64,000 bases of DNA, from contig VFIW01000102.1 in the NCBI GenBank assembly GCA_006386115.1, positions 86,785 through 150,784 on the forward strand. Direction: 5' to 3'. Of the stretch, positions 1-64,000 are shown piece by piece. Made by a program: the position numbers and the translations under genes. Source of the DNA: Globisporangium splendens. Its lineage: Eukaryota > Oomycota > Peronosporomycetes > Pythiales > Pythiaceae. The stretch's first letter is position 1. Every line of letters starts with the position of its first letter. A model generated the notes under the pieces. It saw only the letters and a program-made list of their open reading frames with translations, ran no database searches and was not told where the DNA came from.

Positions 1-24
1 TAGACTCCGTGCTGTGCTCCATAG

Positions 25-651
25 CTCGTGAACCAGTACGACTGGTACTTTGTGCCGATCGTCAACATCGACGGCTTCCGCTACACATTCAACGGCAACC
101 GCCTCTGGCGCAAGAACCGCCGAAAAGTCTCGGGCTCGACCTACGGCGTGGATCTCAACCGCAACTTTGGTCCCCAGGCGTACTTTGGCAAGGCTGGTGA
201 CGGTCCCGCGGCTGAGACGTACCCAGGAACGGCACCATTGAGCGAGCCTGAGACCGCGGGGATCTACAAGTTCCTCAAGACGTTGCCACTCGCTGGTGCC
301 TTGGACGTGCACGCGTACTCGAACCTCGTGCTGCGTCCGTTCGGCAATCAGGCTGCTCAGGCTCCTGCTCCGTACGGCGCCAAGCTCAAGACTCTGGGCG
401 ACAACGTCAAGGCAGCCATCGAAGTGGGCAACACGTACCGGTACACGAGCCAGACTGCGGCGCAGTTGTACTTGGCCTACGGCTCGTTCATGGACTCGAT
501 CTTCCTGGAGTTTAACAAGACCGCGACGCTCAGTTTCGAGATGGAGGGCAACGACTTCGTGGTCGACAAGAGCGTGATCCGCCCCGGCGGCAAGCACGTG
601 TTCCAGGGCATCGTGCAGTTCGCCAAGGAGTTGCCAGCGTATTACAGCTAA
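25..651 (+). CDS. Zinc carboxypeptidase, peptidase family M14 (3' exon, partial)
   Basis: M14 metallocarboxypeptidases remove C-terminal residues from peptides using one zinc ion. This exon holds the second half of the domain: NIDGFRY, the substrate-anchoring pair in GVDLNRNF, the third zinc ligand in ALDVHAYSNL (His about residue 95 of the visible part) and the catalytic Glu in LSFEMEG (about residue 171), followed by a stop. The HxxE zinc motif and any signal peptide lie upstream, outside the window. The exon most likely begins after an AG acceptor at 23-24; the GTG at 28 is internal, not a start. The C-terminus follows the catalytic Glu by only about 35 residues, normal for the family. Many oomycete members are secreted, but that cannot be judged here. 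Confidence 0.87.
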   Translation, partial: LVNQYDWYFVPIVNIDGFRYTFNGNRLWRKNRRKVSGSTYGVDLNRNFGPQAYFGKAGDGPAAETYPGTAPLSEPETAGIYKFLKTLPLAGALDVHAYSNLVLRPFGNQAAQAPAPYGAKLKTLGDNVKAAIEVGNTYRYTSQTAAQLYLAYGSFMDSIFLEFNKTATLSFEMEGNDFVVDKSVIRPGGKHVFQGIVQFAKELPAYYS

Positions 652-703
652 GCTAGCAGCTGAGAACTACTACTTAATCAATTTTGAGTTTGTTTGCCTT
701 GTT

Positions 704-976
704 TCATGTGGTGGCGTTGCGGAACCAGTCGATGACCGATGTGAAGTCCATGCCCGAATGCTCGAGGTTGTACGTGAGGCTGTAGGTGACCCAGACGAAG
801 AGCTTGGCCTGGATTACCTCGATGTGGGTCTCGAGCACGAACGCCAGTTGGTATAACGCCGAGACGCGCAGCTTCCAGTGCAGTAGGTGTCCAGAGCGCG
901 CACGCGAGCCACTGAGTACGCGTCGCAGTGGCTGACCTGGGTCGCATCCCAGAGCGTCCAGAGCCGCTCGATCCAC
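704..976 (-). pseudogene. Degenerate gene fragment, copy a (related to 4230-4500)
   Basis: I do not recognise a family. The last about 55 codons read SALYQLAFVLETHIEV and continue to a stop at 704. They resemble the end of the fragment at 4230-4500 (PAFYQLAFVLETQAER) in sequence, spacing and the hydrophobic tail that follows. Upstream of the tryptophan-lysine pair the best match to the sister copy moves to another frame, so this copy is probably broken. No upstream exon with a convincing start is seen. Confidence 0.35.
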
Positions 977-1443
977 GACGCTAGTGACGAAGGTCCGGGA
1001 TGGCGGTCGCTATTGCCAATGGTCTCAGCACTTGCGACTTGCATTTTCATTCTATGAGGTGAGTGTGAGTCCTCTTTGCGCATAAAGCAGCCTAGGTTGG
1101 CAGCTCGAGGCTACGTGATTCTGGGGCTATTCTGGGACCAGCTCAGCTTCAATGACGATGGAAATAGCGAGGATGAGGCGTGTCTGATGGAGTGCACTTG
1201 CGCTTTTGGGATAATGCCGAGGATGTGAACTTGGCCAAGTCTTTGGTTGCATTTGACACCCTTTCAAGTCTGGGGATGTTGGCCATATCAATGGTTTAGA
1301 GAGGGAGTTAAATCTTGTAGTCGCCATGGTGCACAAAATCGTGAGTAAACCACACTGTAAATACTCTTCAAAGTACGATATCGGATTTCATAGGTTTATT
1401 GCATTTTCAACACCCAAGGGAAACAACAAAACACTCGAGCAAA
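977..1443. other. Intergenic stretch, no gene recognised
   Basis: Only short unconvincing reading frames occur here. Immediately before the start at 1444, TTTATTGCATTTTCAA (about 1394-1409) resembles the oomycete flanking promoter element CAWTTTNYY, so this is the likely promoter of the next gene. Confidence 0.4.
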
Positions 1444-3090
1444 ATGGCGCCGTCGCACCGACGCAGCTGGTGGAAATGCGCGAACGGCGCGGCCTGCGCT
1501 GCGCCATTGGCGCCTACTCCGTCACTCGAGACGGACGCACCGCCGTCGCTGCTGCTGCTGAAGGAGCTTCCTGCGACGCCGACGACGCCGCTCGCGTTCT
1601 TCTGGTACGTGAGCATTCATTGCCCACATGACGCTCTCCCCTAATATGACGATATGTATGTGACTGTAGCGCGACGTGTTCGCTGCGCATGGCGCTCTGC
1701 GAGTGCTGCGACCTTCTCGTGGACGCTGAGAAGGCTGTGGACGGCGTGCTGCTGTGCACGCGCTGCGGGTTCCTCACGGTCGTGGACCCCACGCTGCGCA
1801 GTTTGGTGCAGACGCCGCCATGCAATCGATCCATTCTGGTTCGTCCTCCGTATGCACTTCGTCCACCTGCGATGGACACACCTCAGTAACAAGGGTATGC
1901 TGTTATATGCTCTGTAGAAGCGCATGCCTGTGGCGATTGCGGAGCTCGTGACGCTGCGGCAGCAGCTCGTGCGCTCGAATGAGCAGCTCCATCAACTGCG
2001 CGCGCAACAACAGGATTCAGAGCCAACGCATGGAGTCCACTCGCAGCCAGTACCGCCAGTGTTGCCACAAAAGCGGAGACGACATGATATACCGGAAGAC
2101 ACCAGCGAGCCTGGCAGCCTACCATTCAGTCCACCGTTGTCCTACTCTGTATCAGGCGACCTTGCTAACATCAGTGTGCTTGAGAACGAGACGAAAGCTC
2201 TGGAGCGCAAGCTGCGCCACGTGATGCGGCAATGGGAGTCTGTTGTAGGCGGACAGACAGCGACGACGACAGTAATGGACGAGGCACCAACGTCGCCACT
2301 CTCACACCTTCAGCAGTCGTTCTCGACCACACATCTCAACGTACGTCTGTGTATGGGTAAACGGAAAGCTGTAGAGGTACTTAGCAACTAAAAACTGTCT
2401 TCGCGTGACTTGTAGATCCTCAAGAGCATGTACGAGAAGAACCCCGACATGACGGAGGAGCTCAGTGACCTCGCGCACCAGATCGAGCAGTTCCTGCTGC
2501 ACCAGTCGACGCTCGTCAAGATGAAGTACGATCTACTCACGGCCGTGCAGACGAGTCGCGAGATCGAACAGCTGGACGCGCCAGAGTTTCAGTCCCAGAC
2601 GGCTCCGAACGTGGCGAAGCTGATCATCAACTCGGCAAAGGAGCAGCTTCAGCATCTCTACCAAGCGTTCCAGACGCAATCACGGCCCTACTTGAAGCTC
2701 ATCGGATGCGCCAACAAGCACCTCTTTGCGCTCTACAACGCAGCCCAGAGCTTGCAAAAGATGCGGCAAAGTACCTCGAGTCTTAATGATCGCAACGACG
2801 ACGTCGTCCTGGGTATCATACGTGAGCATGCACTTGGAGGTCGTCGACGATACGGCGTGCGTCAGGCGCGCGCCGGCATTTCTTCTGCTACCACCATGCG
2901 AAGCGATTCCAAGGCAGTCTCTGTCCATGACGAGGTCTCGCGAGTGCAGCAGACGATCGAGCTTGGGAACCGCATGACGGAGATCGCAAAGAAAGTCGAG
3001 TTGTGGCGCTCGCTGAGCGCTACGATCGCCTCCACGTGTGTGCTCAGTCTCCTGGAGCTCTCGAGCACCAACGCAGAGCCATTAGTTTAA
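1444..3090 (+). CDS. Uncharacterised Cys-rich, coiled-coil protein (4 exons)
   Basis: I do not recognise this gene. My exon model is 1444-1604, 1670-1838, 1918-2340 and 2416-3090, which joins in frame to 475 codons plus stop. Introns of 65, 79 and 75 bp begin GTACGT, GTTCGT and GTACGT and end in TAG. The first two exons encode paired cysteines (CATC, CECC, CTRCGF) that could form one or two zinc sites around residues 54-85. After these come a Leu/Gln-rich helix (VTLRQQLVRSNEQLHQLRAQ), a basic PQKRRRHD patch, a second helix (LENETKALERKLRHVMRQWE) and a long helical C-terminal half. The layout, zinc ribbon then coiled coils, suits a scaffold or complex subunit; that is inference. The exon 2 donor is the least certain junction. 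The gene is convergent with ureF, 93 bp between stops. Confidence 0.6.
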
Positions 3091-3183
3091 TGAGCGCTAG
3101 GGAACTTGGCGTAATTACACAACACAAACATGGAATGGATTTGCACCGAGTTAGCGGTCCGTCGAGGCATCTCTTTCTAAGCC

Positions 3184-4017
3184 TCAGCTATTGAAGATTC
3201 GCGTATAGAGCTGGTCGTGCATGGCTTGAATGAGGTCGAGTACGGGTGCCGACGAGTACGCGTCCTCGATGGGACGGTTCTTCTTGGTCTGGAACACTTT
3301 TTCCATCAACTCGCTCATCTCAAACTGCAAGCGCGAGGCTTCAAAGGGTCCGATGAGGTTCAGACGCGTCGCGGCACTCAGCACGTCGCGGATCACGAAG
3401 AACAGATACATGCGCTGGCACGTGGCGACATCGACACCCAGCAGCGCGCACACGAGCGCAAACACGACCGCGTGGTGGATGCCCGGGTGCTTCTGGCGCT
3501 TGGACTCCTTCCGGATCGTCACGAGCACCTGGAAGCGGTCGCCGTGCATGCTGTGGTAGCTCGAGATCGCGAGTCGCAGCATCGCGGCGCCCTGCGCGAA
3601 CGATGCCTTCTTGGCCACGTGGTTGGAGAACAGCGCCGTCGCGTGCGCATTGATATCAAGGAATGCAGCCACGACGCGACTTTCGTCCACTGTCGCGTCA
3701 TTGAGACTGAGGTCACTGCTACTGGCATTGTTACCGCCGTCCCCAGTGACTGCAGCATGCATCGAGTACACGATCGGCAGGGCGAAGTTGGCGGTCTGGT
3801 GCAGCGTCGAGCGCAGGAACTGGTGCAACGGGGACGCGGCTGACGACGACGCAGCCTTCGTGACGATGCGCTCCTGCACGGCGGCCTCGAGCCCCACGGA
3901 GTGTGCGAAGCCGCCCGTCGGGTAGAGCGAGTCCACCATCTGCCAGATGACCCAGTCGCTCGCACGGGGACCCATTGGGTGTGCGGCAGCAGCAGCGGAG
4001 GTGGTCTGCTGGCTCAT
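3184..4017 (-). CDS. ureF: Urease accessory protein UreF
   Basis: UreF joins UreD/UreH and UreG in the cytosolic complex that delivers nickel and carbonylates the active-site lysine of urease. The 277-residue product shows the family signature WQMVDSLYPTGGFAHSVGLE near residues 24-43 and the conserved RKESKRQKHPGIHH segment followed by the helical hydrophobic VVFALVCALLGVD region. The length is in the normal range. I chose ATG at 4017 because family homology begins about 20 residues later and a strong oomycete-type core promoter sits at 4055-4071. The longer frame to 4194 would put that promoter inside the gene and adds unconserved sequence. It has no intron. No other urease gene is in the window, so urease and its partners must be elsewhere. 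Confidence 0.88.
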   Translation of the reverse strand: MSQQTTSAAAAAHPMGPRASDWVIWQMVDSLYPTGGFAHSVGLEAAVQERIVTKAASSSAASPLHQFLRSTLHQTANFALPIVYSMHAAVTGDGGNNASSSDLSLNDATVDESRVVAAFLDINAHATALFSNHVAKKASFAQGAAMLRLAISSYHSMHGDRFQVLVTIRKESKRQKHPGIHHAVVFALVCALLGVDVATCQRMYLFFVIRDVLSAATRLNLIGPFEASRLQFEMSELMEKVFQTKKNRPIEDAYSSAPVLDLIQAMHDQLYTRIFNS

Positions 4018-4054
4018 GATGCTTGGGGGGAATGAGACCGTGAATGCGCATGAA

Positions 4055-4071
4055 GAACAAATGGGAGTGAT
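4055..4071 (-). promoter_or_regulatory. Oomycete-type core promoter (Inr + flanking element) of ureF
   Basis: On the minus strand ATCACTCCCATTTGTTC matches the initiator YTCANTYY followed directly by the flanking element CAWTTTNYY described for oomycete promoters. It lies about 40 bp before the ureF ATG at 4017, the usual spacing. Confidence 0.55.
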
Positions 4072-4229
4072 GGTTAGAGTCGTCCCGTTTTTAAAAAGTG
4101 TGGTTCCGCAAACAATGCTAACGTAAATACGGTGTTCGTTGTACTTGCGTGACAAAGGAGTGCAGTTGTTTACGGTGTTGAGTGGTTCATCCACACGAAC
4201 TTGAAGCTCAAGTCGACACCAGCAATGCT

Positions 4230-4500
4230 TCAGAAACTGGGAACTGACAACATTGGCGAAAAGTCAACAAGCGACGCACTGTTGTGTGGCAATAGGAAGA
4301 AAAGACAACACGTGATCCACGCGACAAACTTGGACTGGATGCGCTCTGCCTGGGTCTCAAGCACGAACGCAAGCTGGTAGAACGCTGGCAATTGAAGTTC
4401 CACTTGAGTAGCACGGCAAAGTCAGCCAACGACAAAATCTCCAGTCGTACCAGCAGCAGTGTGTTGTCCACGTTTGAGGCCAACTTGGTGTTGTCCATGG
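4230..4500 (-). pseudogene. Degenerate gene fragment, copy b (related to 704-976)
   Basis: The family is unknown. In one frame it reads VRLEILSLADFAVLLKWNF. The similarity to copy a then continues in another frame as PAFYQLAFVLETQAERIQSK and a hydrophobic tail to a stop at 4230. The frame change falls between WNF and PAFYQ, where one base appears to be missing relative to copy a. Both copies are on the minus strand and lie about 3.5 kb apart on either side of the unknown gene and ureF, suggesting an old duplication followed by decay. Confidence 0.4.
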
Positions 4501-4792
4501 CCCTGGTGCCAGGCAGTACGCTGCGTTTGGGGGTTCATCGACAGCTCTCCGATTGGCGGCATCTCGCCTCATCCACTTGTAAAAGCATGTGTGTTGGTCC
4601 CAATATTCATTCGATCGATGACCCTGCAAAATCCCTGATCGTCTCTGTAGCGTCACTAGCCTCACACTGCTGCTGCACTCATTCTTTGGCGGACTCCGTT
4701 CAAACGTAATTGCCAACAAATGAAACGATACCGAGGCTGTTTGAATACTCTATTCATTCTATATGCAAAGTGGTCCATTCGACACGCATGAC

Positions 4793-5756
4793 CTATCTCT
4801 GTCTATCAAATGGTGATGAAGGATTCGCCGGCTCGCTCTCGTCCTTGCTGCCCACAATGAACTTGACGCGGTAGATCTCGCCACCTTGGTCACGCACAAA
4901 CTTCTCACGGTCCGTCGGGATCCCAAATGGATTCGCGTGCAACGCGTCAAAGTCAAACCGCTGCGACTGCTCAAACACTTCCACCATGTACTCAAAGAGC
5001 TCGGCGACGTCGGTCTGCACGTAGATCGGCGTGCCGTCATGCAGGAGATCGGCGAGCTCGTTGACAAACTCACCCGTGACCAATCGGCGCTTCAAGTGGC
5101 GCTTCTTCATCCACGGGTCCGGGTGGAAGATCGAGACGCTCTCAATGGGCTGCGGCAGCGACGGGATCAGCAGCTTTTGCTGAAAGTTCATGTTCGCGTG
5201 CAGAAATGCGAGATTCCGGATCCCGCGACGCGTAGCTTCATCGATCGCGTCGAGGATCACATTCTGGCGGATCTCGACGCCCACGTAGTTCATCTTCGTT
5301 GCGTTTGCCTGCGCGACTTGCATCAAGTACTTGCCTCGTGCGCACCTAAGCATTCCACAAAACGAAGAGCGCAAACGTTAATCATCACCCATACACTGTA
5401 GGATCAACAAGCGCTACAGCGCACCCAATATCCAAGTGGATCGGCAGACTCGCATCTGCAAACGTCGTGTGCCAATCGGGCAGCACGATCGGTTCGCGGT
5501 ACTGCATCGCGAGCGGGTTCACATGCTGTCGGAATCGTCGCGAGCCATGGCCTCCAGCGGCGTCATCACTGCTGCTGCTGTAGCTGGCGCTCTGGCTGAG
5601 CGTGCGTCCACTGACGAGCACGCAGCGGAAGCGCGTCGCCCATTGCGCTGCGCATTGGCGCCGCAGCACCGCCGTCATTGTCGTCATTGTCGTCATTGTC
5701 GCCATTCGCTTGTCAAAAATGTGGACAGAGCAAGTCTGAGGAGCTGCACTCTTCAT
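4793..5756 (-). CDS. trmB: tRNA (guanine-N7-)-methyltransferase, TrmB type, 2 exons
   Basis: The enzyme transfers a methyl group from S-adenosylmethionine to N7 of guanine 46 in the tRNA variable loop. Exons 5425-5756 and 4793-5345 flank a 79-bp intron (5346-5424, GTGCGC..TAG) and join in frame to 294 residues. The splice rebuilds the SAM-binding DIGCARGKYL motif. After it come YVGVEIR, LAFLHANMN, the family hallmark SIFHPDPWMKKRHLKRR and TDVAELFEYM. The first about 85 residues precede the catalytic core and are rich in Arg, Ser and Thr with few acidic residues, like a mitochondrial presequence. A second in-frame ATG at 5705 starts a more typical one. Organellar location is therefore inferred. 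A 250-bp shared upstream region separates it from the divergent cis-prenyltransferase gene. Confidence 0.87.
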
Positions 5757-6006
5757 GACTCTAAATACCAGACCGTCTTGTAATCAGGTTTTGTCAAATG
5801 ATCCTCTTTTCGCCCAATCGTTGCTGAAAACTGAAGCAACTCCCTTCGCACCATTGGTTTAAAATTTGTAGTGAGCATGCTGATTGGCTGGAATGAGTGT
5901 GCGGTCGAACATCTCGCGCCAGTGACACGTCATGCACCATGATCATCGTGAAAAGCCAGTGATCACCAGGGCATAAAGCGCATTATCGCGAGAGCAAGAG
6001 AGACGC
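5757..6006. promoter_or_regulatory. Divergent intergenic promoter region
   Basis: These 250 bp separate the diverging trmB and cis-prenyltransferase starts and must hold both promoters. On the minus strand GATCATTTGACAAAACC (about 5792-5808) is a partial match to the oomycete initiator plus flanking element for trmB. Two CCAAT pentamers occur on opposite strands (about 5814 and 5852). No clear initiator is seen for the plus-strand gene. Confidence 0.35.
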
Positions 6007-7381
6007 ATGGACGAGAACAGCAGCGGCGTGCTGACGGGCTTCCGCGAGGCGTACGGCCGCGAGACGCTGTCGCGTCTGGAGCTGGACCTCGCGATGCCCG
6101 GCTGGACGCAGTCGCTGCATAATGGCTTCGAGATCTGGTGGCTCGCGGGAATGCCCATCATGCTCGTGTTCGTGCTCACGCTGCTCAGCATGTCGGTCGT
6201 CTCGGGCGTCAACGGGCTCGAGAAGAAGATCAAGTGGGAGTTCGAGTTACCCGTACCGGCGTTCGCGTGGCGACTCGCCGCGCGACTCTGTGGACCCGGT
6301 GCGATCTCGACCAAACAGCGCACCACTGCAGCGAGGAAGAGCACCAATGCCATGGAGAACCTCAAGGTACTCTTGTTCTAATTTTTACATGTGCGAATGA
6401 GACTGAGCATGGTTGTGGACGTTATTGTGGCTAGATTCCGCGTCATATTGCAGTGATTATGGATGGCAATCGCCGCTATGGGAAATCAAAGTACGGTGCG
6501 GGTGTGCGCGGCCACTCGGATGGAAGCAAGACGCTCGTGGCTTTTACGGATTGGTGCATCGAAGCCGGCATCCAAGCGCTCACTGCGTTCGCGTTTTCTA
6601 CAGGTCGGTTGTTGTTTCTTGTTGGCCGCAATAGGAATTGGCGTCATAATGGCATTCTAACACGAGCCGCTTTGTGTGTTCGTATGCGATTAGAAAACTG
6701 GAACCGCGATCAGACTGAAGTGGACGCCTTGATGGGTCTGTTCAACCAGTTTATGCATCAAATTGTGCCCGAAGCGATCAAGCGCGATATCCAAGTGCGC
6801 GTGTTGGTGTCCGATGGCCGTAAATTCCCGGCCTACATCGTCGAAGTCATTGAAGAAATTGAAACCAAGACAAAGGACTGCCGCGCGTTTAACCTCAACA
6901 TCTGCGTCAGGTACTTGTGATGCACACGCAAAAGTTGTGGTCTCGCCGCTTGGTTTACTTAACGCTTGTTTGTTTGTTTGGCACCTGTAGTTACGGCGCT
7001 CGCGACGAGATTGTTGGTGCCTGCAAGAAGATCGCGTCCGAAGTTGTGCGCGGCGACACGTCCATCGACGACATTGACGAACAGCTACTGAGTCAGCGGA
7101 TGCTCACAGTGTACGTCTTGTTCTTGCGTTTCGTGTATTTTTCTCCGCTAATCGCTTACTCACATGACTGATCTTGATGCACGTTTTGCTTCAGTGGTCT
7201 GCCGGATCCCGACATCTTGCTGCGCACGTCGGGCGAAGTGCGCATCAGCAACTTTCTGCTGTTCCAGATCGCGTACTCGGAGCTCGTCTTCGTGGACAAG
7301 ATGTGGCCCGAGATGACGCAGAGCGACCTCCACGACGTCATCCTCGAGTTCAACCGCCGCAAGCGCCGCTTTGGCAAATAG
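6007..7381 (+). CDS. cis-Prenyltransferase (dehydrodolichyl/undecaprenyl diphosphate synthase type), 5 exons
   Basis: It condenses isopentenyl diphosphate onto farnesyl diphosphate to make the long polyprenyl diphosphate needed for dolichol and N-glycosylation at the ER. Exons 6007-6366, 6435-6603, 6694-6910, 6991-7110 and 7195-7381 join in frame to 350 residues; the introns are 68-90 bp. Family signatures: HIAVIMDGNRRYG (catalytic Asp about residue 130), AFSTENWNR rebuilt across intron 2, SYGARDEI rebuilt across intron 3, and GLPDPDILLRTSGEVRISNF. An N-terminal extension of about 120 residues contains one hydrophobic segment (WWLAGMPIMLVFVLTLLSM, about 45-65), probably a membrane anchor. The chain ends RRKRRFGK, keeping the RxG motif that animal and yeast catalytic subunits leave to the NgBR/Nus1 partner, so a single-subunit enzyme is plausible. 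Confidence 0.9.
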
Positions 7382-7641
7382 ACAAAGCAGCAGTAAGCGC
7401 CATGAGGTCAGGAAAGGAAAGCGTAGAGCTTCAGCAGCAGCTGCATTGAGAAAGGCAACTTTTTCCAATACACGTGACATACATTCCCATGTTCGGTTTT
7501 CCCCTCCAAAAGCAATATCACACATCCTAGTTTAAGGTGGTAAAGGTTCTCGCACCTATTCTCACGATGAAACTAGGTCTGAGACTGGGATCGTTCCCGC
7601 GCGAGGACGTCCGCTCTCATTAGCCTACACAGTGCGACAGT

Positions 7642-9861
7642 ATGAGCATGAGCGCGAAGCAAGTGGAGAGCGCCGTCAAGACGGAGGCGAGCAGCGCGCG
7701 CGCGTCCCCCACGAAGAAGAAGCAGCGCGTGGACGCGTCCGCCAGCTCGTCTGCCGGCTCGTCTGCTCTGCTAGTGGTGGCAGCGGCAACGTCTTCTTCT
7801 TCTGCGCCGAGCGCGGCGCCGTCGACGCCGTCAGGAGGCGGGAAACCCGTGGCCAAGTCCAAGTTCTGCATCAACTGCCAGAAGGAGCTGACGCGCAACA
7901 TCCGCATCACGTGCATCGAGTGCATCTCGCCGACGACGCAGCTGCCACTCATCGAGCTCTGTGTCGAGTGCTTCGCTGTGGGCATCGAGCTGGGGAACCA
8001 CAAGAAGACCCACAAGTACACGGTGTCCGACTGCTTGGCGTACTCCGTCGTGCGCGAGTCGCAGGCGTACCTGCAGAATATGAAGGACACGGCCAATGCG
8101 CCTTCGGCAACGTCGACGCCACAGAAAGACAGTGGCAGTTCAGCTGGAGCTGCTGCTGGAAATGCAGGTGGTGCTTTGTTGGCAAGCGACTGGACCGCAG
8201 ATGAAGAGCTCCTGCTGCTAGAAGGGATCGAGATGTTCGGCATGGGTAATTGGAAGGATATCGCGGAGCATGTCGGCACCAAATCGGAAAAGAAATGCGA
8301 GGCGCACTACATGGGTGCGTATTTGAGCACAATCGACTTGATGCCGCGCTTTCTGGACGACCCAGAGGCGCCGAATGCCACGGAAGAGAAGAAAGTAGCG
8401 GCAGCAAACGGTGCCATTCAGCCAACTACAGCGTCAGACGCAATTGCTCCCGCGACACCAGCCACAGGAGCTGCCGCTGCGTTGTCTGCGAACCCAGGCA
8501 GCGAGCTCGCTGGGTACATGCCACTGCGAGGCGACTTTGACGTCGAATACGACAACGAAGCCGAGCTGATCTTGGCGGACATGGAGTTCTCCGAGGACGA
8601 CCATCCGACGGAGCGTGAACTGAAGCTTAAGGTGATTGAGATCTACAACTCGAAACTCGATGAACGCGAACGCCGCAAGCGATTTGTGATCGAGCGCGGG
8701 ATGCTGGACTACAAGCGCCACCAGCAATCGGAGCGGCGTCGTCCAAAGGACGAACGTGAGCTCATTGCACAGATGCGTCCATTTGCGCGATTCCAGACCC
8801 CGAAGGAGCACGACGACTTTGTCAACGGACTGGTCACCGCCATGCGGCTTCGCAAACAGATCCTGTTGCTGCAGGAGTACCGTAAAAACGGTGTGCGGAC
8901 CCTCGCCGAAGCCGAACTCTACGACCAGGAGAAGAAGAAGCGCGAAGTCGACCAAGCGCTTCAAAAGCAGCGTGACAATGCGCCGTATTTATATGAATCT
9001 GGGCGACCTGTATCGAGTGGTCGCGATCGCGCCAACCGATGGCTGAATCGAGACCAAGGTGTGAACGGAAGTGAGGCGCCCAGCGACAAGAACGTGCACG
9101 ACCAGGATCACCCGCGCACGCGAGGCAGTGCTGCACCCGCGGGTCCTTCCTTGACCTCGTCGTTCTTGATTGATGGGACGCCAGGGTCCCACCTGCTCAC
9201 TCCGCAAGAGAAGGAGCTGTGTTCGAAACTAAAGCTGCTTCCAAAGGTATGTGGGCTTGTTGAGTTTGGCTACTGAGCTGTTTCTTATGCCTCTATGCTG
9301 TGCTTGCCTTTGCTTTGTTGCATCAGCACTACTTGGTGATCAAGGACGCGCTCGTTCGCGAGTGCTACCGATTGGGGTACTTGTCCAAGAAAACCGCCAA
9401 GGAGATCGTGAAAATCGGTATGTGCTAATTTTATCGTTGTTGAGTATTCCGTCGACAAGATAGGCATACTGACATGAAATTGGGTATGTTTTCCTTTCTG
9501 TGGGTGTAGATGTGAACAAGACAGGTCACATTTACGACTTTTTTGTCAAGTGTGGCTGGGTCCAGACGGAGAACGCAGCGCCAAAAGGTTCGTCAAGTGT
9601 TTTATCTCTTTGGCGCATCCTTATCTGTCTCGACTCACGCATTTGTTCTCTAATTTTGTCTCTATGACAGTGTCAGCATCTCCAAAGGCGAAATCTGCAC
9701 TAGCGGATCCTTCTGGGTCTGCTGCAATTCCCCAGATCATGATTATCCCAAGCGGTGCTCCGACAAAACCTGGCCCCTCCACCGCGGCGACACAAGACAA
9801 CAGCACGCCGTCAAAACGGAAAGCAAGCGAACTCGCAGTGGCATTCGGAACGAGCCGCTAA
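7642..9861 (+). CDS. ADA2: Transcriptional adaptor ADA2 (SAGA/GCN5 complex), 4 exons
   Basis: ADA2 binds and stimulates the histone acetyltransferase GCN5 in SAGA-type coactivators in the nucleus. Exons 7642-9246, 9327-9417, 9510-9587 and 9671-9861 join to 654 residues. Domains in order: a low-complexity Ala/Ser start; ZZ zinc finger about 74-130 (CINCQKEL, CIEC, CVECF, H..H); SANT/Myb domain about 183-232 (DWTADEELLLLEGIEMFGMG); the ADA2 core (GYMPLRGDFDVEYDNEAE, then LILADMEF); a basic charged helix region; and a C-terminal SWIRM domain spanning exons 1-3 (LTPQEKELCSKLKLLPK, then YRLGYLSKKTAKEI and IYDFFVKCGW). After SWIRM there is a Pro/Ser-rich tail of about 65 residues with a KRK patch. 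CTCTCATTAGCC shortly before the start (about 7614-7625) resembles an oomycete initiator. Confidence 0.92.
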
Positions 9862-9994
9862 GACACCGATGCGACGCCATTCACTCCCATTTCTAGTCAA
9901 ATAAACACCTTTTCATTTCTGATCTTGAGAGCTGCATTTCGAATCATGATCTTCAACATCTCTCATCTTCAAAATTGATCGTTTCCTTTGGACC

Positions 9995-10012
9995 GGTTCA
10001 CTTGCAATGTTT
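9995..10012 (+). promoter_or_regulatory. Oomycete-type initiator plus flanking element before the trp gene
   Basis: GGTTCACTTGCAATGTTT is a near match to the initiator YTCANTYY followed by CAWTTTNYY. It lies about 75 bp before the ATG at 10086. Confidence 0.4.
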
Positions 10013-10085
10013 AGCCGGTTCAGTTTCTCCCGAATGTTGTCAATGGCAACATCACACATTTGCTGAGAAGAAGAACGAAGGCAGG

Positions 10086-12230
10086 ATGAGCATCCTGGAT
10101 GTGATCACGGAGCAGCGCCGCGCGGACGTGGCGGCCGCCAGACTCCTCGTGTCGGAGCAGCAGCTGCGTGACAGAATCCGCGCCACGGAGACCGCGCTCG
10201 GACCCGCGCTCGACGTGCTCGGCCGCCTGAACGCGCCCGTGGTGAGTGGAATGAGCGTGTGGCGGCTCCCTGAAAAGAAGGAGAAGAATGAAGATGGTGA
10301 TTTCATACATGGGATGTCGCTATATGTGCTTCATATGTGTGTGATCTTAACAGAAGCAAGGATGGTCGGATATCGCGCTGGCGGCGGAATTCAAGCGCGC
10401 GAGTCCGAGTAAAGGCGACATTGCGCTGGAGCTTGAGATCAAAGGTATCGTGCGATGCATGATCCTTTCCTTACATAGCGTTGTTGCTGCAACGATTTTT
10501 CCCTCACCTAATGCGTTATGCTGTGCGGTATCGTGTACTGTAGATCAAGCGCAGCAGTACGCGTCGGGAGGTGCGAGCATGATCTCCGTGCTCACGGAGC
10601 CAAAGTGGTTCAAGGGTTCACTGGACGACATGCAAGCGGCGCGTGAGGTCGTGGAAGCGCAGCAACACCGACCGGCGATCTTGCGCAAAGACTTCATCAT
10701 TGACGAATACCAGCTGCTCGAAGCACGCGCGTATGGCGCCGATTGCGTGTTGCTCATCGTGGCGATTTTGACGCCAAAGGAGCTCACCCAACTGATTGAG
10801 GTGCGATGTGTGTAAATACAAAATGCCTCATTCGATTGTCGTTGCTGATAGGCTCTATGGAATACGTCGTGCGATGACTAGGCGACGCACAAACTCGGAA
10901 TGGTCCCCCTCGTTGAAGTGAACAGCGTTGAGGAGCTTGACATCGCGTTGAATGCGAACGCAAGGTAGCCATTCCGTTTGTTTCTCTTTGGCTGCTGTGG
11001 TTCTGTGTGCTCACTCTAGGCTTCCTTTTTACCCAGACTCATTGGTGTCAACAATCGTGACCTGAAGACCTTCAAGCTGGATTTGGACACGACGGTGCGT
11101 GTAGCAGACGCGATTCGCGCTCGTGGTATCGCTCTCGGTCGTGACGGTGTGACGCTTTTTGCGCTGAGTGGTATCCATTCACGTGCGGATGTTGTGAAGT
11201 ACGAAACGTGTGGTGCCCGAGGTATCCTCGTCGGTGAGTTTCTGATGAAGAGTGGCGATGTGGAGAGCACAATCAACAAACTTTTGACGGTGCGTCGTAG
11301 TTCGCGCGAGTTTGCGGACTTTTTCACGCAGCCGCTTGCCAAGATTTGTGGCGTCACGAAGCTGGAATATGCCATGGCCGCCTTGCGCTCGGGCGCGAAC
11401 TTGATCGGCCTGATTTTCGTTGAAAACTCGGCTCGTTGTATTGACGTGGAAGAGGCGAAAAAGATCGTCCACGCAGTGCGTCAGTATGGTGAACGGACGG
11501 GTCCAGTTCTTCCTGATGTTTTGGAGAAATCAGGCGTGACGAGTGAACTGCACACGAACGAATGGTTCCAGAAAAATGCTAACGGACTCCGTCAAGTGTG
11601 TTCGCGCTCTCCATTGGTCGTCGGCGTCTTTGTCAACAAAACTGCTGCTGAAATGAATGCCGTCGCCGAAGAAGTTGGTCTCGATATTGTGCAGCTTCAC
11701 GGAGACGAAGGCTTTGACATTTGCAAAGACATCAACGTCCCCACGATTCGCGTGTTCCACTTGCCTGACACAGTGAACACCGACAGCGTAGACGCCGAAG
11801 CGATCCTGCAGCATGTGCAAGGAGGTGAGCCATTCTGTGTACCTGCATGCGTTGTGTATTCATGGTGGTTGCTGATTTGATATGGTTTTTGTTTGTTTGT
11901 TTTTATTTCAATCGTACAGGCCTCGCAAACTTTTTGCTCCTTGACACCAGCGTGAAGGGTCAGCAGGGCGGCACTGGCGTGACATTCGACTGGCGCATCG
12001 CGGCGCTTTTCAACCAGGCGCGTCTTCCGTGTCTGATGGCAGGTGGCTTGACTCCTGAGAACGTGTCCAAAGCGGTCTCCATCGCACATCCATTGTGTGT
12101 CGATGTGAGCAGTGGCGTGGAAATCAAGGGCTCGCCTGGCGTGAAGGACGTGGCGAAGGTGTCGGCGTTCCTCAAGGCGGTGAAGGATTTCCTCTCGGTC
12201 GCGTCGCTTAAGATCGACGAAGAGAGCTGA
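10086..12230 (+). CDS. trpCF: Bifunctional indole-3-glycerol-phosphate synthase / phosphoribosylanthranilate isomerase, 6 exons
   Basis: The fusion catalyses two successive steps of tryptophan synthesis: isomerisation of phosphoribosylanthranilate, then ring closure to indole-3-glycerol phosphate. Exons 10086-10241, 10354-10444, 10544-10800, 10882-10964, 11037-11824 and 11920-12230 join to 561 residues. The N-terminal IGPS barrel shows [59 protein letters not shown] and IGVNNRDL. The C-terminal PRAI barrel begins near residue 298 with [12 protein letters not shown] (catalytic Cys), continues with VVGVFVNKT and IVQLHGDE, and ends with [15 protein letters not shown] and VDVSSGVE. The order is as in E. 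coli TrpC-F, without the glutaminase part seen in fungal TRPC. An insertion of about 35 residues ([20 protein letters not shown] region) sits between strands 1 and 2 of PRAI. Confidence 0.93.
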
Positions 12231-13157
12231 ATACAAAGAGAAGACTGATAGGGAACTCTAAAGGTTGCGTAAGAAGCGTGGGGGGGGGAAATGGCGAAGG
12301 CTCGGAAGACGCAGGGCATGCTGCAGTGTGGTTGATATCCAATAGACAACAAGAACAGGTGTCCTCATTGTGTGTGTGAATGATACCACTTTACAAGTTT
12401 GAATTTCTGTTTTAGTACCCTCGTTTTTGCATTGTTGCAGGTGAAAAGCCAGTTGAAGTCAAAGCAGAGTGATGGTCCCACTTTGGTGAAGTCCACATTG
12501 CGGTGTCCTCTCTGAACGACAACTTCAACTGGGAAGCCGCCATTCCGCGATTTGCCGCCTACTGCTCAAGTCGAGTCGAGTCGTCGGTCGGCAAAGAGAG
12601 ACCCACCGCGAGGTACGAAAGAGAAAGCGCTTGTTGCGAGCAGGTACTGATGCCTCCATGTTGTTCGTGTGCGCTTGCGTGTTGTGGAGCGCAACGCAAG
12701 TTCATTTATGCTGGGAAACTGTCTGACGTGTGTCGTGCGCTCGTTTGTTACAAGTACAAAAACCCTCTAGAAGACAAGAACGTGAAGGAGCAAAGCTCGT
12801 TCACAACAATGCAGAATGCGATCTGACACAAGACTCCAAGCGAAAGGTACTACAGCTTTTGGTCTGTTTTCGTGTGATTTGCTTTGGAAAAGGAATGCTG
12901 GTCCATGAATTGGTTGTACTAGATTGCAGCCGAAGACGCCGCCATCGTGCCAAAGACAAAGCACAACGTCGGCAAATCAGAAGAAGCGACTGTGTAAGCG
13001 CAGTTTGCCTTTCTTTGGCGCAAATGCGAGCGACTCGGACCAAAGTGAGATTCGAGATTCGAGTTGAGAGCAAGACAGCGCGGTTGTAATACAACGAACG
13101 CTGGTAATTGACTATTGGGATCGCTCAGAAGAGTGTCTTGAGCGAAAATGAGACCAT
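12231..13157. other. Intergenic stretch, no gene recognised
   Basis: It contains short reading frames on both strands without family resemblance or convincing splice structure. A plus-strand frame from 12503 (SSLNDNFNWEAAIPRFAAY) looks somewhat protein-like but cannot be extended or placed in a family. A G-run (nine Gs) lies near 12281-12289. Confidence 0.35.
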
Positions 13158-13494
13158 GTGGATATGATCGACGAGATATCTTCTTCCCGAGAAGAGCACA
13201 TATCGTCGACTACGCTGGGAGATGAGCACAGTATTTTGGAGCCCAATATGTTTCCGTGCACTATACCAGGCGGGATCGAGCACTGGACATTGTGGAGTCG
13301 AGATGAAATGGACGAGCGAGAGCGAGAGTGTGAAAAGCTGGAATTTTGATGGGAACTCATCTCAGTCAATTGGTCTGTTCCATGTGCACGTGCACTTTCA
13401 AGTTGAAGTGGGGCAACGAGTGCTGTTATGCGAGTCCGATCGTCAGCGAAGTTCTGGGGAGCAACTTCCAAAAAATACACCCCAGTTTTTATGA
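13158..13494 (+). pseudogene. Possible broken DUF3605-like gene remnant
   Basis: One frame reads LEPNMFPCTIPGGIEHWTLW and ends at a stop near 13349. The next frame continues with SQSIGLFHVHVHFQVEVGQ to 13494. FPY-x-(I/L)P-GI-HWTLW followed by a HVHV segment is the pattern I associate with the DUF3605 family of fungi and oomycetes, but only these short pieces are present and the frame changes between them. No start or flanking exons could be assigned. This is either a decayed gene or an unresolved spliced one. The call rests on motif memory only. Confidence 0.25.
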
Positions 13495-13731
13495 CAAAGA
13501 TATCAAGTGGAGCTCATTTCAACTATTCTGGCACACACTCAAATCAACAGAGCATAACCAATGCAATTAAAGGAGAACCTGTGGGATTCTTCATGTGGAA
13601 GCATTCACGAGCGTAATACGTCATGGACTTCGTTGATACTATGGGAAGGTAGCCGTAAAGAAGCAACGTAAGGTGAGAATCAAACTACCTTGGACTGTGC
13701 AAAGCATGGAGGAAAGCCTTCCAAGAAGCGC

Positions 13732-15810
13732 TTAGTACGATCCGTCGGTGTTGTAGTGGTCAGCGGTCATCAACTTGGACCAAGCGGCAGAGAAGGCTTG
13801 CTTGAAGACGTTCTGGTTCGATGCGTAGACCTTCACGATCCCGCTGAAAGTAGGGTCCGTGAGGAGAGCGTAATCAGTGTCCAAGATGTAGACATCCTTG
13901 CCGTCAGCCTTGTACTCCTTGTCAGACACCTTCGTCCACTTCTCAGAGATCAAGAGCTTGTAGAACTGGTTGGACAGCTTCGACGGATCGCTCGTGTAGC
14001 TGCCAGTGAAACCCAAGCGCTTTTGCTGGACAGGGCTGCGAAGACGGCCAGCAAGAGCAACAGTGTCAAACGCAGTCAGACCCATGACCTTCATGTTGTC
14101 GCGCACGGCAATCGAAGCGTTTTTGTAGTAAGTGCGTGGAGCCAAGTGGTCCGAGTTCGAGCCGTCAACAGCGTCCACGCGTCCACCAGTGAAGTCCATT
14201 TTCATAGCACCAGCTTCTTCAAGAGCGACTTGACCCGCCAAGACGATCAAATCCGCCATCGACAGGTTCGGGGTCGAAGACTTGACACTCTCCAGCGCAG
14301 CGATGACTTCGTTCATGCCGGCATTCAACGGCCAGTCCTTCTGTGGAGAGAAGCGGATCTTGGCGCCGTTGCAGCCACCAGCATAGTCCGTGAGACGGAA
14401 GGTCGAGGCGCATTGCCACGCGAGGTTGACAAACAGCGCGCCGTTGTACACCTTGCTTTCACCGCAGTTCTGGTCGCTGGTCAGACCCGAGACAGGAGTG
14501 GTGAGAAGGTTCTTGATCTGCTTACGCGCGTCCTGGAAGTTAGGAAGCTGAGCTGGCGCAGCCGGAAGAGGGTTCTGGAATGGCTGAGCAGGTGGCACGT
14601 TGTTGCCACGGCAACGCGCGACTGGACCCATGTCTCGCGAAGTCAACTTGTACCACGCGTGCGAAAACGCTTCGTTCAAGCTGGTGATGTTTGACGCAAA
14701 CTCGGTCGCGAGCGCTTTGTACGATGGGTCGTGCAAGAGCGCGATATCGGCGGTAAGCATGCGCACTGGAGGAGTCGTGTCTGGCACTGGACGCCATTGG
14801 TTGTGGTTGCCAGGACCAATGAATTTCTCCCACTGGAGGTTCGTGAGCCCTCGGAAGTACCCGTTGCCCCACTTGGTCGGCGTGAACGTCCACGCGCCTT
14901 CGAATCCACTCGTGAAAGTGTTGTTGCCCTTGCCCTTGCTTGGACCTTCGCCACAAGTACCTGGCCATGGGTTCACTGGGTCTTGCTTTGGGTCTGGACC
15001 AGCACCAGTTGGGCACGCGCCGTGGGTCTTGCCGAATGCGTGGCCGCCACCGATCAAGGCAACCGTCTCGCGATCGTTCATGCCCATGCGGTTGAAGGTG
15101 TCTCGGATATCAGCAACCGTGAGAGCTGGGTCAGGGTTGCCCATTGGTCCTTCTGGGTTGACGTAGATGAGACCAAGCGTCGTGGGACCGAGTGGAGCCT
15201 TGCATTGCCCGTCAACTTCGCATGGCGCGACCTCTTCTTGTTCAGGAGTTGGTCCGAGTTGGAGACTGTTGGTGCCATCGGCGTCATCACGACGACCGCC
15301 GCAGAAACCAAGCACTGGACCGCCCATGCTCTCAATCGCGACGTTGCCAGCGAGAACGATGAGATCACCCCAAGACAAGCTGTCGCCATACTTGCCCTTG
15401 ATCGGTTCCAAAAGTCGGAGCGCCTTGTCGAGGTTCGTGTTGTCTGCCCAGCTGCGCTCTGGGTTGAAGCGAATACGGCCACCATCGCAGCCACCACGTC
15501 CATCGGACGAGCGGTACGAGCCATTGCAGTGCCACGCGAGACGGATCATCAAGCCACCGTAGTGGCCGAAATCAGCCGGCCAGAAGTCTTGCGAGTTGGT
15601 CATCAGGACCAAAAGGTCCGCCTTGACGGCATCGTAGTCGACCACATCACAGTTCTTGCTCGCGTACTGCTCGCTCGAGATCGTGCGATCTTGGCCGGCG
15701 ACAGCAGCCTTGGTGTCGTAGCCGAATGGGCACTTGCCGGCAGCAGCAGCAGCTCCCGTTGTCGCAACAGCGGCGATGGCAGCGAGGAAGGTCGCGACGC
15801 GGATGTTCAT
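13732..15810 (-). CDS. katG: Catalase-peroxidase (KatG) with signal peptide
   Basis: KatG disproportionates hydrogen peroxide and also acts as a haem peroxidase. The intronless 692-residue product has a signal peptide (MNIRVATFLAAIAAVATTGA, cleavage about 22-25), so it resembles the secreted KatG2 group. N-terminal domain: distal Arg90-Trp93-His94 in MIRLAWHCNGSYR, Tyr216 in GLIYVNPEGP and Met242 in FNRMGMND. With Trp93, these last two can form the Met-Tyr-Trp adduct that gives catalase activity. Proximal His257 is in GGGHAFGKTHG and Trp307 in the EGAWTFTPTKWGN segment. The C-terminal domain has the expected loss of the haem histidine (LAWQCASTFR). Extra cysteines fit an extracellular protein. 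The in-frame extension to 15954 is not used because the signal peptide begins at 15810. CTCACAATTGTTTTTTC upstream (about 15873-15889) may be its initiator region. Confidence 0.9.
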   Translation of the reverse strand: MNIRVATFLAAIAAVATTGAAAAAGKCPFGYDTKAAVAGQDRTISSEQYASKNCDVVDYDAVKADLLVLMTNSQDFWPADFGHYGGLMIRLAWHCNGSYRSSDGRGGCDGGRIRFNPERSWADNTNLDKALRLLEPIKGKYGDSLSWGDLIVLAGNVAIESMGGPVLGFCGGRRDDADGTNSLQLGPTPEQEEVAPCEVDGQCKAPLGPTTLGLIYVNPEGPMGNPDPALTVADIRDTFNRMGMNDRETVALIGGGHAFGKTHGACPTGAGPDPKQDPVNPWPGTCGEGPSKGKGNNTFTSGFEGAWTFTPTKWGNGYFRGLTNLQWEKFIGPGNHNQWRPVPDTTPPVRMLTADIALLHDPSYKALATEFASNITSLNEAFSHAWYKLTSRDMGPVARCRGNNVPPAQPFQNPLPAAPAQLPNFQDARKQIKNLLTTPVSGLTSDQNCGESKVYNGALFVNLAWQCASTFRLTDYAGGCNGAKIRFSPQKDWPLNAGMNEVIAALESVKSSTPNLSMADLIVLAGQVALEEAGAMKMDFTGGRVDAVDGSNSDHLAPRTYYKNASIAVRDNMKVMGLTAFDTVALAGRLRSPVQQKRLGFTGSYTSDPSKLSNQFYKLLISEKWTKVSDKEYKADGKDVYILDTDYALLTDPTFSGIVKVYASNQNVFKQAFSAAWSKLMTADHYNTDGSY

Positions 15811-18694
15811 CTTTGATCGAAGTCTTTTGCTTGGGTCGTCGCAAGCCAGGAAGGTGCTTTGCGTCTTGCGAAGAAAAAACAATTGTGAGCAGCTCCAAAC
15901 GAACACAAAAAACAACAACAAGCAGCCCAACCCACTAGCAACGAACAGAAACAACCTGCTGTTCTCACTGCTGTTGGTACAGCGTCCCGCACTTTCCGTT
16001 GGTCTGCTCTTGGATCACGTGTGGAGGAGAAACCACTGGCTTTTCCAGCCGCAAACAAGCACCCATGGGAGGAGAAAATCCGGAGAGTGAAAAGATCTCA
16101 CTTGCAGTGGCCGAACGGGAGTCCATAGAAGGTTCAGTCGTACGACATGGATCTGCGGAACCACTGGAAAACGCCGCATGATCGTCAGACGCTGAGACAT
16201 AAAAATATCCCAGTCTTCCTGACAACTTCAACGTTTGAATGTGCAACCTTGAGGGATCGGAAACTCCGACCAAGTCGCACGCGACACACTTTGACAAAAA
16301 AAGCTATTTGAAACGAACAAATAAAGCATCATATCCAGGGAGCAATGGCTGCTGTGGCGTGCACGCGCGCAAAGCATGAGAATCCGGTGATTGTGGCTGC
16401 TTGCCAGGTGGTTTCAGGTTGAAAGCAACAGACTTTTCCGACCTACCCCTACAAACCAGCTCAAGATTAGTAAAATGAGTCCGTTGAAGTGCTTGCCACA
16501 GTGATGTCATGGTCAGAAAGATTTTCTTTCGACATGCCCTGATATAAGACGAGTATTGGGTACTCTGCACGAAAGCAAACTTATGGGTTCATATTACAGC
16601 GCGCAACCTGACACAGAACTTCAGCGAGAGGGCGAGCGACTCGTCTGCCGTTGTGTATTTCTTCCACAGACGCTGTGCGGTGGGTTCGCGCATGAGGTGC
16701 GAAATTTTAACTGAGCGGGGCAGCAGGTAATTTGGAATTCAGACTGCTGGGGATTAATTTGGGGATAGTCAAAGAGCGAAAACATGGCCAACTATTGTTT
16801 AGTCGGACCTATTCGAGGTCGGTGATAAAAGCGCGAAGCTTCCGGCCTCGTCGTCCTCCAAGACCTCTGAACAGCTAATTGCATGGCAATGTCGGTGGCT
16901 GGAGAAGTACGGCTACTTGCGGAAAGGTGTATTTAGTGCTCGCTATGGTGCTGAAGAGCGGTGCCCTAATCATCCTTTTTTTATATCGGCGACAGAATAT
17001 CGCGGAGTCGATCGATCCAGCACCTTTGTCGTGTCTTTTCACAATGGATATGCCTCGTCGTGGGATTGAAAAGGGTTAAGCGTATCTCAACTTTCGCCGT
17101 TTGAAAAGGTGCGTTTGGCATCAAACGATCTGATGGCTTGTTTCGAGTTCTAATCCTCGTTCTTTTCCGGCAATGTAAAGCCCATGAACTCGTTGCTCAC
17201 TCTGCAGGAGATCGCAATCATCCAAGTAATCAGACTGACTGTGGCCAGTTCGCCACAGCGCTCACATGAGCATTCCGCTTCGTGTACTTGAAATATTTGA
17301 ACGTAGTGTTGCACGCCTTCTCGCCCATGTCCGCCGTCAACTCCTTGTCCTACCTACCTGAGCTGCATAGACATGCACATTGCACCTGATTAAGGCTTTT
17401 GAGAATTGTGAGAGAAAGGCCGCGATTTTTGTAGTTGCGTTCATATCCATTTGATTCACCGTGTTGGGGATTGGAATGAGCCCTTGCATGTTTCGCTAAC
17501 CTCGATGCCTGCTTTAGTGTCTTATATTCGTACTTACCTATACAACACTGCAAGGTAGACACTGTCAACCTAAAGATGGGAGGAGGAGGAGGTAGTGTTG
17601 GTTTCTGCTTCGACGTGTGGAAAGGATGCGCTCTCGTATTTTGTGGCTGCAAGGGGACAACCGATCTTTTGGCAGATGAGCACGACACGCTGCAGGCCGT
17701 CTTTTGTGCACTCTTGAAGTTAGAGAAAGGTTGAAGGGGTAGCCGAATCAGTTGTCAATATGGCGAAATCCCTCTCTAGAGCCTCATGCACAACCAGCGC
17801 GCACGGTGCAAAGGACAAGCAGGAAAAATGCAAGCGCAGCACAGCTAGCTGATAGGAAGCAGGCACTTGTGCTTGCAGCCAGCGTCAATCGATCCCCATG
17901 TCTCAAAATGAGACTAAATGGCCAATTTTGTTTCTACCTGCCGATAATCGTTCTCTGAGCTGAAAATTGTCTATCGCTGCATAACAGACTAATCCGAAAC
18001 AACAGCAGCAGAATCGAGATCTCCACTCCAGATGGTCATGGGGTGCACCTGCAATCTCGACACGAATACGGACTCACCTGTAAACATCGGATTTCACAGA
18101 GTTGCCTTTACCTTTCCCGGTTGATCTGGTCGCTCACATTTATCATGGTAGGCAAGTCTCCTGTGTACTTCGTACCACGCACGCATTGCCAATGCACCTG
18201 GAAAGTTGGCGCATGACTGTAGATCCAGTTAACTAGGTAAACAGGTGTGCATACGAAACAAGATGCGCACTCGGGAATGGCGTCATTGAGACTAAGATCG
18301 TACGATGCATCTCAATCGAACGTTCGGCGGCTTGCGGGTGTTTCTCATTAATTCTGTATGATTACGGCTTGCCACTGAGTTAGCGTCGCGTCATTGACAA
18401 AGGTTCAACAGGATGGACTGGATAGTAAATTGTCTGATGCACAACCTTGAAGTTGTCGGTTGATAGAACGATGATGGTGCTGGCTTTAAGCACTTTTGTG
18501 CTTTGCAAGCGCGCAACAGCTTCGAAGGATAGGAATCGCGTTTGAAGTGATGCTTTAGAGGATTTGCAGAACACGGTGGTTGATGATGACGAATAGCACT
18601 TCTAAAAGCGTCAAGTGGTTGTTGGGGTAGATAGAGATAATGCAAATGGTCCGAGGCACAGGACAATGAATAAAAGACTACAAAATCGAGAGTT
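15811..18694. other. Gene-free stretch, nothing recognised
   Basis: About 2.9 kb with only short, unrelated reading frames on both strands, no recognisable domains, no tRNA-like structure and no obvious repeats. The left end must contain the katG promoter. The right end borders the first U2 remnant. It may include decayed transposon sequence that I cannot identify by eye. Confidence 0.4.
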
Positions 18695-18849
18695 AGGCTT
18701 CACAAGGGAAAAGGTGCAAGCCCCTGGAAACCAGCTGGAGCAGTGAGTCAGCAAGCCAACTGCACCACCAGATGCTTCGAAAAATGAATGTGAAAATAAA
18801 ACCGGGTTTGTCGCCCAGTAATCAGTTTTCACACTGATTAGAACAGAGA
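18695..18849 (-). ncRNA. U2 snRNA, 3' portion only (downstream of Ut-A)
   Basis: On the minus strand the sequence starts CTCTGTTCTAATCAG and parallels U2 snRNA from just 3' of the branch-site recognition region. Stem IIa is ATCAGTGTGAAAACTGAT and stem IIb is ACTGGG/CCCGGT. A T-rich Sm-like stretch, a variable stem III with GGCTTGCT, and stem IV with the conserved loop (CAGGGGCTTGCACC) follow. The IIb stem differs from the other copies by a compensated pair (G-C to A-T). The U2 5' part is absent, so this is not an intact gene. Confidence 0.7.
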
Positions 18850-19003
18850 AATGTTGATATATTACCAGTTAGTGACCACTCGTGAGATATGCATGTCAGT
18901 AGAAAAAAAAGATTGTCCTAAAAGTGAGGGTGTCCTAGTCCTAACTGGGTTTTTGAGGGCGGTTCCCTACGTGGGTGGTGCCCTTTCGGTCGTATGACCC
19001 GCA

Positions 19004-21967
19004 TCAATGTGACGTTGTGCCCCCTGCCGCGCGATGGTTCCCCCCGGACCCGTGCGCGCGGCCTTCTTGGTGTCGCTGGTGCTGCCGTGCTCTGTGCTGG
19101 CCGCAGTGCCAGTTCCACACGCATCGACTATTGCGGATGCAGTGGCACGACAGCGTTGTGTTCAGGCGGCGGGCGTCGCGCTTGAGGAGCCCCAGCAACT
19201 CCGTGTACACGGTGAAGTTGCTGGGGTGGACTGAGCCCAGCGACCCGTACACAATGGCGCTTGTGTGTACGCGCCATCCTTGCCGCTCCAGCGCCGCCGC
19301 GATTGGCTGGTACTTCGCGATCTTGTGTTCGCGGCTGTGCTGGAGCGACGAGCTGGCGGGCTGGTCGTTGGGCTGGTCCTCGAAGGTGATCGCGAGGTCC
19401 ACGATCACCATGGTCTTGGAGCGCGCGTCGCGCACCTGGATGTCTGGCCGCCACGCCGGTCCGTCGAACTCTGGCACTGTCTGGTTGAGTCGGACCTCGG
19501 TGCCGGCGTGGCGACCCTTGATGGCGGCGTTGATTGCTGCACCAATCTGCTCGAGCGCGCCGTCGTGGCGCTGGCGGATCACGTCCATGTTCGTTTCACA
19601 ATGGTTCAGGACGTGCGCCAGCGTCTCGGTGCGCGAGCAGTTTGGTGCGCGACAGGTGGCGTTGGCGCGCTGGCGGCGTCGCTTGAGTGTCGCGTTGGTG
19701 TCGAGTTGGTTGAGGCGGGCCTGGAGCGCGAAGCGGTAGTCCGCGTCCCATAGGCCCACCCTGCACGACACAAAGTGGCTGCCAGCCTGTCCGTGTGCTC
19801 GCACCGTGCGCCCCTGGTCGCTCATGCTCTGCCACTTGTGCTTGTGGCGCAGACGGGTGTGGAGCTTCACGTGCCGCAACACCGTTTTGTGGGTGAGCCA
19901 CTTGCGGTGGTGCGGCGCACGGAGGTGGAGGGGACCGTTCGGGGCGTCAGGCGCGTCGGCAGTCGGCTCGCGCGTCTCGAACCGGAGCTGCAGCGTCTTC
20001 AGGTGACGCTGGACATCGCTCCACAGCGAGCCGATGTCACCGTTGCGCCGTTTGATGGTCGCGTGGGGAGAGGCGGCGAGCTCACTGTTGAGAAAGAGCT
20101 GCACGAGCTCGTCGTCTCGTCCCTGCCAGTGGTCTGCGTCCAGCGCATAGCACTTTTGGACCACTTGGCGGACCTGCGCGCGCGCGATTGCCTGCACGGC
20201 GGCGTCTTTCGAGTGGAGCATCTGCCACCCGTGGGCAATCTGCAGGGCTTTGTGGAGCTCCACGAGTGGCAGAAGCCCCAGACCGCCGCTCGACACGGGC
20301 GCGTAGAGTAGCTCGTTGGTGGCGTTCGCGGGGAGGCGCAGGAGATGCCGGAACCCCTTTGCCACTGCGCGGTCGAAGCCCTCCAGCTGCGACTGCAGCG
20401 GTCGGAGGTGGCGTAGCGCGTACTCGATGCGCGGGTACAGGTAGACCTTGATGGCCTTGAGTACCTGCCACGGTGCCAACCCCGAACGCAGCAGTGCAAC
20501 GGCGTCGTGCTTCAGCTCCGCGAGCTTCGGTGCGAGCTGCACCCGACGCTGCACGTGGTCGAATCCATCGCCCACCCCAAGGTAGGCATAGCTCGACTGG
20601 AGGGTGAGGCGGGCAATGGCGTCGCCGTGTAGCTGGAGCTGCAGCGTGTCATCGATGGCGGGGTTGCCGCGCGCAGAGGTTGTCACTGGCAGCAGCGCGC
20701 ACTTGCTTGCGTTCGCGCGCAGTCCCGTCCATCGGAGGAACCGAGCGACAGTGTCGTGGCATTGCTGGATGCCGGCGGCACTGTCGCTGAACACCTTGAA
20801 GTCATCCGCGTACGCGGTCGTGCATGGACGGACTCCGTCCGCCAGGGGTACGACGACGCCTAGTAGCCGCTGCAGAGCCCGCAAGAGAGGGATCAACGCT
20901 GAGGTGAACAGCAGCGGGCTCAGCGGGCACCCTTGGTAGACGCCGACCTCCTGGCGGACGGGGTCCGTGGCGCCGTCGGCTGCGTTGCCGATGACGAAAA
21001 ACGAGTCCGCGTAGATGTCCTTGCACCGCTGGAGGAACGCAGTGTCGACTCCGAGGCGGGCGAGGACGCTCCACATCAGGGGCTGCAGCATCGAGCCGAA
21101 GGCGTTCCGCAAGTCGTACCAGACGGCGTACAGCTTCCGATGGAGCCGACGCGTCTGGTCGAGGAGCGAGGATGCCACGAAGTCGTGCTCGTGGCATCCT
21201 TTGAACTCCCGGAAGCCTTTCTGGGTGGTGGTGAAGCGCTCGTTCGCCTCGAGCCACCGCGACAGTCGGCGCGCCAGCAGCCCTGAGTAGATCTTGTAGA
21301 TGGCCTGCTGCAGGCAGATCGGTCGCCAATTGTTTGGGTCGGCGCGGTCGCCTTTCTTGTGCAGCAGGCGCACCAGACCCACCTTCCACGTCGAAGGCAC
21401 GCGGTGGTGTCAACAGCAGCATTGGTATGCCGCGTGGAGGAGCGGCAGGAGCTGGAGTCGAAAGCGCTTGAGCACGTCGTAGCCCACTCCGTCCAGGCCG
21501 GGGCTGGAGGAGGCGACGACGCGGTCGAGCTGGTCCTCGACCTCGCCCAGCGAGAGCTCGTCGGCGAACGCATCGGCGGCTTGGTCCGGTGGTGGCAGAG
21601 CGTCGAGCGCAGCGCGAAAGTCGGCTCCCCGCGCGTCGTCGAAGTCGAAGTGTTCGCGCGGCGTGTTAACGCCCGCGAAATGCGTGTGGAGCGTCGCGCG
21701 GTCGATGGGGCACGTGCTCGCGTTCGCTGGAGGCTCGGTGCCGTCGGGTGCGGCGGCGCGCAGGATGCTCTCGACGCAGGCGCGCTCGTTCGTGGCGAAC
21801 TGGCGGCGGAGGTCGGACTGGTCTTGTGCCGTGCGGATGCGGCCGACTCGACGCCGGGCGTTGCGGATGGAGCGCTGGTCGGTCGATGTCGAGCGCTGCA
21901 CGGCTGCCAGGTTGTCGAGCGCCTCGTCGAGGCGGTGCTCGCGTTGGTGCCTGGTCACGCGCGGCGG
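19004..21967 (-). pseudogene. Ut-A polyprotein, C-terminal part (RT and restriction-like endonuclease)
   Basis: It continues the Ut-A frame after the copia insertion (HRLDEALDNL onward). An in-frame TGA at 21410-21412 lies just before VPSTWKVGLVRLLHKKGD, so the RT is cut off from the N-terminus. Reverse transcriptase: NWRPICLQQAIYKIYSGLL, WYDLRNAFGSM (first catalytic Asp), VYQGCPLSPLL and the YADDFKVFSD active site. Near the end is the CCHC knuckle CRAPNCSRTETLAHVLNHC (C-x4-C-x7-H-x4-C), followed by the endonuclease motif WRPDIQV...VIVDLAITFED...HKIAKY. The protein ends at 19004 with a short basic His/Gly tail instead of the long Pro/Arg tail of the other copies. Confidence 0.78.
21963..21967. 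repeat. Target-site duplication (left) of the copia element
   Basis: GGCGG flanks the left LTR and is repeated at 26760-26764. Removing the element and one copy restores the Ut-A reading frame. Confidence 0.85.
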
Positions 21968-22233
21968 TGTTGGTTCTGAGTCAAATTGGAAAGTGATTTT
22001 ATTGATGGTTATGCACACTCAGTCTGCTCCTCTCGTGCACTGTGAGAGCCTCCTCTGGGGCTTCTCTTGCAGAGTGTAATGAGTCCTCTGAGGGTACCCT
22101 CACCTGAGCAAATGACTTGGTCTCGATATGTAAAAGTGCAACTTACCCAAATACTTGACTTGTGTATCGGGAACTGCAAACTCGTTCCGCACTGGCAAAA
22201 GATGCACACAAAGAAGTGCAACTCCGTTCAACA
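21968..22233 (-). repeat. 3' LTR of the copia element
   Basis: 266 bp with TGTTG..CAACA ends. It matches 26494-26759 at every position I compared. Confidence 0.9.
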
Positions 22234-22250
22234 CTCCCACTCGCTTCTTC
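22234..22250 (-). other. Polypurine tract of the copia element
   Basis: GAAGAAGCGAGTGGGAG on the minus strand immediately before the 3' LTR, the expected plus-strand primer. Confidence 0.65.
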
Positions 22251-22272
22251 ATGTTTGCAGCGCTCTCGCTTG

Positions 22273-23928
22273 TCAATTGGCGGACTGTTTTCCCAGGTCT
22301 TGAATGCCACACGCCAAACGCAGGAACTCGAAACGCTTTGTCGGCAACACTTTTGTCAGGATGTCGGCCAGTTGCCTTTCTGTCTCGACGTAGCGCACGT
22401 CGATGTGCTGTGCTTTCACTTTCTCCCGGACAAAATGATAACGAATGTCGATGTGTTTCGCACGTCCCTGGTATCCCATGTTCTTCGTCAATGCAATCGC
22501 ACCCTGGCTGTCTTCAAATAACGTGGTCGGCTTGTCCTGCATTGCTTGGAGATCAGCGAGCAGTGCTCGAGTCCACATGATCTCCTGCGCGCAGAGACTC
22601 GCTGCCATATATTCTGCCTCAGAAGAACTCAGCGCTACGGATTTCTGTGCCTTGCTTTTATACACTACTGGGCCACCGTTGACAATCAGGATCACGCCGG
22701 ATATCGAGCGGCGATCGTCGGCGTTCGAAGCCCAGTCGGCGTCGCTATACGCTGTCAATCTTGATTTGTCTTTGCCTCCGGAATACTTGATGCCATACTC
22801 GCGGGTGGTCGAGAGGTACCGCAGCACCCTGATCGCTTCTCTCCAATGCGCCTCGCCTGGATCTTCAACGTAGCGACTGAGGTGCCCGACCGCAAAAGAT
22901 ATGTCTGGCCTGGTGCAAATCGACACGTAAAGCAGACACCCGATCAGCGATCGGTACGGTTTGTTTCTCATCATGCCTCTCTCTTTCTCGTTGTTCGGGC
23001 AGTCTTGCATCGACGTCTTGGCACTGGCGATGCATGGGTTCTCAACAGCTTTGGCGCTCTCCTGATTGAACCGTTCAGTGATGTCTCGAATGTACTGGGT
23101 TTGCTTGACTGTGGTCGTGCGACTTGCTTGGTTCTGGCTGATTTCCATCCCGAGCACGTACTTGGCAGCACCGAGCTCCTTCAGTTGGAAGTGTTCCTGC
23201 AATTGCAATTTGATTTTCTCCACTGTCGCTGGGTCCCTTGCCGCGATGAGCATGTCATCGACATACAAACACAAGTACACCACATTTGCGTCACGCTTCA
23301 GCACGTAGATACACGGGTCGACGTCAGATGCTGTAAAGCCCATCGCGTCAAGCACACGGTGGATTGTCTGATTCCACTCGTAGGACGCTTGTTTCAGCCC
23401 ATAGAGTGACTTTCGCAGACGACAAACTGTGTCGACAGGCGCATCCACTCCGTCGGGAACCGCCATGACCACAACATCTCTCAACGTCGCGTTCAGGAAA
23501 GCAGTGTCGACGTCGAACTGGAGGATGATGAAACCCAAATCAGTGCAAATCGCCAGGAACACGCGAATGGAGTTCATATTCGCCACTGGTGAGTACGTCT
23601 CGAAGTAGTTCACACCGAACTCCTGGCCGTAGCTCAGAGCGAGAACTCGTGCCTTGTGACGAACGACATCACCGACTTCATTCTTTTTTCTCGCAAACAG
23701 CCACTTCGTGCCGATGACTTTCATTCCCTCCTCTCGCGGTACGATGTCCCAAGTTCCGTTGCGGATGTGGGCCGCGATCTCAGAATTGATAGCAGGCTCC
23801 CATAGGTGACGTTCATTACCGGTCATTGCTTGCCGAAATGTCGTCGGCACGTCTGGTGCGTACGCGACATCAGCGGCAAAACTGTATTCCTCACCCTCGT
23901 CAACACGCGTTCGCTTCGTAGCTCGGGC
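22273..23928 (-). pseudogene. Copia reverse transcriptase and RNase H segment
   Basis: In frame with the integrase segment but separated from it by one TGA. RT motifs: FARKKNEVGDVVRHKARVLA, FDVDTAFLNATL (catalytic Asp), YGLKQASYEW and the YVDDMLIA active site. RNase H: YSDADWASNADDRRSISG, then KSVALSSSEAEYMAAS and a final HIDIRYHFVREKV. It ends at 22273 near the polypurine tract. Apart from the stop it looks complete. Confidence 0.85.
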
Positions 23929-25410
23929 TCAACTGCCATTTGAGTCGTCATCGAGTCTCCCACTTGGCTGGTTGAACAGTACAATGGAGTCAGGGACTGG
24001 ACTCGAAGTCTGGTCTGAGTTCACGGTGAGCATTGGATTCGCTTGCCCAATAGAATCTGCAATCGAGCCAGAAACTCTTGGTGATGTCTGGAACCTCGAT
24101 CTCAGGCGAGAGTTCAACGTTGGGTGAAACACCACCGCGTTGCTGCTTGTTGACGGTAGTTCGCGGACAACAAGCTCATTGGTTTGCTCTCCGTCACTCA
24201 TCCTGACATCGCCATCTGCACGTGGGTGTTGAATGTCATCATAGGTCTCGCGTACTTGCAATTGTTCAGCTTTAGTACCTTCGTGTTCTTCACGAGCGCC
24301 TACGTCGCGCATCTCAACATCTGGATTGCAATTTCCACCCACACTATCAACCAGCATGGTGTCTCGGTCGTTGTCGTACTCATCTCGCCAGAAGACGACC
24401 TCGCTCACGTCGCGCGGCTCAATGTCGCTGTAGATTCCGTCTACCTCTCGCTCATCTACGATCAACGAGCGACTCATCTTCACCTTGTTCGTTGAGATGT
24501 CAAGCACTCTGTACGCCTTGGCTTGGTCAGAGTAGCCCAAGTGCATGCATTTGTAGCTCTTGGCGTCCAGCTTGGTGCGATTTTCTTTCTCGATGTGAGC
24601 ATAGCCAATCGAGCCGAACACACGGAGGTGATCCATTCGCGGTGGTTTTCCGTAGCAAACCTCATACGGAGTGGAGTGTGGGTGCGCAGCATTCGTCATG
24701 CGGTTCGTGAGGTAAATGGCGGTGTTGGCTGCCTCCGCCCACCACTTGTAGTCAACTCGCTTGTAGTGCAGCATCGACCTTGCCATCTCAATCACGGATC
24801 TGTTCATGCGCTCGACGAGGCCGTTCTGCTGCGGGCTATATGGAGTGGTCAGCTGATGCACAATGCCACTAGCTGCACAAACTGCATCAAACGCTTTGTT
24901 CACGAACTCGGAGCCATTGTCGGTTCTCACCTTCTTGATCCGATTGCCAGTCTGGTTCTCAAGAAGAGCCTTGAACTCTTGGAACTTGGTCGACACCTCG
25001 CTCTTCTTCTTCAAAAAATACCCGGTCACATGCCGCGAGAAGTCATCCACGAAGAGAAGAATGTAGCGCGATCCACCGCTACTTTGTGTCTTCATTGGCC
25101 CCATGACGTCTGAGTGGATCAGCTCGAGGACGCTCGATGTCTTCACATGACTGGGCTGCTTAGGAAACGATGCCACAGTCATTTTTCCTTTCGCGCATCC
25201 ACCGCAGATACCACCTGTACCCTTGGTGAGCGTTGGCAACCCCACAGTCACCGGCTGCGACTTGCGCACTCGTTCAAAGCTGGGATGGCCCAGTCGGGCG
25301 TGCCAGAGCTCCCACTCGGACTGCCGTTCCGAGTGCTCTACCATCAATGCAGCTGGCGGAGAGCAGTGCAGCTTGTACACGTTGCCGCATTTTGGAACGC
25401 TCATCACCAC
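23929..25410 (-). pseudogene. Copia integrase segment
   Basis: It begins in the frame that overlaps the end of the protease segment (MSVPKCGNVYKL). It shows the GAG-pre-integrase zinc site (HARLGHPSFERV with CGGCAKGKM) and then the integrase core: DVMGPMKTQSSGGSRYILLF, VRTDNGSEF and SPQQNGLVERMNRS carry the D,D-35-E residues. A linker rich in Asp/Glu follows. The frame stops at a TGA (23929-23931), and the RT continues in the same frame right after it. Confidence 0.83.
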
Positions 25411-26489
25411 AAGCCGTTTTTCTTTATCACGCAGGAGTCGATGCCGAACTCCACATTCATGCCATTTGCAGTGATCTTTGCAATTGAGAGAAGTCGTCTG
25501 TCGAGCCCTGGAATGAAGAGCACGTTCTTCACTGTCGCTTGCTTCCCGTTCTTTAGTGCAATCACGATGTCTCCTGTGCCAACAGCACTCATCGTCGCTC
25601 CATCAGCGATTGTGATTGCGACTGCGTTCTCAAGTGTCTCATACATGGTGAAGTCGTCCTTGAACGGCGTCATGTGCGACGATGCTCCACTATCCAAGAG
25701 CCAGCCGTCACTTTTGACGTTGCTAGCCATGAACGTCAGTTCGTCGCTCTCGCTCTTCATTCGCTGGTTGCAGCTGACGGCTTTGTGGCCAAGTTTGCCG
25801 CACGCGTAGCACTTGCCGCCAAACGTGCCTGTCTTCGGCCTCTGCTTGCCAAAACTCGCCTTCTTGGTGTTCTTGTGTCTGCTCCCAGTAGCACGAGCCT
25901 TGAACGCAGTTTCACTCGACACCTTCACCTTGTGCTTCTCGTCCTCTTTCAGAAGTTTCTCCTTCACGTCGATCAAAGTTGGATTGAGCGTGTTCTCAAT
26001 GATGGACACCAGGATGTCAAACTCACTAGGCATGCTGCCAAGTAGGATGACAAGCTGTCGACCCTCGTCCATCGGCGCACCAACGGCTTCCATCGAAACG
26101 ACCAACTCATCGAAGCGGTCAAGGTGCGCCGCCACAGTCGACCCAAGTTCCATATTGAACTCGTGGAGACGGCGAGTCATTGCCACGCGATTCTGCAGGT
26201 TGGCGCGGTTGTAGAACTCGGACAGCGTCACCCATGCTTGCTTGGCCGTGTTCGCGCGTCGGATCTTGGTCTGGTGCTCGAGCTGGACGCCTTGCGCGAT
26301 AATCGCAAAGGCCCTCATGTCCTTGACTTTCCACTCTTCGTCGCCTCCAGTCTTCTCCACGACGATATGCTCGAGCAGACCCTTCTTCGCCAGGGTCATC
26401 CGCATGTTGAACTCCCAGTGAAACCAATTGTCGGATCCGAGCAAATCCGACGGTGCCTTCATTGTTGTGCCCACAGCCTTTGGGCTCAT
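25404..26489 (-). CDS. Copia Gag and protease segment
   Basis: From the ATG at 26489 the frame encodes a UBN2-type capsid region (WFHWEFNMRMTLAKKGLLEH, YNRANLQNRVAMTRRLHEF), a basic linker, one zinc knuckle CYACGKLGHKAVSC and the aspartic protease start WLLDSGASSHMT with LSIAKI further on. It ends at 25404, where similarity continues in the overlapping frame at 25410. Most copia elements have a single gag-pol frame, so the break is either a small deletion or a recoding point; I favour deletion. Confidence 0.85.
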   Translation of the reverse strand: MSPKAVGTTMKAPSDLLGSDNWFHWEFNMRMTLAKKGLLEHIVVEKTGGDEEWKVKDMRAFAIIAQGVQLEHQTKIRRANTAKQAWVTLSEFYNRANLQNRVAMTRRLHEFNMELGSTVAAHLDRFDELVVSMEAVGAPMDEGRQLVILLGSMPSEFDILVSIIENTLNPTLIDVKEKLLKEDEKHKVKVSSETAFKARATGSRHKNTKKASFGKQRPKTGTFGGKCYACGKLGHKAVSCNQRMKSESDELTFMASNVKSDGWLLDSGASSHMTPFKDDFTMYETLENAVAITIADGATMSAVGTGDIVIALKNGKQATVKNVLFIPGLDRRLLSIAKITANGMNVEFGIDSCVIKKNGLW

Positions 26490-26493
26490 AACT
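26477..26493 (-). other. Primer-binding site (internal tRNA-Met) overlapping the gag start
   Basis: Directly after the 5' LTR the minus strand reads AGTTATGAGCCCAAAGG. It is complementary to a methionine tRNA anticodon stem-loop (..GGGCUCAUAAC..), as in copia, which primes from a half tRNA-Met. The ATG inside this site is also the first codon of gag. Confidence 0.6.
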
Positions 26494-26759
26494 TGTTGGT
26501 TCTGAGTCAAATTGGAAAGTGATTTTATTGATGGTTATGCACACTCAGTCTGCTCCTCTCGTGCACTGTGAGAGCCTCCTCTGGGGCTTCTCTTGCAGAG
26601 TGTAATGAGTCCTCTGAGGGTACCCTCACCTGAGCAAATGACTTGGTCTCGATATGTAAAAGTGCAACTTACCCAAATACTTGACTTGTGTATCGGGAAC
26701 TGCAAACTCGTTCCGCACTGGCAAAAGATGCACACAAAGAAGTGCAACTCCGTTCAACA
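26494..26759 (-). repeat. 5' LTR of the copia element
   Basis: 266 bp, TGTTG..CAACA ends, same sequence as 21968-22233. On the minus strand it precedes the primer-binding site. Confidence 0.9.
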
Positions 26760-26764
26760 GGCGG
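26760..26764. repeat. Target-site duplication (right) of the copia element
   Basis: GGCGG directly after the right LTR, matching 21963-21967. Confidence 0.85.
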
Positions 26765-28822
26765 TCGAGGCGAGCAGGATTGCGGGCGCGTTGGACGGGG
26801 GCTGGCGTTCCGTGGGGGGCTCCTGGTCGGCACCGCAAATGGTGCGAGGAGTTCACGGAGGCGCACAGGGATGGCGCTGATGTAGCCCTCCCCGGAACGC
26901 CAGCCGTCGGCGTCCGCAATCTTGCTCGCCATGTCGTTCGCGAAGCGCTCGAGCGTGCGCGCTGCGGCGTCGAACTCGTCCTCCGAGGGCTGGCGGAGGC
27001 GGAGGCGCGGCTGCTGAGCTGGCGCCGAGCCGGGGCCGATCTGGAGCGTCGGAAAAATCTCGCCCCCGTCGCGCATCGCGATGTCGGCTTCGACGTCGGC
27101 GTCGGTCTCGTCGTCCGCAGCCGTCGTTGCAGCCGTCACGCTCGCCATCGCTGCGCTGTCCGTCGTGGCCTCCAGCAGCTGGACCAGGGTCGCTGGTGTT
27201 GGTTCGGGGTTCGCTTGCTGGTGGTCGCGTCGGAGTGGAGGGCCCCAGCGTGTGTGAGTGCGTCGCGGAGGCCGCGTCACATTCACGAGCACTCTGGGTC
27301 CCCATCGCGTGCGGCGGCGGCGCGCGGTCGCGGGGTCGGTCGGCACAGGTGCTGCTGCGCCATTGTGGTGCGGCTCTGGGAGCGCATCCACGTGTGCAGC
27401 GATGTCCTCGTCGTCGTCGTTGAGGCGTCGGCGTTTGCCACCAATCCGCAGCGCGGACGGTGGCGAGAGGGCGCGCGGCACGGGGGGGACGTGCGCACGC
27501 CGGGGGGGTTGGGCGGCAGCGGGGGGCACAGTGCTCTGCTGCGTGGCTGCGTCTGCGGTCGCGGTGGCGCTCGGTGCGTCTGCCGCGGTCGCAAGCGCAG
27601 CCGGCAAAATGCTGCCAAAGGCGGGGGATGCAACATCATGCAAGACGCCGGCGGACGCGAGGTCGTCGCGTTCGTCGGCGCCGAGAGACATACCTGCGGT
27701 GTTGGCCGCTGCGGTGCGCGCGGCGGCGGCGGCCGAGAGCGCGCTCTCTGGACATTCGCGCGCGTGCTTGGTCGCCGCCGCACGCGAGAAAAAGCTCACG
27801 CCGCACGCGCACCCGCTGTGGAAGTGGTCCACGAAGCGGGTGTTGCGGTGCGCGGAGCGCCGATGCTGTTGGAGCGCGGCGAGATCCCGCGCGGTGTGCG
27901 CACACAACGTGCACTCAAAGAGCGCGGCGTTGTGCGCGTACACCGCCAGCGCCACGTCTTGGGAGCTGCCGTCAAGCGGCTGCAAGAGTTCACGGGGGGA
28001 AGACGGTGGCGCTGGTGCTGGGATCTCGTCACGCTCGGTGGCGAGGTCGGGTGCTCGCCCATCGGCGAGCGATTCGCCTCGTTCTGGGCGAGCACAAGGG
28101 GGGTCAGGGAGAGCGGGGGGCGCGCGGTCGGCGAGGGAGTCGGCGGCGGTCGGCGGGAGAGTCGCTGGTGGCCGGAGCGAGCCAGTGTGGCTGGCGCGGT
28201 CGAGGGGGGCTTCGGCTGGCGTCGGGGCTCGAGGCGCTGCTGTTGGGGCAGCGCCATCAGCTCGGTTCTCGGTCAGTGGGAGACCGAGAAAAGCTGGGGG
28301 GAGGGCGCGTCCGCTCGGATCTTGGACCCGTCCGCCCGGAGCGGATCGGGCGGACGGCGCTTCGATGTCAAAAACGAGCTGCGGCGCGGAGGACGGCGCG
28401 ATTCTGTCATTTCTGCCAGAGGTCGTCCGCGCCGCAGCACGTTGAGGTGCAATGGGCGCAGCAGGTTGCGCACCCGTGCCCGAAGTTGCAGCGTCTGGGG
28501 GTGGCTGGGGGCCCGGGAAGCTTGCACCTCCCGCGGCGACTCGAAGGGGGTCTTGCGGCTCCCAGCCGGCTCCAAACGTGAAGCACGGCATGGGCGGCTG
28601 GTCCCCCAGCGGATCCTCTGGTGGATCCCCCAGTGGATCCGCTGGCGGATCCCCTCGGAGGTCCACTGTCGGGTCCGCTGGGCGAGAGGGCGCGGTGCTC
28701 ATCTCCTCCCCGCCAGCTGCGCTATAAAAAGACGCGTCGCTGGCGAGGCTGCTCTGACTGGCTGTGGAGCACTCGCTGTCCGTGGACGGGGAGCGGTCGC
28801 GCAGCGGCCAGAAGAAGCGCAT
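26760..28822 (-). pseudogene. Ut-A polyprotein, N-terminal part
   Basis: It starts MRFFWPLRDRSPSTDSE, collinear with the MRLYWPRFETRDRADS start of the other Utopia copies, which fixes the ATG at 28822. It is very Pro/Ala/Arg-rich, including tandem DP-(P/L)-GD repeats near residues 55-80. Two zinc fingers follow: FECTLCAHTARDLAAL with a HxxxxH end, and CACG..H...C. Next are a KRRR patch and two TRWGP repeats. The segment RLRLRQPSEDEFDAAARTLE matches RLQLRALSENEDEKSRAIIE of the other copies. The RNase H that precedes this segment in Ut-1 to Ut-5 is absent. The frame runs into the copia target site at 26760. Confidence 0.75.
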
Positions 28823-28933
28823 CCTCTCTAAACTAACTAAATTCAGTACGAGACTAAAATTAGAAGAAAGAGAGAGTGTGCGCGGAGAGAGAGGGATGGG
28901 AGGAAGTCGGAAAGTAGAAAGAGTCAAGTGTAG

Positions 28934-29086
28934 TGGGCCTCGCCGGGGGAGAGTGCAATCCCCGGGAGACCAGTCGCAGGCTCACAACAAGCTGCTCTGC
29001 CAGGCGACACCCTCAAAAATGAATGTGAAAATAAAGCCGGGTTTGTCGCCCGGCAATCAGTTTTCACACTGATTAGAACAGAGAAA
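28934..29086 (-). ncRNA. U2 snRNA, 3' portion only (downstream of Ut-1)
   Basis: Minus strand: CTCTGTTCTAATCAG, stem IIa ATCAGT/ACTGAT, stem IIb GCCGGG/CCCGGC around CGACAAA, a T-rich Sm-like stretch, stem III with GCAGCTTGTTG, and stem IV CCGGGGATTGCAC with CCCCCGG. Stem III differs from the 36153, 43536, 52136 and 59373 copies, so this is an older or separate U2 version. It lies between Ut-1 and the Ut-A start. Confidence 0.72.
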
Positions 29087-29128
29087 GAATGTATATTTAC
29101 CAATTAACGATCAAATAAAGAGGTTACC

Positions 29129-32100
29129 TCATTGTGACCATGTTGCGTCTCTTGGGTTTGGAGGGCCGTTCCCTACGTGGGTGATACCCTGGTAGCCTTG
29201 GGGAGGCTGGGTTCGCACGATGTCCTTTTTATGTGTAGTCACTACACGCTCTGGTTGGTGCCGGTGGGTCCCCCCGGACCACGTGTCGGCGCCTCTGGTG
29301 TCCCGGCTGTCGCACTGTATGTGCGTCGGGGTTGTCGGCGCCTCTGGTGTCCCGGCTGTCGCACTGTATGTGCGTCGGGCCGGTCGTGTCGCTGGTGTCC
29401 CGGCTGTCGCACTGTATGCGCGTCGGGGTTGTCGTGTCGCTGGCGCCCCGGCTGTCGCACTGAATGCGCTTCGGGGTCGTCGGGTGGCTGTGGGGTCGCT
29501 TGTCGATCTGCCTGCGCGCGCCGGAGGCGTGGGCCTCCGTGCTTCTCCGTCTGTCCCCCCTCTGGTCGGAGCTGGTGCTGATCTGGGCCCTGCTGCTGTC
29601 CCGGCTATGCTCGTGGACAGTGTGGACCGTCTCACTTGCGTTCCGGTGCCGCTTGGTTGCCCGCGTTGAAGTTCCGGTGTCGGTCGCGTCGTTTCGGTCG
29701 CTGGAGCTCGGTGCACCGGAGCTCCACCTCGGAGCGTCGGGCGCCGGTGCCGGGGCTGGTTGGGCTGGTTCCGCACGGGCGGGAGTCGGTGTTGGAGCTC
29801 GGGTTGTCGTCCTGGAGGTGCTGGATGCCGGTGATGGAGCGTCTGGTGTCGCTGCCGTTCGTCTGGTGCCGAGTTCGTGGCTGGCCGATCTCCCTGTTGT
29901 TGCTCCGGTGCCGGTGCCGTGATTCGCACGCGTCGTTTTCGCTGCTCCGGGGCTGGTGCCCGGGTGTCCGTGGGTTGGGGCCGGCGTTCTGGTGCTGGAT
30001 CATGTTGGAGTTGAGCAGGACTGGCCTGGAGTCGTCGGTCTGGAGTCTGGATCTGGACTGGATCTGGATGCGTCGTCGCTTGCGTCTCCACACGTCGGGT
30101 TGGCCCTCGGTGTAGGGCGCAGTGGAGGTTCCAGATGCGGCGGCTCGCCTTGATCGCTTCGGTCGAGATGGTGGTGTTGAGCCGCCTGGCATCCTTCTTC
30201 AGGAGCCCGAGCTCCTCGGTGTATACCTTGAAGTTCCCAGGTAGCACCGAGCCGAGCGAGCCGTACACCAGTGCAGATAGGTGTACCGTCCATCCTTGCT
30301 GCATCAAATGCACCTTGATGGGTTGGTACTTCTCAATCTTGCGCTGGGCTGAGGCCGCTAGGCTGGAGAACTCGGGTCCGTCCTGCTGGTGGTCTTCGTA
30401 GGTGATCGCCAGGTCGGCGACCACCACCGTCTTGCTCCTGGTGTCGAAGAGCTGGAGGTCTGGCCGGAGCTGACCTGCCATACCTTCGACCGTCTCGTTG
30501 ACTCGGAGTTGGAGTCGCTCCTGCGATCGGAGCACTCGGGGCTGGAGTGTGTCGGTAATCAGCTTCAACGCGGAGTCGTGGCGCTTGGTCACCGCGTCGC
30601 TGGTGCCGGGGCAGTGGTTCAGCACGTGGGCTAGTGTCTCCGTGCTCCGGCACTCAGCGTACCGGCATGTGGCGTTCGTACGCACCCTTTTCCGCTTGAG
30701 CACCGACCTGGTGTCCAGCTGATTGAGGCGCGCTTGGACTGCAAAGACATAGTCATTGTCCCACATGCCGGTGCCACGCGTGAGGAATGAGCTCCCGGGA
30801 CCGCCCTGAGCTCGCACCGTGCGTCCTTGGTCCGACATCTCCTTCCACCTGTTTAGGTGTGCATTCTTCATGTGGAGCTTGACCTGTCGGAGCACGGTGG
30901 TGTGCTCGAGCCAGTCCCTGGAGCTCGGGGTCTTCAATTGGAGCCACTGTCGCTCGCCGGAGCTGGGGTCGACGACATCGGCTAGTCGGAGCTGGTGTGT
31001 GGCCAGGTGGCGCTGGATGTCTGTCCAGAGCGAGCCGATGTCGCCGTTCCTTCGCTTCCTGATGTTCGTGAGCGATGAGTCCAGGTCGGAGTTGAGGAAG
31101 CGTTGGATGGCTTCCTCGGTGCGCTCCTTCCAGTACTCTTCATCCAGCCGGTAGCGCTTTCGTATGATCTGCGTGATCTGCGTGCGCGCCACCGCCTGGA
31201 TGGTGTGGTCTTTGGAGTGGAGCATCTGCCACCCATGAGCTATCTGCAGTGCTGCATGGAGCTCGGTGAGTGGCAGTAGCCCCAGGCCTCCATGGGATGT
31301 CGGTGCGTACATGAACGCTGTGGTGGCGGAGCTGGGTAGGCGGAGGAGGTGCCTCAGACCCTTGCTCAGTACGCGGTCGAAACCCTGGAGTTGGGAGTGC
31401 AGGGGCCTGAGATGGCGGAGCGCGTATTCTACCTGGGGGTAGATGTACGTCTTCACTGCCTTCAGGATCTGCCATGGTGCCAAAGGTGAGCGGAGGAGTG
31501 CCACCACGTTCTTTTTCAACTCCCCCAGCTTTGGCACCAAGGCAAACCTGCGCTGGATGTGGTCAAAGCCATCCCCGATACCTAGGTATGCATAGCTGTC
31601 GCTGAGAGTGAGCCTGGGTATCGGGGTGCCGTCCAGATGCAGCTGGAGCTCGGTGTCGAGCTCAGGGTTCCCACGGGAGTTCGTGGTTACCGCCAGCAGA
31701 GCGCACTTGGACGGGTTGGCTCGCATCGTGGTCCATTTCAGGAAACGTTCCACTAGTTGGTGCGCTGACCTGATGCCGCTCGCGGAGTCACTGAAGATCT
31801 TGATGTCGTCGGCGTACGCCGAGACACATGGTCTGAAGTTCTCCGCGAGCGGCACTCCCACGCCAGGTAGCTCCTGGAGCCCTCGGAGCAGCGGTATCAG
31901 GGCCGCAATGAAGAGGTACGGACTGAGCGGGCAACCCTGGTACACGCCGATCTCCTGGCGGATGGGGTCCGTGGGGCCATCGTGGGCGTTGTTCACGACA
32001 AAGTGGGAGTCCTCGTAGATGTTCTGAGCGCGCTCGATGAAAGCAGCATCGACTCGGAGCATCCCGAGGACTCGCCACATGAGCTCCTGTGGCAGGGACC

Positions 32101-35100
32101 CGAAGGCATTCTTCAGGTCATACCACACGTTGTACAACTTCCTGTGCATCCGTCTCGTTTGGTCGAGGAGCGAGGTGCTCAGGAAGTTGTGTTCGTGGCA
32201 TCCATTGAATGCTCTGAATCCCTTCTGCGCTAGTGAGAATCGCTCGTTGGTGTCCATCCAACGAGTGAATCTCTTCGCAAGGATGCCTGAGTAGAGCTTG
32301 TAGATGCATTGTTGCAAGCATATCGGTCTCCAGTTGCTGGGTTGGTTCGGGTCTCCCTTTTTGTATAGGAGCCTGACCGTGCCCACTTTCCACGCAGTGG
32401 GGACCTTTTTGTGCTTCCAGCAGAAGCTGAAGGCTGCGTGGAGTGCGGGTAGCAACTGGAGCCGGAAGTGCTTATATACATCGTGGCCGATGCCATCCAG
32501 TCCGGGGCTGGAGGCACCGTTCACGATCTGGAGTTGGTCCTCGATCTCATCTATCGTGAGGTCATCGGTTAATGCCTCTCGGACCTGCTCCGGGGGTGGC
32601 AGCCGCTGGAGCACCGCTCGGAACGGTGCTCCTACATCGCTGTCAAAGTCAAACACCATGTTCGGTGTGTTGACGCCTTGGAAGAATGCGTACAGGTCCT
32701 CCCTGCCGATGGGACAGGTGGTGTCTTCCATTGGACCCTCAGTGACGTCCTCGTTCACTCCTCGGAGGAGTTCCTGTACGCACTCTTTTTCTTTTTGCTC
32801 AAATTTGAGCCGGAGCTTTGATCTCAGGATTGCCGCTTTCACTCGGCCCACCCGCCGACGTGCTTTTTGGATGCGTCCTTGTTGGCTGGGTTCAGCCCGC
32901 TGTGCGATGATCAGGTCGTCGAGTGCTTCTTCAAGTCGCGCTTCACGGTGCTGTGTGCTTGGTCGTGGTGGTCGCATCATCGTCTTGGTCGCTGTGGTTT
33001 TCTTCTTGGTCTTCGTCATTGATCGGGGTTTCTTCGTTGTGGAGTACTCCTGGAGTAGGTCATACATTTGCATAGTAAGTGCTGTAATATATCCTTCTCC
33101 GGTTTCCCAATCCTCACAGTCGGTGATCTTGGTGGCCATCTTCTTGGCGAACCTCTCTATTATCGCTCGGCTCTTTTCATCCTCGTTCTCACTCAGCGCT
33201 CGTAGTTGCAGTCTTGGTCGTTTTGCCGGGATCGTGCCTGGTTCCAGTCGTACAGGTGCGTACACCTCTCCCTCATCACGGCGCACTACTTCTTCGTCAT
33301 CGTCGCTGGTTTCCTTCATTTCCTCATCGACGGTGGCCTCTGGGTCTGGCCGCTGCGAGGTCGTCTTCCGTTGGATCGGGGTCCAGCATCGGTCATCGCC
33401 AGCACCGTGCACCGCGCACACCGATTTCGTTGCGGCGTGGTCGAGTGCACGGTTTGCGAGTGCGTCCGCTTGGGTGTTTGCCTTGCGGTCGATGTGGTGG
33501 AGCTCGAAGCTGTCGAGGCTCCGTAGGCATCCGAGGATGCGGTTTCTAAGTGCTCTCAGACGCTTATTGCCGCATGCATATATGCCTCGGACCTGCCTGA
33601 TGACGAGTATGCTATCCCCTTCCACTCGGAGTCGCCTTGCTCCATGTCGTTTGGCCGCCTGGACGCCGTCGAGTAACGCTGTGTACTCGGCGGTGTTGTT
33701 TGTGTTGAAGTTCTCGGGTAGAAAGTGGTGGCATGTCCAGAGGATGGCTCCTCCGGGTTCATAGAGGGCTGATCCAGCGCCTCCTTTCCCTGGATTTCCT
33801 GGACATGCTCCATCAAATCTCAATAACCATGGCCGGCCGTCGTCTGGTGCTTCTGGCGTGATCGCTTGGGTCGTTGTCGTGGTCGCCGGGGTCTCGTTGA
33901 TAGCTTCAGTCGTGATTGGCGTCGTAGGAGTGGTTGCGGATCGCCATCGAGACGGTCTCGCCGTCAAAACTCGCTCATTTCGGTCAGGACGGGCCGCTGG
34001 CACCGTGTCTGACCTCCAATTCAATGGGTTCGCGGTGAGGGTTCGCTCTCCTTGAGTCCTCGTTCTCATCGCTGTACTAGCCGCCTCCAAAATTGCATTT
34101 CTGGGGCCCAAACTACTGTTCCGAGCAGTAGTTGGACGTGCTAGAGCATTCTCTGGCACGGGCGGAGCGTTCTCATGGCTCAAACCACTGCTCGGAGCAG
34201 TAGTTGTGCGTGCATTTGCACTTTCCCCCACAGAAATTGCATTTCTGGGGCCCAAACTACTGTTCCGAGCAGTAGTTGGACGTGCTAGAGCATTCTCTGG
34301 CACGGGCGGAGCGTTCTCATGGCTCAAACTACTGCTCGGAGCAGTAGTTGTGCGTGCATTTGCACTTTCCCCCACAGAAATTGCATTTCTGGGGCCCAAA
34401 CTACTGTTCCGAGCAGTAGTTAGGTTCGCGCGGGGTGGCCGCGCACGCGGAAGTGCACTTTCGGTCGGTTCTGGTCTTGCATTTGCTCCTGTGCCACCAG
34501 CAATAGCTGACACAGGCCCTGGACTAGCACCAGATGCTTGGTCCCTGGTTGCATTTGCACCAAATCTGGTCAAAAGTGCACTTTCCGTACTTGGGCTGGT
34601 CGCTGGAGCTGGGTTCGTAGGTGCACCAGGCCCAAATTGGGTCAAAAGTGCCGGTTCTGCACTCAGACCAGTCATTGGAGCTGGGTCCTGGGTCATCTCA
34701 CATGTTGCGGTGGTTGTGCGTGGAGTTCCTGGCCTGAGATCAGCCGTTACGGCGGTCCCAGGGCCAGAAACCGCAATTGCCGCATCCAAACTTGAGTTTT
34801 CTTCGTCAAAAAAGCTGGTCTGGGCCGGAGGGATGTCGATTTGTGCTCGGGCACTGTCGGTTGACTCCACCCATGCGTCGTCGTCTTCGTAGGTGCTCGG
34901 ATTCTCGTTTTCGTATGTTGGGTTTTCGGTCTGGGGGCCGAAAACCGTCGCTGTAGGGGAATAATCATAGTTAATAACCATTTCATTTGAGTTCACTATA
35001 CTTACCTGAGTGTTGGTTGTTGTCGTTGTCGTCGCTGGAGGGGGGACTGGGTGTGCGGCGTCGTTGTCTTGGTGTACTCGGTACCGGGTGAGCGTCAGCA

Positions 35101-35812
35101 GGTCGGTGAGGAACACCGTCGTCTGGGAGGGGGGTACACTGGCACCTTGCTGACGTTCGTCATCGGGGAGGGGAGGGGCGAGGCGGCGCCTCTTGGCACC
35201 CTCGGTTTGGTAGCCGACGGTACTCGTGCACGTTGAAGTGCGCTCGGGTACCGTGGCGGGGGGGGACATCGTGGTTGGGGATGGCCCTGGCTCGGGGATG
35301 CTGCTTGGCGCGGCTGTCTCCGGGTCAGGACCATCATTCTGTGGCGCAAGGCCAAGTGTGGTAGTGTTCTGGGCGGTGCTGCATCCACGTTCGTGGTTAG
35401 CAGCAGCACCGCGGGTGGTAAAGTGCCGGTCGCACGCACACTCGCACGTGAAGATGTCCACAAAGTGGTCATTCTCGTGTGCGAGTGCGCGGTGGCGGCC
35501 GAGCACGAACATGTGGGGGGCGCTGAACCCACACAGAGTGCACACGTAGTGTGGTCCTCTGTGCGGGTGCACCTCCGTGACCGTGGCGCGGGTTTGGGGT
35601 GGTGGTGGCGGCGGCGGGTCTTCGTGAGCGTGGTGGTGGTGGTGGTCTTCGTCGTTGTCGAGGTCGTCCTCGACGTCGCTGTCCTCGTCGCTGTCTAGGA
35701 GGAAGCCGGCATCGCTGCCGAGCGACCCCTGACTGGACGAGACAGTGGAGGCGTTGCTCCCGATGGAGTCCGCGCGGTCGCGGGTCTCGAAACGGGGCCA
35801 GTAGAGACGCAT
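29129..35812 (-). CDS. Ut-1 polyprotein: zinc fingers, RNase H, reverse transcriptase, restriction-like endonuclease
   Basis: 2227 codons open without a break. Order: acidic N-terminus; C2H2 finger (CTLCGFSAPHMFVLGRHRAL, about 91-112) and a CCHC-type finger (CACDRHF..H..C, to 144); a Thr/Pro-rich region with the 144-bp repeat; RNase H about 655-795 with all four carboxylates (RFDGACPGNPG, NNTAEYTALL, VEGDSILVI, RKANTQADALA); RT about 1140-1450 (NWRPICLQQ, WYDLKNAFGS, YQGCPLSP, YADDIKIFSD near 1331); knuckle CRYAECRSTETLAHVLNHC about 1716; endonuclease RPDLQLF..VVVADLAITYED..KIEKYQ about 1780; Pro/Arg/Gln-rich tail. The protein nicks the target and primes reverse transcription there. RNase H upstream of RT is the known mark of oomycete Utopia. 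A 49-bp repeat unit shifts the tail frame, so it ends about 120 residues later than Ut-2 and Ut-5. The ATG gives MRLYWP, shared by all copies with a visible start. Confidence 0.88.
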   Translation of the reverse strand: MRLYWPRFETRDRADSIGSNASTVSSSQGSLGSDAGFLLDSDEDSDVEDDLDNDEDHHHHHAHEDPPPPPPPQTRATVTEVHPHRGPHYVCTLCGFSAPHMFVLGRHRALAHENDHFVDIFTCECACDRHFTTRGAAANHERGCSTAQNTTTLGLAPQNDGPDPETAAPSSIPEPGPSPTTMSPPATVPERTSTCTSTVGYQTEGAKRRRLAPPLPDDERQQGASVPPSQTTVFLTDLLTLTRYRVHQDNDAAHPVPPPATTTTTTNTQVSIVNSNEMVINYDYSPTATVFGPQTENPTYENENPSTYEDDDAWVESTDSARAQIDIPPAQTSFFDEENSSLDAAIAVSGPGTAVTADLRPGTPRTTTATCEMTQDPAPMTGLSAEPALLTQFGPGAPTNPAPATSPSTESALLTRFGANATRDQASGASPGPVSAIAGGTGANARPEPTESALPRARPPRANLTTARNSSLGPRNAISVGESANARTTTAPSSSLSHENAPPVPENALARPTTARNSSLGPRNAISVGESANARTTTAPSSGLSHENAPPVPENALARPTTARNSSLGPRNAILEAASTAMRTRTQGERTLTANPLNWRSDTVPAARPDRNERVLTARPSRWRSATTPTTPITTEAINETPATTTTTQAITPEAPDDGRPWLLRFDGACPGNPGKGGAGSALYEPGGAILWTCHHFLPENFNTNNTAEYTALLDGVQAAKRHGARRLRVEGDSILVIRQVRGIYACGNKRLRALRNRILGCLRSLDSFELHHIDRKANTQADALANRALDHAATKSVCAVHGAGDDRCWTPIQRKTTSQRPDPEATVDEEMKETSDDDEEVVRRDEGEVYAPVRLEPGTIPAKRPRLQLRALSENEDEKSRAIIERFAKKMATKITDCEDWETGEGYITALTMQMYDLLQEYSTTKKPRSMTKTKKKTTATKTMMRPPRPSTQHREARLEEALDDLIIAQRAEPSQQGRIQKARRRVGRVKAAILRSKLRLKFEQKEKECVQELLRGVNEDVTEGPMEDTTCPIGREDLYAFFQGVNTPNMVFDFDSDVGAPFRAVLQRLPPPEQVREALTDDLTIDEIEDQLQIVNGASSPGLDGIGHDVYKHFRLQLLPALHAAFSFCWKHKKVPTAWKVGTVRLLYKKGDPNQPSNWRPICLQQCIYKLYSGILAKRFTRWMDTNERFSLAQKGFRAFNGCHEHNFLSTSLLDQTRRMHRKLYNVWYDLKNAFGSLPQELMWRVLGMLRVDAAFIERAQNIYEDSHFVVNNAHDGPTDPIRQEIGVYQGCPLSPYLFIAALIPLLRGLQELPGVGVPLAENFRPCVSAYADDIKIFSDSASGIRSAHQLVERFLKWTTMRANPSKCALLAVTTNSRGNPELDTELQLHLDGTPIPRLTLSDSYAYLGIGDGFDHIQRRFALVPKLGELKKNVVALLRSPLAPWQILKAVKTYIYPQVEYALRHLRPLHSQLQGFDRVLSKGLRHLLRLPSSATTAFMYAPTSHGGLGLLPLTELHAALQIAHGWQMLHSKDHTIQAVARTQITQIIRKRYRLDEEYWKERTEEAIQRFLNSDLDSSLTNIRKRRNGDIGSLWTDIQRHLATHQLRLADVVDPSSGERQWLQLKTPSSRDWLEHTTVLRQVKLHMKNAHLNRWKEMSDQGRTVRAQGGPGSSFLTRGTGMWDNDYVFAVQARLNQLDTRSVLKRKRVRTNATCRYAECRSTETLAHVLNHCPGTSDAVTKRHDSALKLITDTLQPRVLRSQERLQLRVNETVEGMAGQLRPDLQLFDTRSKTVVVADLAITYEDHQQDGPEFSSLAASAQRKIEKYQPIKVHLMQQGWTVHLSALVYGSLGSVLPGNFKVYTEELGLLKKDARRLNTTISTEAIKASRRIWNLHCALHRGPTRRVETQATTHPDPVQIQTPDRRLQASPAQLQHDPAPERRPQPTDTRAPAPEQRKRRVRITAPAPEQQQGDRPATNSAPDERQRHQTLHHRHPAPPGRQPELQHRLPPVRNQPNQPRHRRPTLRGGAPVHRAPATETTRPTPELQRGQPSGTGTQVRRSTLSTSIAGTAAGPRSAPAPTRGGTDGEARRPTPPARAGRSTSDPTATRRPRSAFSATAGAPATRQPRRAYSATAGTPATRPARRTYSATAGTPEAPTTPTHIQCDSRDTRGADTWSGGTHRHQPERVVTTHKKDIVRTQPPQGYQGITHVGNGPPNPRDATWSQ
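29297..29470 (-). repeat. 48-bp coding repeat in the Ut-1 C-terminal tail
   Basis: Three units plus a variant, encoding SATAGTPATRPARRAY-type 16-residue repeats. The unit starting at 29297 is 49 bp and shifts the frame of the tail relative to the other copies. Confidence 0.75.
34091..34421 (-). repeat. 144-bp coding minisatellite, Ut-1 (about 2.3 units)
   Basis: Each 144-bp unit encodes 48 residues (ARPTTARNSSLGPRNAISVG and the remainder ending PPVPENAL). Each contains two palindromes: AACTACTGCTC-G-GAGCAGTAGTT (11-bp arms) and AACTACTGTTC-C-GAGCAGTAGTT (one G-T mismatch). Ut-1 has two full units; the first palindrome of one unit carries a C-for-T change (AACCACTGCTC). Confidence 0.88.
34951..35005 (-). 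other. Intron-like segment in the Ut-1 reading frame (55 nt)
   Basis: On the minus strand CAG|GTAAGTATAG..TTATTAACTATGATT..CCCCTACAG has a perfect donor, a branch-site-like sequence and an acceptor. Read through, it is open and the polyprotein continues. Removed, the frame shifts and ends at 34747, giving a protein of about 336 residues that keeps only the zinc fingers. Confidence 0.45.
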
Positions 35813-36152
35813 ACCAACTGTTAATATATTACGGTGAAATTATCTATTCCTTGTGTTCTCTTGTAGCCCTGCGTGTCTTCTTACTTTTGGTGTTTTTCTT
35901 TTGTTTTAGTTCGCTCTAGAAGCGTGGCAAAGTGCTCTTTTGTGGGGTCGACTTTCCTCTTTTTTTTTTTTTTCTTCTTTTTTTTTTTTTGACACGCAAG
36001 TTACACTACCGCCTGTCTACTCTGCGCCTGTCTAATTAGGTACTGTTTCCGACTACCGAAAGAGCAGAAAGAACAATAGCGAAATAGAAGGGTAGCAAAT
36101 ATAAACAACACAGTAAAGATAACAAGGGAATAGACAACTACCGTAATATAGA
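35813..36152 (-). other. Utopia 5' leader and U2 downstream spacer (Ut-1)
   Basis: 340 bp between the U2 remnant and the Ut-1 ATG. It contains a long homopolymer tract (about 35960-35990; A-rich on the coding strand) whose length differs between copies. The rest is AT-rich compared with the element. It must hold the element 5' UTR and any promoter or 5'-processing signal. No U2 5' sequence is seen in it. Confidence 0.5.
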
Positions 36153-36310
36153 GGGTTGGCCTCGCCGGGGGAAGGTGCAATCCCCGGGAAACCGAGCCAG
36201 AGACGAGGCAGCAAGCTGCTCGCAGTCCGACCGAGCTCAGAAATAAATGTGAAAATAAAGCCGGGTTTGTCGCCCGGCAATCAGTTTTCACACTGATTAG
36301 AACAGAGAAA
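36153..36310 (-). ncRNA. U2 snRNA, 3' portion only (downstream of Ut-2)
   Basis: Minus strand from TTTCTCTGTTCTAATCAG: stem IIa ATCAGT/ACTGAT, stem IIb GCCGGGCGACAAACCCGGC, Sm-like CATTTATTTCTGAG, stem III containing GAGCAGCTTGCTGC, and stem IV CCGGGG-ATTGCACCTTC-CCCCGG, ending GGCCAACCC. Order, spacing and total length (about 155 nt) follow U2 from stem IIa to the 3' end. The 5' region with GUAGUA is missing. Confidence 0.78.
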
Positions 36311-36538
36311 GAATGTATATTTACCAATTAACGATCAAATAAAGAGGTTATCAGGTATAAAGAGGTTACCTCATTGTGACCATGTTGCGTCTCTTGGGTT
36401 TGGAGGGCCGTTCCCTACGTGGGTGATGCCCTGGTAGCCTTGGGGAGGCTGGGTTCGCACAATGTCCTTTTTATGTGTAGTCACTACACGCTCTGGTTGG
36501 TGCCGGTGGGTCCCCCCGGACCACGTGTCGGCGCCTCT

Positions 36539-36710
36539 GGTGTCCCGGCTGTCGCACTGAATGTGCGTCGGGCCGGTCGTGTCGCTGGTGTCCCGGCTGT
36601 CGCACTGTATGCGCGTCGGGCCGGTCGTGTCGCTGGTGTCCCGGCTGTCGCACTGTATGCGCGTCGGGGTTGTCGTGTCGCTGGCGCCCCGGCTGTCGCA
36701 CTGAATGCGC
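36539..36710 (-). repeat. 48-bp coding repeat in the Ut-2 C-terminal tail
   Basis: Three and a half units of the 16-residue repeat, all 48 bp, so the frame is kept. Confidence 0.72.
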
Positions 36711-39700
36711 TTCGGGGTCGTCGGGTGGCTGTGGGGTCGCTTGTCGATCTGCCTGCGCGCGCCGGAGGCGTGGGCCTCCGTGCTTCTCCGTCTGTCCCCC
36801 CTCTGGTCGGAGCTGGTGCTGATCTGGGCCCTGCTGCTGTCCCGGCTATGCTCGTGGACAGTGTGGACCGTCTCACTTGCGTTCCGGTGCCGCTTGGTTG
36901 CCCGCGTTGAAGTTCCGGTGTCGGTCGCGTCGTTTCGGTCGCTGGAGCTCGGTGCACCGGAGCTCCACCTCGGAGCGTCGGGCGCCGGTGCCGGGGCTGG
37001 TTGGGTTGGTTCCGCACGGGCGGGAGTCGGTGTTGGAGCTCGGGTTGTCGTCCTGGAGGTGCTGGATGCCGGTGATGGAGCGTCTGGTGTCGCTGCCGTT
37101 CGTCTGGTGCCGAGTTCGTGGCTGGCCGATCTCCCTGTTGTTGCTCCGGTGCCGGTGCCGTGATTCGCACGCGTCGTTTTCGCTGCTCCGGGGCTGGTGC
37201 CCGGGTGTCCGTGGGTTGGGGCCGGCGTTCTGGTGCTGGATCATGTTGGAGTTGAGCAGGACTGGCCTGGAGTCGTCGGTCTGGAGTCTGGATCTGGACT
37301 GGATCTGGATGCGTCGTCGTTTGCGTTTCCACACGTCGGGTTGGCCCTCGGTGTAGGGCGCAGTGGAGGTTCCAGATGCGGCGGCTCGCCTTGATCGCTT
37401 CGGTCGAGATGGTGGTGTTGAGCCGCCTGGCATCCTTCTTCAGGAGCCCGAGCTCCTCGGTGTATACCTTGAAGTTCCCAGGTAGCACCGAGCCGAGCGA
37501 GCCGTACACCAGTGCAGATAGGTGTACCGTCCATCCTTGCTGCATCAAATGCACCTTGATGGGTTGGTACTTCTCAATCTTGCGCTGGGCTGAGGCCGCT
37601 AGGCTGGAGAACTCGGGTCCGTCCTGCTGGTGGTCTTCGTAGGTGATCGCCAGGTCGGCGACCACCACCGTCTTGCTCCTGGTGTCGAAGAGCTGGAGGT
37701 CTGGCCGGAGCTGACCTGCCATACCTTCGACCGTCTCGTTGACTCGGAGTTGGAGTCGCTCCTGCGATCGGAGCACTCGGGGCTGGAGTGTGTCGGTAAT
37801 CAGCTTCAACGCGGAGTCGTGGCGCTTGGTCACCGCGTCGCTGGTGCCGGGGCAGTGGTTCAGCACGTGGGCTAGTGTCTCCGTGCTCCGGCACTCAGCG
37901 TACCGGCATGTGGCGTTCGTACGCACCCTTTTCCGCTTGAGCACCGACCTGGTGTCCAGCTGATTGAGGCGCGCTTGGACTGCAAAGACATAGTCATTGT
38001 CCCACATGCCGGTGCCACGCGTGAGGAATGAGCTCCCGGGACCGCCCTGAGCTCGCACCGTGCGTCCTTGGTCCGACATCTCCTTCCACCTGTTTAGGTG
38101 TGCATTCTTCATGTGGAGCTTGACCTGTCGGAGCACGGTGGTGTGCTCGAGCCAGTCCCTGGAGCTCGGGGTCTTCAATTGGAGCCACTGTCGCTCGCCG
38201 GAGCTGGGGTCGACGACATCGGCTAGTCGGAGCTGGTGTGTGGCCAGGTGGCGCTGGATGTCTGTCCAGAGCGAGCCGATGTCGCCGTTCCTTCGCTTCC
38301 TGATGTTCGTGAGCGATGAGTCCAGGTCGGAGTTGAGGAAGCGTTGGATGGCTTCCTCGGTGCGCTCCTTCCAGTACTCTTCATCCAGCCGGTAGCGCTT
38401 TCGTATGATCTGCGTGATCTGCGTGCGCGCCACCGCCTGGATGGTGTGGTCTTTGGAGTGGAGCATCTGCCACCCATGAGCTATCTGCAGTGCTGCATGG
38501 AGCTCGGTGAGTGGCAGTAGCCCCAGGCCTCCATGGGATGTCGGTGCGTACATGAACGCTGTGGTGGCGGAGCTGGGTAGGCGGAGGAGGTGCCTCAGAC
38601 CCTTGCTCAGTACGCGGTCGAAACCCTGGAGTTGGGAGTGCAGGGGCCTGAGATGGCGGAGCGCGTATTCTACCTGGGGGTAGATGTACGTCTTCACTGC
38701 CTTCAGGATCTGCCATGGTGCCAAAGGTGAGCGGAGGAGTGCCACCACGTTCTTTTTCAACTCCCCCAGCTTTGGCACCAAGGCAAACCTGCGCTGGATG
38801 TGGTCAAAGCCATCCCCGATACCTAGGTATGCATAGCTGTCGCTGAGAGTGAGCCTGGGTATCGGGGTGCCGTCCAGATGCAGCTGGAGCTCGGTGTCGA
38901 GCTCAGGGTTCCCACGGGAGTTCGTGGTTACCGCCAGCAGAGCGCACTTGGACGGGTTGGCTCGCATCGTGGTCCATTTCAGGAAGCGTTCCACTAGTTG
39001 GTGCGCTGACCTGATGCCGCTCGCGGAGTCACTGAAGATCTTGATGTCGTCGGCGTACGCCGAGACACATGGTCTGAAGTTCTCCGCGAGCGGCACTCCC
39101 ACGCCAGGTAGCTCCTGGAGCCCTCGGAGCAGCGGTATCAGGGCCGCAATGAAGAGGTACGGACTGAGCGGGCAACCCTGGTACACGCCGATCTCCTGGC
39201 GGATGGGGTCCGTGGGGCCATCGTGGGCGTTGTTCACGACAAAGTGGGAGTCCTCGTAGATGTTCTGAGCGCGCTCGATGAAAGCAGCATCGACTCGGAG
39301 CATCCCGAGGACTCGCCACATGAGCTCCTGTGGCAGGGACCCGAAGGCATTCTTCAGGTCATACCACACGTTGTACAACTTCCTGTGCATCCGTCTCGTT
39401 TGGTCGAGGAGCGAGGTGCTCAGGAAGTTGTGTTCGTGGCATCCATTGAATGCTCTGAATCCCTTCTGCGCTAGTGAGAATCGCTCGTTGGTGTCCATCC
39501 AACGAGTGAATCTCTTCGCAAGGATGCCTGAGTAGAGCTTGTAGATGCATTGTTGCAAGCATATCGGTCTCCAGTTGCTGGGTTGGTTCGGGTCTCCCTT
39601 TTTGTATAGGAGCCTGACCGTGCCCACTTTCCACGCAGTGGGGACCTTTTTGTGCTTCCAGCAGAAGCTGAAGGCTGCGTGGAGTGCGGGTAGCAACTGG

Positions 39701-41334
39701 AGCCGGAAGTGCTTATATACATCGTGGCCGATGCCATCCAGTCCGGGGCTGGAGGCACCGTTCACGATCTGGAGTTGGTCCTCGATCTCATCTATCGTGA
39801 GGTCATCGGTTAATGCCTCTCGGACCTGCTCCGGGGGTGGCAGCCGCTGGAGCACCGCTCGGAACGGTGCTCCTACATCGCTGTCAAAGTCAAACACCAT
39901 GTTCGGTGTGTTGACGCCTTGGAAGAATGCGTACAGGTCCTCCCTGCCGATGGGACAGGTGGTGTCTTCCATTGGACCCTCAGTGACGTCCTCGTTCACT
40001 CCTCGGAGGAGTTCCTGTACGCACTCTTTTTCTTTTTGCTCAAATTTGAGCCGGAGCTTTGATCTCAGGATTGCCGCTTTCACTCGGCCCACCCGCCGAC
40101 GTGCTTTTTGGATGCGTCCTTGTTGGCTGGGTTCAGCCCGCTGTGCGATGATCAGGTCGTCGAGTGCTTCTTCAAGTCGCGCTTCACGGTGCTGTGTGCT
40201 TGGTCGTGGTGGTCGCATCATCGTCTTGGTCGCTGTGGTTTTCTTCTTGGTCTTCATCATTGATCGGGGTTTCTTCGTTGTGGAGTACTCCTGGAGTAGG
40301 TCATACATTTGCATAGTAAGTGCTGTAATATATCCTTCTCCGGTTTCCCAATCCTCACAGTCGGTGATCTTGGTGGCCATCTTCTTGGCGAACCTCTCTA
40401 TTATCGCTCGGCTCTTTTCATCCTCGTTCTCACTCAGCGCTCGTAGTTGCAGTCTTGGTCGTTTTGCCGGGATCGTGCCTGGTTCCAGTCGTACAGGTGC
40501 GTACACCTCTCCCTCATCACGGCGCACTACTTCTTCTTCGTCATCGTCGCTGGTTTCCTTCATTTCCTCATCGACGGTGGCCTCTGGGTCTGGCCGCTGC
40601 GAGGTCGTCTTCCGTTGGATCGGGGTCCAGCATCGGTCATCGCCAGCACCGTGCACCGCGCACACCGATTTCGTTGCGGCGTGGTCGAGTGCACGGTTTG
40701 CGAGTGCGTCCGCTTGGGTGTTTGCCTTGCGGTCGATGTGGTGGAGCTCGAAGCTGTCGAGGCTCCGTAGGCATCCGAGGATGCGGTTTCTAAGTGCTCT
40801 CAGACGCTTATTGCCGCATGCATATATGCCTCGGACCTGCCTGATGACGAGTATGCTATCCCCTTCCACTCGGAGTCGCCTTGCTCCATGTCGTTTGGCC
40901 GCCTGGACGCCGTCGAGTAACGCTGTGTACTCGGCGGTGTTGTTTGTGTTGAAATTCTCGGGTAGAAAGTGGTGGCATGTCCAGAGGATGGCTCCTCCAG
41001 GTTCATAGAGGGCTGATCCAGCGCCTCCTTTCCCTGGATTTCCTGGACATGCTCCATCAAATCTCAATAACCATGGCCGGCCGTCGTCTGGTGCTTCTGG
41101 CGTGATCGCTTGGGTCGTTGTCGTGGTCGCCGGGGTCTCGTTGATAGCTTCAGTCGTGATTGGCGTCGTAGGAGTGGTTGCGGATCGCCATCGAGACGGT
41201 CTCGCCGTCAAAACTCGCTCATTTCGGTCAGGACGGGCCGCTGGCACCGTGTCTGACCTCCAATTCAATGGGTTCGCGGTGAGGGTTCGCTCTCCTTGAG
41301 TCCTCGTTCTCATCGCTGTACTAGCCGCCTCCAA

Positions 41335-41809
41335 AATTGCATTTCTGGGGCCCAAACTACTGTTCCGAGCAGTAGTTGGACGTGCTAGAGCATTCTCTGG
41401 CACGGGCGGAGCGTTCTCATGGCTCAAACCACTGCTCGGAGCAGTAGTTGTGCGTGCATTTGCACTTTCCCCCACAGAAATTGCATTTCTGGGGCCCAAA
41501 CTACTGTTCCGAGCAGTAGTTGGACGTGCTAGAGCATTCTCTGGCACGGGCGGAGCGTTCTCATGGCTCAAACTACTGCTCGGAGCAGTAGTTGTGCGTG
41601 CATTTGCACTTTCCCCCACAGAAATTGCATTTCTGGGGCCCAAACTACTGTTCCGAGCAGTAGTTGGACGTGCTAGAGCATTCTCTGGCACGGGCGGAGC
41701 GTTCTCATGGCTCAAACTACTGCTCGGAGCAGTAGTTGTGCGTGCATTTGCACTTTCCCCCACAGAAATTGCATTTCTGGGGCCCAAACTACTGTTCCGA
41801 GCAGTAGTT
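41335..41809 (-). repeat. 144-bp coding minisatellite, Ut-2 (about 3.3 units)
   Basis: Same unit and palindromes as in Ut-1 but three full units. Confidence 0.88.
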
Positions 41810-42338
41810 AGGTTCGCGCGGGGTGGCCGCGCACGCGGAAGTGCACTTTCGGTCGGTTCTGGTCTTGCATTTGCTCCTGTGCCACCAGCAATAGCTGACA
41901 CAGGCCCTGGACTAGCACCAGATGCTTGGTCCCTGGTTGCATTTGCACCAAATCTGGTCAAAAGTGCACTTTCCGTACTTGGGCTGGTCGCTGGAGCTGG
42001 GTTCGTAGGTGCACCAGGTCCAAATTGGGTCAAAAGTGCCGGTTCTGCACTCAGACCAGTCATTGGAGCTGGGTCCTGGGTCATCTCACATGTTGCGGCG
42101 GTTGTGCGTGGAGTTCCTGGCCTGAGATCAGCCGTTACGGCGGTCCCAGGGCCAGAAACCGCAATTGCCGCATCCAAACTTGAGTTTTCTTCGTCAAAAA
42201 AGCTGGTCTGGGCCGGAGGGATGTCGATTTGTGCTCGGGCACTGTCGGTTGACTCCGCCCATGCGTCGTCGTCTTCGTAGGTGCTCGGATTCTCGTTTTC
42301 GTATATTGGATTTTCGGTCTGGGGGCCGAAAACCGTCG

Positions 42339-42394
42339 CTGTAGGGGGCATAATCATAGTTAATAACCATTTCATTTGAGTTCACTATACTTAC
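42339..42394 (-). other. Intron-like segment, Ut-2 (56 nt)
   Basis: Same donor, branch-like site and acceptor as in Ut-1 with one extra base near the acceptor, which breaks the unspliced frame. Confidence 0.45.
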
Positions 42395-43535
42395 CTGAGT
42401 GTTGGTTGTTGTCGTTGTCGTCGCTGGAGGGGGGACTGGGTGTGCGGCGTCGTTGTCTTGGTGTACTCGGTACCGGGTGAGCGTCAGCAGGTCGGTGAGG
42501 AACACCGTCGTCTGGGAGGGGGGTACACTGGCACCTTGCTGACGTTCGTCATCGGGGAGGGGAGGGGCGAGGCGGCGCCTCTTGGCACCCTCGGTTTGGT
42601 AGCCGACGGTACTCGTGCACGTTGAAGTGCGCTCGGGTACCGTGGCGAGGGGGGACATCGTGGTTGGGGATGGCCCTGGCTCGGGGATGCTGCTTGGCGC
42701 GGCTGTCTCCGGGTCAGGACCATCATTCTGTGGCGCAAGGCCAAGTGTGGTAGTGTTCTGGGCGGTGCTGCATCCACGTTCGTGGTTAGCAGCAGCACCG
42801 CGGGTGGTAAAGTGCCGGTCGCACGCACACTCGCACGTGAAGATGTCCACAAAGTGGTCATTCTCGTGTGCGAGTGCGCGGTGGCGGCCGAGCACGAACA
42901 TGTGGGGGGCGCTGAACCCACACAGAGTGCACACGTAGTGTGGTCCTCTGTGCGGGTGCACCTCCGTGACCGTGGCGCGGGTTTGGGGTGGTGGTGGCGG
43001 CGGCGGGTCTTCGTGAGCGTGGTGGTGGTGGTCTTCGTCGTTGTCGAGGTCGTCCTCGACGTCGCTGTCCTCGTCGCTGTCTAGGAGGAAGCCGGCATCG
43101 CTGCCGAGCGACCCCTGACTGGACGAGACAGTGGAGGCGTTGCTCCCGATGGAGTCCGCGCGGTCGCGGGTCTCGAAACGGGGCCAGTAGAGACGCATAC
43201 CAACTGTTAATATATTACGGTGAAATTATCTATTCCTTGTGTTCTCTTGTAGCCCTGCGTGTCTTCTTACTTTTGGTGTTTTTCTTTTGTTTTAGTTCGC
43301 TCTAGAAGCGTGGCAAAGTGCTCTTTTGTGGGGTCGACTTTCCTCTTTTTTTTTTTTTTCTTCTTTTTTTTTTGACACGCAAGTTACACTACCGCCTGTC
43401 TACTCTGCGCCTGTCTGATTAGGTACTGTTTCCGACTACCGAAAGAGCAGAAAGAACAATAGCGAAATAGAAGGGTAGCAAATATAAACAACACAGTAAA
43501 GATAACAAGGGAATAGACAACTACCGTAATATAGA

Positions 43536-43693
43536 GGGTTGGCCTCGCCGGGGGAAGGTGCAATCCCCGGGAAACCGAGCCAGAGACGAGGCAGCAAGCT
43601 GCTCGCAGTCCGACCGAGCTCAGAAATAAATGTGAAAATAAAGCCGGGTTTGTCGCCCGGCAATCAGTTTTCACACTGATTAGAACAGAGAAA
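43536..43693 (-). ncRNA. U2 snRNA, 3' portion only (downstream of Ut-3)
   Basis: No difference seen from the 36153-36310 copy in the stems. The 5' part is absent. Confidence 0.77.
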
Positions 43694-43921
43694 GAATGTA
43701 TATTTACCAATTAACGATCAAATAAAGAGGTTATCAGGTATAAAGAGGTTACCTCATTGTGACCATGTTGCGTCTCTTGGGTTTGGAGGGCCGTTCCCTA
43801 CGTGGGTGATGCCCTGGTAGCCTTGGGGAGGCTGGGTTCGCACGATGTCCTTTTGATGTGTAGTCACTACACGCTCTGGTTGGTGCCGGTGGGTCCCCCC
43901 GGACCACGTGTCGGCGCCTCT

Positions 43922-44092
43922 GGTGTCCCGGCTGTCGCACTGAATGTGCGTCGGGCCGGTCGTGTCGCTGGTGTCCCGGCTGTCGCACTGTATGCGCGTC
44001 GGGCCGGTCGTGTCGCTGGTGTCCCGGCTGTCGCACTGTATGCGCGTCGGGGTTGTCGTGTCGCTGGTGCCCCGGCTGTCGCACTGAATGCG
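43922..44092 (-). repeat. 48-bp repeat at the end of Ut-3
   Basis: Three and a half 48-bp units as in Ut-2, but downstream of the shifted stop, so probably untranslated in the main frame. Confidence 0.7.
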
Positions 44093-47000
44093 CTTCGGGG
44101 TCGTCGGGTGGCTGTGGGGTCGCTTGTCGATCTGCCTGCGCGCGCCGGAGGCGTGGGCCTCCGTGCTTCTCCGTCTGTCCCCCCTCTGGTCGGAGCTGGT
44201 GCTGATCTGGGCCCTGCTGCTGTCCCGGCTATGCTCATGGACAGTGTGGACCGTCTCACTTGCGTTCCGGTGCCGCTTGGTTGCCCGCGTTGAAGTTCCG
44301 GTGTCGGTCGCGTCGTTTCGGTCGCTGGAGCTCGGTGCACCGGAGCTCCACCTCGGAGCGTCGGGCGCCGGTGCCGGGGCTGGTTGGGCTGGTTCCGCAC
44401 GGGCGGGAGTCGGTGTTGGAGCTCGGGTTGTCGTCCTGGAGGTGCTGGATGCCGGTGCTGGAGCGTCTGGTGTCGCTGCCGTTCGTCTGGTGCCGAGTTC
44501 GTGGCTGGCCGATCTCCCTGTTGTGCTCCGGTGCCGGTGCCGTGATTCGCACGCGTCGTTTTCGCTGCTCCGGGGCTGGTGCCCGGGTGTCCGTGGGTTG
44601 GGGCCGGCGTTCTGGTGCTGGATCATGTTGGAGTTGAGCAGGACTGGCCTGGAGTCGTCGGTCTGGAGTCTGGATCTGGACTGGATCTGGATGCGTCGTC
44701 GTTTGCGTTTCCACACGTCGGGTTGGCCCTCGGTGTAGGGCGCAGTGGAGGTTCCAGATGCGGCGGCTCGCCTTGATCGCTTCGGTCGAGATGGTGGTGT
44801 TGAGCCGCCTGGCATCCTTCTTCAGGAGCCCGAGCTCCTCGGTGTATACCTTGAAGTTCCCAGGTAGCACCGAGCCGAGCGAGCCGTACACCAGTGCAGA
44901 TAGGTGTACCGTCCATCCTTGCTGCATCAAATGCACCTTGATGGGTTGGTACTTCTCAATCTTGCGCTGGGCTGAGGCCGCTAGGCTGGAGAACTCGGGT
45001 CCGTCCTGCTGGTGGTCTTCGTAGGTGATCGCCAGGTCGGCGACCACCACCGTCTTGCTCCTGGTGTCGAAGAGCTGGAGGTCTGGCCGGAGCTGACCTG
45101 CCATACCTTCGACCGTCTCGTTGACTCGGAGTTGGAGTCGCTCCTGCGATCGGAGCACTCGGGGCTGGAGTGTGTCGGTAATCAGCTTCAACGCGGAGTC
45201 GTGGCGCTTGGTCACCGCGTCGCTGGTGCCGGGGCAGTGGTTCAGCACGTGGGCTAGTGTCTCCGTGCTCCGGCACTCAGCGTACCGGCATGTGGCGTTC
45301 GTACGCACCCTTTTCCGCTTGAGCACCGACCTGGTGTCCAGCTGATTGAGGCGCGCTTGGACTGCAAAGACATAGTCATTGTCCCACATGCCGGTGCCAC
45401 GCGTGAGGAATGAGCTCCCGGGACCGCCCTGAGCTCGCACCGTGCGTCCTTGGTCCGACATCTCCTTCCACCTGTTTAGGTGTGCATTCTTCATGTGGAG
45501 CTTGACCTGTCGGAGCACGGTGGTGTGCTCGAGCCAGTCCCTGGAGCTCGGGGTCTTCAATTGGAGCCACTGTCGCTCGCCGGAGCTGGGGTCGACGACA
45601 TCGGCTAGTCGGAGCTGGTGTGTGGCCAGGTGGCGCTGGATGTCTGTCCAGAGCGAGCCGATGTCGCCGTTCCTTCGCTTCCTGATGTTCGTGAGCGATG
45701 AGTCCAGGTCGGAGTTGAGGAAGCGTTGGATGGCTTCCTCGGTGCGCTCCTTCCAGTACTCTTCATCCAGCCGGTAGCGCTTTCGTATGATCTGCGTGAT
45801 CTGCGTGCGCGCCACCGCCTGGATGGTGTGGTCTTTGGAGTGGAGCATCTGCCACCCATGAGCTATCTGCAGTGCTGCATGGAGCTCGGTGAGTGGCAGT
45901 AGCCCCAGGCCTCCATGGGATGTCGGTGCGTACATGAACGCTGTGGTGGCGGAGCTGGGTAGGCGGAGGAGGTGCCTCAGACCCTTGCTCAGTACGCGGT
46001 CGAAACCCTGGAGTTGGGAGTGCAGGGGCCTGAGATGGCGGAGCGCGTATTCTACCTGGGGGTAGATGTACGTCTTCACTGCCTTCAGGATCTGCCATGG
46101 TGCCAAAGGTGAGCGGAGGAGTGCCACCACGTTCTTTTTCAACTCCCCCAGCTTTGGCACCAAGGCAAACCTGCGCTGGATGTGGTCAAAGCCATCCCCG
46201 ATACCTAGGTATGCATAGCTGTCGCTGAGAGTGAGCCTGGGTATCGGGGTGCCGTCCAGATGCAGCTGGAGCTCGGTGTCGAGCTCAGGGTTCCCACGGG
46301 AGTTCGTGGTTACCGCCAGCAGAGCGCACTTGGACGGGTTGGCTCGCATCGTGGTCCATTTCAGGAAGCGTTCCACTAGTTGGTGCGCTGACCTGATGCC
46401 GCTCGCGGAGTCACTGAAGATCTTGATGTCGTCGGCGTACGCCGAGACACATGGTCTGAAGTTCTCCGCGAGCGGCACTCCCACGCCAGGTAGCTCCTGG
46501 AGCCCTCGGAGCAGCGGTATCAGGGCCGCAATGAAGAGGTACGGACTGAGCGGGCAACCCTGGTACACGCCGATCTCCTGGCGGATGGGGTCCGTGGGGC
46601 CATCGTGGGCGTTGTTCACGACAAAGTGGGAGTCCTCGTAGATGTTCTGAGCGCGCTCGATGAAAGCAGCATCGACTCGGAGCATCCCGAGGACTCGCCA
46701 CATGAGCTCCTGTGGCAGGGACCCGAAGGCATTCTTCAGGTCATACCACACGTTGTACAACTTCCTGTGCATCCGTCTCGTTTGGTCGAGGAGCGAGGTG
46801 CTCAGGAAGTTGTGTTCGTGGCATCCATTGAATGCTCTGAATCCCTTCTGCGCTAGTGAGAATCGCTCGTTGGTGTCCATCCAACGAGTGAATCTCTTCG
46901 CAAGGATGCCTGAGTAGAGCTTGTAGATGCATTGTTGCAAGCATATCGGTCTCCAGTTGCTGGGTTGGTTCGGGTCTCCCTTTTTGTATAGGAGCCTGAC

Positions 47001-48713
47001 CGTGCCCACTTTCCACGCAGTGGGGACCTTTTTGTGCTTCCAGCAGAAGCTGAAGGCTGCGTGGAGTGCGGGTAGCAACTGGAGCCGGAAGTGCTTATAT
47101 ACATCGTGGCCGATGCCATCCAGTCCGGGGCTGGAGGCACCGTTCACGATCTGGAGTTGGTCCTCGATCTCATCTATCGTGAGGTCATCGGTTAATGCCT
47201 CTCGGACCTGCTCCGGGGGTGGCAGCCGCTGGAGCACCGCTAGGAACGGTGCTCCTACATCGCTGTCAAAGTCAAACACCATGTTCGGTGTGTTGACGCC
47301 TTGGAAGAATGCGTACAGGTCCTCCCTGCAGATGGGACAGGTGGTGTCTTCCATTGGACCCTCAGTGACGTCCTCGTTCACTCCTCGGAGGAGTTCCTGT
47401 ACGCACTCTTTTTCTTTTTGCTCAAATTTGAGCCGGAGCTTTGATCTCAGGATTGCCGCTTTCACTCGGCCCACCCGCCGACGTGCTTTTTGGATGCGTC
47501 CTTGTTGGCTGGGTTCAGCCCGCTGTGCGATGATCAGGTCGTCGAGTGCTTCTTCAAGTCGCGCTTCACGGTGCTGTGTGCTTGGTCGTGGTGGTCGCAT
47601 CATCGTCTTGGTCGCTGTGGTTTTCTTCTTGGTCTTCATCATTGATCGGGGTTTCTTCGTTGTGGAGTACTCCTGGAGTAGGTCATACATTTGCATAGTA
47701 AGTGCTGTAATATATCCTTCTCCGGTTTCCCAATCCTCACAGTCGGTGATCTTGGTGGCCATCTTCTTGGCGAACCTCTCTATTATCGCTCGGCTCTTTT
47801 CATCCTCGTTCTCACTCAGCGCTCGTAGTTGCAGTCTTGGTCGTTTTGCCGGGATCGTGCCTGGTTCCAGTCGTACAGGTGCGTACACCTCTCCCTCATC
47901 ACGGCGCACTACTTCTTCGTCATCGTCGCTGGTTTCCTTCATTTCCTCATCGACGGTGGCCTCTGGGTCTGGCCGCTGCGAGGTCGTCTTCCGTTGGATC
48001 GGGGTCCAGCATCGGTCATCGCCAGCACCGTGCACCGCGCACACCGATTTCGTTGCGGCGTGGTCGAGTGCACGGTTTGCGAGTGCGTCCGCTTGGGTGT
48101 TTGCCTTGCGGTCGATGTGGTGGAGCTCGAAGCTGTCGAGGCTCCGTAGGCATCTGAGGATGCGGTTTCTAAGTGCTCTCAGACGCTTATTGCCGCATGC
48201 ATATATGCCTCGGACCTGCCTGATGACGAGTATGCTATCCCCTTCCACTCGGAGTCGCCTTGCTCCATGTCGTTTGGCCGCCTGGACGCCGTCGAGTAAC
48301 GCTGTGTACTCGGCGGTGTTGTTTGTGTTGAAGTTCTCGGGTAGAAAGTGGTGGCATGTCCAGAGGATGGCTCCTCCAGGTTCATAGAGGGCTGATCCAG
48401 CGCCTCCTTTCCCTGGATTTCCTGGACATGCTCCATCAAATCTCAATAACCATGGCCGGCCGTCGTCTGGTGCTTCTGGCGTGATCGCTTGGGTCGTTGT
48501 CGTGGTCGCCGGGGTCTCGTTGATAGCTTCAGTCGTGGTTGGCGTCGTAGGAGTGGTTGCGGATCGCCATCGAGACGGTCTCGCCGTCAAAACTCGCTCA
48601 TTTCGGTCAGGACGGGCCGCTGGCACCGTGTCTGACCTCCAATTCAATGGGTTCGCGGTGAGGGTTCGCTCTCCTTGAGTCCTCGTTCTCATCGCTGTAC
48701 TAGCCGCCTCCAA

Positions 48714-50404
48714 AATTGCATTTCTGGGGCCCAAACTACTGTTCCGAGCAGTAGTTGGACGTGCTAGAGCATTCTCTGGCACGGGCGGAGCGTTCTCATG
48801 GCTCAAACTACTGCTCGGAGCAGTAGTTGTGCGTGCATTTGCACTTTCCCCCACAGAAATTGCATTTCTGGGGCCCAAACTACTGTTCCGAGCAGTAGTT
48901 GGACGTGCTAGAGCATTCTCTGGCACGGGCGGAGCGTTCTCATGGCTCAAACTACTGCTCGGAGCAGTAGTTGTGCGTGTATTTGCACTTTCCCCCGCAG
49001 AAATTGCATTTCTGGGGCCCAAACTACTGTTCCGAGCAGTAGTTGGACGTGCTAGAGCATTCTCTGGCACGGGCGGAGCGTTCTCATGGCTCAAACTACT
49101 GCTCGGAGCAGTAGTTGTGCGTGCATTTGCACTTTCCCCCACAGAAATTGCATTTCTGGGGCCCAAACTACTGTTCCGAGCAGTAGTTGGACGTGCTAGA
49201 GCATTCTCTGGCACGGGCGGAGCGTTCTCATGGCTCAAACTACTGCTCGGAGCAGTAGTTGTGCGTGCATTTGCACTTTCCCCCACAGAAATTGCATTTC
49301 TGGGGCGTGAGCAGTTTGGACGTGCTACTTCTCTGGCACCCACAGAGCAGTAGTTGTGCATTTCTGGGGCCCAAACTACTGTTCCGAGCAGTAGTTGGAC
49401 GTGCTAGAGCATTCTCTGGCACGGGCGGAGCGTTCTCATGGCTCAAACTACTGCTCGGAGCAGTAGTTGTGCGTGCATTTGCACTTTCCCCCACAGAAAT
49501 TGCATTTCTGGGGCCCAAACTACTGTTCCGAGCAGTAGTTGGACGTGCTAGAGCATTCTCTGGCACGGGCGGAGCGTTCTCATGGCTCAAACTACTGCTC
49601 GGAGCAGTAGTTGTGCGTGCATTTGCACTTTCCCCCACAGAAATTGCATTTCTGGGGCCCAAACTACTGTTCCGAGCAGTAGTTGGACGTGCTAGAGCAT
49701 TCTCTGGCACGGGCGGAGCGTTCTCATGGCTCAAACTACTGCTCGGAGCAGTAGTTGTGCGTGCATTTGCACTTTCCCCCACAGAAATTGCATTTCTGGG
49801 GCCCAAACTACTGTTCCGAGCAGTAGTTGGACGTGCTAGAGCATTCTCTGGCACGGGCGGAGCGTTCTCATGGCTCAAACTACTGCTCGGAGCAGTAGTT
49901 GTGCGTGCATTTGCACTTTCCCCCACAGAAATTGCATTTCTGGGGCCCAAACTACTGTTCCGAGCAGTAGTTGGACGTGCTAGAGCATTCTCTGGCACGG
50001 GCGGAGCGTTCTCATGGCTCAAACTACTGCTCGGAGCAGTAGTTGTGCGTGCATTTGCACTTTCCCCCACAGAAATTGCATTTCTGGGGCCCAAACTACT
50101 GTTCCGAGCAGTAGTTGGACGTGCTAGAGCATTCTCTGGCACGGGCGGAGCGTTCTCATGGCTCAAACTACTGCTCGGAGCAGTAGTTGTGCGTGCATTT
50201 GCACTTTCCCCCACAGAAATTGCATTTCTGGGGCCCAAACTACTGTTCCGAGCAGTAGTTGGACGTGCTAGAGCATTCTCTGGCACGGGCGGAGCGTTCT
50301 CATGGCTCAAACTACTGCTCGGAGCAGTAGTTGTGCGTGCATTTGCACTTTCCCCCACAGAAATTGCATTTCTGGGGCCCAAACTACTGTTCCGAGCAGT
50401 AGTT
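48714..50404 (-). repeat. 144-bp coding minisatellite, Ut-3 (about 11 units plus a rearranged one)
   Basis: Four units (48714-49300), a rearranged unit of about 60-70 bp (about 49300-49366) where parts of different units are joined, then seven units (to 50404). Every regular unit carries both palindromes. Confidence 0.88.
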
Positions 50405-50933
50405 AGGTTCGCGCGGGGTGGCCGCGCACGCGGAAGTGCACTTTCGGTCGGTTCTGGTCTTGCATTTGCTCCTGTGCCACCAGCAATAGCTGACACAGGC
50501 CCTGGACTAGCACCAGATGCTTGGTCCCTGGTTGCATTTGCACCAAATCTGGTCAAAAGTGCACTTTCCGTACTTGGGCTGGTCGCTGGAGCTGGGTTCG
50601 TAGGTGCACCAGGTCCAAATTGGGTCAAATGTGCCGGTTCTGCACTCAGACCAGTCATTGGAGCTGGGTCCTGGGTCATCTCACATGTTGCGGCGGTTGT
50701 GCGTGGAGTTCCTGGCCTGAGATTAGCCGTTACGGCGGTCCCAGGGCCAGAAACCGCAATTGCCGCATCCAAACTTGAGTTTTCTTCGTCAAAAAAGCTG
50801 GTCTGGGCCGGAGGGATGTCGATTTGTGCTCGGGCACTGTCGGTTGACTCCGCCCATGCGTCGTCGTCTTCGTAGGTGCTCGGGTTCTCGTTTTCGTATA
50901 TTGGATTTTCGGTCTGGGGGCCGAAAACCGTCG

Positions 50934-50988
50934 CTGTAGGGGCATAATCATAGTTAATAACCATTTCATTTGAGTTCACTATACTTAC
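50934..50988 (-). other. Intron-like segment, Ut-3 (55 nt)
   Basis: Same as in Ut-1 in length and signals, with TATGCCCC instead of TATTCCCC before the acceptor. Confidence 0.45.
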
Positions 50989-52135
50989 CTGAGTGTTGGT
51001 TGTTGTCGTTGTCGTCGCTGGAGGGGGGACTGGGTGTGCGGCGTCGTTGTCTTGGTGTACTCGGTACCGGGTGAGCGTCAGCAGGTCGGTGAGGAACACC
51101 GTCGTCTGGGAGGGGGGTACACTGGCACCTTGCTGACGTTCGTCATCGGGGAGGGGAGGGGCGAGGCGGCGCCTCTTGGCACCCTCGGTTTGGTAGCCGA
51201 CGGTACTCGTGCACGTTGAAGTGCGCTCGGGTACCGTGGCGGGGGGGGACATCGTGGTTGGGGATGGCCCTGGCTCGGGGATGCTGCTTGGCGCGGCTGT
51301 CTCCGGGTCAGGACCATCATTCTGTGGCGCAAGGCCAAGTGTGGTAGTGTTCTGGGCGGTGCTGCATCCACGTTCGTGGTTAGCAGCAGCACCGCGGGTG
51401 GTAAAGTGCCGGTCGCACGCACACTCGCACGTGAAGATGTCCACAAAGTGGTCATTCTCGTGTGCGAGTGCGCGGTGGCGTCCGAGCACGAACATGTGGG
51501 GGGCGCTGAACCCACACAGAGTGCACACGTAGTGTGGTCCTCTGTGCGGGTGCACCTCCGTGACCGTGGCGCGGGTTTGGGGTGGTGGTGGCGGCGGCGG
51601 GTCTTCGTGAGCGTGGTGGTGGTGGTGGTCTTCGTCGTTGTCGAGGTCGTCCTCGACGTCGCTGTCCTCGTCGCTGTCTAGGAGGAAGCCGGCATCGCTG
51701 CCGAGCGACCCCTGACTGGACGAGACAGTGGAGGCGTTGCTCCCGATGGAGTCCGCGCGGTCGCGGGTCTCGAAACGGGGCCAGTAGAGACGCATACCAA
51801 CTGTTAATATATTACGGTGAAATTATCTATTCCTTGTGTTCTCTTGTAGCCCTGCGTGTCTTCTTACTTTTGGTGTTTTTCTTTTGTTTTAGTTCGCTCT
51901 AGAAGCGTGGCAAAGTGCTCTTTTGTGGGGTCGACTTTCCTCTTTTTTTTTTTTTTCTTCTTTTTTTTTTTTTGACACGCAAGTTACACTACCGCCTGTC
52001 TACTCTGCGCCTGTCTGATTAGGTACTGTTTCCGACTACCGAAAGAGCAGAAAGAACAATAGCGAAATAGAAGGGTAGCAAATATAAACAACACAGTAAA
52101 GATAACAAGGGAATAGACAACTACCGTAATATAGA

Positions 52136-52293
52136 GGGTTGGCCTCGCCGGGGGAAGGTGCAATCCCCGGGAAACCGAGCCAGAGACGAGGCAGCAAGCT
52201 GCTCGCAGTCCGACCGAGCTCAGAAATAAATGTGAAAATAAAGCCGGGTTTGTCGCCCGGCAATCAGTTTTCACACTGATTAGAACAGAGAAA
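52136..52293 (-). ncRNA. U2 snRNA, 3' portion only (downstream of Ut-4)
   Basis: Same as the 36153-36310 copy over the stems. The 5' part is absent. Confidence 0.77.
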
Positions 52294-52521
52294 GAATGTA
52301 TATTTACCAATTAACGATCAAATAAAGAGGTTATCAGGTATAAAGAGGTTACCTCATTGTGACCATGTTGCGTCTCTTGGGTTTGGAGGGCCGTTCCCTA
52401 CGTGGGTGATGCCCTGGTAGCCTTGGGGAGGCTGGGTTCGCACGATGTCCTTTTGATGTGTAGTCACTACACGCTCTGGTTGGTGCCGGTGGGTCCCCCC
52501 GGACCACGTGTCGGCGCCTCT

Positions 52522-52692
52522 GGTGTCCCGGCTGTCGCACTGAATGTGCGTCGGGCCGGTCGTGTCGCTGGTGTCCCGGCTGTCGCACTGTATGCGCGTC
52601 GGGCCGGTCGTGTCGCTGGTGTCCCGGCTGTCGCACTGTATGCGCGTCGGGGTTGTCGTGTCGCTGGTGCCCCGGCTGTCGCACTGAATGCG
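52522..52692 (-). repeat. 48-bp repeat at the end of Ut-4
   Basis: Three and a half units, beyond the shifted stop at 52856. Confidence 0.7.
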
Positions 52693-52855
52693 CTTCGGGG
52701 TCGTCGGGTGGCTGTGGGGTCGCTTGTCGATCTGCCTGCGCGCGCCGGAGGCGTGGGCCTCCGTGCTTCTCCGTCTGTCCCCCCTCTGGTCGGAGCTGGT
52801 GCTGATCTGGGCCCTGCTGCTGTCCCGGCTATGCTCGTGGACAGTGTGGACCGTC

Positions 52856-55800
52856 TCACTTGCGTTCCGGTGCCGCTTGGTTGCCCGCGTTGAAGTTCCG
52901 GTGTCGGTCGCGTCGTTTCGGTCGCTGGAGCTCGGTGCACCGGAGCTCCACCTCGGAGCGTCGGGCGCCGGTGCCGGGGCTGGTTGGGCTGGTTCCGCAC
53001 GGGCGGGAGTCGGTGTTGGAGCTCGGGTTGTCGTCCTGGAGGTGCTGGATGCCGGTGCTGGAGCGTCTGGTGTCGCTGCCGTTCGTCTGGTGCCGAGTTC
53101 GTGGCTGGCCGATCTCCCTGTTGTTGCTCCGGTGCCGGTGCCGTGATTCGCACGCGTCGTTTTCGCTGCTCCGGGGCTGGTGCCCGGGTGTCCGTGGGTT
53201 GGGGCCGGCGTTCTGGTGCTGGATCATGTTGGAGTTGAGCAGGACTGGCCTGGAGTCGTCGGTCTGGAGTCTGGATCTGGACTGGATCTGGATGCGTCGT
53301 CGTTGCGTTTCCACACGTCGGGTTGGCCCTCGGTGTAGGGCGCAGTGGAGGTTCCAGATGCGGCGGCTCGCCTTGATCGCTTCGGTCGAGATGGTGGTGT
53401 TGAGCCGCCTGGCATCCTTCTTCAGGAGCCCGAGCTCCTCGGTGTATACCTTGAAGTTCCCAGGTAGCACCGAGCCGAGCGAGCCGTACACCAGTGCAGA
53501 TAGGTGTACCGTCCATCCTTGCTGCATCAAATGCACCTTGATGGGTTGGTACTTCTCAATCTTGCGCTGGGCTGAGGCCGCTAGGCTGGAGAACTCGGGT
53601 CCGTCCTGCTGGTGGTCTTCGTAGGTGATCGCCAGGTCGGCGACCACCACCGTCTTGCTCCTGGTGTCGAAGAGCTGGAGGTCTGGCCGGAGCTGACCTG
53701 CCATACCTTCGACCGTCTGGTTGACTCGGAGTTGGAGTCGCTCCTGCGATCGGAGCACTCGGGGCTGGAGTGTGTCGGTAATCAGCTTCAACGCGGAGTC
53801 GTGGCGCTTGGTCACCGCGTCGCTGGTGCCGGGGCAGTGGTTCAGCACGTGGGCTAGTGTCTCCGTGCTCCGGCACTCAGCGTACCGGCATGTGGCGTTC
53901 GTACGCACCCTTTTCCGCTTGAGCACCGACCTGGTGTCCAGCTGATTGAGGCGCGCTTGGACTGCAAAGACATAGTCATTGTCCCACATGCCGGTGCCAC
54001 GCGTGAGGAATGAGCTCCCGGGACCGCCCTGAGCTCGCACCGTGCGTCCTTGGTCCGACATCTCCTTCCACCTGTTTAGGTGTGCATTCTTCATGTGGAG
54101 CTTGACCTGTCGGAGCACGGTGGTGTGCTCGAGCCAGTCCCTGGAGCTCGGGGTCTTCAATTGGAGCCACTGTCGCTCGCCGGAGCTGGGGTCGACGACA
54201 TCGGCTAGTCGGAGCTGGTGTGTGGCCAGGTGGCGCTGGATGTCTGTCCAGAGCGAGCCGATGTCGCCGTTCCTTCGCTTCCTGATGTTCGTGAGCGATG
54301 AGTCCAGGTCGGAGTTGAGGAAGCGTTGGATGGCTTCCTCGGTGCGCTCCTTCCAGTACTCTTCATCCAGCCGGTAGCGCTTTCGTATGATCTGCGTGAT
54401 CTGCGTGCGCGCCACCGCCTGGATGGTGTGGTCTTTGGAGTGGAGCATCTGCCACCCATGAGCTATCTGCAGTGCTGCATGGAGCTCGGTGAGTGGCAGT
54501 AGCCCCAGGCCTCCATGGGATGTCGGTGCGTACATGAACGCTGTGGTGGCGGAGCTGGGTAGGCGGAGGAGGTGCCTCAGACCCTTGCTCAGTACGCGGT
54601 CGAAACCCTGGAGTTGGGAGTGCAGGGGCCTGAGATGGCGGAGCGCGTATTCTACCTGGGGGTAGATGTACGTCTTCACTGCCTTCAGGATCTGCCATGG
54701 TGCCAAAGGTGAGCGGAGGAGTGCCACCACGTTCTTTTTCAACTCCCCCAGCTTTGGCACCAAGGCAAACCTGCGCTGGATGTGGTCAAAGCCATCCCCG
54801 ATACCTAGGTATGCATAGCTGTCGCTGAGAGTGAGCCTGGGTATCGGGGTGCCGTCCAGATGCAGCTGGAGCTCGGTGTCGAGCTCAGGGTTCCCACGGG
54901 AGTTCGTGGTTACCGCCAGCAGAGCGCACTTGGACGGGTTGGCTCGCATCGTGGTCCATTTCAGGAAGCGTTCCACTAGTTGGTGCGCTGACCTGATGCC
55001 GCTCGCGGAGTCACTGAAGATCTTGATGTCGTCGGCGTACGCCGAGACACATGGTCTGAAGTTCTCCGCGAGCGGCACTCCCACGCCAGGTAGCTCCTGG
55101 AGCCCTCGGAGCAGCGGTATCAGGGCCGCAATGAAGAGGTACGGACTGAGCGGGCAACCCTGGTACACGCCGATCTCCTGGCGGATGGGGTCCGTGGGGC
55201 CATCGTGGGCGTTGTTCACGACAAAGTGGGAGTCCTCGTAGATGTTCTGAGCGCGCTCGATGAAAGCAGCATCGACTCGGAGCATCCCGAGGACTCGCCA
55301 CATGAGCTCCTGTGGCAGGGACCCGAAGGCATTCTTCAGGTCATACCACACGTTGTACAACTTCCTGTGCATCCGTCTCGTTTGGTCGAGGAGCGAGGTG
55401 CTCAGGAAGTTGTGTTCGTGGCATCCATTGAATGCTCTGAATCCCTTCTGCGCTAGTGAGAATCGCTCGTTGGTGTCCATCCAACGAGTGAATCTCTTCG
55501 CAAGGATGCCTGAGTAGAGCTTGTAGATGCATTGTTGCAAGCATATCGGTCTCCAGTTGCTGGGTTGGTTCGGGTCTCCCTTTTTGTATAGGAGCCTGAC
55601 CGTGCCCACTTTCCACGCAGTGGGGACCTTTTTGTGCTTCCAGCAGAAGCTGAAGGCTGCGTGGAGTGCGGGTAGCAACTGGAGCCGGAAGTGCTTATAT
55701 ACATCGTGGCCGATGCCATCCAGTCCGGGGCTGGAGGCACCGTTCACGATCTGGAGTTGGTCCTCGATCTCATCTATCGTGAGGTCATCGGTTAATGCCT

Positions 55801-58800
55801 CTCGGACCTGCTCCGGGGGTGGCAGCCGCTGGAGCACCGCTCGGAACGGTGCTCCTACATCGCTGTCAAAGTCAAACACCATGTTCGGTGTGTTGACGCC
55901 TTGGAAGAATGCGTACAGGTCCTCCCTGCCGATGGGACAGGTGGTGTCTTCCATTGGACCCTCAGTGACGTCCTCGTTCACTCCTCGGAGGAGTTCCTGT
56001 ACGCACTCTTTTTCTTTTTGCTCAAATTTGAGCCGGAGCTTTGATCTCAGGATTGCCGCTTTCACTCGGCCCACCCGCCGACGTGCTTTTTGGATGCGTC
56101 CTTGTTGGCTGGGTTCAGCCCGCTGTGCGATGATCAGGTCGTCGAGTGCTTCTTCAAGTCGCGCTTCACGGTGCTGTGTGCTTGGTCGTGGTGGTCGCAT
56201 CATCGTCTTGGTCGCTGTGGTTTTCTTCTTGGTCTTCATCATTGATCGGGGTTTCTTCGTTGTGGAGTACTCCTGGAGTAGGTCATACATTTGCATAGTA
56301 AGTGCTGTAATATATCCTTCTCCGGTTTCCCAATCCTCACAGTCGGTGATCTTGGTGGCCATCTTCTTGGCGAACCTCTCTATTATCGCTCGGCTCTTTT
56401 CATCCTCGTTCTCACTCAGCGCTCGTAGTTGCAGTCTTGGTCGTTTTGCCGGGATCGTGCCTGGTTCCAGTCGTACAGGTGCGTACACCTCTCCCTCATC
56501 ACGGCGCACTACTTCTTCGTCATCGTCGCTGGTTTCCTTCATTTCCTCATCGACGGTGGCCTCTGGGTCTGGCCGCTGCGAGGTCGTCTTCCGTTGGATC
56601 GGGGTCCAGCATCGGTCATCGCCAGCACCGTGCACCGCGCACACCGATTTCGTTGCGGCGTGGTCGAGTGCACGGTTTGCGAGTGCGTCCGCTTGGGTGT
56701 TTGCCTTGCGGTCGATGTGGTGGAGCTCGAAGCTGTCGAGGCTCCGTAGGCATCCGAGGATGCGGTTTCTAAGTGCTCTCAGACGCTTATTGCCGCATGC
56801 ATATATGCCTCGGACCTGCCTGATGACGAGTATGCTATCCCCTTCCACTCGGAGTCGCCTTGCTCCATGTCGTTTGGCCGCCTGGACGCCGTCGAGTAAC
56901 GCTGTGTACTCGGCGGTGTTGTTTGTGTTGAAGTTCTCGGGTAGAAAGTGGTGGCATGTCCAGAGGATGGCTCCTCCGGGTTCATAGAGGGCTGATCCAG
57001 CGCCTCCTTTCCCTGGATTTCCTGGACATGCTCCATCAAATCTCAATAACCATGGCCGGCCGTCGTCTGGTGCTTCTGGCGTGATCGCTTGGGTCGTTGT
57101 CGTGGTCGCCGGGGTCTCGTTGATAGCTTCAGTCGTGATTGGCGTCGTAGGAGTGGTTGCGGATCGCCATCGAGACGGTCTCGCCGTCAAAACTCGCTCA
57201 TTTCGGTCAGGACGGGCCGCTGGCACCGTGTCTGACCTCCAATTCAATGGGTTCGCGGTGAGGGTTCGCTCTCCTTGAGTCCTCGTTCTCATCGCTGTAC
57301 TAGCCGCCTCCAAAATTGCATTTCTGGGGCCCAAACTACTGTTCCGAGCAGTAGTTGGACGTGCTAGAGCATTCTCTGGCACGGGCGGAGCGTTCTCATG
57401 GCTCAAACCACTGCTCGGAGCAGTAGTTGTGCGTGCATTTGCACTTTCCCCCACAGAAATTGCATTTCTGGGGCCCAAACTACTGTTCCGAGCAGTAGTT
57501 GGACGTGCTAGAGCATTCTCTGGCACGGGCGGAGCGTTCTCATGGCTCAAACTACTGCTCGGAGCAGTAGTTGTGCGTGCATTTGCACTTTCCCCCACAG
57601 AAATTGCATTTCTGGGGCCCAAACTACTGTTCCGAGCAGTAGTTAGGTTCGCGCGGGGTGGCCGCGCACGCGGAAGTGCACTTTCGGTCGGTTCTGGTCT
57701 TGCATTTGCTCCTGTGCCACCAGCAATAGCTGACACAGGCCCTGGACTAGCACCAGATGCTTGGTCCCTGGTTGCATTTGCACCAAATCTGGTCAAAAGT
57801 GCACTTTCCGTACTTGGGCTGGTCGCTGGAGCTGGGTTCGTAGGTGCACCAGGCCCAAATTGGGTCAAAAGTGCCGGTTCTGCACTCAGACCAGTCATTG
57901 GAGCTGGGTCCTGGGTCATCTCACATGTTGCGGTGGTTGTGCGTGGAGTTCCTGGCCTGAGATCAGCCGTTACGGCGGTCCCAGGGCCAGAAACCGCAAT
58001 TGCCGCATCCAAACTTGAGTTTTCTTCGTCAAAAAAGCTGGTCTGGGCCGGAGGGATGTCGATTTGTGCTCGGGCACTGTCGGTTGACTCCACCCATGCG
58101 TCGTCGTCTTCGTAGGTGCTCGGATTCTCGTTTTCGTATGTTGGGTTTTCGGTCTGGGGGCCGAAAACCGTCGCTGTAGGGGAATAATCATAGTTAATAA
58201 CCATTTCATTTGAGTTCACTATACTTACCTGAGTGTTGGTTGTTGTCGTTGTCGTCGCTGGAGGGGGGACTGGGTGTGCGGCGTCGTTGTCTTGGTGTAC
58301 TCGGTACCGGGTGAGCGTCAGCAGGTCGGTGAGGAACACCGTCGTCTGGGAGGGGGGTACACTGGCACCTTGCTGACGTTCGTCATCGGGGAGGGGAGGG
58401 GCGAGGCGGCGCCTCTTGGCACCCTCGGTTTGGTAGCCGACGGTACTCGTGCACGTTGAAGTGCGCTCGGGTACCGTGGCGAGGGGGGACATCGTGGTTG
58501 GGGATGGCCCTGGCTCGGGGATGCTGCTTGGCGCGGCTGTCTCCGGGTCAGGACCATCATTCTGTGGCGCAAGGCCAAGTGTGGTAGTGTTCTGGGCGGT
58601 GCTGCATCCACGTTCGTGGTTAGCAGCAGCACCGCGGGTGGTAAAGTGCCGGTCGCACGCACACTCGCACGTGAAGATGTCCACAAAGTGGTCATTCTCG
58701 TGTGCGAGTGCGCGGTGGCGGCCGAGCACGAACATGTGGGGGGCGCTGAACCCACACAGAGTGCACACGTAGTGTGGTCCTCTGTGCGGGTGCACCTCCG

Positions 58801-59032
58801 TGACCGTGGCGCGGGTTTGGGGTGGTGGTGGCGGCGGCGGGTCTTCGTGAGCGTGGTGGTGGTGGTCTTCGTCGTTGTCGAGGTCGTCCTCGACGTCGCT
58901 GTCCTCGTCGCTGTCTAGGAGGAAGCCGGCATCGCTGCCGAGCGACCCCTGACTGGACGAGACAGTGGAGGCGTTGCTCCCGATGGAGTCCGCGCGGTCG
59001 CGGGTCTCGAAACGGGGCCAGTAGAGACGCAT
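52856..59032 (-). CDS. Ut-4 polyprotein, open through all enzymatic domains
   Basis: 2058 codons without a stop: two zinc fingers, two minisatellite units, RNase H, RT (YADD), CCHC knuckle and restriction-like endonuclease as described for Ut-1. A one-base loss at about 53301-53305 (CGTCGTTGCG where others have CGTCGTTTGCG) shifts the Pro/Arg tail, which ends ...AAPERK at 52856. One change near the endonuclease (RVNQTVEG instead of RVNETVEG) is private. With Ut-1 this is the best candidate for an active copy, since the tail lies beyond the endonuclease. Confidence 0.87.
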   Translation of the reverse strand: MRLYWPRFETRDRADSIGSNASTVSSSQGSLGSDAGFLLDSDEDSDVEDDLDNDEDHHHHAHEDPPPPPPPQTRATVTEVHPHRGPHYVCTLCGFSAPHMFVLGRHRALAHENDHFVDIFTCECACDRHFTTRGAAANHERGCSTAQNTTTLGLAPQNDGPDPETAAPSSIPEPGPSPTTMSPLATVPERTSTCTSTVGYQTEGAKRRRLAPPLPDDERQQGASVPPSQTTVFLTDLLTLTRYRVHQDNDAAHPVPPPATTTTTTNTQVSIVNSNEMVINYDYSPTATVFGPQTENPTYENENPSTYEDDDAWVESTDSARAQIDIPPAQTSFFDEENSSLDAAIAVSGPGTAVTADLRPGTPRTTTATCEMTQDPAPMTGLSAEPALLTQFGPGAPTNPAPATSPSTESALLTRFGANATRDQASGASPGPVSAIAGGTGANARPEPTESALPRARPPRANLTTARNSSLGPRNAISVGESANARTTTAPSSSLSHENAPPVPENALARPTTARNSSLGPRNAISVGESANARTTTAPSSGLSHENAPPVPENALARPTTARNSSLGPRNAILEAASTAMRTRTQGERTLTANPLNWRSDTVPAARPDRNERVLTARPSRWRSATTPTTPITTEAINETPATTTTTQAITPEAPDDGRPWLLRFDGACPGNPGKGGAGSALYEPGGAILWTCHHFLPENFNTNNTAEYTALLDGVQAAKRHGARRLRVEGDSILVIRQVRGIYACGNKRLRALRNRILGCLRSLDSFELHHIDRKANTQADALANRALDHAATKSVCAVHGAGDDRCWTPIQRKTTSQRPDPEATVDEEMKETSDDDEEVVRRDEGEVYAPVRLEPGTIPAKRPRLQLRALSENEDEKSRAIIERFAKKMATKITDCEDWETGEGYITALTMQMYDLLQEYSTTKKPRSMMKTKKKTTATKTMMRPPRPSTQHREARLEEALDDLIIAQRAEPSQQGRIQKARRRVGRVKAAILRSKLRLKFEQKEKECVQELLRGVNEDVTEGPMEDTTCPIGREDLYAFFQGVNTPNMVFDFDSDVGAPFRAVLQRLPPPEQVREALTDDLTIDEIEDQLQIVNGASSPGLDGIGHDVYKHFRLQLLPALHAAFSFCWKHKKVPTAWKVGTVRLLYKKGDPNQPSNWRPICLQQCIYKLYSGILAKRFTRWMDTNERFSLAQKGFRAFNGCHEHNFLSTSLLDQTRRMHRKLYNVWYDLKNAFGSLPQELMWRVLGMLRVDAAFIERAQNIYEDSHFVVNNAHDGPTDPIRQEIGVYQGCPLSPYLFIAALIPLLRGLQELPGVGVPLAENFRPCVSAYADDIKIFSDSASGIRSAHQLVERFLKWTTMRANPSKCALLAVTTNSRGNPELDTELQLHLDGTPIPRLTLSDSYAYLGIGDGFDHIQRRFALVPKLGELKKNVVALLRSPLAPWQILKAVKTYIYPQVEYALRHLRPLHSQLQGFDRVLSKGLRHLLRLPSSATTAFMYAPTSHGGLGLLPLTELHAALQIAHGWQMLHSKDHTIQAVARTQITQIIRKRYRLDEEYWKERTEEAIQRFLNSDLDSSLTNIRKRRNGDIGSLWTDIQRHLATHQLRLADVVDPSSGERQWLQLKTPSSRDWLEHTTVLRQVKLHMKNAHLNRWKEMSDQGRTVRAQGGPGSSFLTRGTGMWDNDYVFAVQARLNQLDTRSVLKRKRVRTNATCRYAECRSTETLAHVLNHCPGTSDAVTKRHDSALKLITDTLQPRVLRSQERLQLRVNQTVEGMAGQLRPDLQLFDTRSKTVVVADLAITYEDHQQDGPEFSSLAASAQRKIEKYQPIKVHLMQQGWTVHLSALVYGSLGSVLPGNFKVYTEELGLLKKDARRLNTTISTEAIKASRRIWNLHCALHRGPTRRVETQRRRIQIQSRSRLQTDDSRPVLLNSNMIQHQNAGPNPRTPGHQPRSSENDACESRHRHRSNNREIGQPRTRHQTNGSDTRRSSTGIQHLQDDNPSSNTDSRPCGTSPTSPGTGARRSEVELRCTELQRPKRRDRHRNFNAGNQAAPERK
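57314..57644 (-). repeat. 144-bp coding minisatellite, Ut-4 (about 2.3 units)
   Basis: Two full units, including the same variant palindrome (AACCACTGCTC) as Ut-1. Confidence 0.88.
58174..58228 (-). other. Intron-like segment, Ut-4 (55 nt)
   Basis: Same sequence as in Ut-1, in frame when read through. Confidence 0.45.
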
Positions 59033-59372
59033 ACCAACTGTTAATATATTACGGTGAAATTATCTATTCCTTGTGTTCTCTTGTAGCCCTGCGTGTCTTC
59101 TTACTTTTGGTGTTTTTCTTTTGTTTTAGTTCGCTCTAGAAGCGTGGCAAAGTGCTCTTTTGTGGGGTCGACTTTCCTCTTTTTTTTTTTTTTCTTCTTT
59201 TTTTTTTTTTGACACGCAAGTTACACTACCGCCTGTCTACTCTGCGCCTGTCTGATTAGGTACTGTTTCCGACTACCGAAAGAGCAGAAAGAACAATAGC
59301 GAAATAGAAGGGTAGCAAATATAAACAACACAGTAAAGATAACAAGGGAATAGACAACTACCGTAATATAGA

Positions 59373-59530
59373 GGGTTGGCCTCGCCGGGGGAAGGTGCAA
59401 TCCCCGGGAAACCGAGCCAGAGACGAGGCAGCAAGCTGCTCGCAGTCCGACCGAGCTCAGAAATAAATGTGAAAATAAAGCCGGGTTTGTCGCCCGGCAA
59501 TCAGTTTTCACACTGATTAGAACAGAGAAA
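59373..59530 (-). ncRNA. U2 snRNA, 3' portion only (downstream of Ut-5)
   Basis: Same as the 36153-36310 copy over the stems. The 5' part is absent. Confidence 0.77.
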
Positions 59531-59703
59531 GAATGTATATTTACCAATTAACGATCAAATAAAGAGGTTATCAGGTATAAAGAGGTTACCTCATTGTGAC
59601 CATGTTGCGTCTCTTGGGTTTGGAGGGCCGTTCCCTACGTGGGTGATGCCCTGGTAGCCTTGGGGAGGCTGGGTTCGCACGATGTCCTTTTGATGTGTAG
59701 TCA

Positions 59704-62700
59704 CTACACGCTCTGGTTGGTGCCGGTGGGTCCCCCCGGACCACGTGTCGGCGCCTCTGGTGTCCCGGCTGTCGCACTGAATGTGCGTCGGGCCGGTCGT
59801 GTCGCTGGTGTCCCGGCTGTCGCACTGTATGCGCGTCGGGGTTGTCGTGTCGCTGGTGCCCCGGCTGTCGCACTGAATGCGCTTCGGGGTCGTCGGGTGG
59901 CTGTGGGGTCGCTTGTCGATCTGCCTGCGCGCGCCGGAGGCGTGGGCCTCCGTGCTTCTCCGTCTGTCCCCCCTCTGGTCGGAGCTGGTGCTGATCTTGG
60001 TCCTGCTGCTGTCCCGGCTATGCTCGTGGACAGTGTGGACCGTCTCACTTGCGTTCCGGTGCCGCTTGGTTGCCCGCGTTGAAGTTCCGGTGTCGGTCGC
60101 GTCGTTTCGGTCGCTGGAGCTCGGTGCACCGGAGCTCCACCTCGGAGCGTCGGGCGCCGGTGCCGGGGCTGGTTGGGCTGGTTCCGCACGGGCGGGAGTC
60201 GGTGTTGGAGCTCGGGTTGTCGTCCTGGAGGTGCTGGATGCCGGTGCTGGAGCGTCTGGTGTCGCTGCCGTTCGTCTGGTGCCGAGTTCGTGGCTGGCCG
60301 ATCTCCCTGTTGCTGCTCCGGTGCCGGTGCCGTGATTCGCACGCGTCGTTTTCGCTGCTCCGGGGCTGGTGCCCGGGTGTCCGTGGGTTGGGGCCGGCGT
60401 TCTGGTGCTGGATCATGTTGGAGTTGAGCAGGACTGGCCTGGAGTCGTCGGTCTGGAGTCTGGATCTGGACTGGATCTGGATGCGTCGTCGCTTGCGTCT
60501 CCACACGTCGGGTTGGCCCTCGGTGTAGGGCGCAGTGGAGGTTCCAGATGCGGCGGCTCGCCTTGATCGCTTCGGTCGAGATGGTGGTGTCGAGCCGCCT
60601 GGCATCCTTCTTCAGGAGCCCGAGCTCCTCGGTGTATACCTTGAAGTTCCCAGGTAGCACCGAGCCGAGCGAGCCGTACACCAGTGCAAATAGGTGTACC
60701 GTCCATCCTTGCTGCATCAAATGCACCTTGATGGGTTGGTACTTCTCAATCTTGCGCTGGGCTGAGGCCGCTAGGCTGGAGAACTCGGGTCCGTCCTGCT
60801 GGTGGTCTTCGTAGGTGATCGCCAGGTCGGCGACCACCACCGTCTTGCTCCTGGTGTCGAAGAGCTGGAGGTCTGGCCGGAGCTGACCTGCCATACCTTC
60901 GACCGTCTCGTTGACTCGGAGTTGGAGTCGCTCCTGCGATCGGAGCACTCGGGGCTGGAGTGTGTCGGTAATCAGCTTCAACGCGGAGTCGTGGCGCTTG
61001 GTCACCGCGTCGCTGGTGCCGGGGCAGTGGTTCAGCACGTGGGCTAGTGTCTCCGTGCTCCGGCACTCAGCGTACCGGCATGTGGCGTTCGTACGCACCC
61101 TTTTCCGCTTGAGCACCGACCTGGTGTCCAGCTGATTGAGGCGCGCTTGGACTGCAAAGACATAGTCATTGTCCCACATGCCGGTGCCACGCGTGAGGAA
61201 TGAGCTCCCGGGACCGCCCTGAGCTCGCACCGTGCGTCCTTGGTCCGACATCTCCTTCCACCTGTTTAGGTGTGCATTCTTCATGTGGAGCTTGACCTGT
61301 CGGAGCACGGTGGTGTGCTCGAGCCAGTCCCTGGAGCTCGGGGTCTTCAATTGGAGCCACTGTCGCTCGCCGGAGCTGGGGTCGACGACATCGGCTAGTC
61401 GGAGCTGGTGTGTGGCCAGGTGGCGCTGGATGTCTGTCCAGAGCGAGCCGATGTCGCCGTTCCTTCGCTTCCTGATGTTCGTGAGCGATGAGTCCAGGTC
61501 GGAGTTGAGGAAGCGTTGGATGGCTTCCTCGGTGCGCTCCTTCCAGTACTCTTCATCCAGCCGGTAGCGCTTTCGTATGATCTGCGTGATCTGCGTGCGC
61601 GCCACCGCCTGGATGGTGTGGTCTTTGGAGTGGAGCATCTGCCACCCATGAGCTATCTGCAGTGCTGCATGGAGCTCGGTGAGTGGCAGTAGCCCCAGGC
61701 CTCCATGGGATGTCGGTGCGTACATGAACGCTGTGGTGGCGGAGCTGGGTAGGCGGAGGAGGTGCCTCAGACCCTTGCTCAGTACGCGGTCGAAACCCTG
61801 GAGTTGGGAGTGCAGGGGCCTGAGATGGCGGAGCGCGTATTCTACCTGGGGGTAGATGTACGTCTTCACTGCCTTCAGGATCTGCCATGGTGCCAAAGGT
61901 GAGCGGAGGAGTGCCACCACGTTCTTTTTCAACTCCCCCAGCTTTGGCACCAAGGCAAACCTGCGCTGGATGTGGTCAAAGCCATCCCCGATACCTAGGT
62001 ATGCATAGCTGTCGCTGAGAGTGAGCCTGGGTATCGGGGTGCCGTCCAGATGCAGCTGGAGCTCGGTGTCGAGCTCAGGGTTCCCACGGGAGTTCGTGGT
62101 TACCGCCAGCAGAGCGCACTTGGACGGGTTGGCTCGCATCGTGGTCCATTTCAGGAAGCGTTCCACTAGTTGGTGCGCTGACCTGATGCCGCTCGCGGAG
62201 TCACTGAAGATCTTGATGTCGTCGGCGTACGCCGAGACACATGGTCTGAAGTTCTCCGCGAGCGGCACTCCCACGCCAGGTAGCTCCTGGAGCCCTCGGA
62301 GCAGCGGTATCAGGGCCGCAATGAAGAGGTACGGACTGAGCGGGCAACCCTGGTACACGCCGATCTCCTGGCGGATGGGGTCCGTGGGGCCATCGTGGGC
62401 GTTGTTCACGACAAAGTGGGAGTCCTCGTAGATGTTCTGAGCGCGCTCGATGAAAGCAGCATCGACTCGGAGCATCCCGAGGACTCGCCACATGAGCTCC
62501 TGTGGCAGGGACCCGAAGGCATTCTTCAGGTCATACCACACGTTGTACAACTTCCTGTGCATCCGTCTCGTTTGGTCGAGGAGCGAGGTGCTCAGGAAGT
62601 TGTGTTCGTGGCATCCATTGAATGCTCTGAATCCCTTCTGCGCTAGTGAGAATCGCTCGTTGGTGTCCATCCAACGAGTGAATCTCTTCGCAAGGATGCC

Positions 62701-64000
62701 TGAGTAGAGCTTGTAGATGCATTGTTGCAAGCATATCGGTCTCCAGTTGCTGGGTTGGTTCGGGTCTCCCTTTTTGTATAGGAGCCTGACCGTGCCCACT
62801 TTCCACGCAGTGGGGACCTTTTTGTGCTTCCAGCAGAAGCTGAAGGCTGCGTGGAGTGCGGGTAGCAACTGGAGCCGGAAGTGCTTATATACATCGTGGC
62901 CGATGCCATCCAGTCCGGGGCTGGAGGCACCGTTCACGATCTGGAGTTGGTCCTCGATCTCATCTATCGTGAGGTCATCGGTTAATGCCTCTCGGACCTG
63001 CTCCGGGGGTGGCAGCCGCTGGAGCACCGCTCGGAACGGTGCTCCTACATCGCTGTCAAAGTCAAACACCATGTTCGGTGTGTTGACGCCTTGGAAGAAT
63101 GCGTACAGGTCCTCCCTGCCGATGGGACAGGTGGTGTCTTCCATTGGACCCTCAGTGACGTCCTCGTTCACTCCTCGGAGGAGTTCCTGTACGCACTCTT
63201 TTTCTTTTTGCTCAAATTTGAGCCGGAGCTTTGATCTCAGGATTGCCGCTTTCACTCGGCCCACCCGCCGACGTGCTTTTTGGATGCGTCCTTGTTGGCT
63301 GGGTTCAGCCCGCTGTGCGATGATCAGGTCGTCGAGTGCTTCTTCAAGTCGCGCTTCACGGTGCTGTGTGCTTGGTCGTGGTGGTCGCATCATCGTCTTG
63401 GTCGCTGTGGTTTTCTTCTTGGTCTTCATCATTGATCGGGGTTTCTTCGTTGTGGAGTACTCCTGGAGTAGGTCATACATTTGCATAGTAAGTGCTGTAA
63501 TATATCCTTCTCCGGTTTCCCAATCCTCACAGTCGGTGATCTTGGTGGCCATCTTCTTGGCGAACCTCTCTATTATCGCTCGGCTCTTTTCATCCTCGTT
63601 CTCACTCAGCGCTCGTAGTTGCAGTCTTGGTCGTTTTGCCGGAATCGTGCCTGGTTCCAGTCGTACAGGTGCGTACACCTCTCCCTCATCACGGCGCACT
63701 ACTTCTTCTTCGTCATCGTCGCTGGTTTCCTTCATTTCCTCATCGATGGTGGCCTCTGGGTCTGGCCGCTGCGAGGTCGTCTTCCGTTGGATCGGGGTCC
63801 AGCATCGGTCATCGCCAGCACCGTGCACCGCGCACACCGATTTCGTTGCGGCGTGGTCGAGTGCACGGTTTGCGAGTGCGTCCGCTTGGGTGTTTGCCTT
63901 GCGGTCGATGTGGTGGAGCTCGAAGCTGTCGAGGCTCCGTAGGCATCCGAGGATGCGGTTTCTAAGTGCTCTCAGACGCTTATTGCCGCATGCATATATG
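59704..64000 (-). CDS. Ut-5 polyprotein, C-terminal part (partial)
   Basis: Open from the window edge to a TAG at 59704. It covers the end of RNase H, the acidic linker (DDDEEEVVRR, one Glu more than Ut-1, as in Ut-2), RT with YADD, the CCHC knuckle and the endonuclease, with an unshifted Pro/Arg tail ending TGTNQSV. Private changes include VHLFALVYG and RRLDTTIS. Its N-terminal half lies outside the window, so whether it is intact is unknown. Confidence 0.85.
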   Translation of the reverse strand, partial: IYACGNKRLRALRNRILGCLRSLDSFELHHIDRKANTQADALANRALDHAATKSVCAVHGAGDDRCWTPIQRKTTSQRPDPEATIDEEMKETSDDDEEEVVRRDEGEVYAPVRLEPGTIPAKRPRLQLRALSENEDEKSRAIIERFAKKMATKITDCEDWETGEGYITALTMQMYDLLQEYSTTKKPRSMMKTKKKTTATKTMMRPPRPSTQHREARLEEALDDLIIAQRAEPSQQGRIQKARRRVGRVKAAILRSKLRLKFEQKEKECVQELLRGVNEDVTEGPMEDTTCPIGREDLYAFFQGVNTPNMVFDFDSDVGAPFRAVLQRLPPPEQVREALTDDLTIDEIEDQLQIVNGASSPGLDGIGHDVYKHFRLQLLPALHAAFSFCWKHKKVPTAWKVGTVRLLYKKGDPNQPSNWRPICLQQCIYKLYSGILAKRFTRWMDTNERFSLAQKGFRAFNGCHEHNFLSTSLLDQTRRMHRKLYNVWYDLKNAFGSLPQELMWRVLGMLRVDAAFIERAQNIYEDSHFVVNNAHDGPTDPIRQEIGVYQGCPLSPYLFIAALIPLLRGLQELPGVGVPLAENFRPCVSAYADDIKIFSDSASGIRSAHQLVERFLKWTTMRANPSKCALLAVTTNSRGNPELDTELQLHLDGTPIPRLTLSDSYAYLGIGDGFDHIQRRFALVPKLGELKKNVVALLRSPLAPWQILKAVKTYIYPQVEYALRHLRPLHSQLQGFDRVLSKGLRHLLRLPSSATTAFMYAPTSHGGLGLLPLTELHAALQIAHGWQMLHSKDHTIQAVARTQITQIIRKRYRLDEEYWKERTEEAIQRFLNSDLDSSLTNIRKRRNGDIGSLWTDIQRHLATHQLRLADVVDPSSGERQWLQLKTPSSRDWLEHTTVLRQVKLHMKNAHLNRWKEMSDQGRTVRAQGGPGSSFLTRGTGMWDNDYVFAVQARLNQLDTRSVLKRKRVRTNATCRYAECRSTETLAHVLNHCPGTSDAVTKRHDSALKLITDTLQPRVLRSQERLQLRVNETVEGMAGQLRPDLQLFDTRSKTVVVADLAITYEDHQQDGPEFSSLAASAQRKIEKYQPIKVHLMQQGWTVHLFALVYGSLGSVLPGNFKVYTEELGLLKKDARRLDTTISTEAIKASRRIWNLHCALHRGPTRRVETQATTHPDPVQIQTPDRRLQASPAQLQHDPAPERRPQPTDTRAPAPEQRKRRVRITAPAPEQQQGDRPATNSAPDERQRHQTLQHRHPAPPGRQPELQHRLPPVRNQPNQPRHRRPTLRGGAPVHRAPATETTRPTPELQRGQPSGTGTQVRRSTLSTSIAGTAAGPRSAPAPTRGGTDGEARRPTPPARAGRSTSDPTATRRPRSAFSATAGAPATRQPRRAYSATAGTPATRPARRTFSATAGTPEAPTRGPGGPTGTNQSV
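59759..59880 (-). repeat. 48-bp coding repeat in the Ut-5 C-terminal tail
   Basis: One unit fewer (about two and a half) than Ut-2, frame kept. Confidence 0.7.

What the first reader, a model, noticed from the sequence alone, without database searches (positions are those of the whole stretch)
28934..64000. Head-to-tail array of five Utopia copies, each followed by a U2 snRNA 3' remnant
All copies lie on the minus strand. ATG positions 35812, 43198, 51795 and 59032 give periods of 7386, 8597 and 7237 bp. Each unit is element plus about 155 bp of U2 3' sequence plus spacer. Utopia is known to insert into U2 genes, but a long tandem of element/U2-remnant units acting like a satellite is not something I know to be described. 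It suggests amplification by unequal exchange rather than separate insertions.
Basis: partly seen in the sequence, partly recalled or inferred. Interest (0 to 1): 0.9.

Follow-up and report, generated by a model that had tools for sequence, protein, structure and literature searches.

The report
Retrotransposons that rebuild their target genes
In the oomycete Globisporangium splendens, jumping genes that insert into the essential U2, U1 and U5 splicing-RNA genes appear to carry a spare copy of the part they cut off, so each insertion rebuilds a whole gene in front of itself and can stack up in long arrays without killing the host.

Summary
The array is real: four complete Utopia copies and one cut by the contig end, all minus strand, each followed by about 156 nt of U2 scoring as U2. 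A sixth, older copy and a terminal U2 part at 18688 were missed. The window is the end of contig C7 of the Globisporangium splendens draft genome, which holds 36 scored U2 matches.

The U2 piece does not belong to the copy before it. Where Utopia families meet, it matches the FOLLOWING element at 9 of 9 junctions (0-2 edits, against 27-28 to the other type). So the element starts with its own U2 nt 39-190. Insertion at 38|39 would rebuild an intact U2 upstream and push the old 3' part downstream; repeating this makes the array. All 3 intact U2 genes scored sit directly in front of Utopia. Relatives show the same layout in U1 (2 of 2 intact genes) and U5 (1 of 3 matches). The 2015 Utopia paper saw intact U2 upstream in Phytophthora but inferred deletion.

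Neighbouring copies are more alike and mosaic, so exchange also acts. Co-transcription and homology-guided 5' joining are inferred. No other species' DNA could be read here.

The parts
59527..64000 (-). Utopia family A copy 1, 3' part only (contig end cuts it)
   Evidence: 98.6% to family A over 4.5 kb; contig C7 has 150784 bases = window end
52290..59526 (-). Family A copy 2, whole unit: U2 nt39-end (59371-59526), leader, ORF 52856-59032 (2058 aa), 3' UTR
43690..52289 (-). Family A copy 3, whole unit: U2 part 52134-52289, leader, ORF from 51795 broken into two frames, expanded 144-bp repeat
36307..43689 (-). Family A copy 4, whole unit: U2 part 43534-43689, leader, ORF from 43198 broken into two frames
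29083..36306 (-). Family A copy 5, whole unit: U2 part 36151-36306, leader, ORF 29129-35812 (2227 aa; RNase H 666-789, RT 1153-1403)
18848..29082 (-). Older sixth copy (E) with B-type U2 part (28928-29082) and B-type leader/N-terminus; RT part 19004-21400; broken by a Copia element
21968..26759 (-). Copia LTR element nested in copy E; 266-bp LTRs (21968-22233, 26494-26759) identical
   Evidence: LTRs; RVT_2 and integrase domains
18688..18847 (-). Terminal U2 3' part (type C), not followed by a Utopia leader: read as the displaced 3' part of the locus's original U2 gene
   Evidence: 61.5 bits U2; 36-41 edits from types A and B, leader mismatch 51 of 100

Best explanation
These are oomycete Utopia non-LTR retrotransposons whose mobile unit begins with the 3' part of the target gene itself: U2 nt 39 to end, then leader, ORF and 3' UTR. 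Shown by sequence: the insertion point (U2 38|39); the linkage of the U2 3' part with the following element; one intact U2 at the 5' end of each U2 array whose 5' end is assembled; the same layout in U1 and U5 genes. Inferred: (1) the RNA starts at the U2 promoter and reads through into the element; (2) target-primed reverse transcription at 38|39 copies the element and then the U2 part of the RNA; (3) the end of the cDNA joins the target's own U2 nt 1-38 by homology. The host's nt 1-38 plus the element's nt 39-190 then make a whole U2 gene again, and the old 3' part is pushed behind the new element. The rebuilt U2 remains a target, so later insertions stack up at the 5' end. The oldest, displaced 3' part lies at the far end (window 18688). 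Exchange and conversion among copies then homogenise the array.
For: Linkage: 34 of 35 U2 3' parts compared (the motif pattern missed C97:197-381, which has one changed letter). 33 are followed by a Utopia; U2 type and leader type agree in 32, the exception being a damaged one at the contig end (C131:547916). Of the 30 with an element in front, 9 are switches between A and B-type (B, D, E) elements; all 9 match the element behind (0-2 edits; 27-28 to the other type). A U2 variant (T at nt 85) occurs in 4 B/D-headed units, two of them behind an A copy, and in the terminal type C, but in no A-headed unit, so linkage reaches at least nt 85. U2 nt 1-38 was found only at the 3 intact genes and at C112 in the fetched stretches, never between units. 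Polarity: intact U2 3 of 3 scored, intact U1 2 of 2 and U5 1 of 3 matches stand directly before an element; the six arrays whose 5' end is assembled start with an intact gene. Two U2 loci whose upstream flanks share only 43 bp (93%), ending at the junction, have the same downstream unit (97.0% and 99.5% to one reference copy). U1: the 9 remnants read start at nt 11, and leader type fits the following family at both switches that could be read. U5: remnant starts at about nt 52; a gene without element has a different 3' flank. The terminal 3' parts read (window 18688; C123:68610) are divergent and lack a leader. In C131, A copies nearer the intact U2 are less diverged (rho 0.73, p 0.016, 10 copies).
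Against: No transcript or insertion assay. The assembly is a draft from PacBio reads of about 14.6 kb mean (10.2 Gb / 0.7 M), so long-range order is uncertain. Gene counts are lower bounds (46 of 519, 41 of 862 and 46 of 1462 candidates scored for U2, U1 and U5). Neighbouring copies are more alike and mosaic, so array history is not insertion alone. The copy directly behind the intact U2 at C131:361979 is the most diverged (2.35%), mostly in one 2-kb patch, and that U2 has one substitution and one missing T within nt 1-38. The C7 copies show no age trend, and the C131:361979 array none. For U1 the body is identical in P and Q families, so only the leader shows linkage; at one of the two U1 switches the element behind is known to be P only from the next 3' end, its partial RT match (53%) not telling. 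In U5 the intact gene's 5' and 3' parts carry matching stem changes (my reading), which needs the 5' part to have been copied too or to have co-evolved. The other two U5 matches have no element leader. No terminal U5 part was found. Stem-loop III of the U2 parts is not more stable than shuffles.
Confidence: 0.72

Rival explanations
1. Long target-site duplication: the top strand is cut at or beyond the snRNA 3' end, so the target's own 3' part is doubled. The gene is rebuilt, but the 3' part comes from the target, not the element.
For: Gives the same intact-gene-then-element-then-remnant layout. U1 bodies are identical between P and Q families, so the U1 data alone do not exclude it.
Against: The two U2 parts flanking an element should be copies of one another. 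At the 9 switches the U2 parts before and behind an element are of different types (27-28 edits) and each goes with the element behind it. The two U5 3' parts flanking the first C67 element differ at 3 of 67 positions, which later change could also explain.
Confidence: 0.12
2. Kojima and Jurka 2015: insertion deletes U2 nt 1-38 and upstream sequence; the intact U2 upstream is simply the neighbouring gene of a U2 cluster.
For: Their stated reading of Phytophthora arrays (PMC4640811). The truncated U2 here also lack nt 1-38.
Against: Predicts no link between U2 3'-part type and the following family. Needs the same deletion with the same end point in every copy, at U2 loci with unrelated flanks, and again in U1 and U5. 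No U2 nt 1-38 lies between units.
Confidence: 0.06
3. The array arose mainly by unequal exchange of a single founding unit.
For: Neighbours more alike (p 0.006 for 16 of 19 aligned A copies, 0.008 for 8 of 12 B/D/E copies), and 511 of 861 and 67 of 153 informative site pairs fail the four-gamete test; two adjacent copies in the window share one C-terminal frame change.
Against: Does not create the founding unit, nor the interleaving of A, B and D families with switches at U2 nt 39. Neighbour likeness is also expected if each new copy comes from the current 5'-most one. Probably a contributor, not the origin.
Confidence: 0.08
4. Assembly artefact: the tandem order is made by the hybrid assembler.
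For: Draft hybrid assembly; one N joins C131 at 388273; contigs C7, C97, C131 and C34 end inside arrays.
Against: Units of 6-9 kb are shorter than the mean PacBio read, the junctions recur on three contigs with different neighbours, and the layout recurs in U1 and U5 on other contigs. Raw reads were not seen.
Confidence: 0.02

Closest known systems
Utopia (Kojima and Jurka 2015, PMC4640811; main text parts 1-4 of 5 read)
   Same: Same kind of protein (RNase H upstream of RT, RLE motifs), same U2 38|39 site, U2 3' part after each copy, arrays with several families, low-copy U2 with more broken than intact genes, U2 intact upstream of copies.
   Different: They place the U2 part after the element and infer a deletion. 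Here it is the 5' part of the next element and rebuilds the gene. [quoted passage not shown] no U1- or U5-inserted Utopia relative.
R2/R1 of arthropod rRNA genes (PMC2718515, passages read)
   Same: Target-primed reverse transcription; [quoted passage not shown] some R1 transcripts are inferred to carry upstream 28S sequence (6-27 nt) that anneals to the target and gives precise 5' junctions.
   Different: The 28S gene stays interrupted (recalled). Here the whole 3' part of the target gene travels and the gene is restored.
Prophages and integrative elements in tRNA genes (recalled)
   Same: The element carries the 3' end of the target gene and restores it on insertion.
   Different: Those use integrases and DNA circles in prokaryotes; this is an RNA-copied element and stacks repeatedly.
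Long target-site duplication elements such as R9 of rotifers (recalled)
   Same: Target sequence present on both sides.
   Different: Flanking U2 parts here differ at the family switches and go with the element behind.

Membership tests
Utopia (oomycete) | RT with RNase H domain upstream | tested here: met
   RNase H-type 666-789 and RT 1153-1403 in family A; same order in B
Utopia (oomycete) | C-terminal CCHC finger and restriction-like endonuclease | tested here: met
   Conserved CR.PGCS..ETLAHVLNHC and RPD...VIADLAV stretches in 10 aligned proteins; motif assignment recalled, no Pfam domain there
Utopia (oomycete) | 3' junction at U2 nt 38|39 | tested here: met
Utopia (oomycete) | RT phylogeny inside Utopia/NeSL | tested here: inconclusive
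   Quick tree with Phytophthora, Peronospora, Pythium and unnamed proteins; no Repbase Utopia reference rows were available
Utopia (oomycete) | U2 target (for the U1 and U5 families) | tested here: not met
   C123, C34 and C125 elements lie in U1, C67 in U5; they are relatives (49-53% RT identity), not U2 elements
R2-like co-transcribed element | RNA starts in the target gene | not testable with these tools
   no transcript data
Long target-site duplication | Both flanks are copies of one target | tested here: not met
   U2 parts on the two sides differ in type at 9 of 9 family switches; not testable in U1, where the bodies are identical
Target-restoring integration (as in tRNA-gene phages) | Intact target at one end, displaced 3' part at the other | tested here: met
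   The six arrays with an assembled 5' end start with an intact gene; terminal parts were read in two (window 18688, C123:68610), not found in C67. 'Works like', not membership

The most novel reading that the evidence does not exclude
A clade of non-LTR retrotransposons lives in U1, U2 and U5 genes by using the snRNA gene as its own 5' end. Each jump overwrites the 3' part of the host's splicing RNA with the element's version, so every intact U1 and U2 gene scored in this assembly carries a 3' part delivered by a retrotransposon. Families carry diverged U2 3' parts, and the arrays are an ordered record of insertions. This would explain how several families persist in a handful of essential genes.
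Probability: 0.62. Interest if true: 0.92.

Novelty: new variant of a known kind. Interest (0 to 1): 0.85.

Why it matters
Kojima and Jurka called the upkeep of several Utopia lineages in about ten intact U2 genes a surprise needing population-genetic theory. If insertion restores its target, the puzzle goes away: an essential low-copy gene can be hit again and again. It would be a eukaryotic, RNA-copied counterpart of phages that restore tRNA genes, would mean that retrotransposons rewrite the 3' parts of spliceosomal RNAs, and suggests how site-specific insertion could leave a target gene working. It also makes testable predictions for every oomycete genome.

Tried and rejected
Simple higher-order repeat: the regular U2 scores and spacings on C131 looked like one, but the distance tables show no multi-unit blocks of near-zero difference in register; dropped.

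U2 parts as pseudogene noise: rejected, all six window hits exceed the Rfam cut-off. Elsewhere C131:547887 (43.3 bits) and C112 (34) fall below it.

Orphan U2 nt 1-38 as proof of a non-restoring insertion: C112:288210 has U2 1-38 only, but it lies between copies of a 12-bp repeat and looks like a retroposed fragment (my reading); not used.

Stem-loop III stability by shuffling: no signal (99-194 of 500 shuffles at least as stable in the five sequences), so folding energy gives no support for U2 constraint; only the Rfam scores do.

Other species: U2 pattern in viral contigs 0 hits; protein profile in prokaryote and viral contigs matched only at the RNase H part (3 and 6 loci). Metagenome contigs were not open to scanning.

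Dropped rows: one search aligned 19 A units (384667, 547916 and the contig-cut copies not aligned). One search used 16 of these 19 (361979, 499433 and C97 7972 left out) and 8 of 12 B/D/E units (430530, 436690, 471606, 115866 left out). One search dropped 250-bp windows with more than 6 differences (3 in one of the ten C131 copies; 8 in three other copies) and the 144-bp repeat. One search covered 34 of 35 U2 3' parts. Of 15 U1 matches, 11 were read (not C123:119674, 113299, 82521 or C34:1050406). The 13.8 kb between C123:82521 and C123:68610 was not read.

Full report
OBSERVATION. The window carries six U2 matches on the minus strand, all above the Rfam cut-off. Each is U2 from nt 39 on (TCTGTTCTAATCAGT...), directly after the end of a Utopia copy; what stands before it is element, not U2 nt 1-38. 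Four family-A copies are complete, one is cut by the end of contig C7 (150,784 bp, equal to the window end), and a sixth, older copy with a B-type head lies at 18848-29082, broken by a Copia element with identical 266-bp LTRs. The ORFs have RNase H upstream of RT, as described for oomycete Utopia (PMC4640811). The best-matching solved structures are R2 retrotransposon proteins.

GENOME CONTEXT. The genome shows 36 U2 matches (46 of 519 candidates scored, so a lower bound). Three are intact (132-142 bits): C131:361979, C131:400149, C97:15508, named here by the first target base (nt 39). One is a 5' fragment (C112, 34 bits). The other 32 are truncated: 24 on C131, 2 on C97, 6 on C7. From the intact U2 at C131:400149, 21 truncated U2 parts follow head to tail over about 149 kb to the contig end. 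A single N at C131:388273 cuts the other C131 array.

WHOSE IS THE U2 PIECE? Three Utopia families alternate on C131: A; B; and D, which shares B's first 2 kb at 96% but has only 69% protein identity over the RT part. U2 3' parts come in types: A, B (heading B, D and the window's old copy E) and C (the terminal one). They are nearly identical up to about nt 100 and then diverge strongly. I compared 34 of 35 with the element in front and behind. Of 33 with a Utopia behind, U2 type and leader type agree in 32; the other (C131:547916, last 1.3 kb of the contig) has lost the U2 end and leader start and is closest to A. Among the 30 with an element in front, 9 are junctions between A and B-type elements (C131 430530, 442850, 458938, 478019, 486776, 499433, 515242, 540771; C7 115866). 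In all 9 the U2 part matches the element behind (0-2 edits) and not the type of the one in front (27-28). A variant at U2 nt 85 follows the same rule, so the linked block starts at or before nt 85. The unit is therefore [U2 nt 39-end, leader, ORF, 3' UTR].

WHAT FOLLOWS. If an element carrying U2 39-190 at its front inserts at 38|39, then host nt 1-38 plus element nt 39-190 make a whole U2, and the old 3' part ends up behind the element. All three intact U2 genes scored are exactly that: directly followed by an A leader and an A copy. In the fetched stretches U2 nt 1-38 occurs only at these three genes and at C112, never between units. Upstream, C131:361979 and C131:400149 share only 43 bp (93%), ending at the junction, while downstream each matches the same reference unit (97.0% over 7.6 kb and 99.5% over 7.3 kb); C131:400149 and C97:15508 have flanks 96% alike over 3.6 kb and may be alleles. 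The last U2 part in the window (type C) has no leader behind it and is 36-41 edits from types A and B, as expected of the original gene's displaced 3' part.

INDEPENDENT REPLICATION IN U1 AND U5. A search with the RT part found relatives at 49-53% identity on C34, C123, C125 and C67 (46 of 464 candidates scored). C34, C123 and C125 lie in U1 genes: 15 U1 matches, 2 intact, 13 truncated (41 of 862 candidates scored). I read 11 of the 15. The 9 truncated ones read start at U1 nt 11. Leaders P and Q fit the family behind, including two switches: C123:107084 has a P end in front, leader Q and a 52% (Q) element behind; C123:95429 has a Q end in front, leader P and, at the next junction, a P end (the RT match between, 53% over part of the query, does not tell the family). 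A third switch, C125:417736 (Q end, P leader), has no scored element behind it. Both intact U1 genes head arrays and have different upstream flanks. C123:68610 is a decayed U1 part (94.5% over 127 nt) behind a Q end, without leader; I take it as the far end of the C123 array, though 13.8 kb before it was not read. C67 lies in U5: an intact U5 heads two elements, and between them is a U5 part from about nt 52; cmscan does not report it, but it is identical over 67 nt to the free U5 gene on C162, whose 3' flank lacks the leader, and differs at 3 positions from the intact C67 gene. The third U5 match, C123:67018 (69.7 bits), also lacks the leader. No terminal U5 part was seen behind the second C67 element. 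U4 (1 match) and U6 (2) lie on contigs without a scored relative. The three sites lie directly behind the segments that pair with the pre-mRNA: the U1 5' end, U2 GUAGUA and U5 loop I (established knowledge, recalled). In the tree the P and Q families and the U5 family are separate lineages (quick method, long branches flagged for U5 and P).

HOW THE ARRAY GROWS. Two processes are visible. (1) Insertion at the rebuilt gene: A copies nearer the intact U2 at C131:400149 are less diverged (rho 0.71, p 0.023; rho 0.73, p 0.016 after dropping patches; 10 copies, not independent). The C7 copies show no trend, and the copy directly behind C131:361979 is the most diverged, mainly in one 2-kb patch that may be unpolished sequence. 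(2) Exchange or conversion: neighbours are more alike than chance and site pairs often fail the four-gamete test. Likeness of neighbours is also expected if the newest copy, next to the U2 promoter, is the source of the next one; the mosaicism is not.

MECHANISM. Shown: site, linkage, polarity, the same layout in three genes. Inferred: transcription from the snRNA promoter through the element; target-primed reverse transcription; joining of the cDNA to the host's 5' part by homology. In R1 and R2, co-transcripts and annealing of upstream target sequence are proposed (PMC2718515, passages). U5 gives a hint: the intact C67 gene differs from the C162 gene at matched positions on both sides of the insertion point (my reading), as if the 5' part had been copied too, or had co-evolved.

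KNOWN OR NEW. PMC4640811 (main text parts 1-4 of 5 read; supplements not open) reports Utopia at U2 38|39, arrays with several families in Phytophthora, no nt 1-38 fragment but intact U2 upstream, and infers deletion, while leaving open duplication followed by loss. It does not, in the parts read, propose that the element carries the U2 3' part. It lists Keno and Utopia (U2), Dada-U1 and Dada-U6 as the reported snRNA-gene transposons. My paper searches (listings, with passages of PMC2718515 and PMC13188248 read) showed no U1- or U5-inserted non-LTR element and no target-rebuilding one. Subscription papers and Repbase Reports were not searched.

Noticed in passing
window 34090-34421, 41334-41809, 48713-50404, 57313-57644: A 144-bp (48 aa) tandem repeat inside the family A ORF varies in copy number from about 2 to about 11 between otherwise near-identical copies.
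   Followed up: partly
window 21968-26759: Copia element with identical 266-bp LTRs nested in the old Utopia copy: a young insertion into an old one.
   Followed up: partly
L016-L017 (C131:430530-442849): Family D shares its first 2 kb (U2 part, leader, N-terminus) with B at 96% but has only 69% protein identity over the RT part: a 5' module with the U2 part seems to have been swapped between families.
   Followed up: partly
L034 (C112:288210): Isolated U2 nt 1-38 between two copies of AAATTTGCAACT; looks like a retroposed 5' U2 fragment.
   Followed up: partly
L012 (C131:388.9-394.9 kb): Four tRNA genes with the same score, three minus and one plus, upstream of the U2 gene at 400149.
   Followed up: no
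L052 (C123:67018): A U5 match of 69.7 bits with changed loop letters, 1.5 kb beyond the U1 part at C123:68610.
   Followed up: no
L047, L049 (C67 and C162 U5): The two full-scoring U5 genes differ at paired positions on both sides of the insertion point, as compensating changes.
   Followed up: partly
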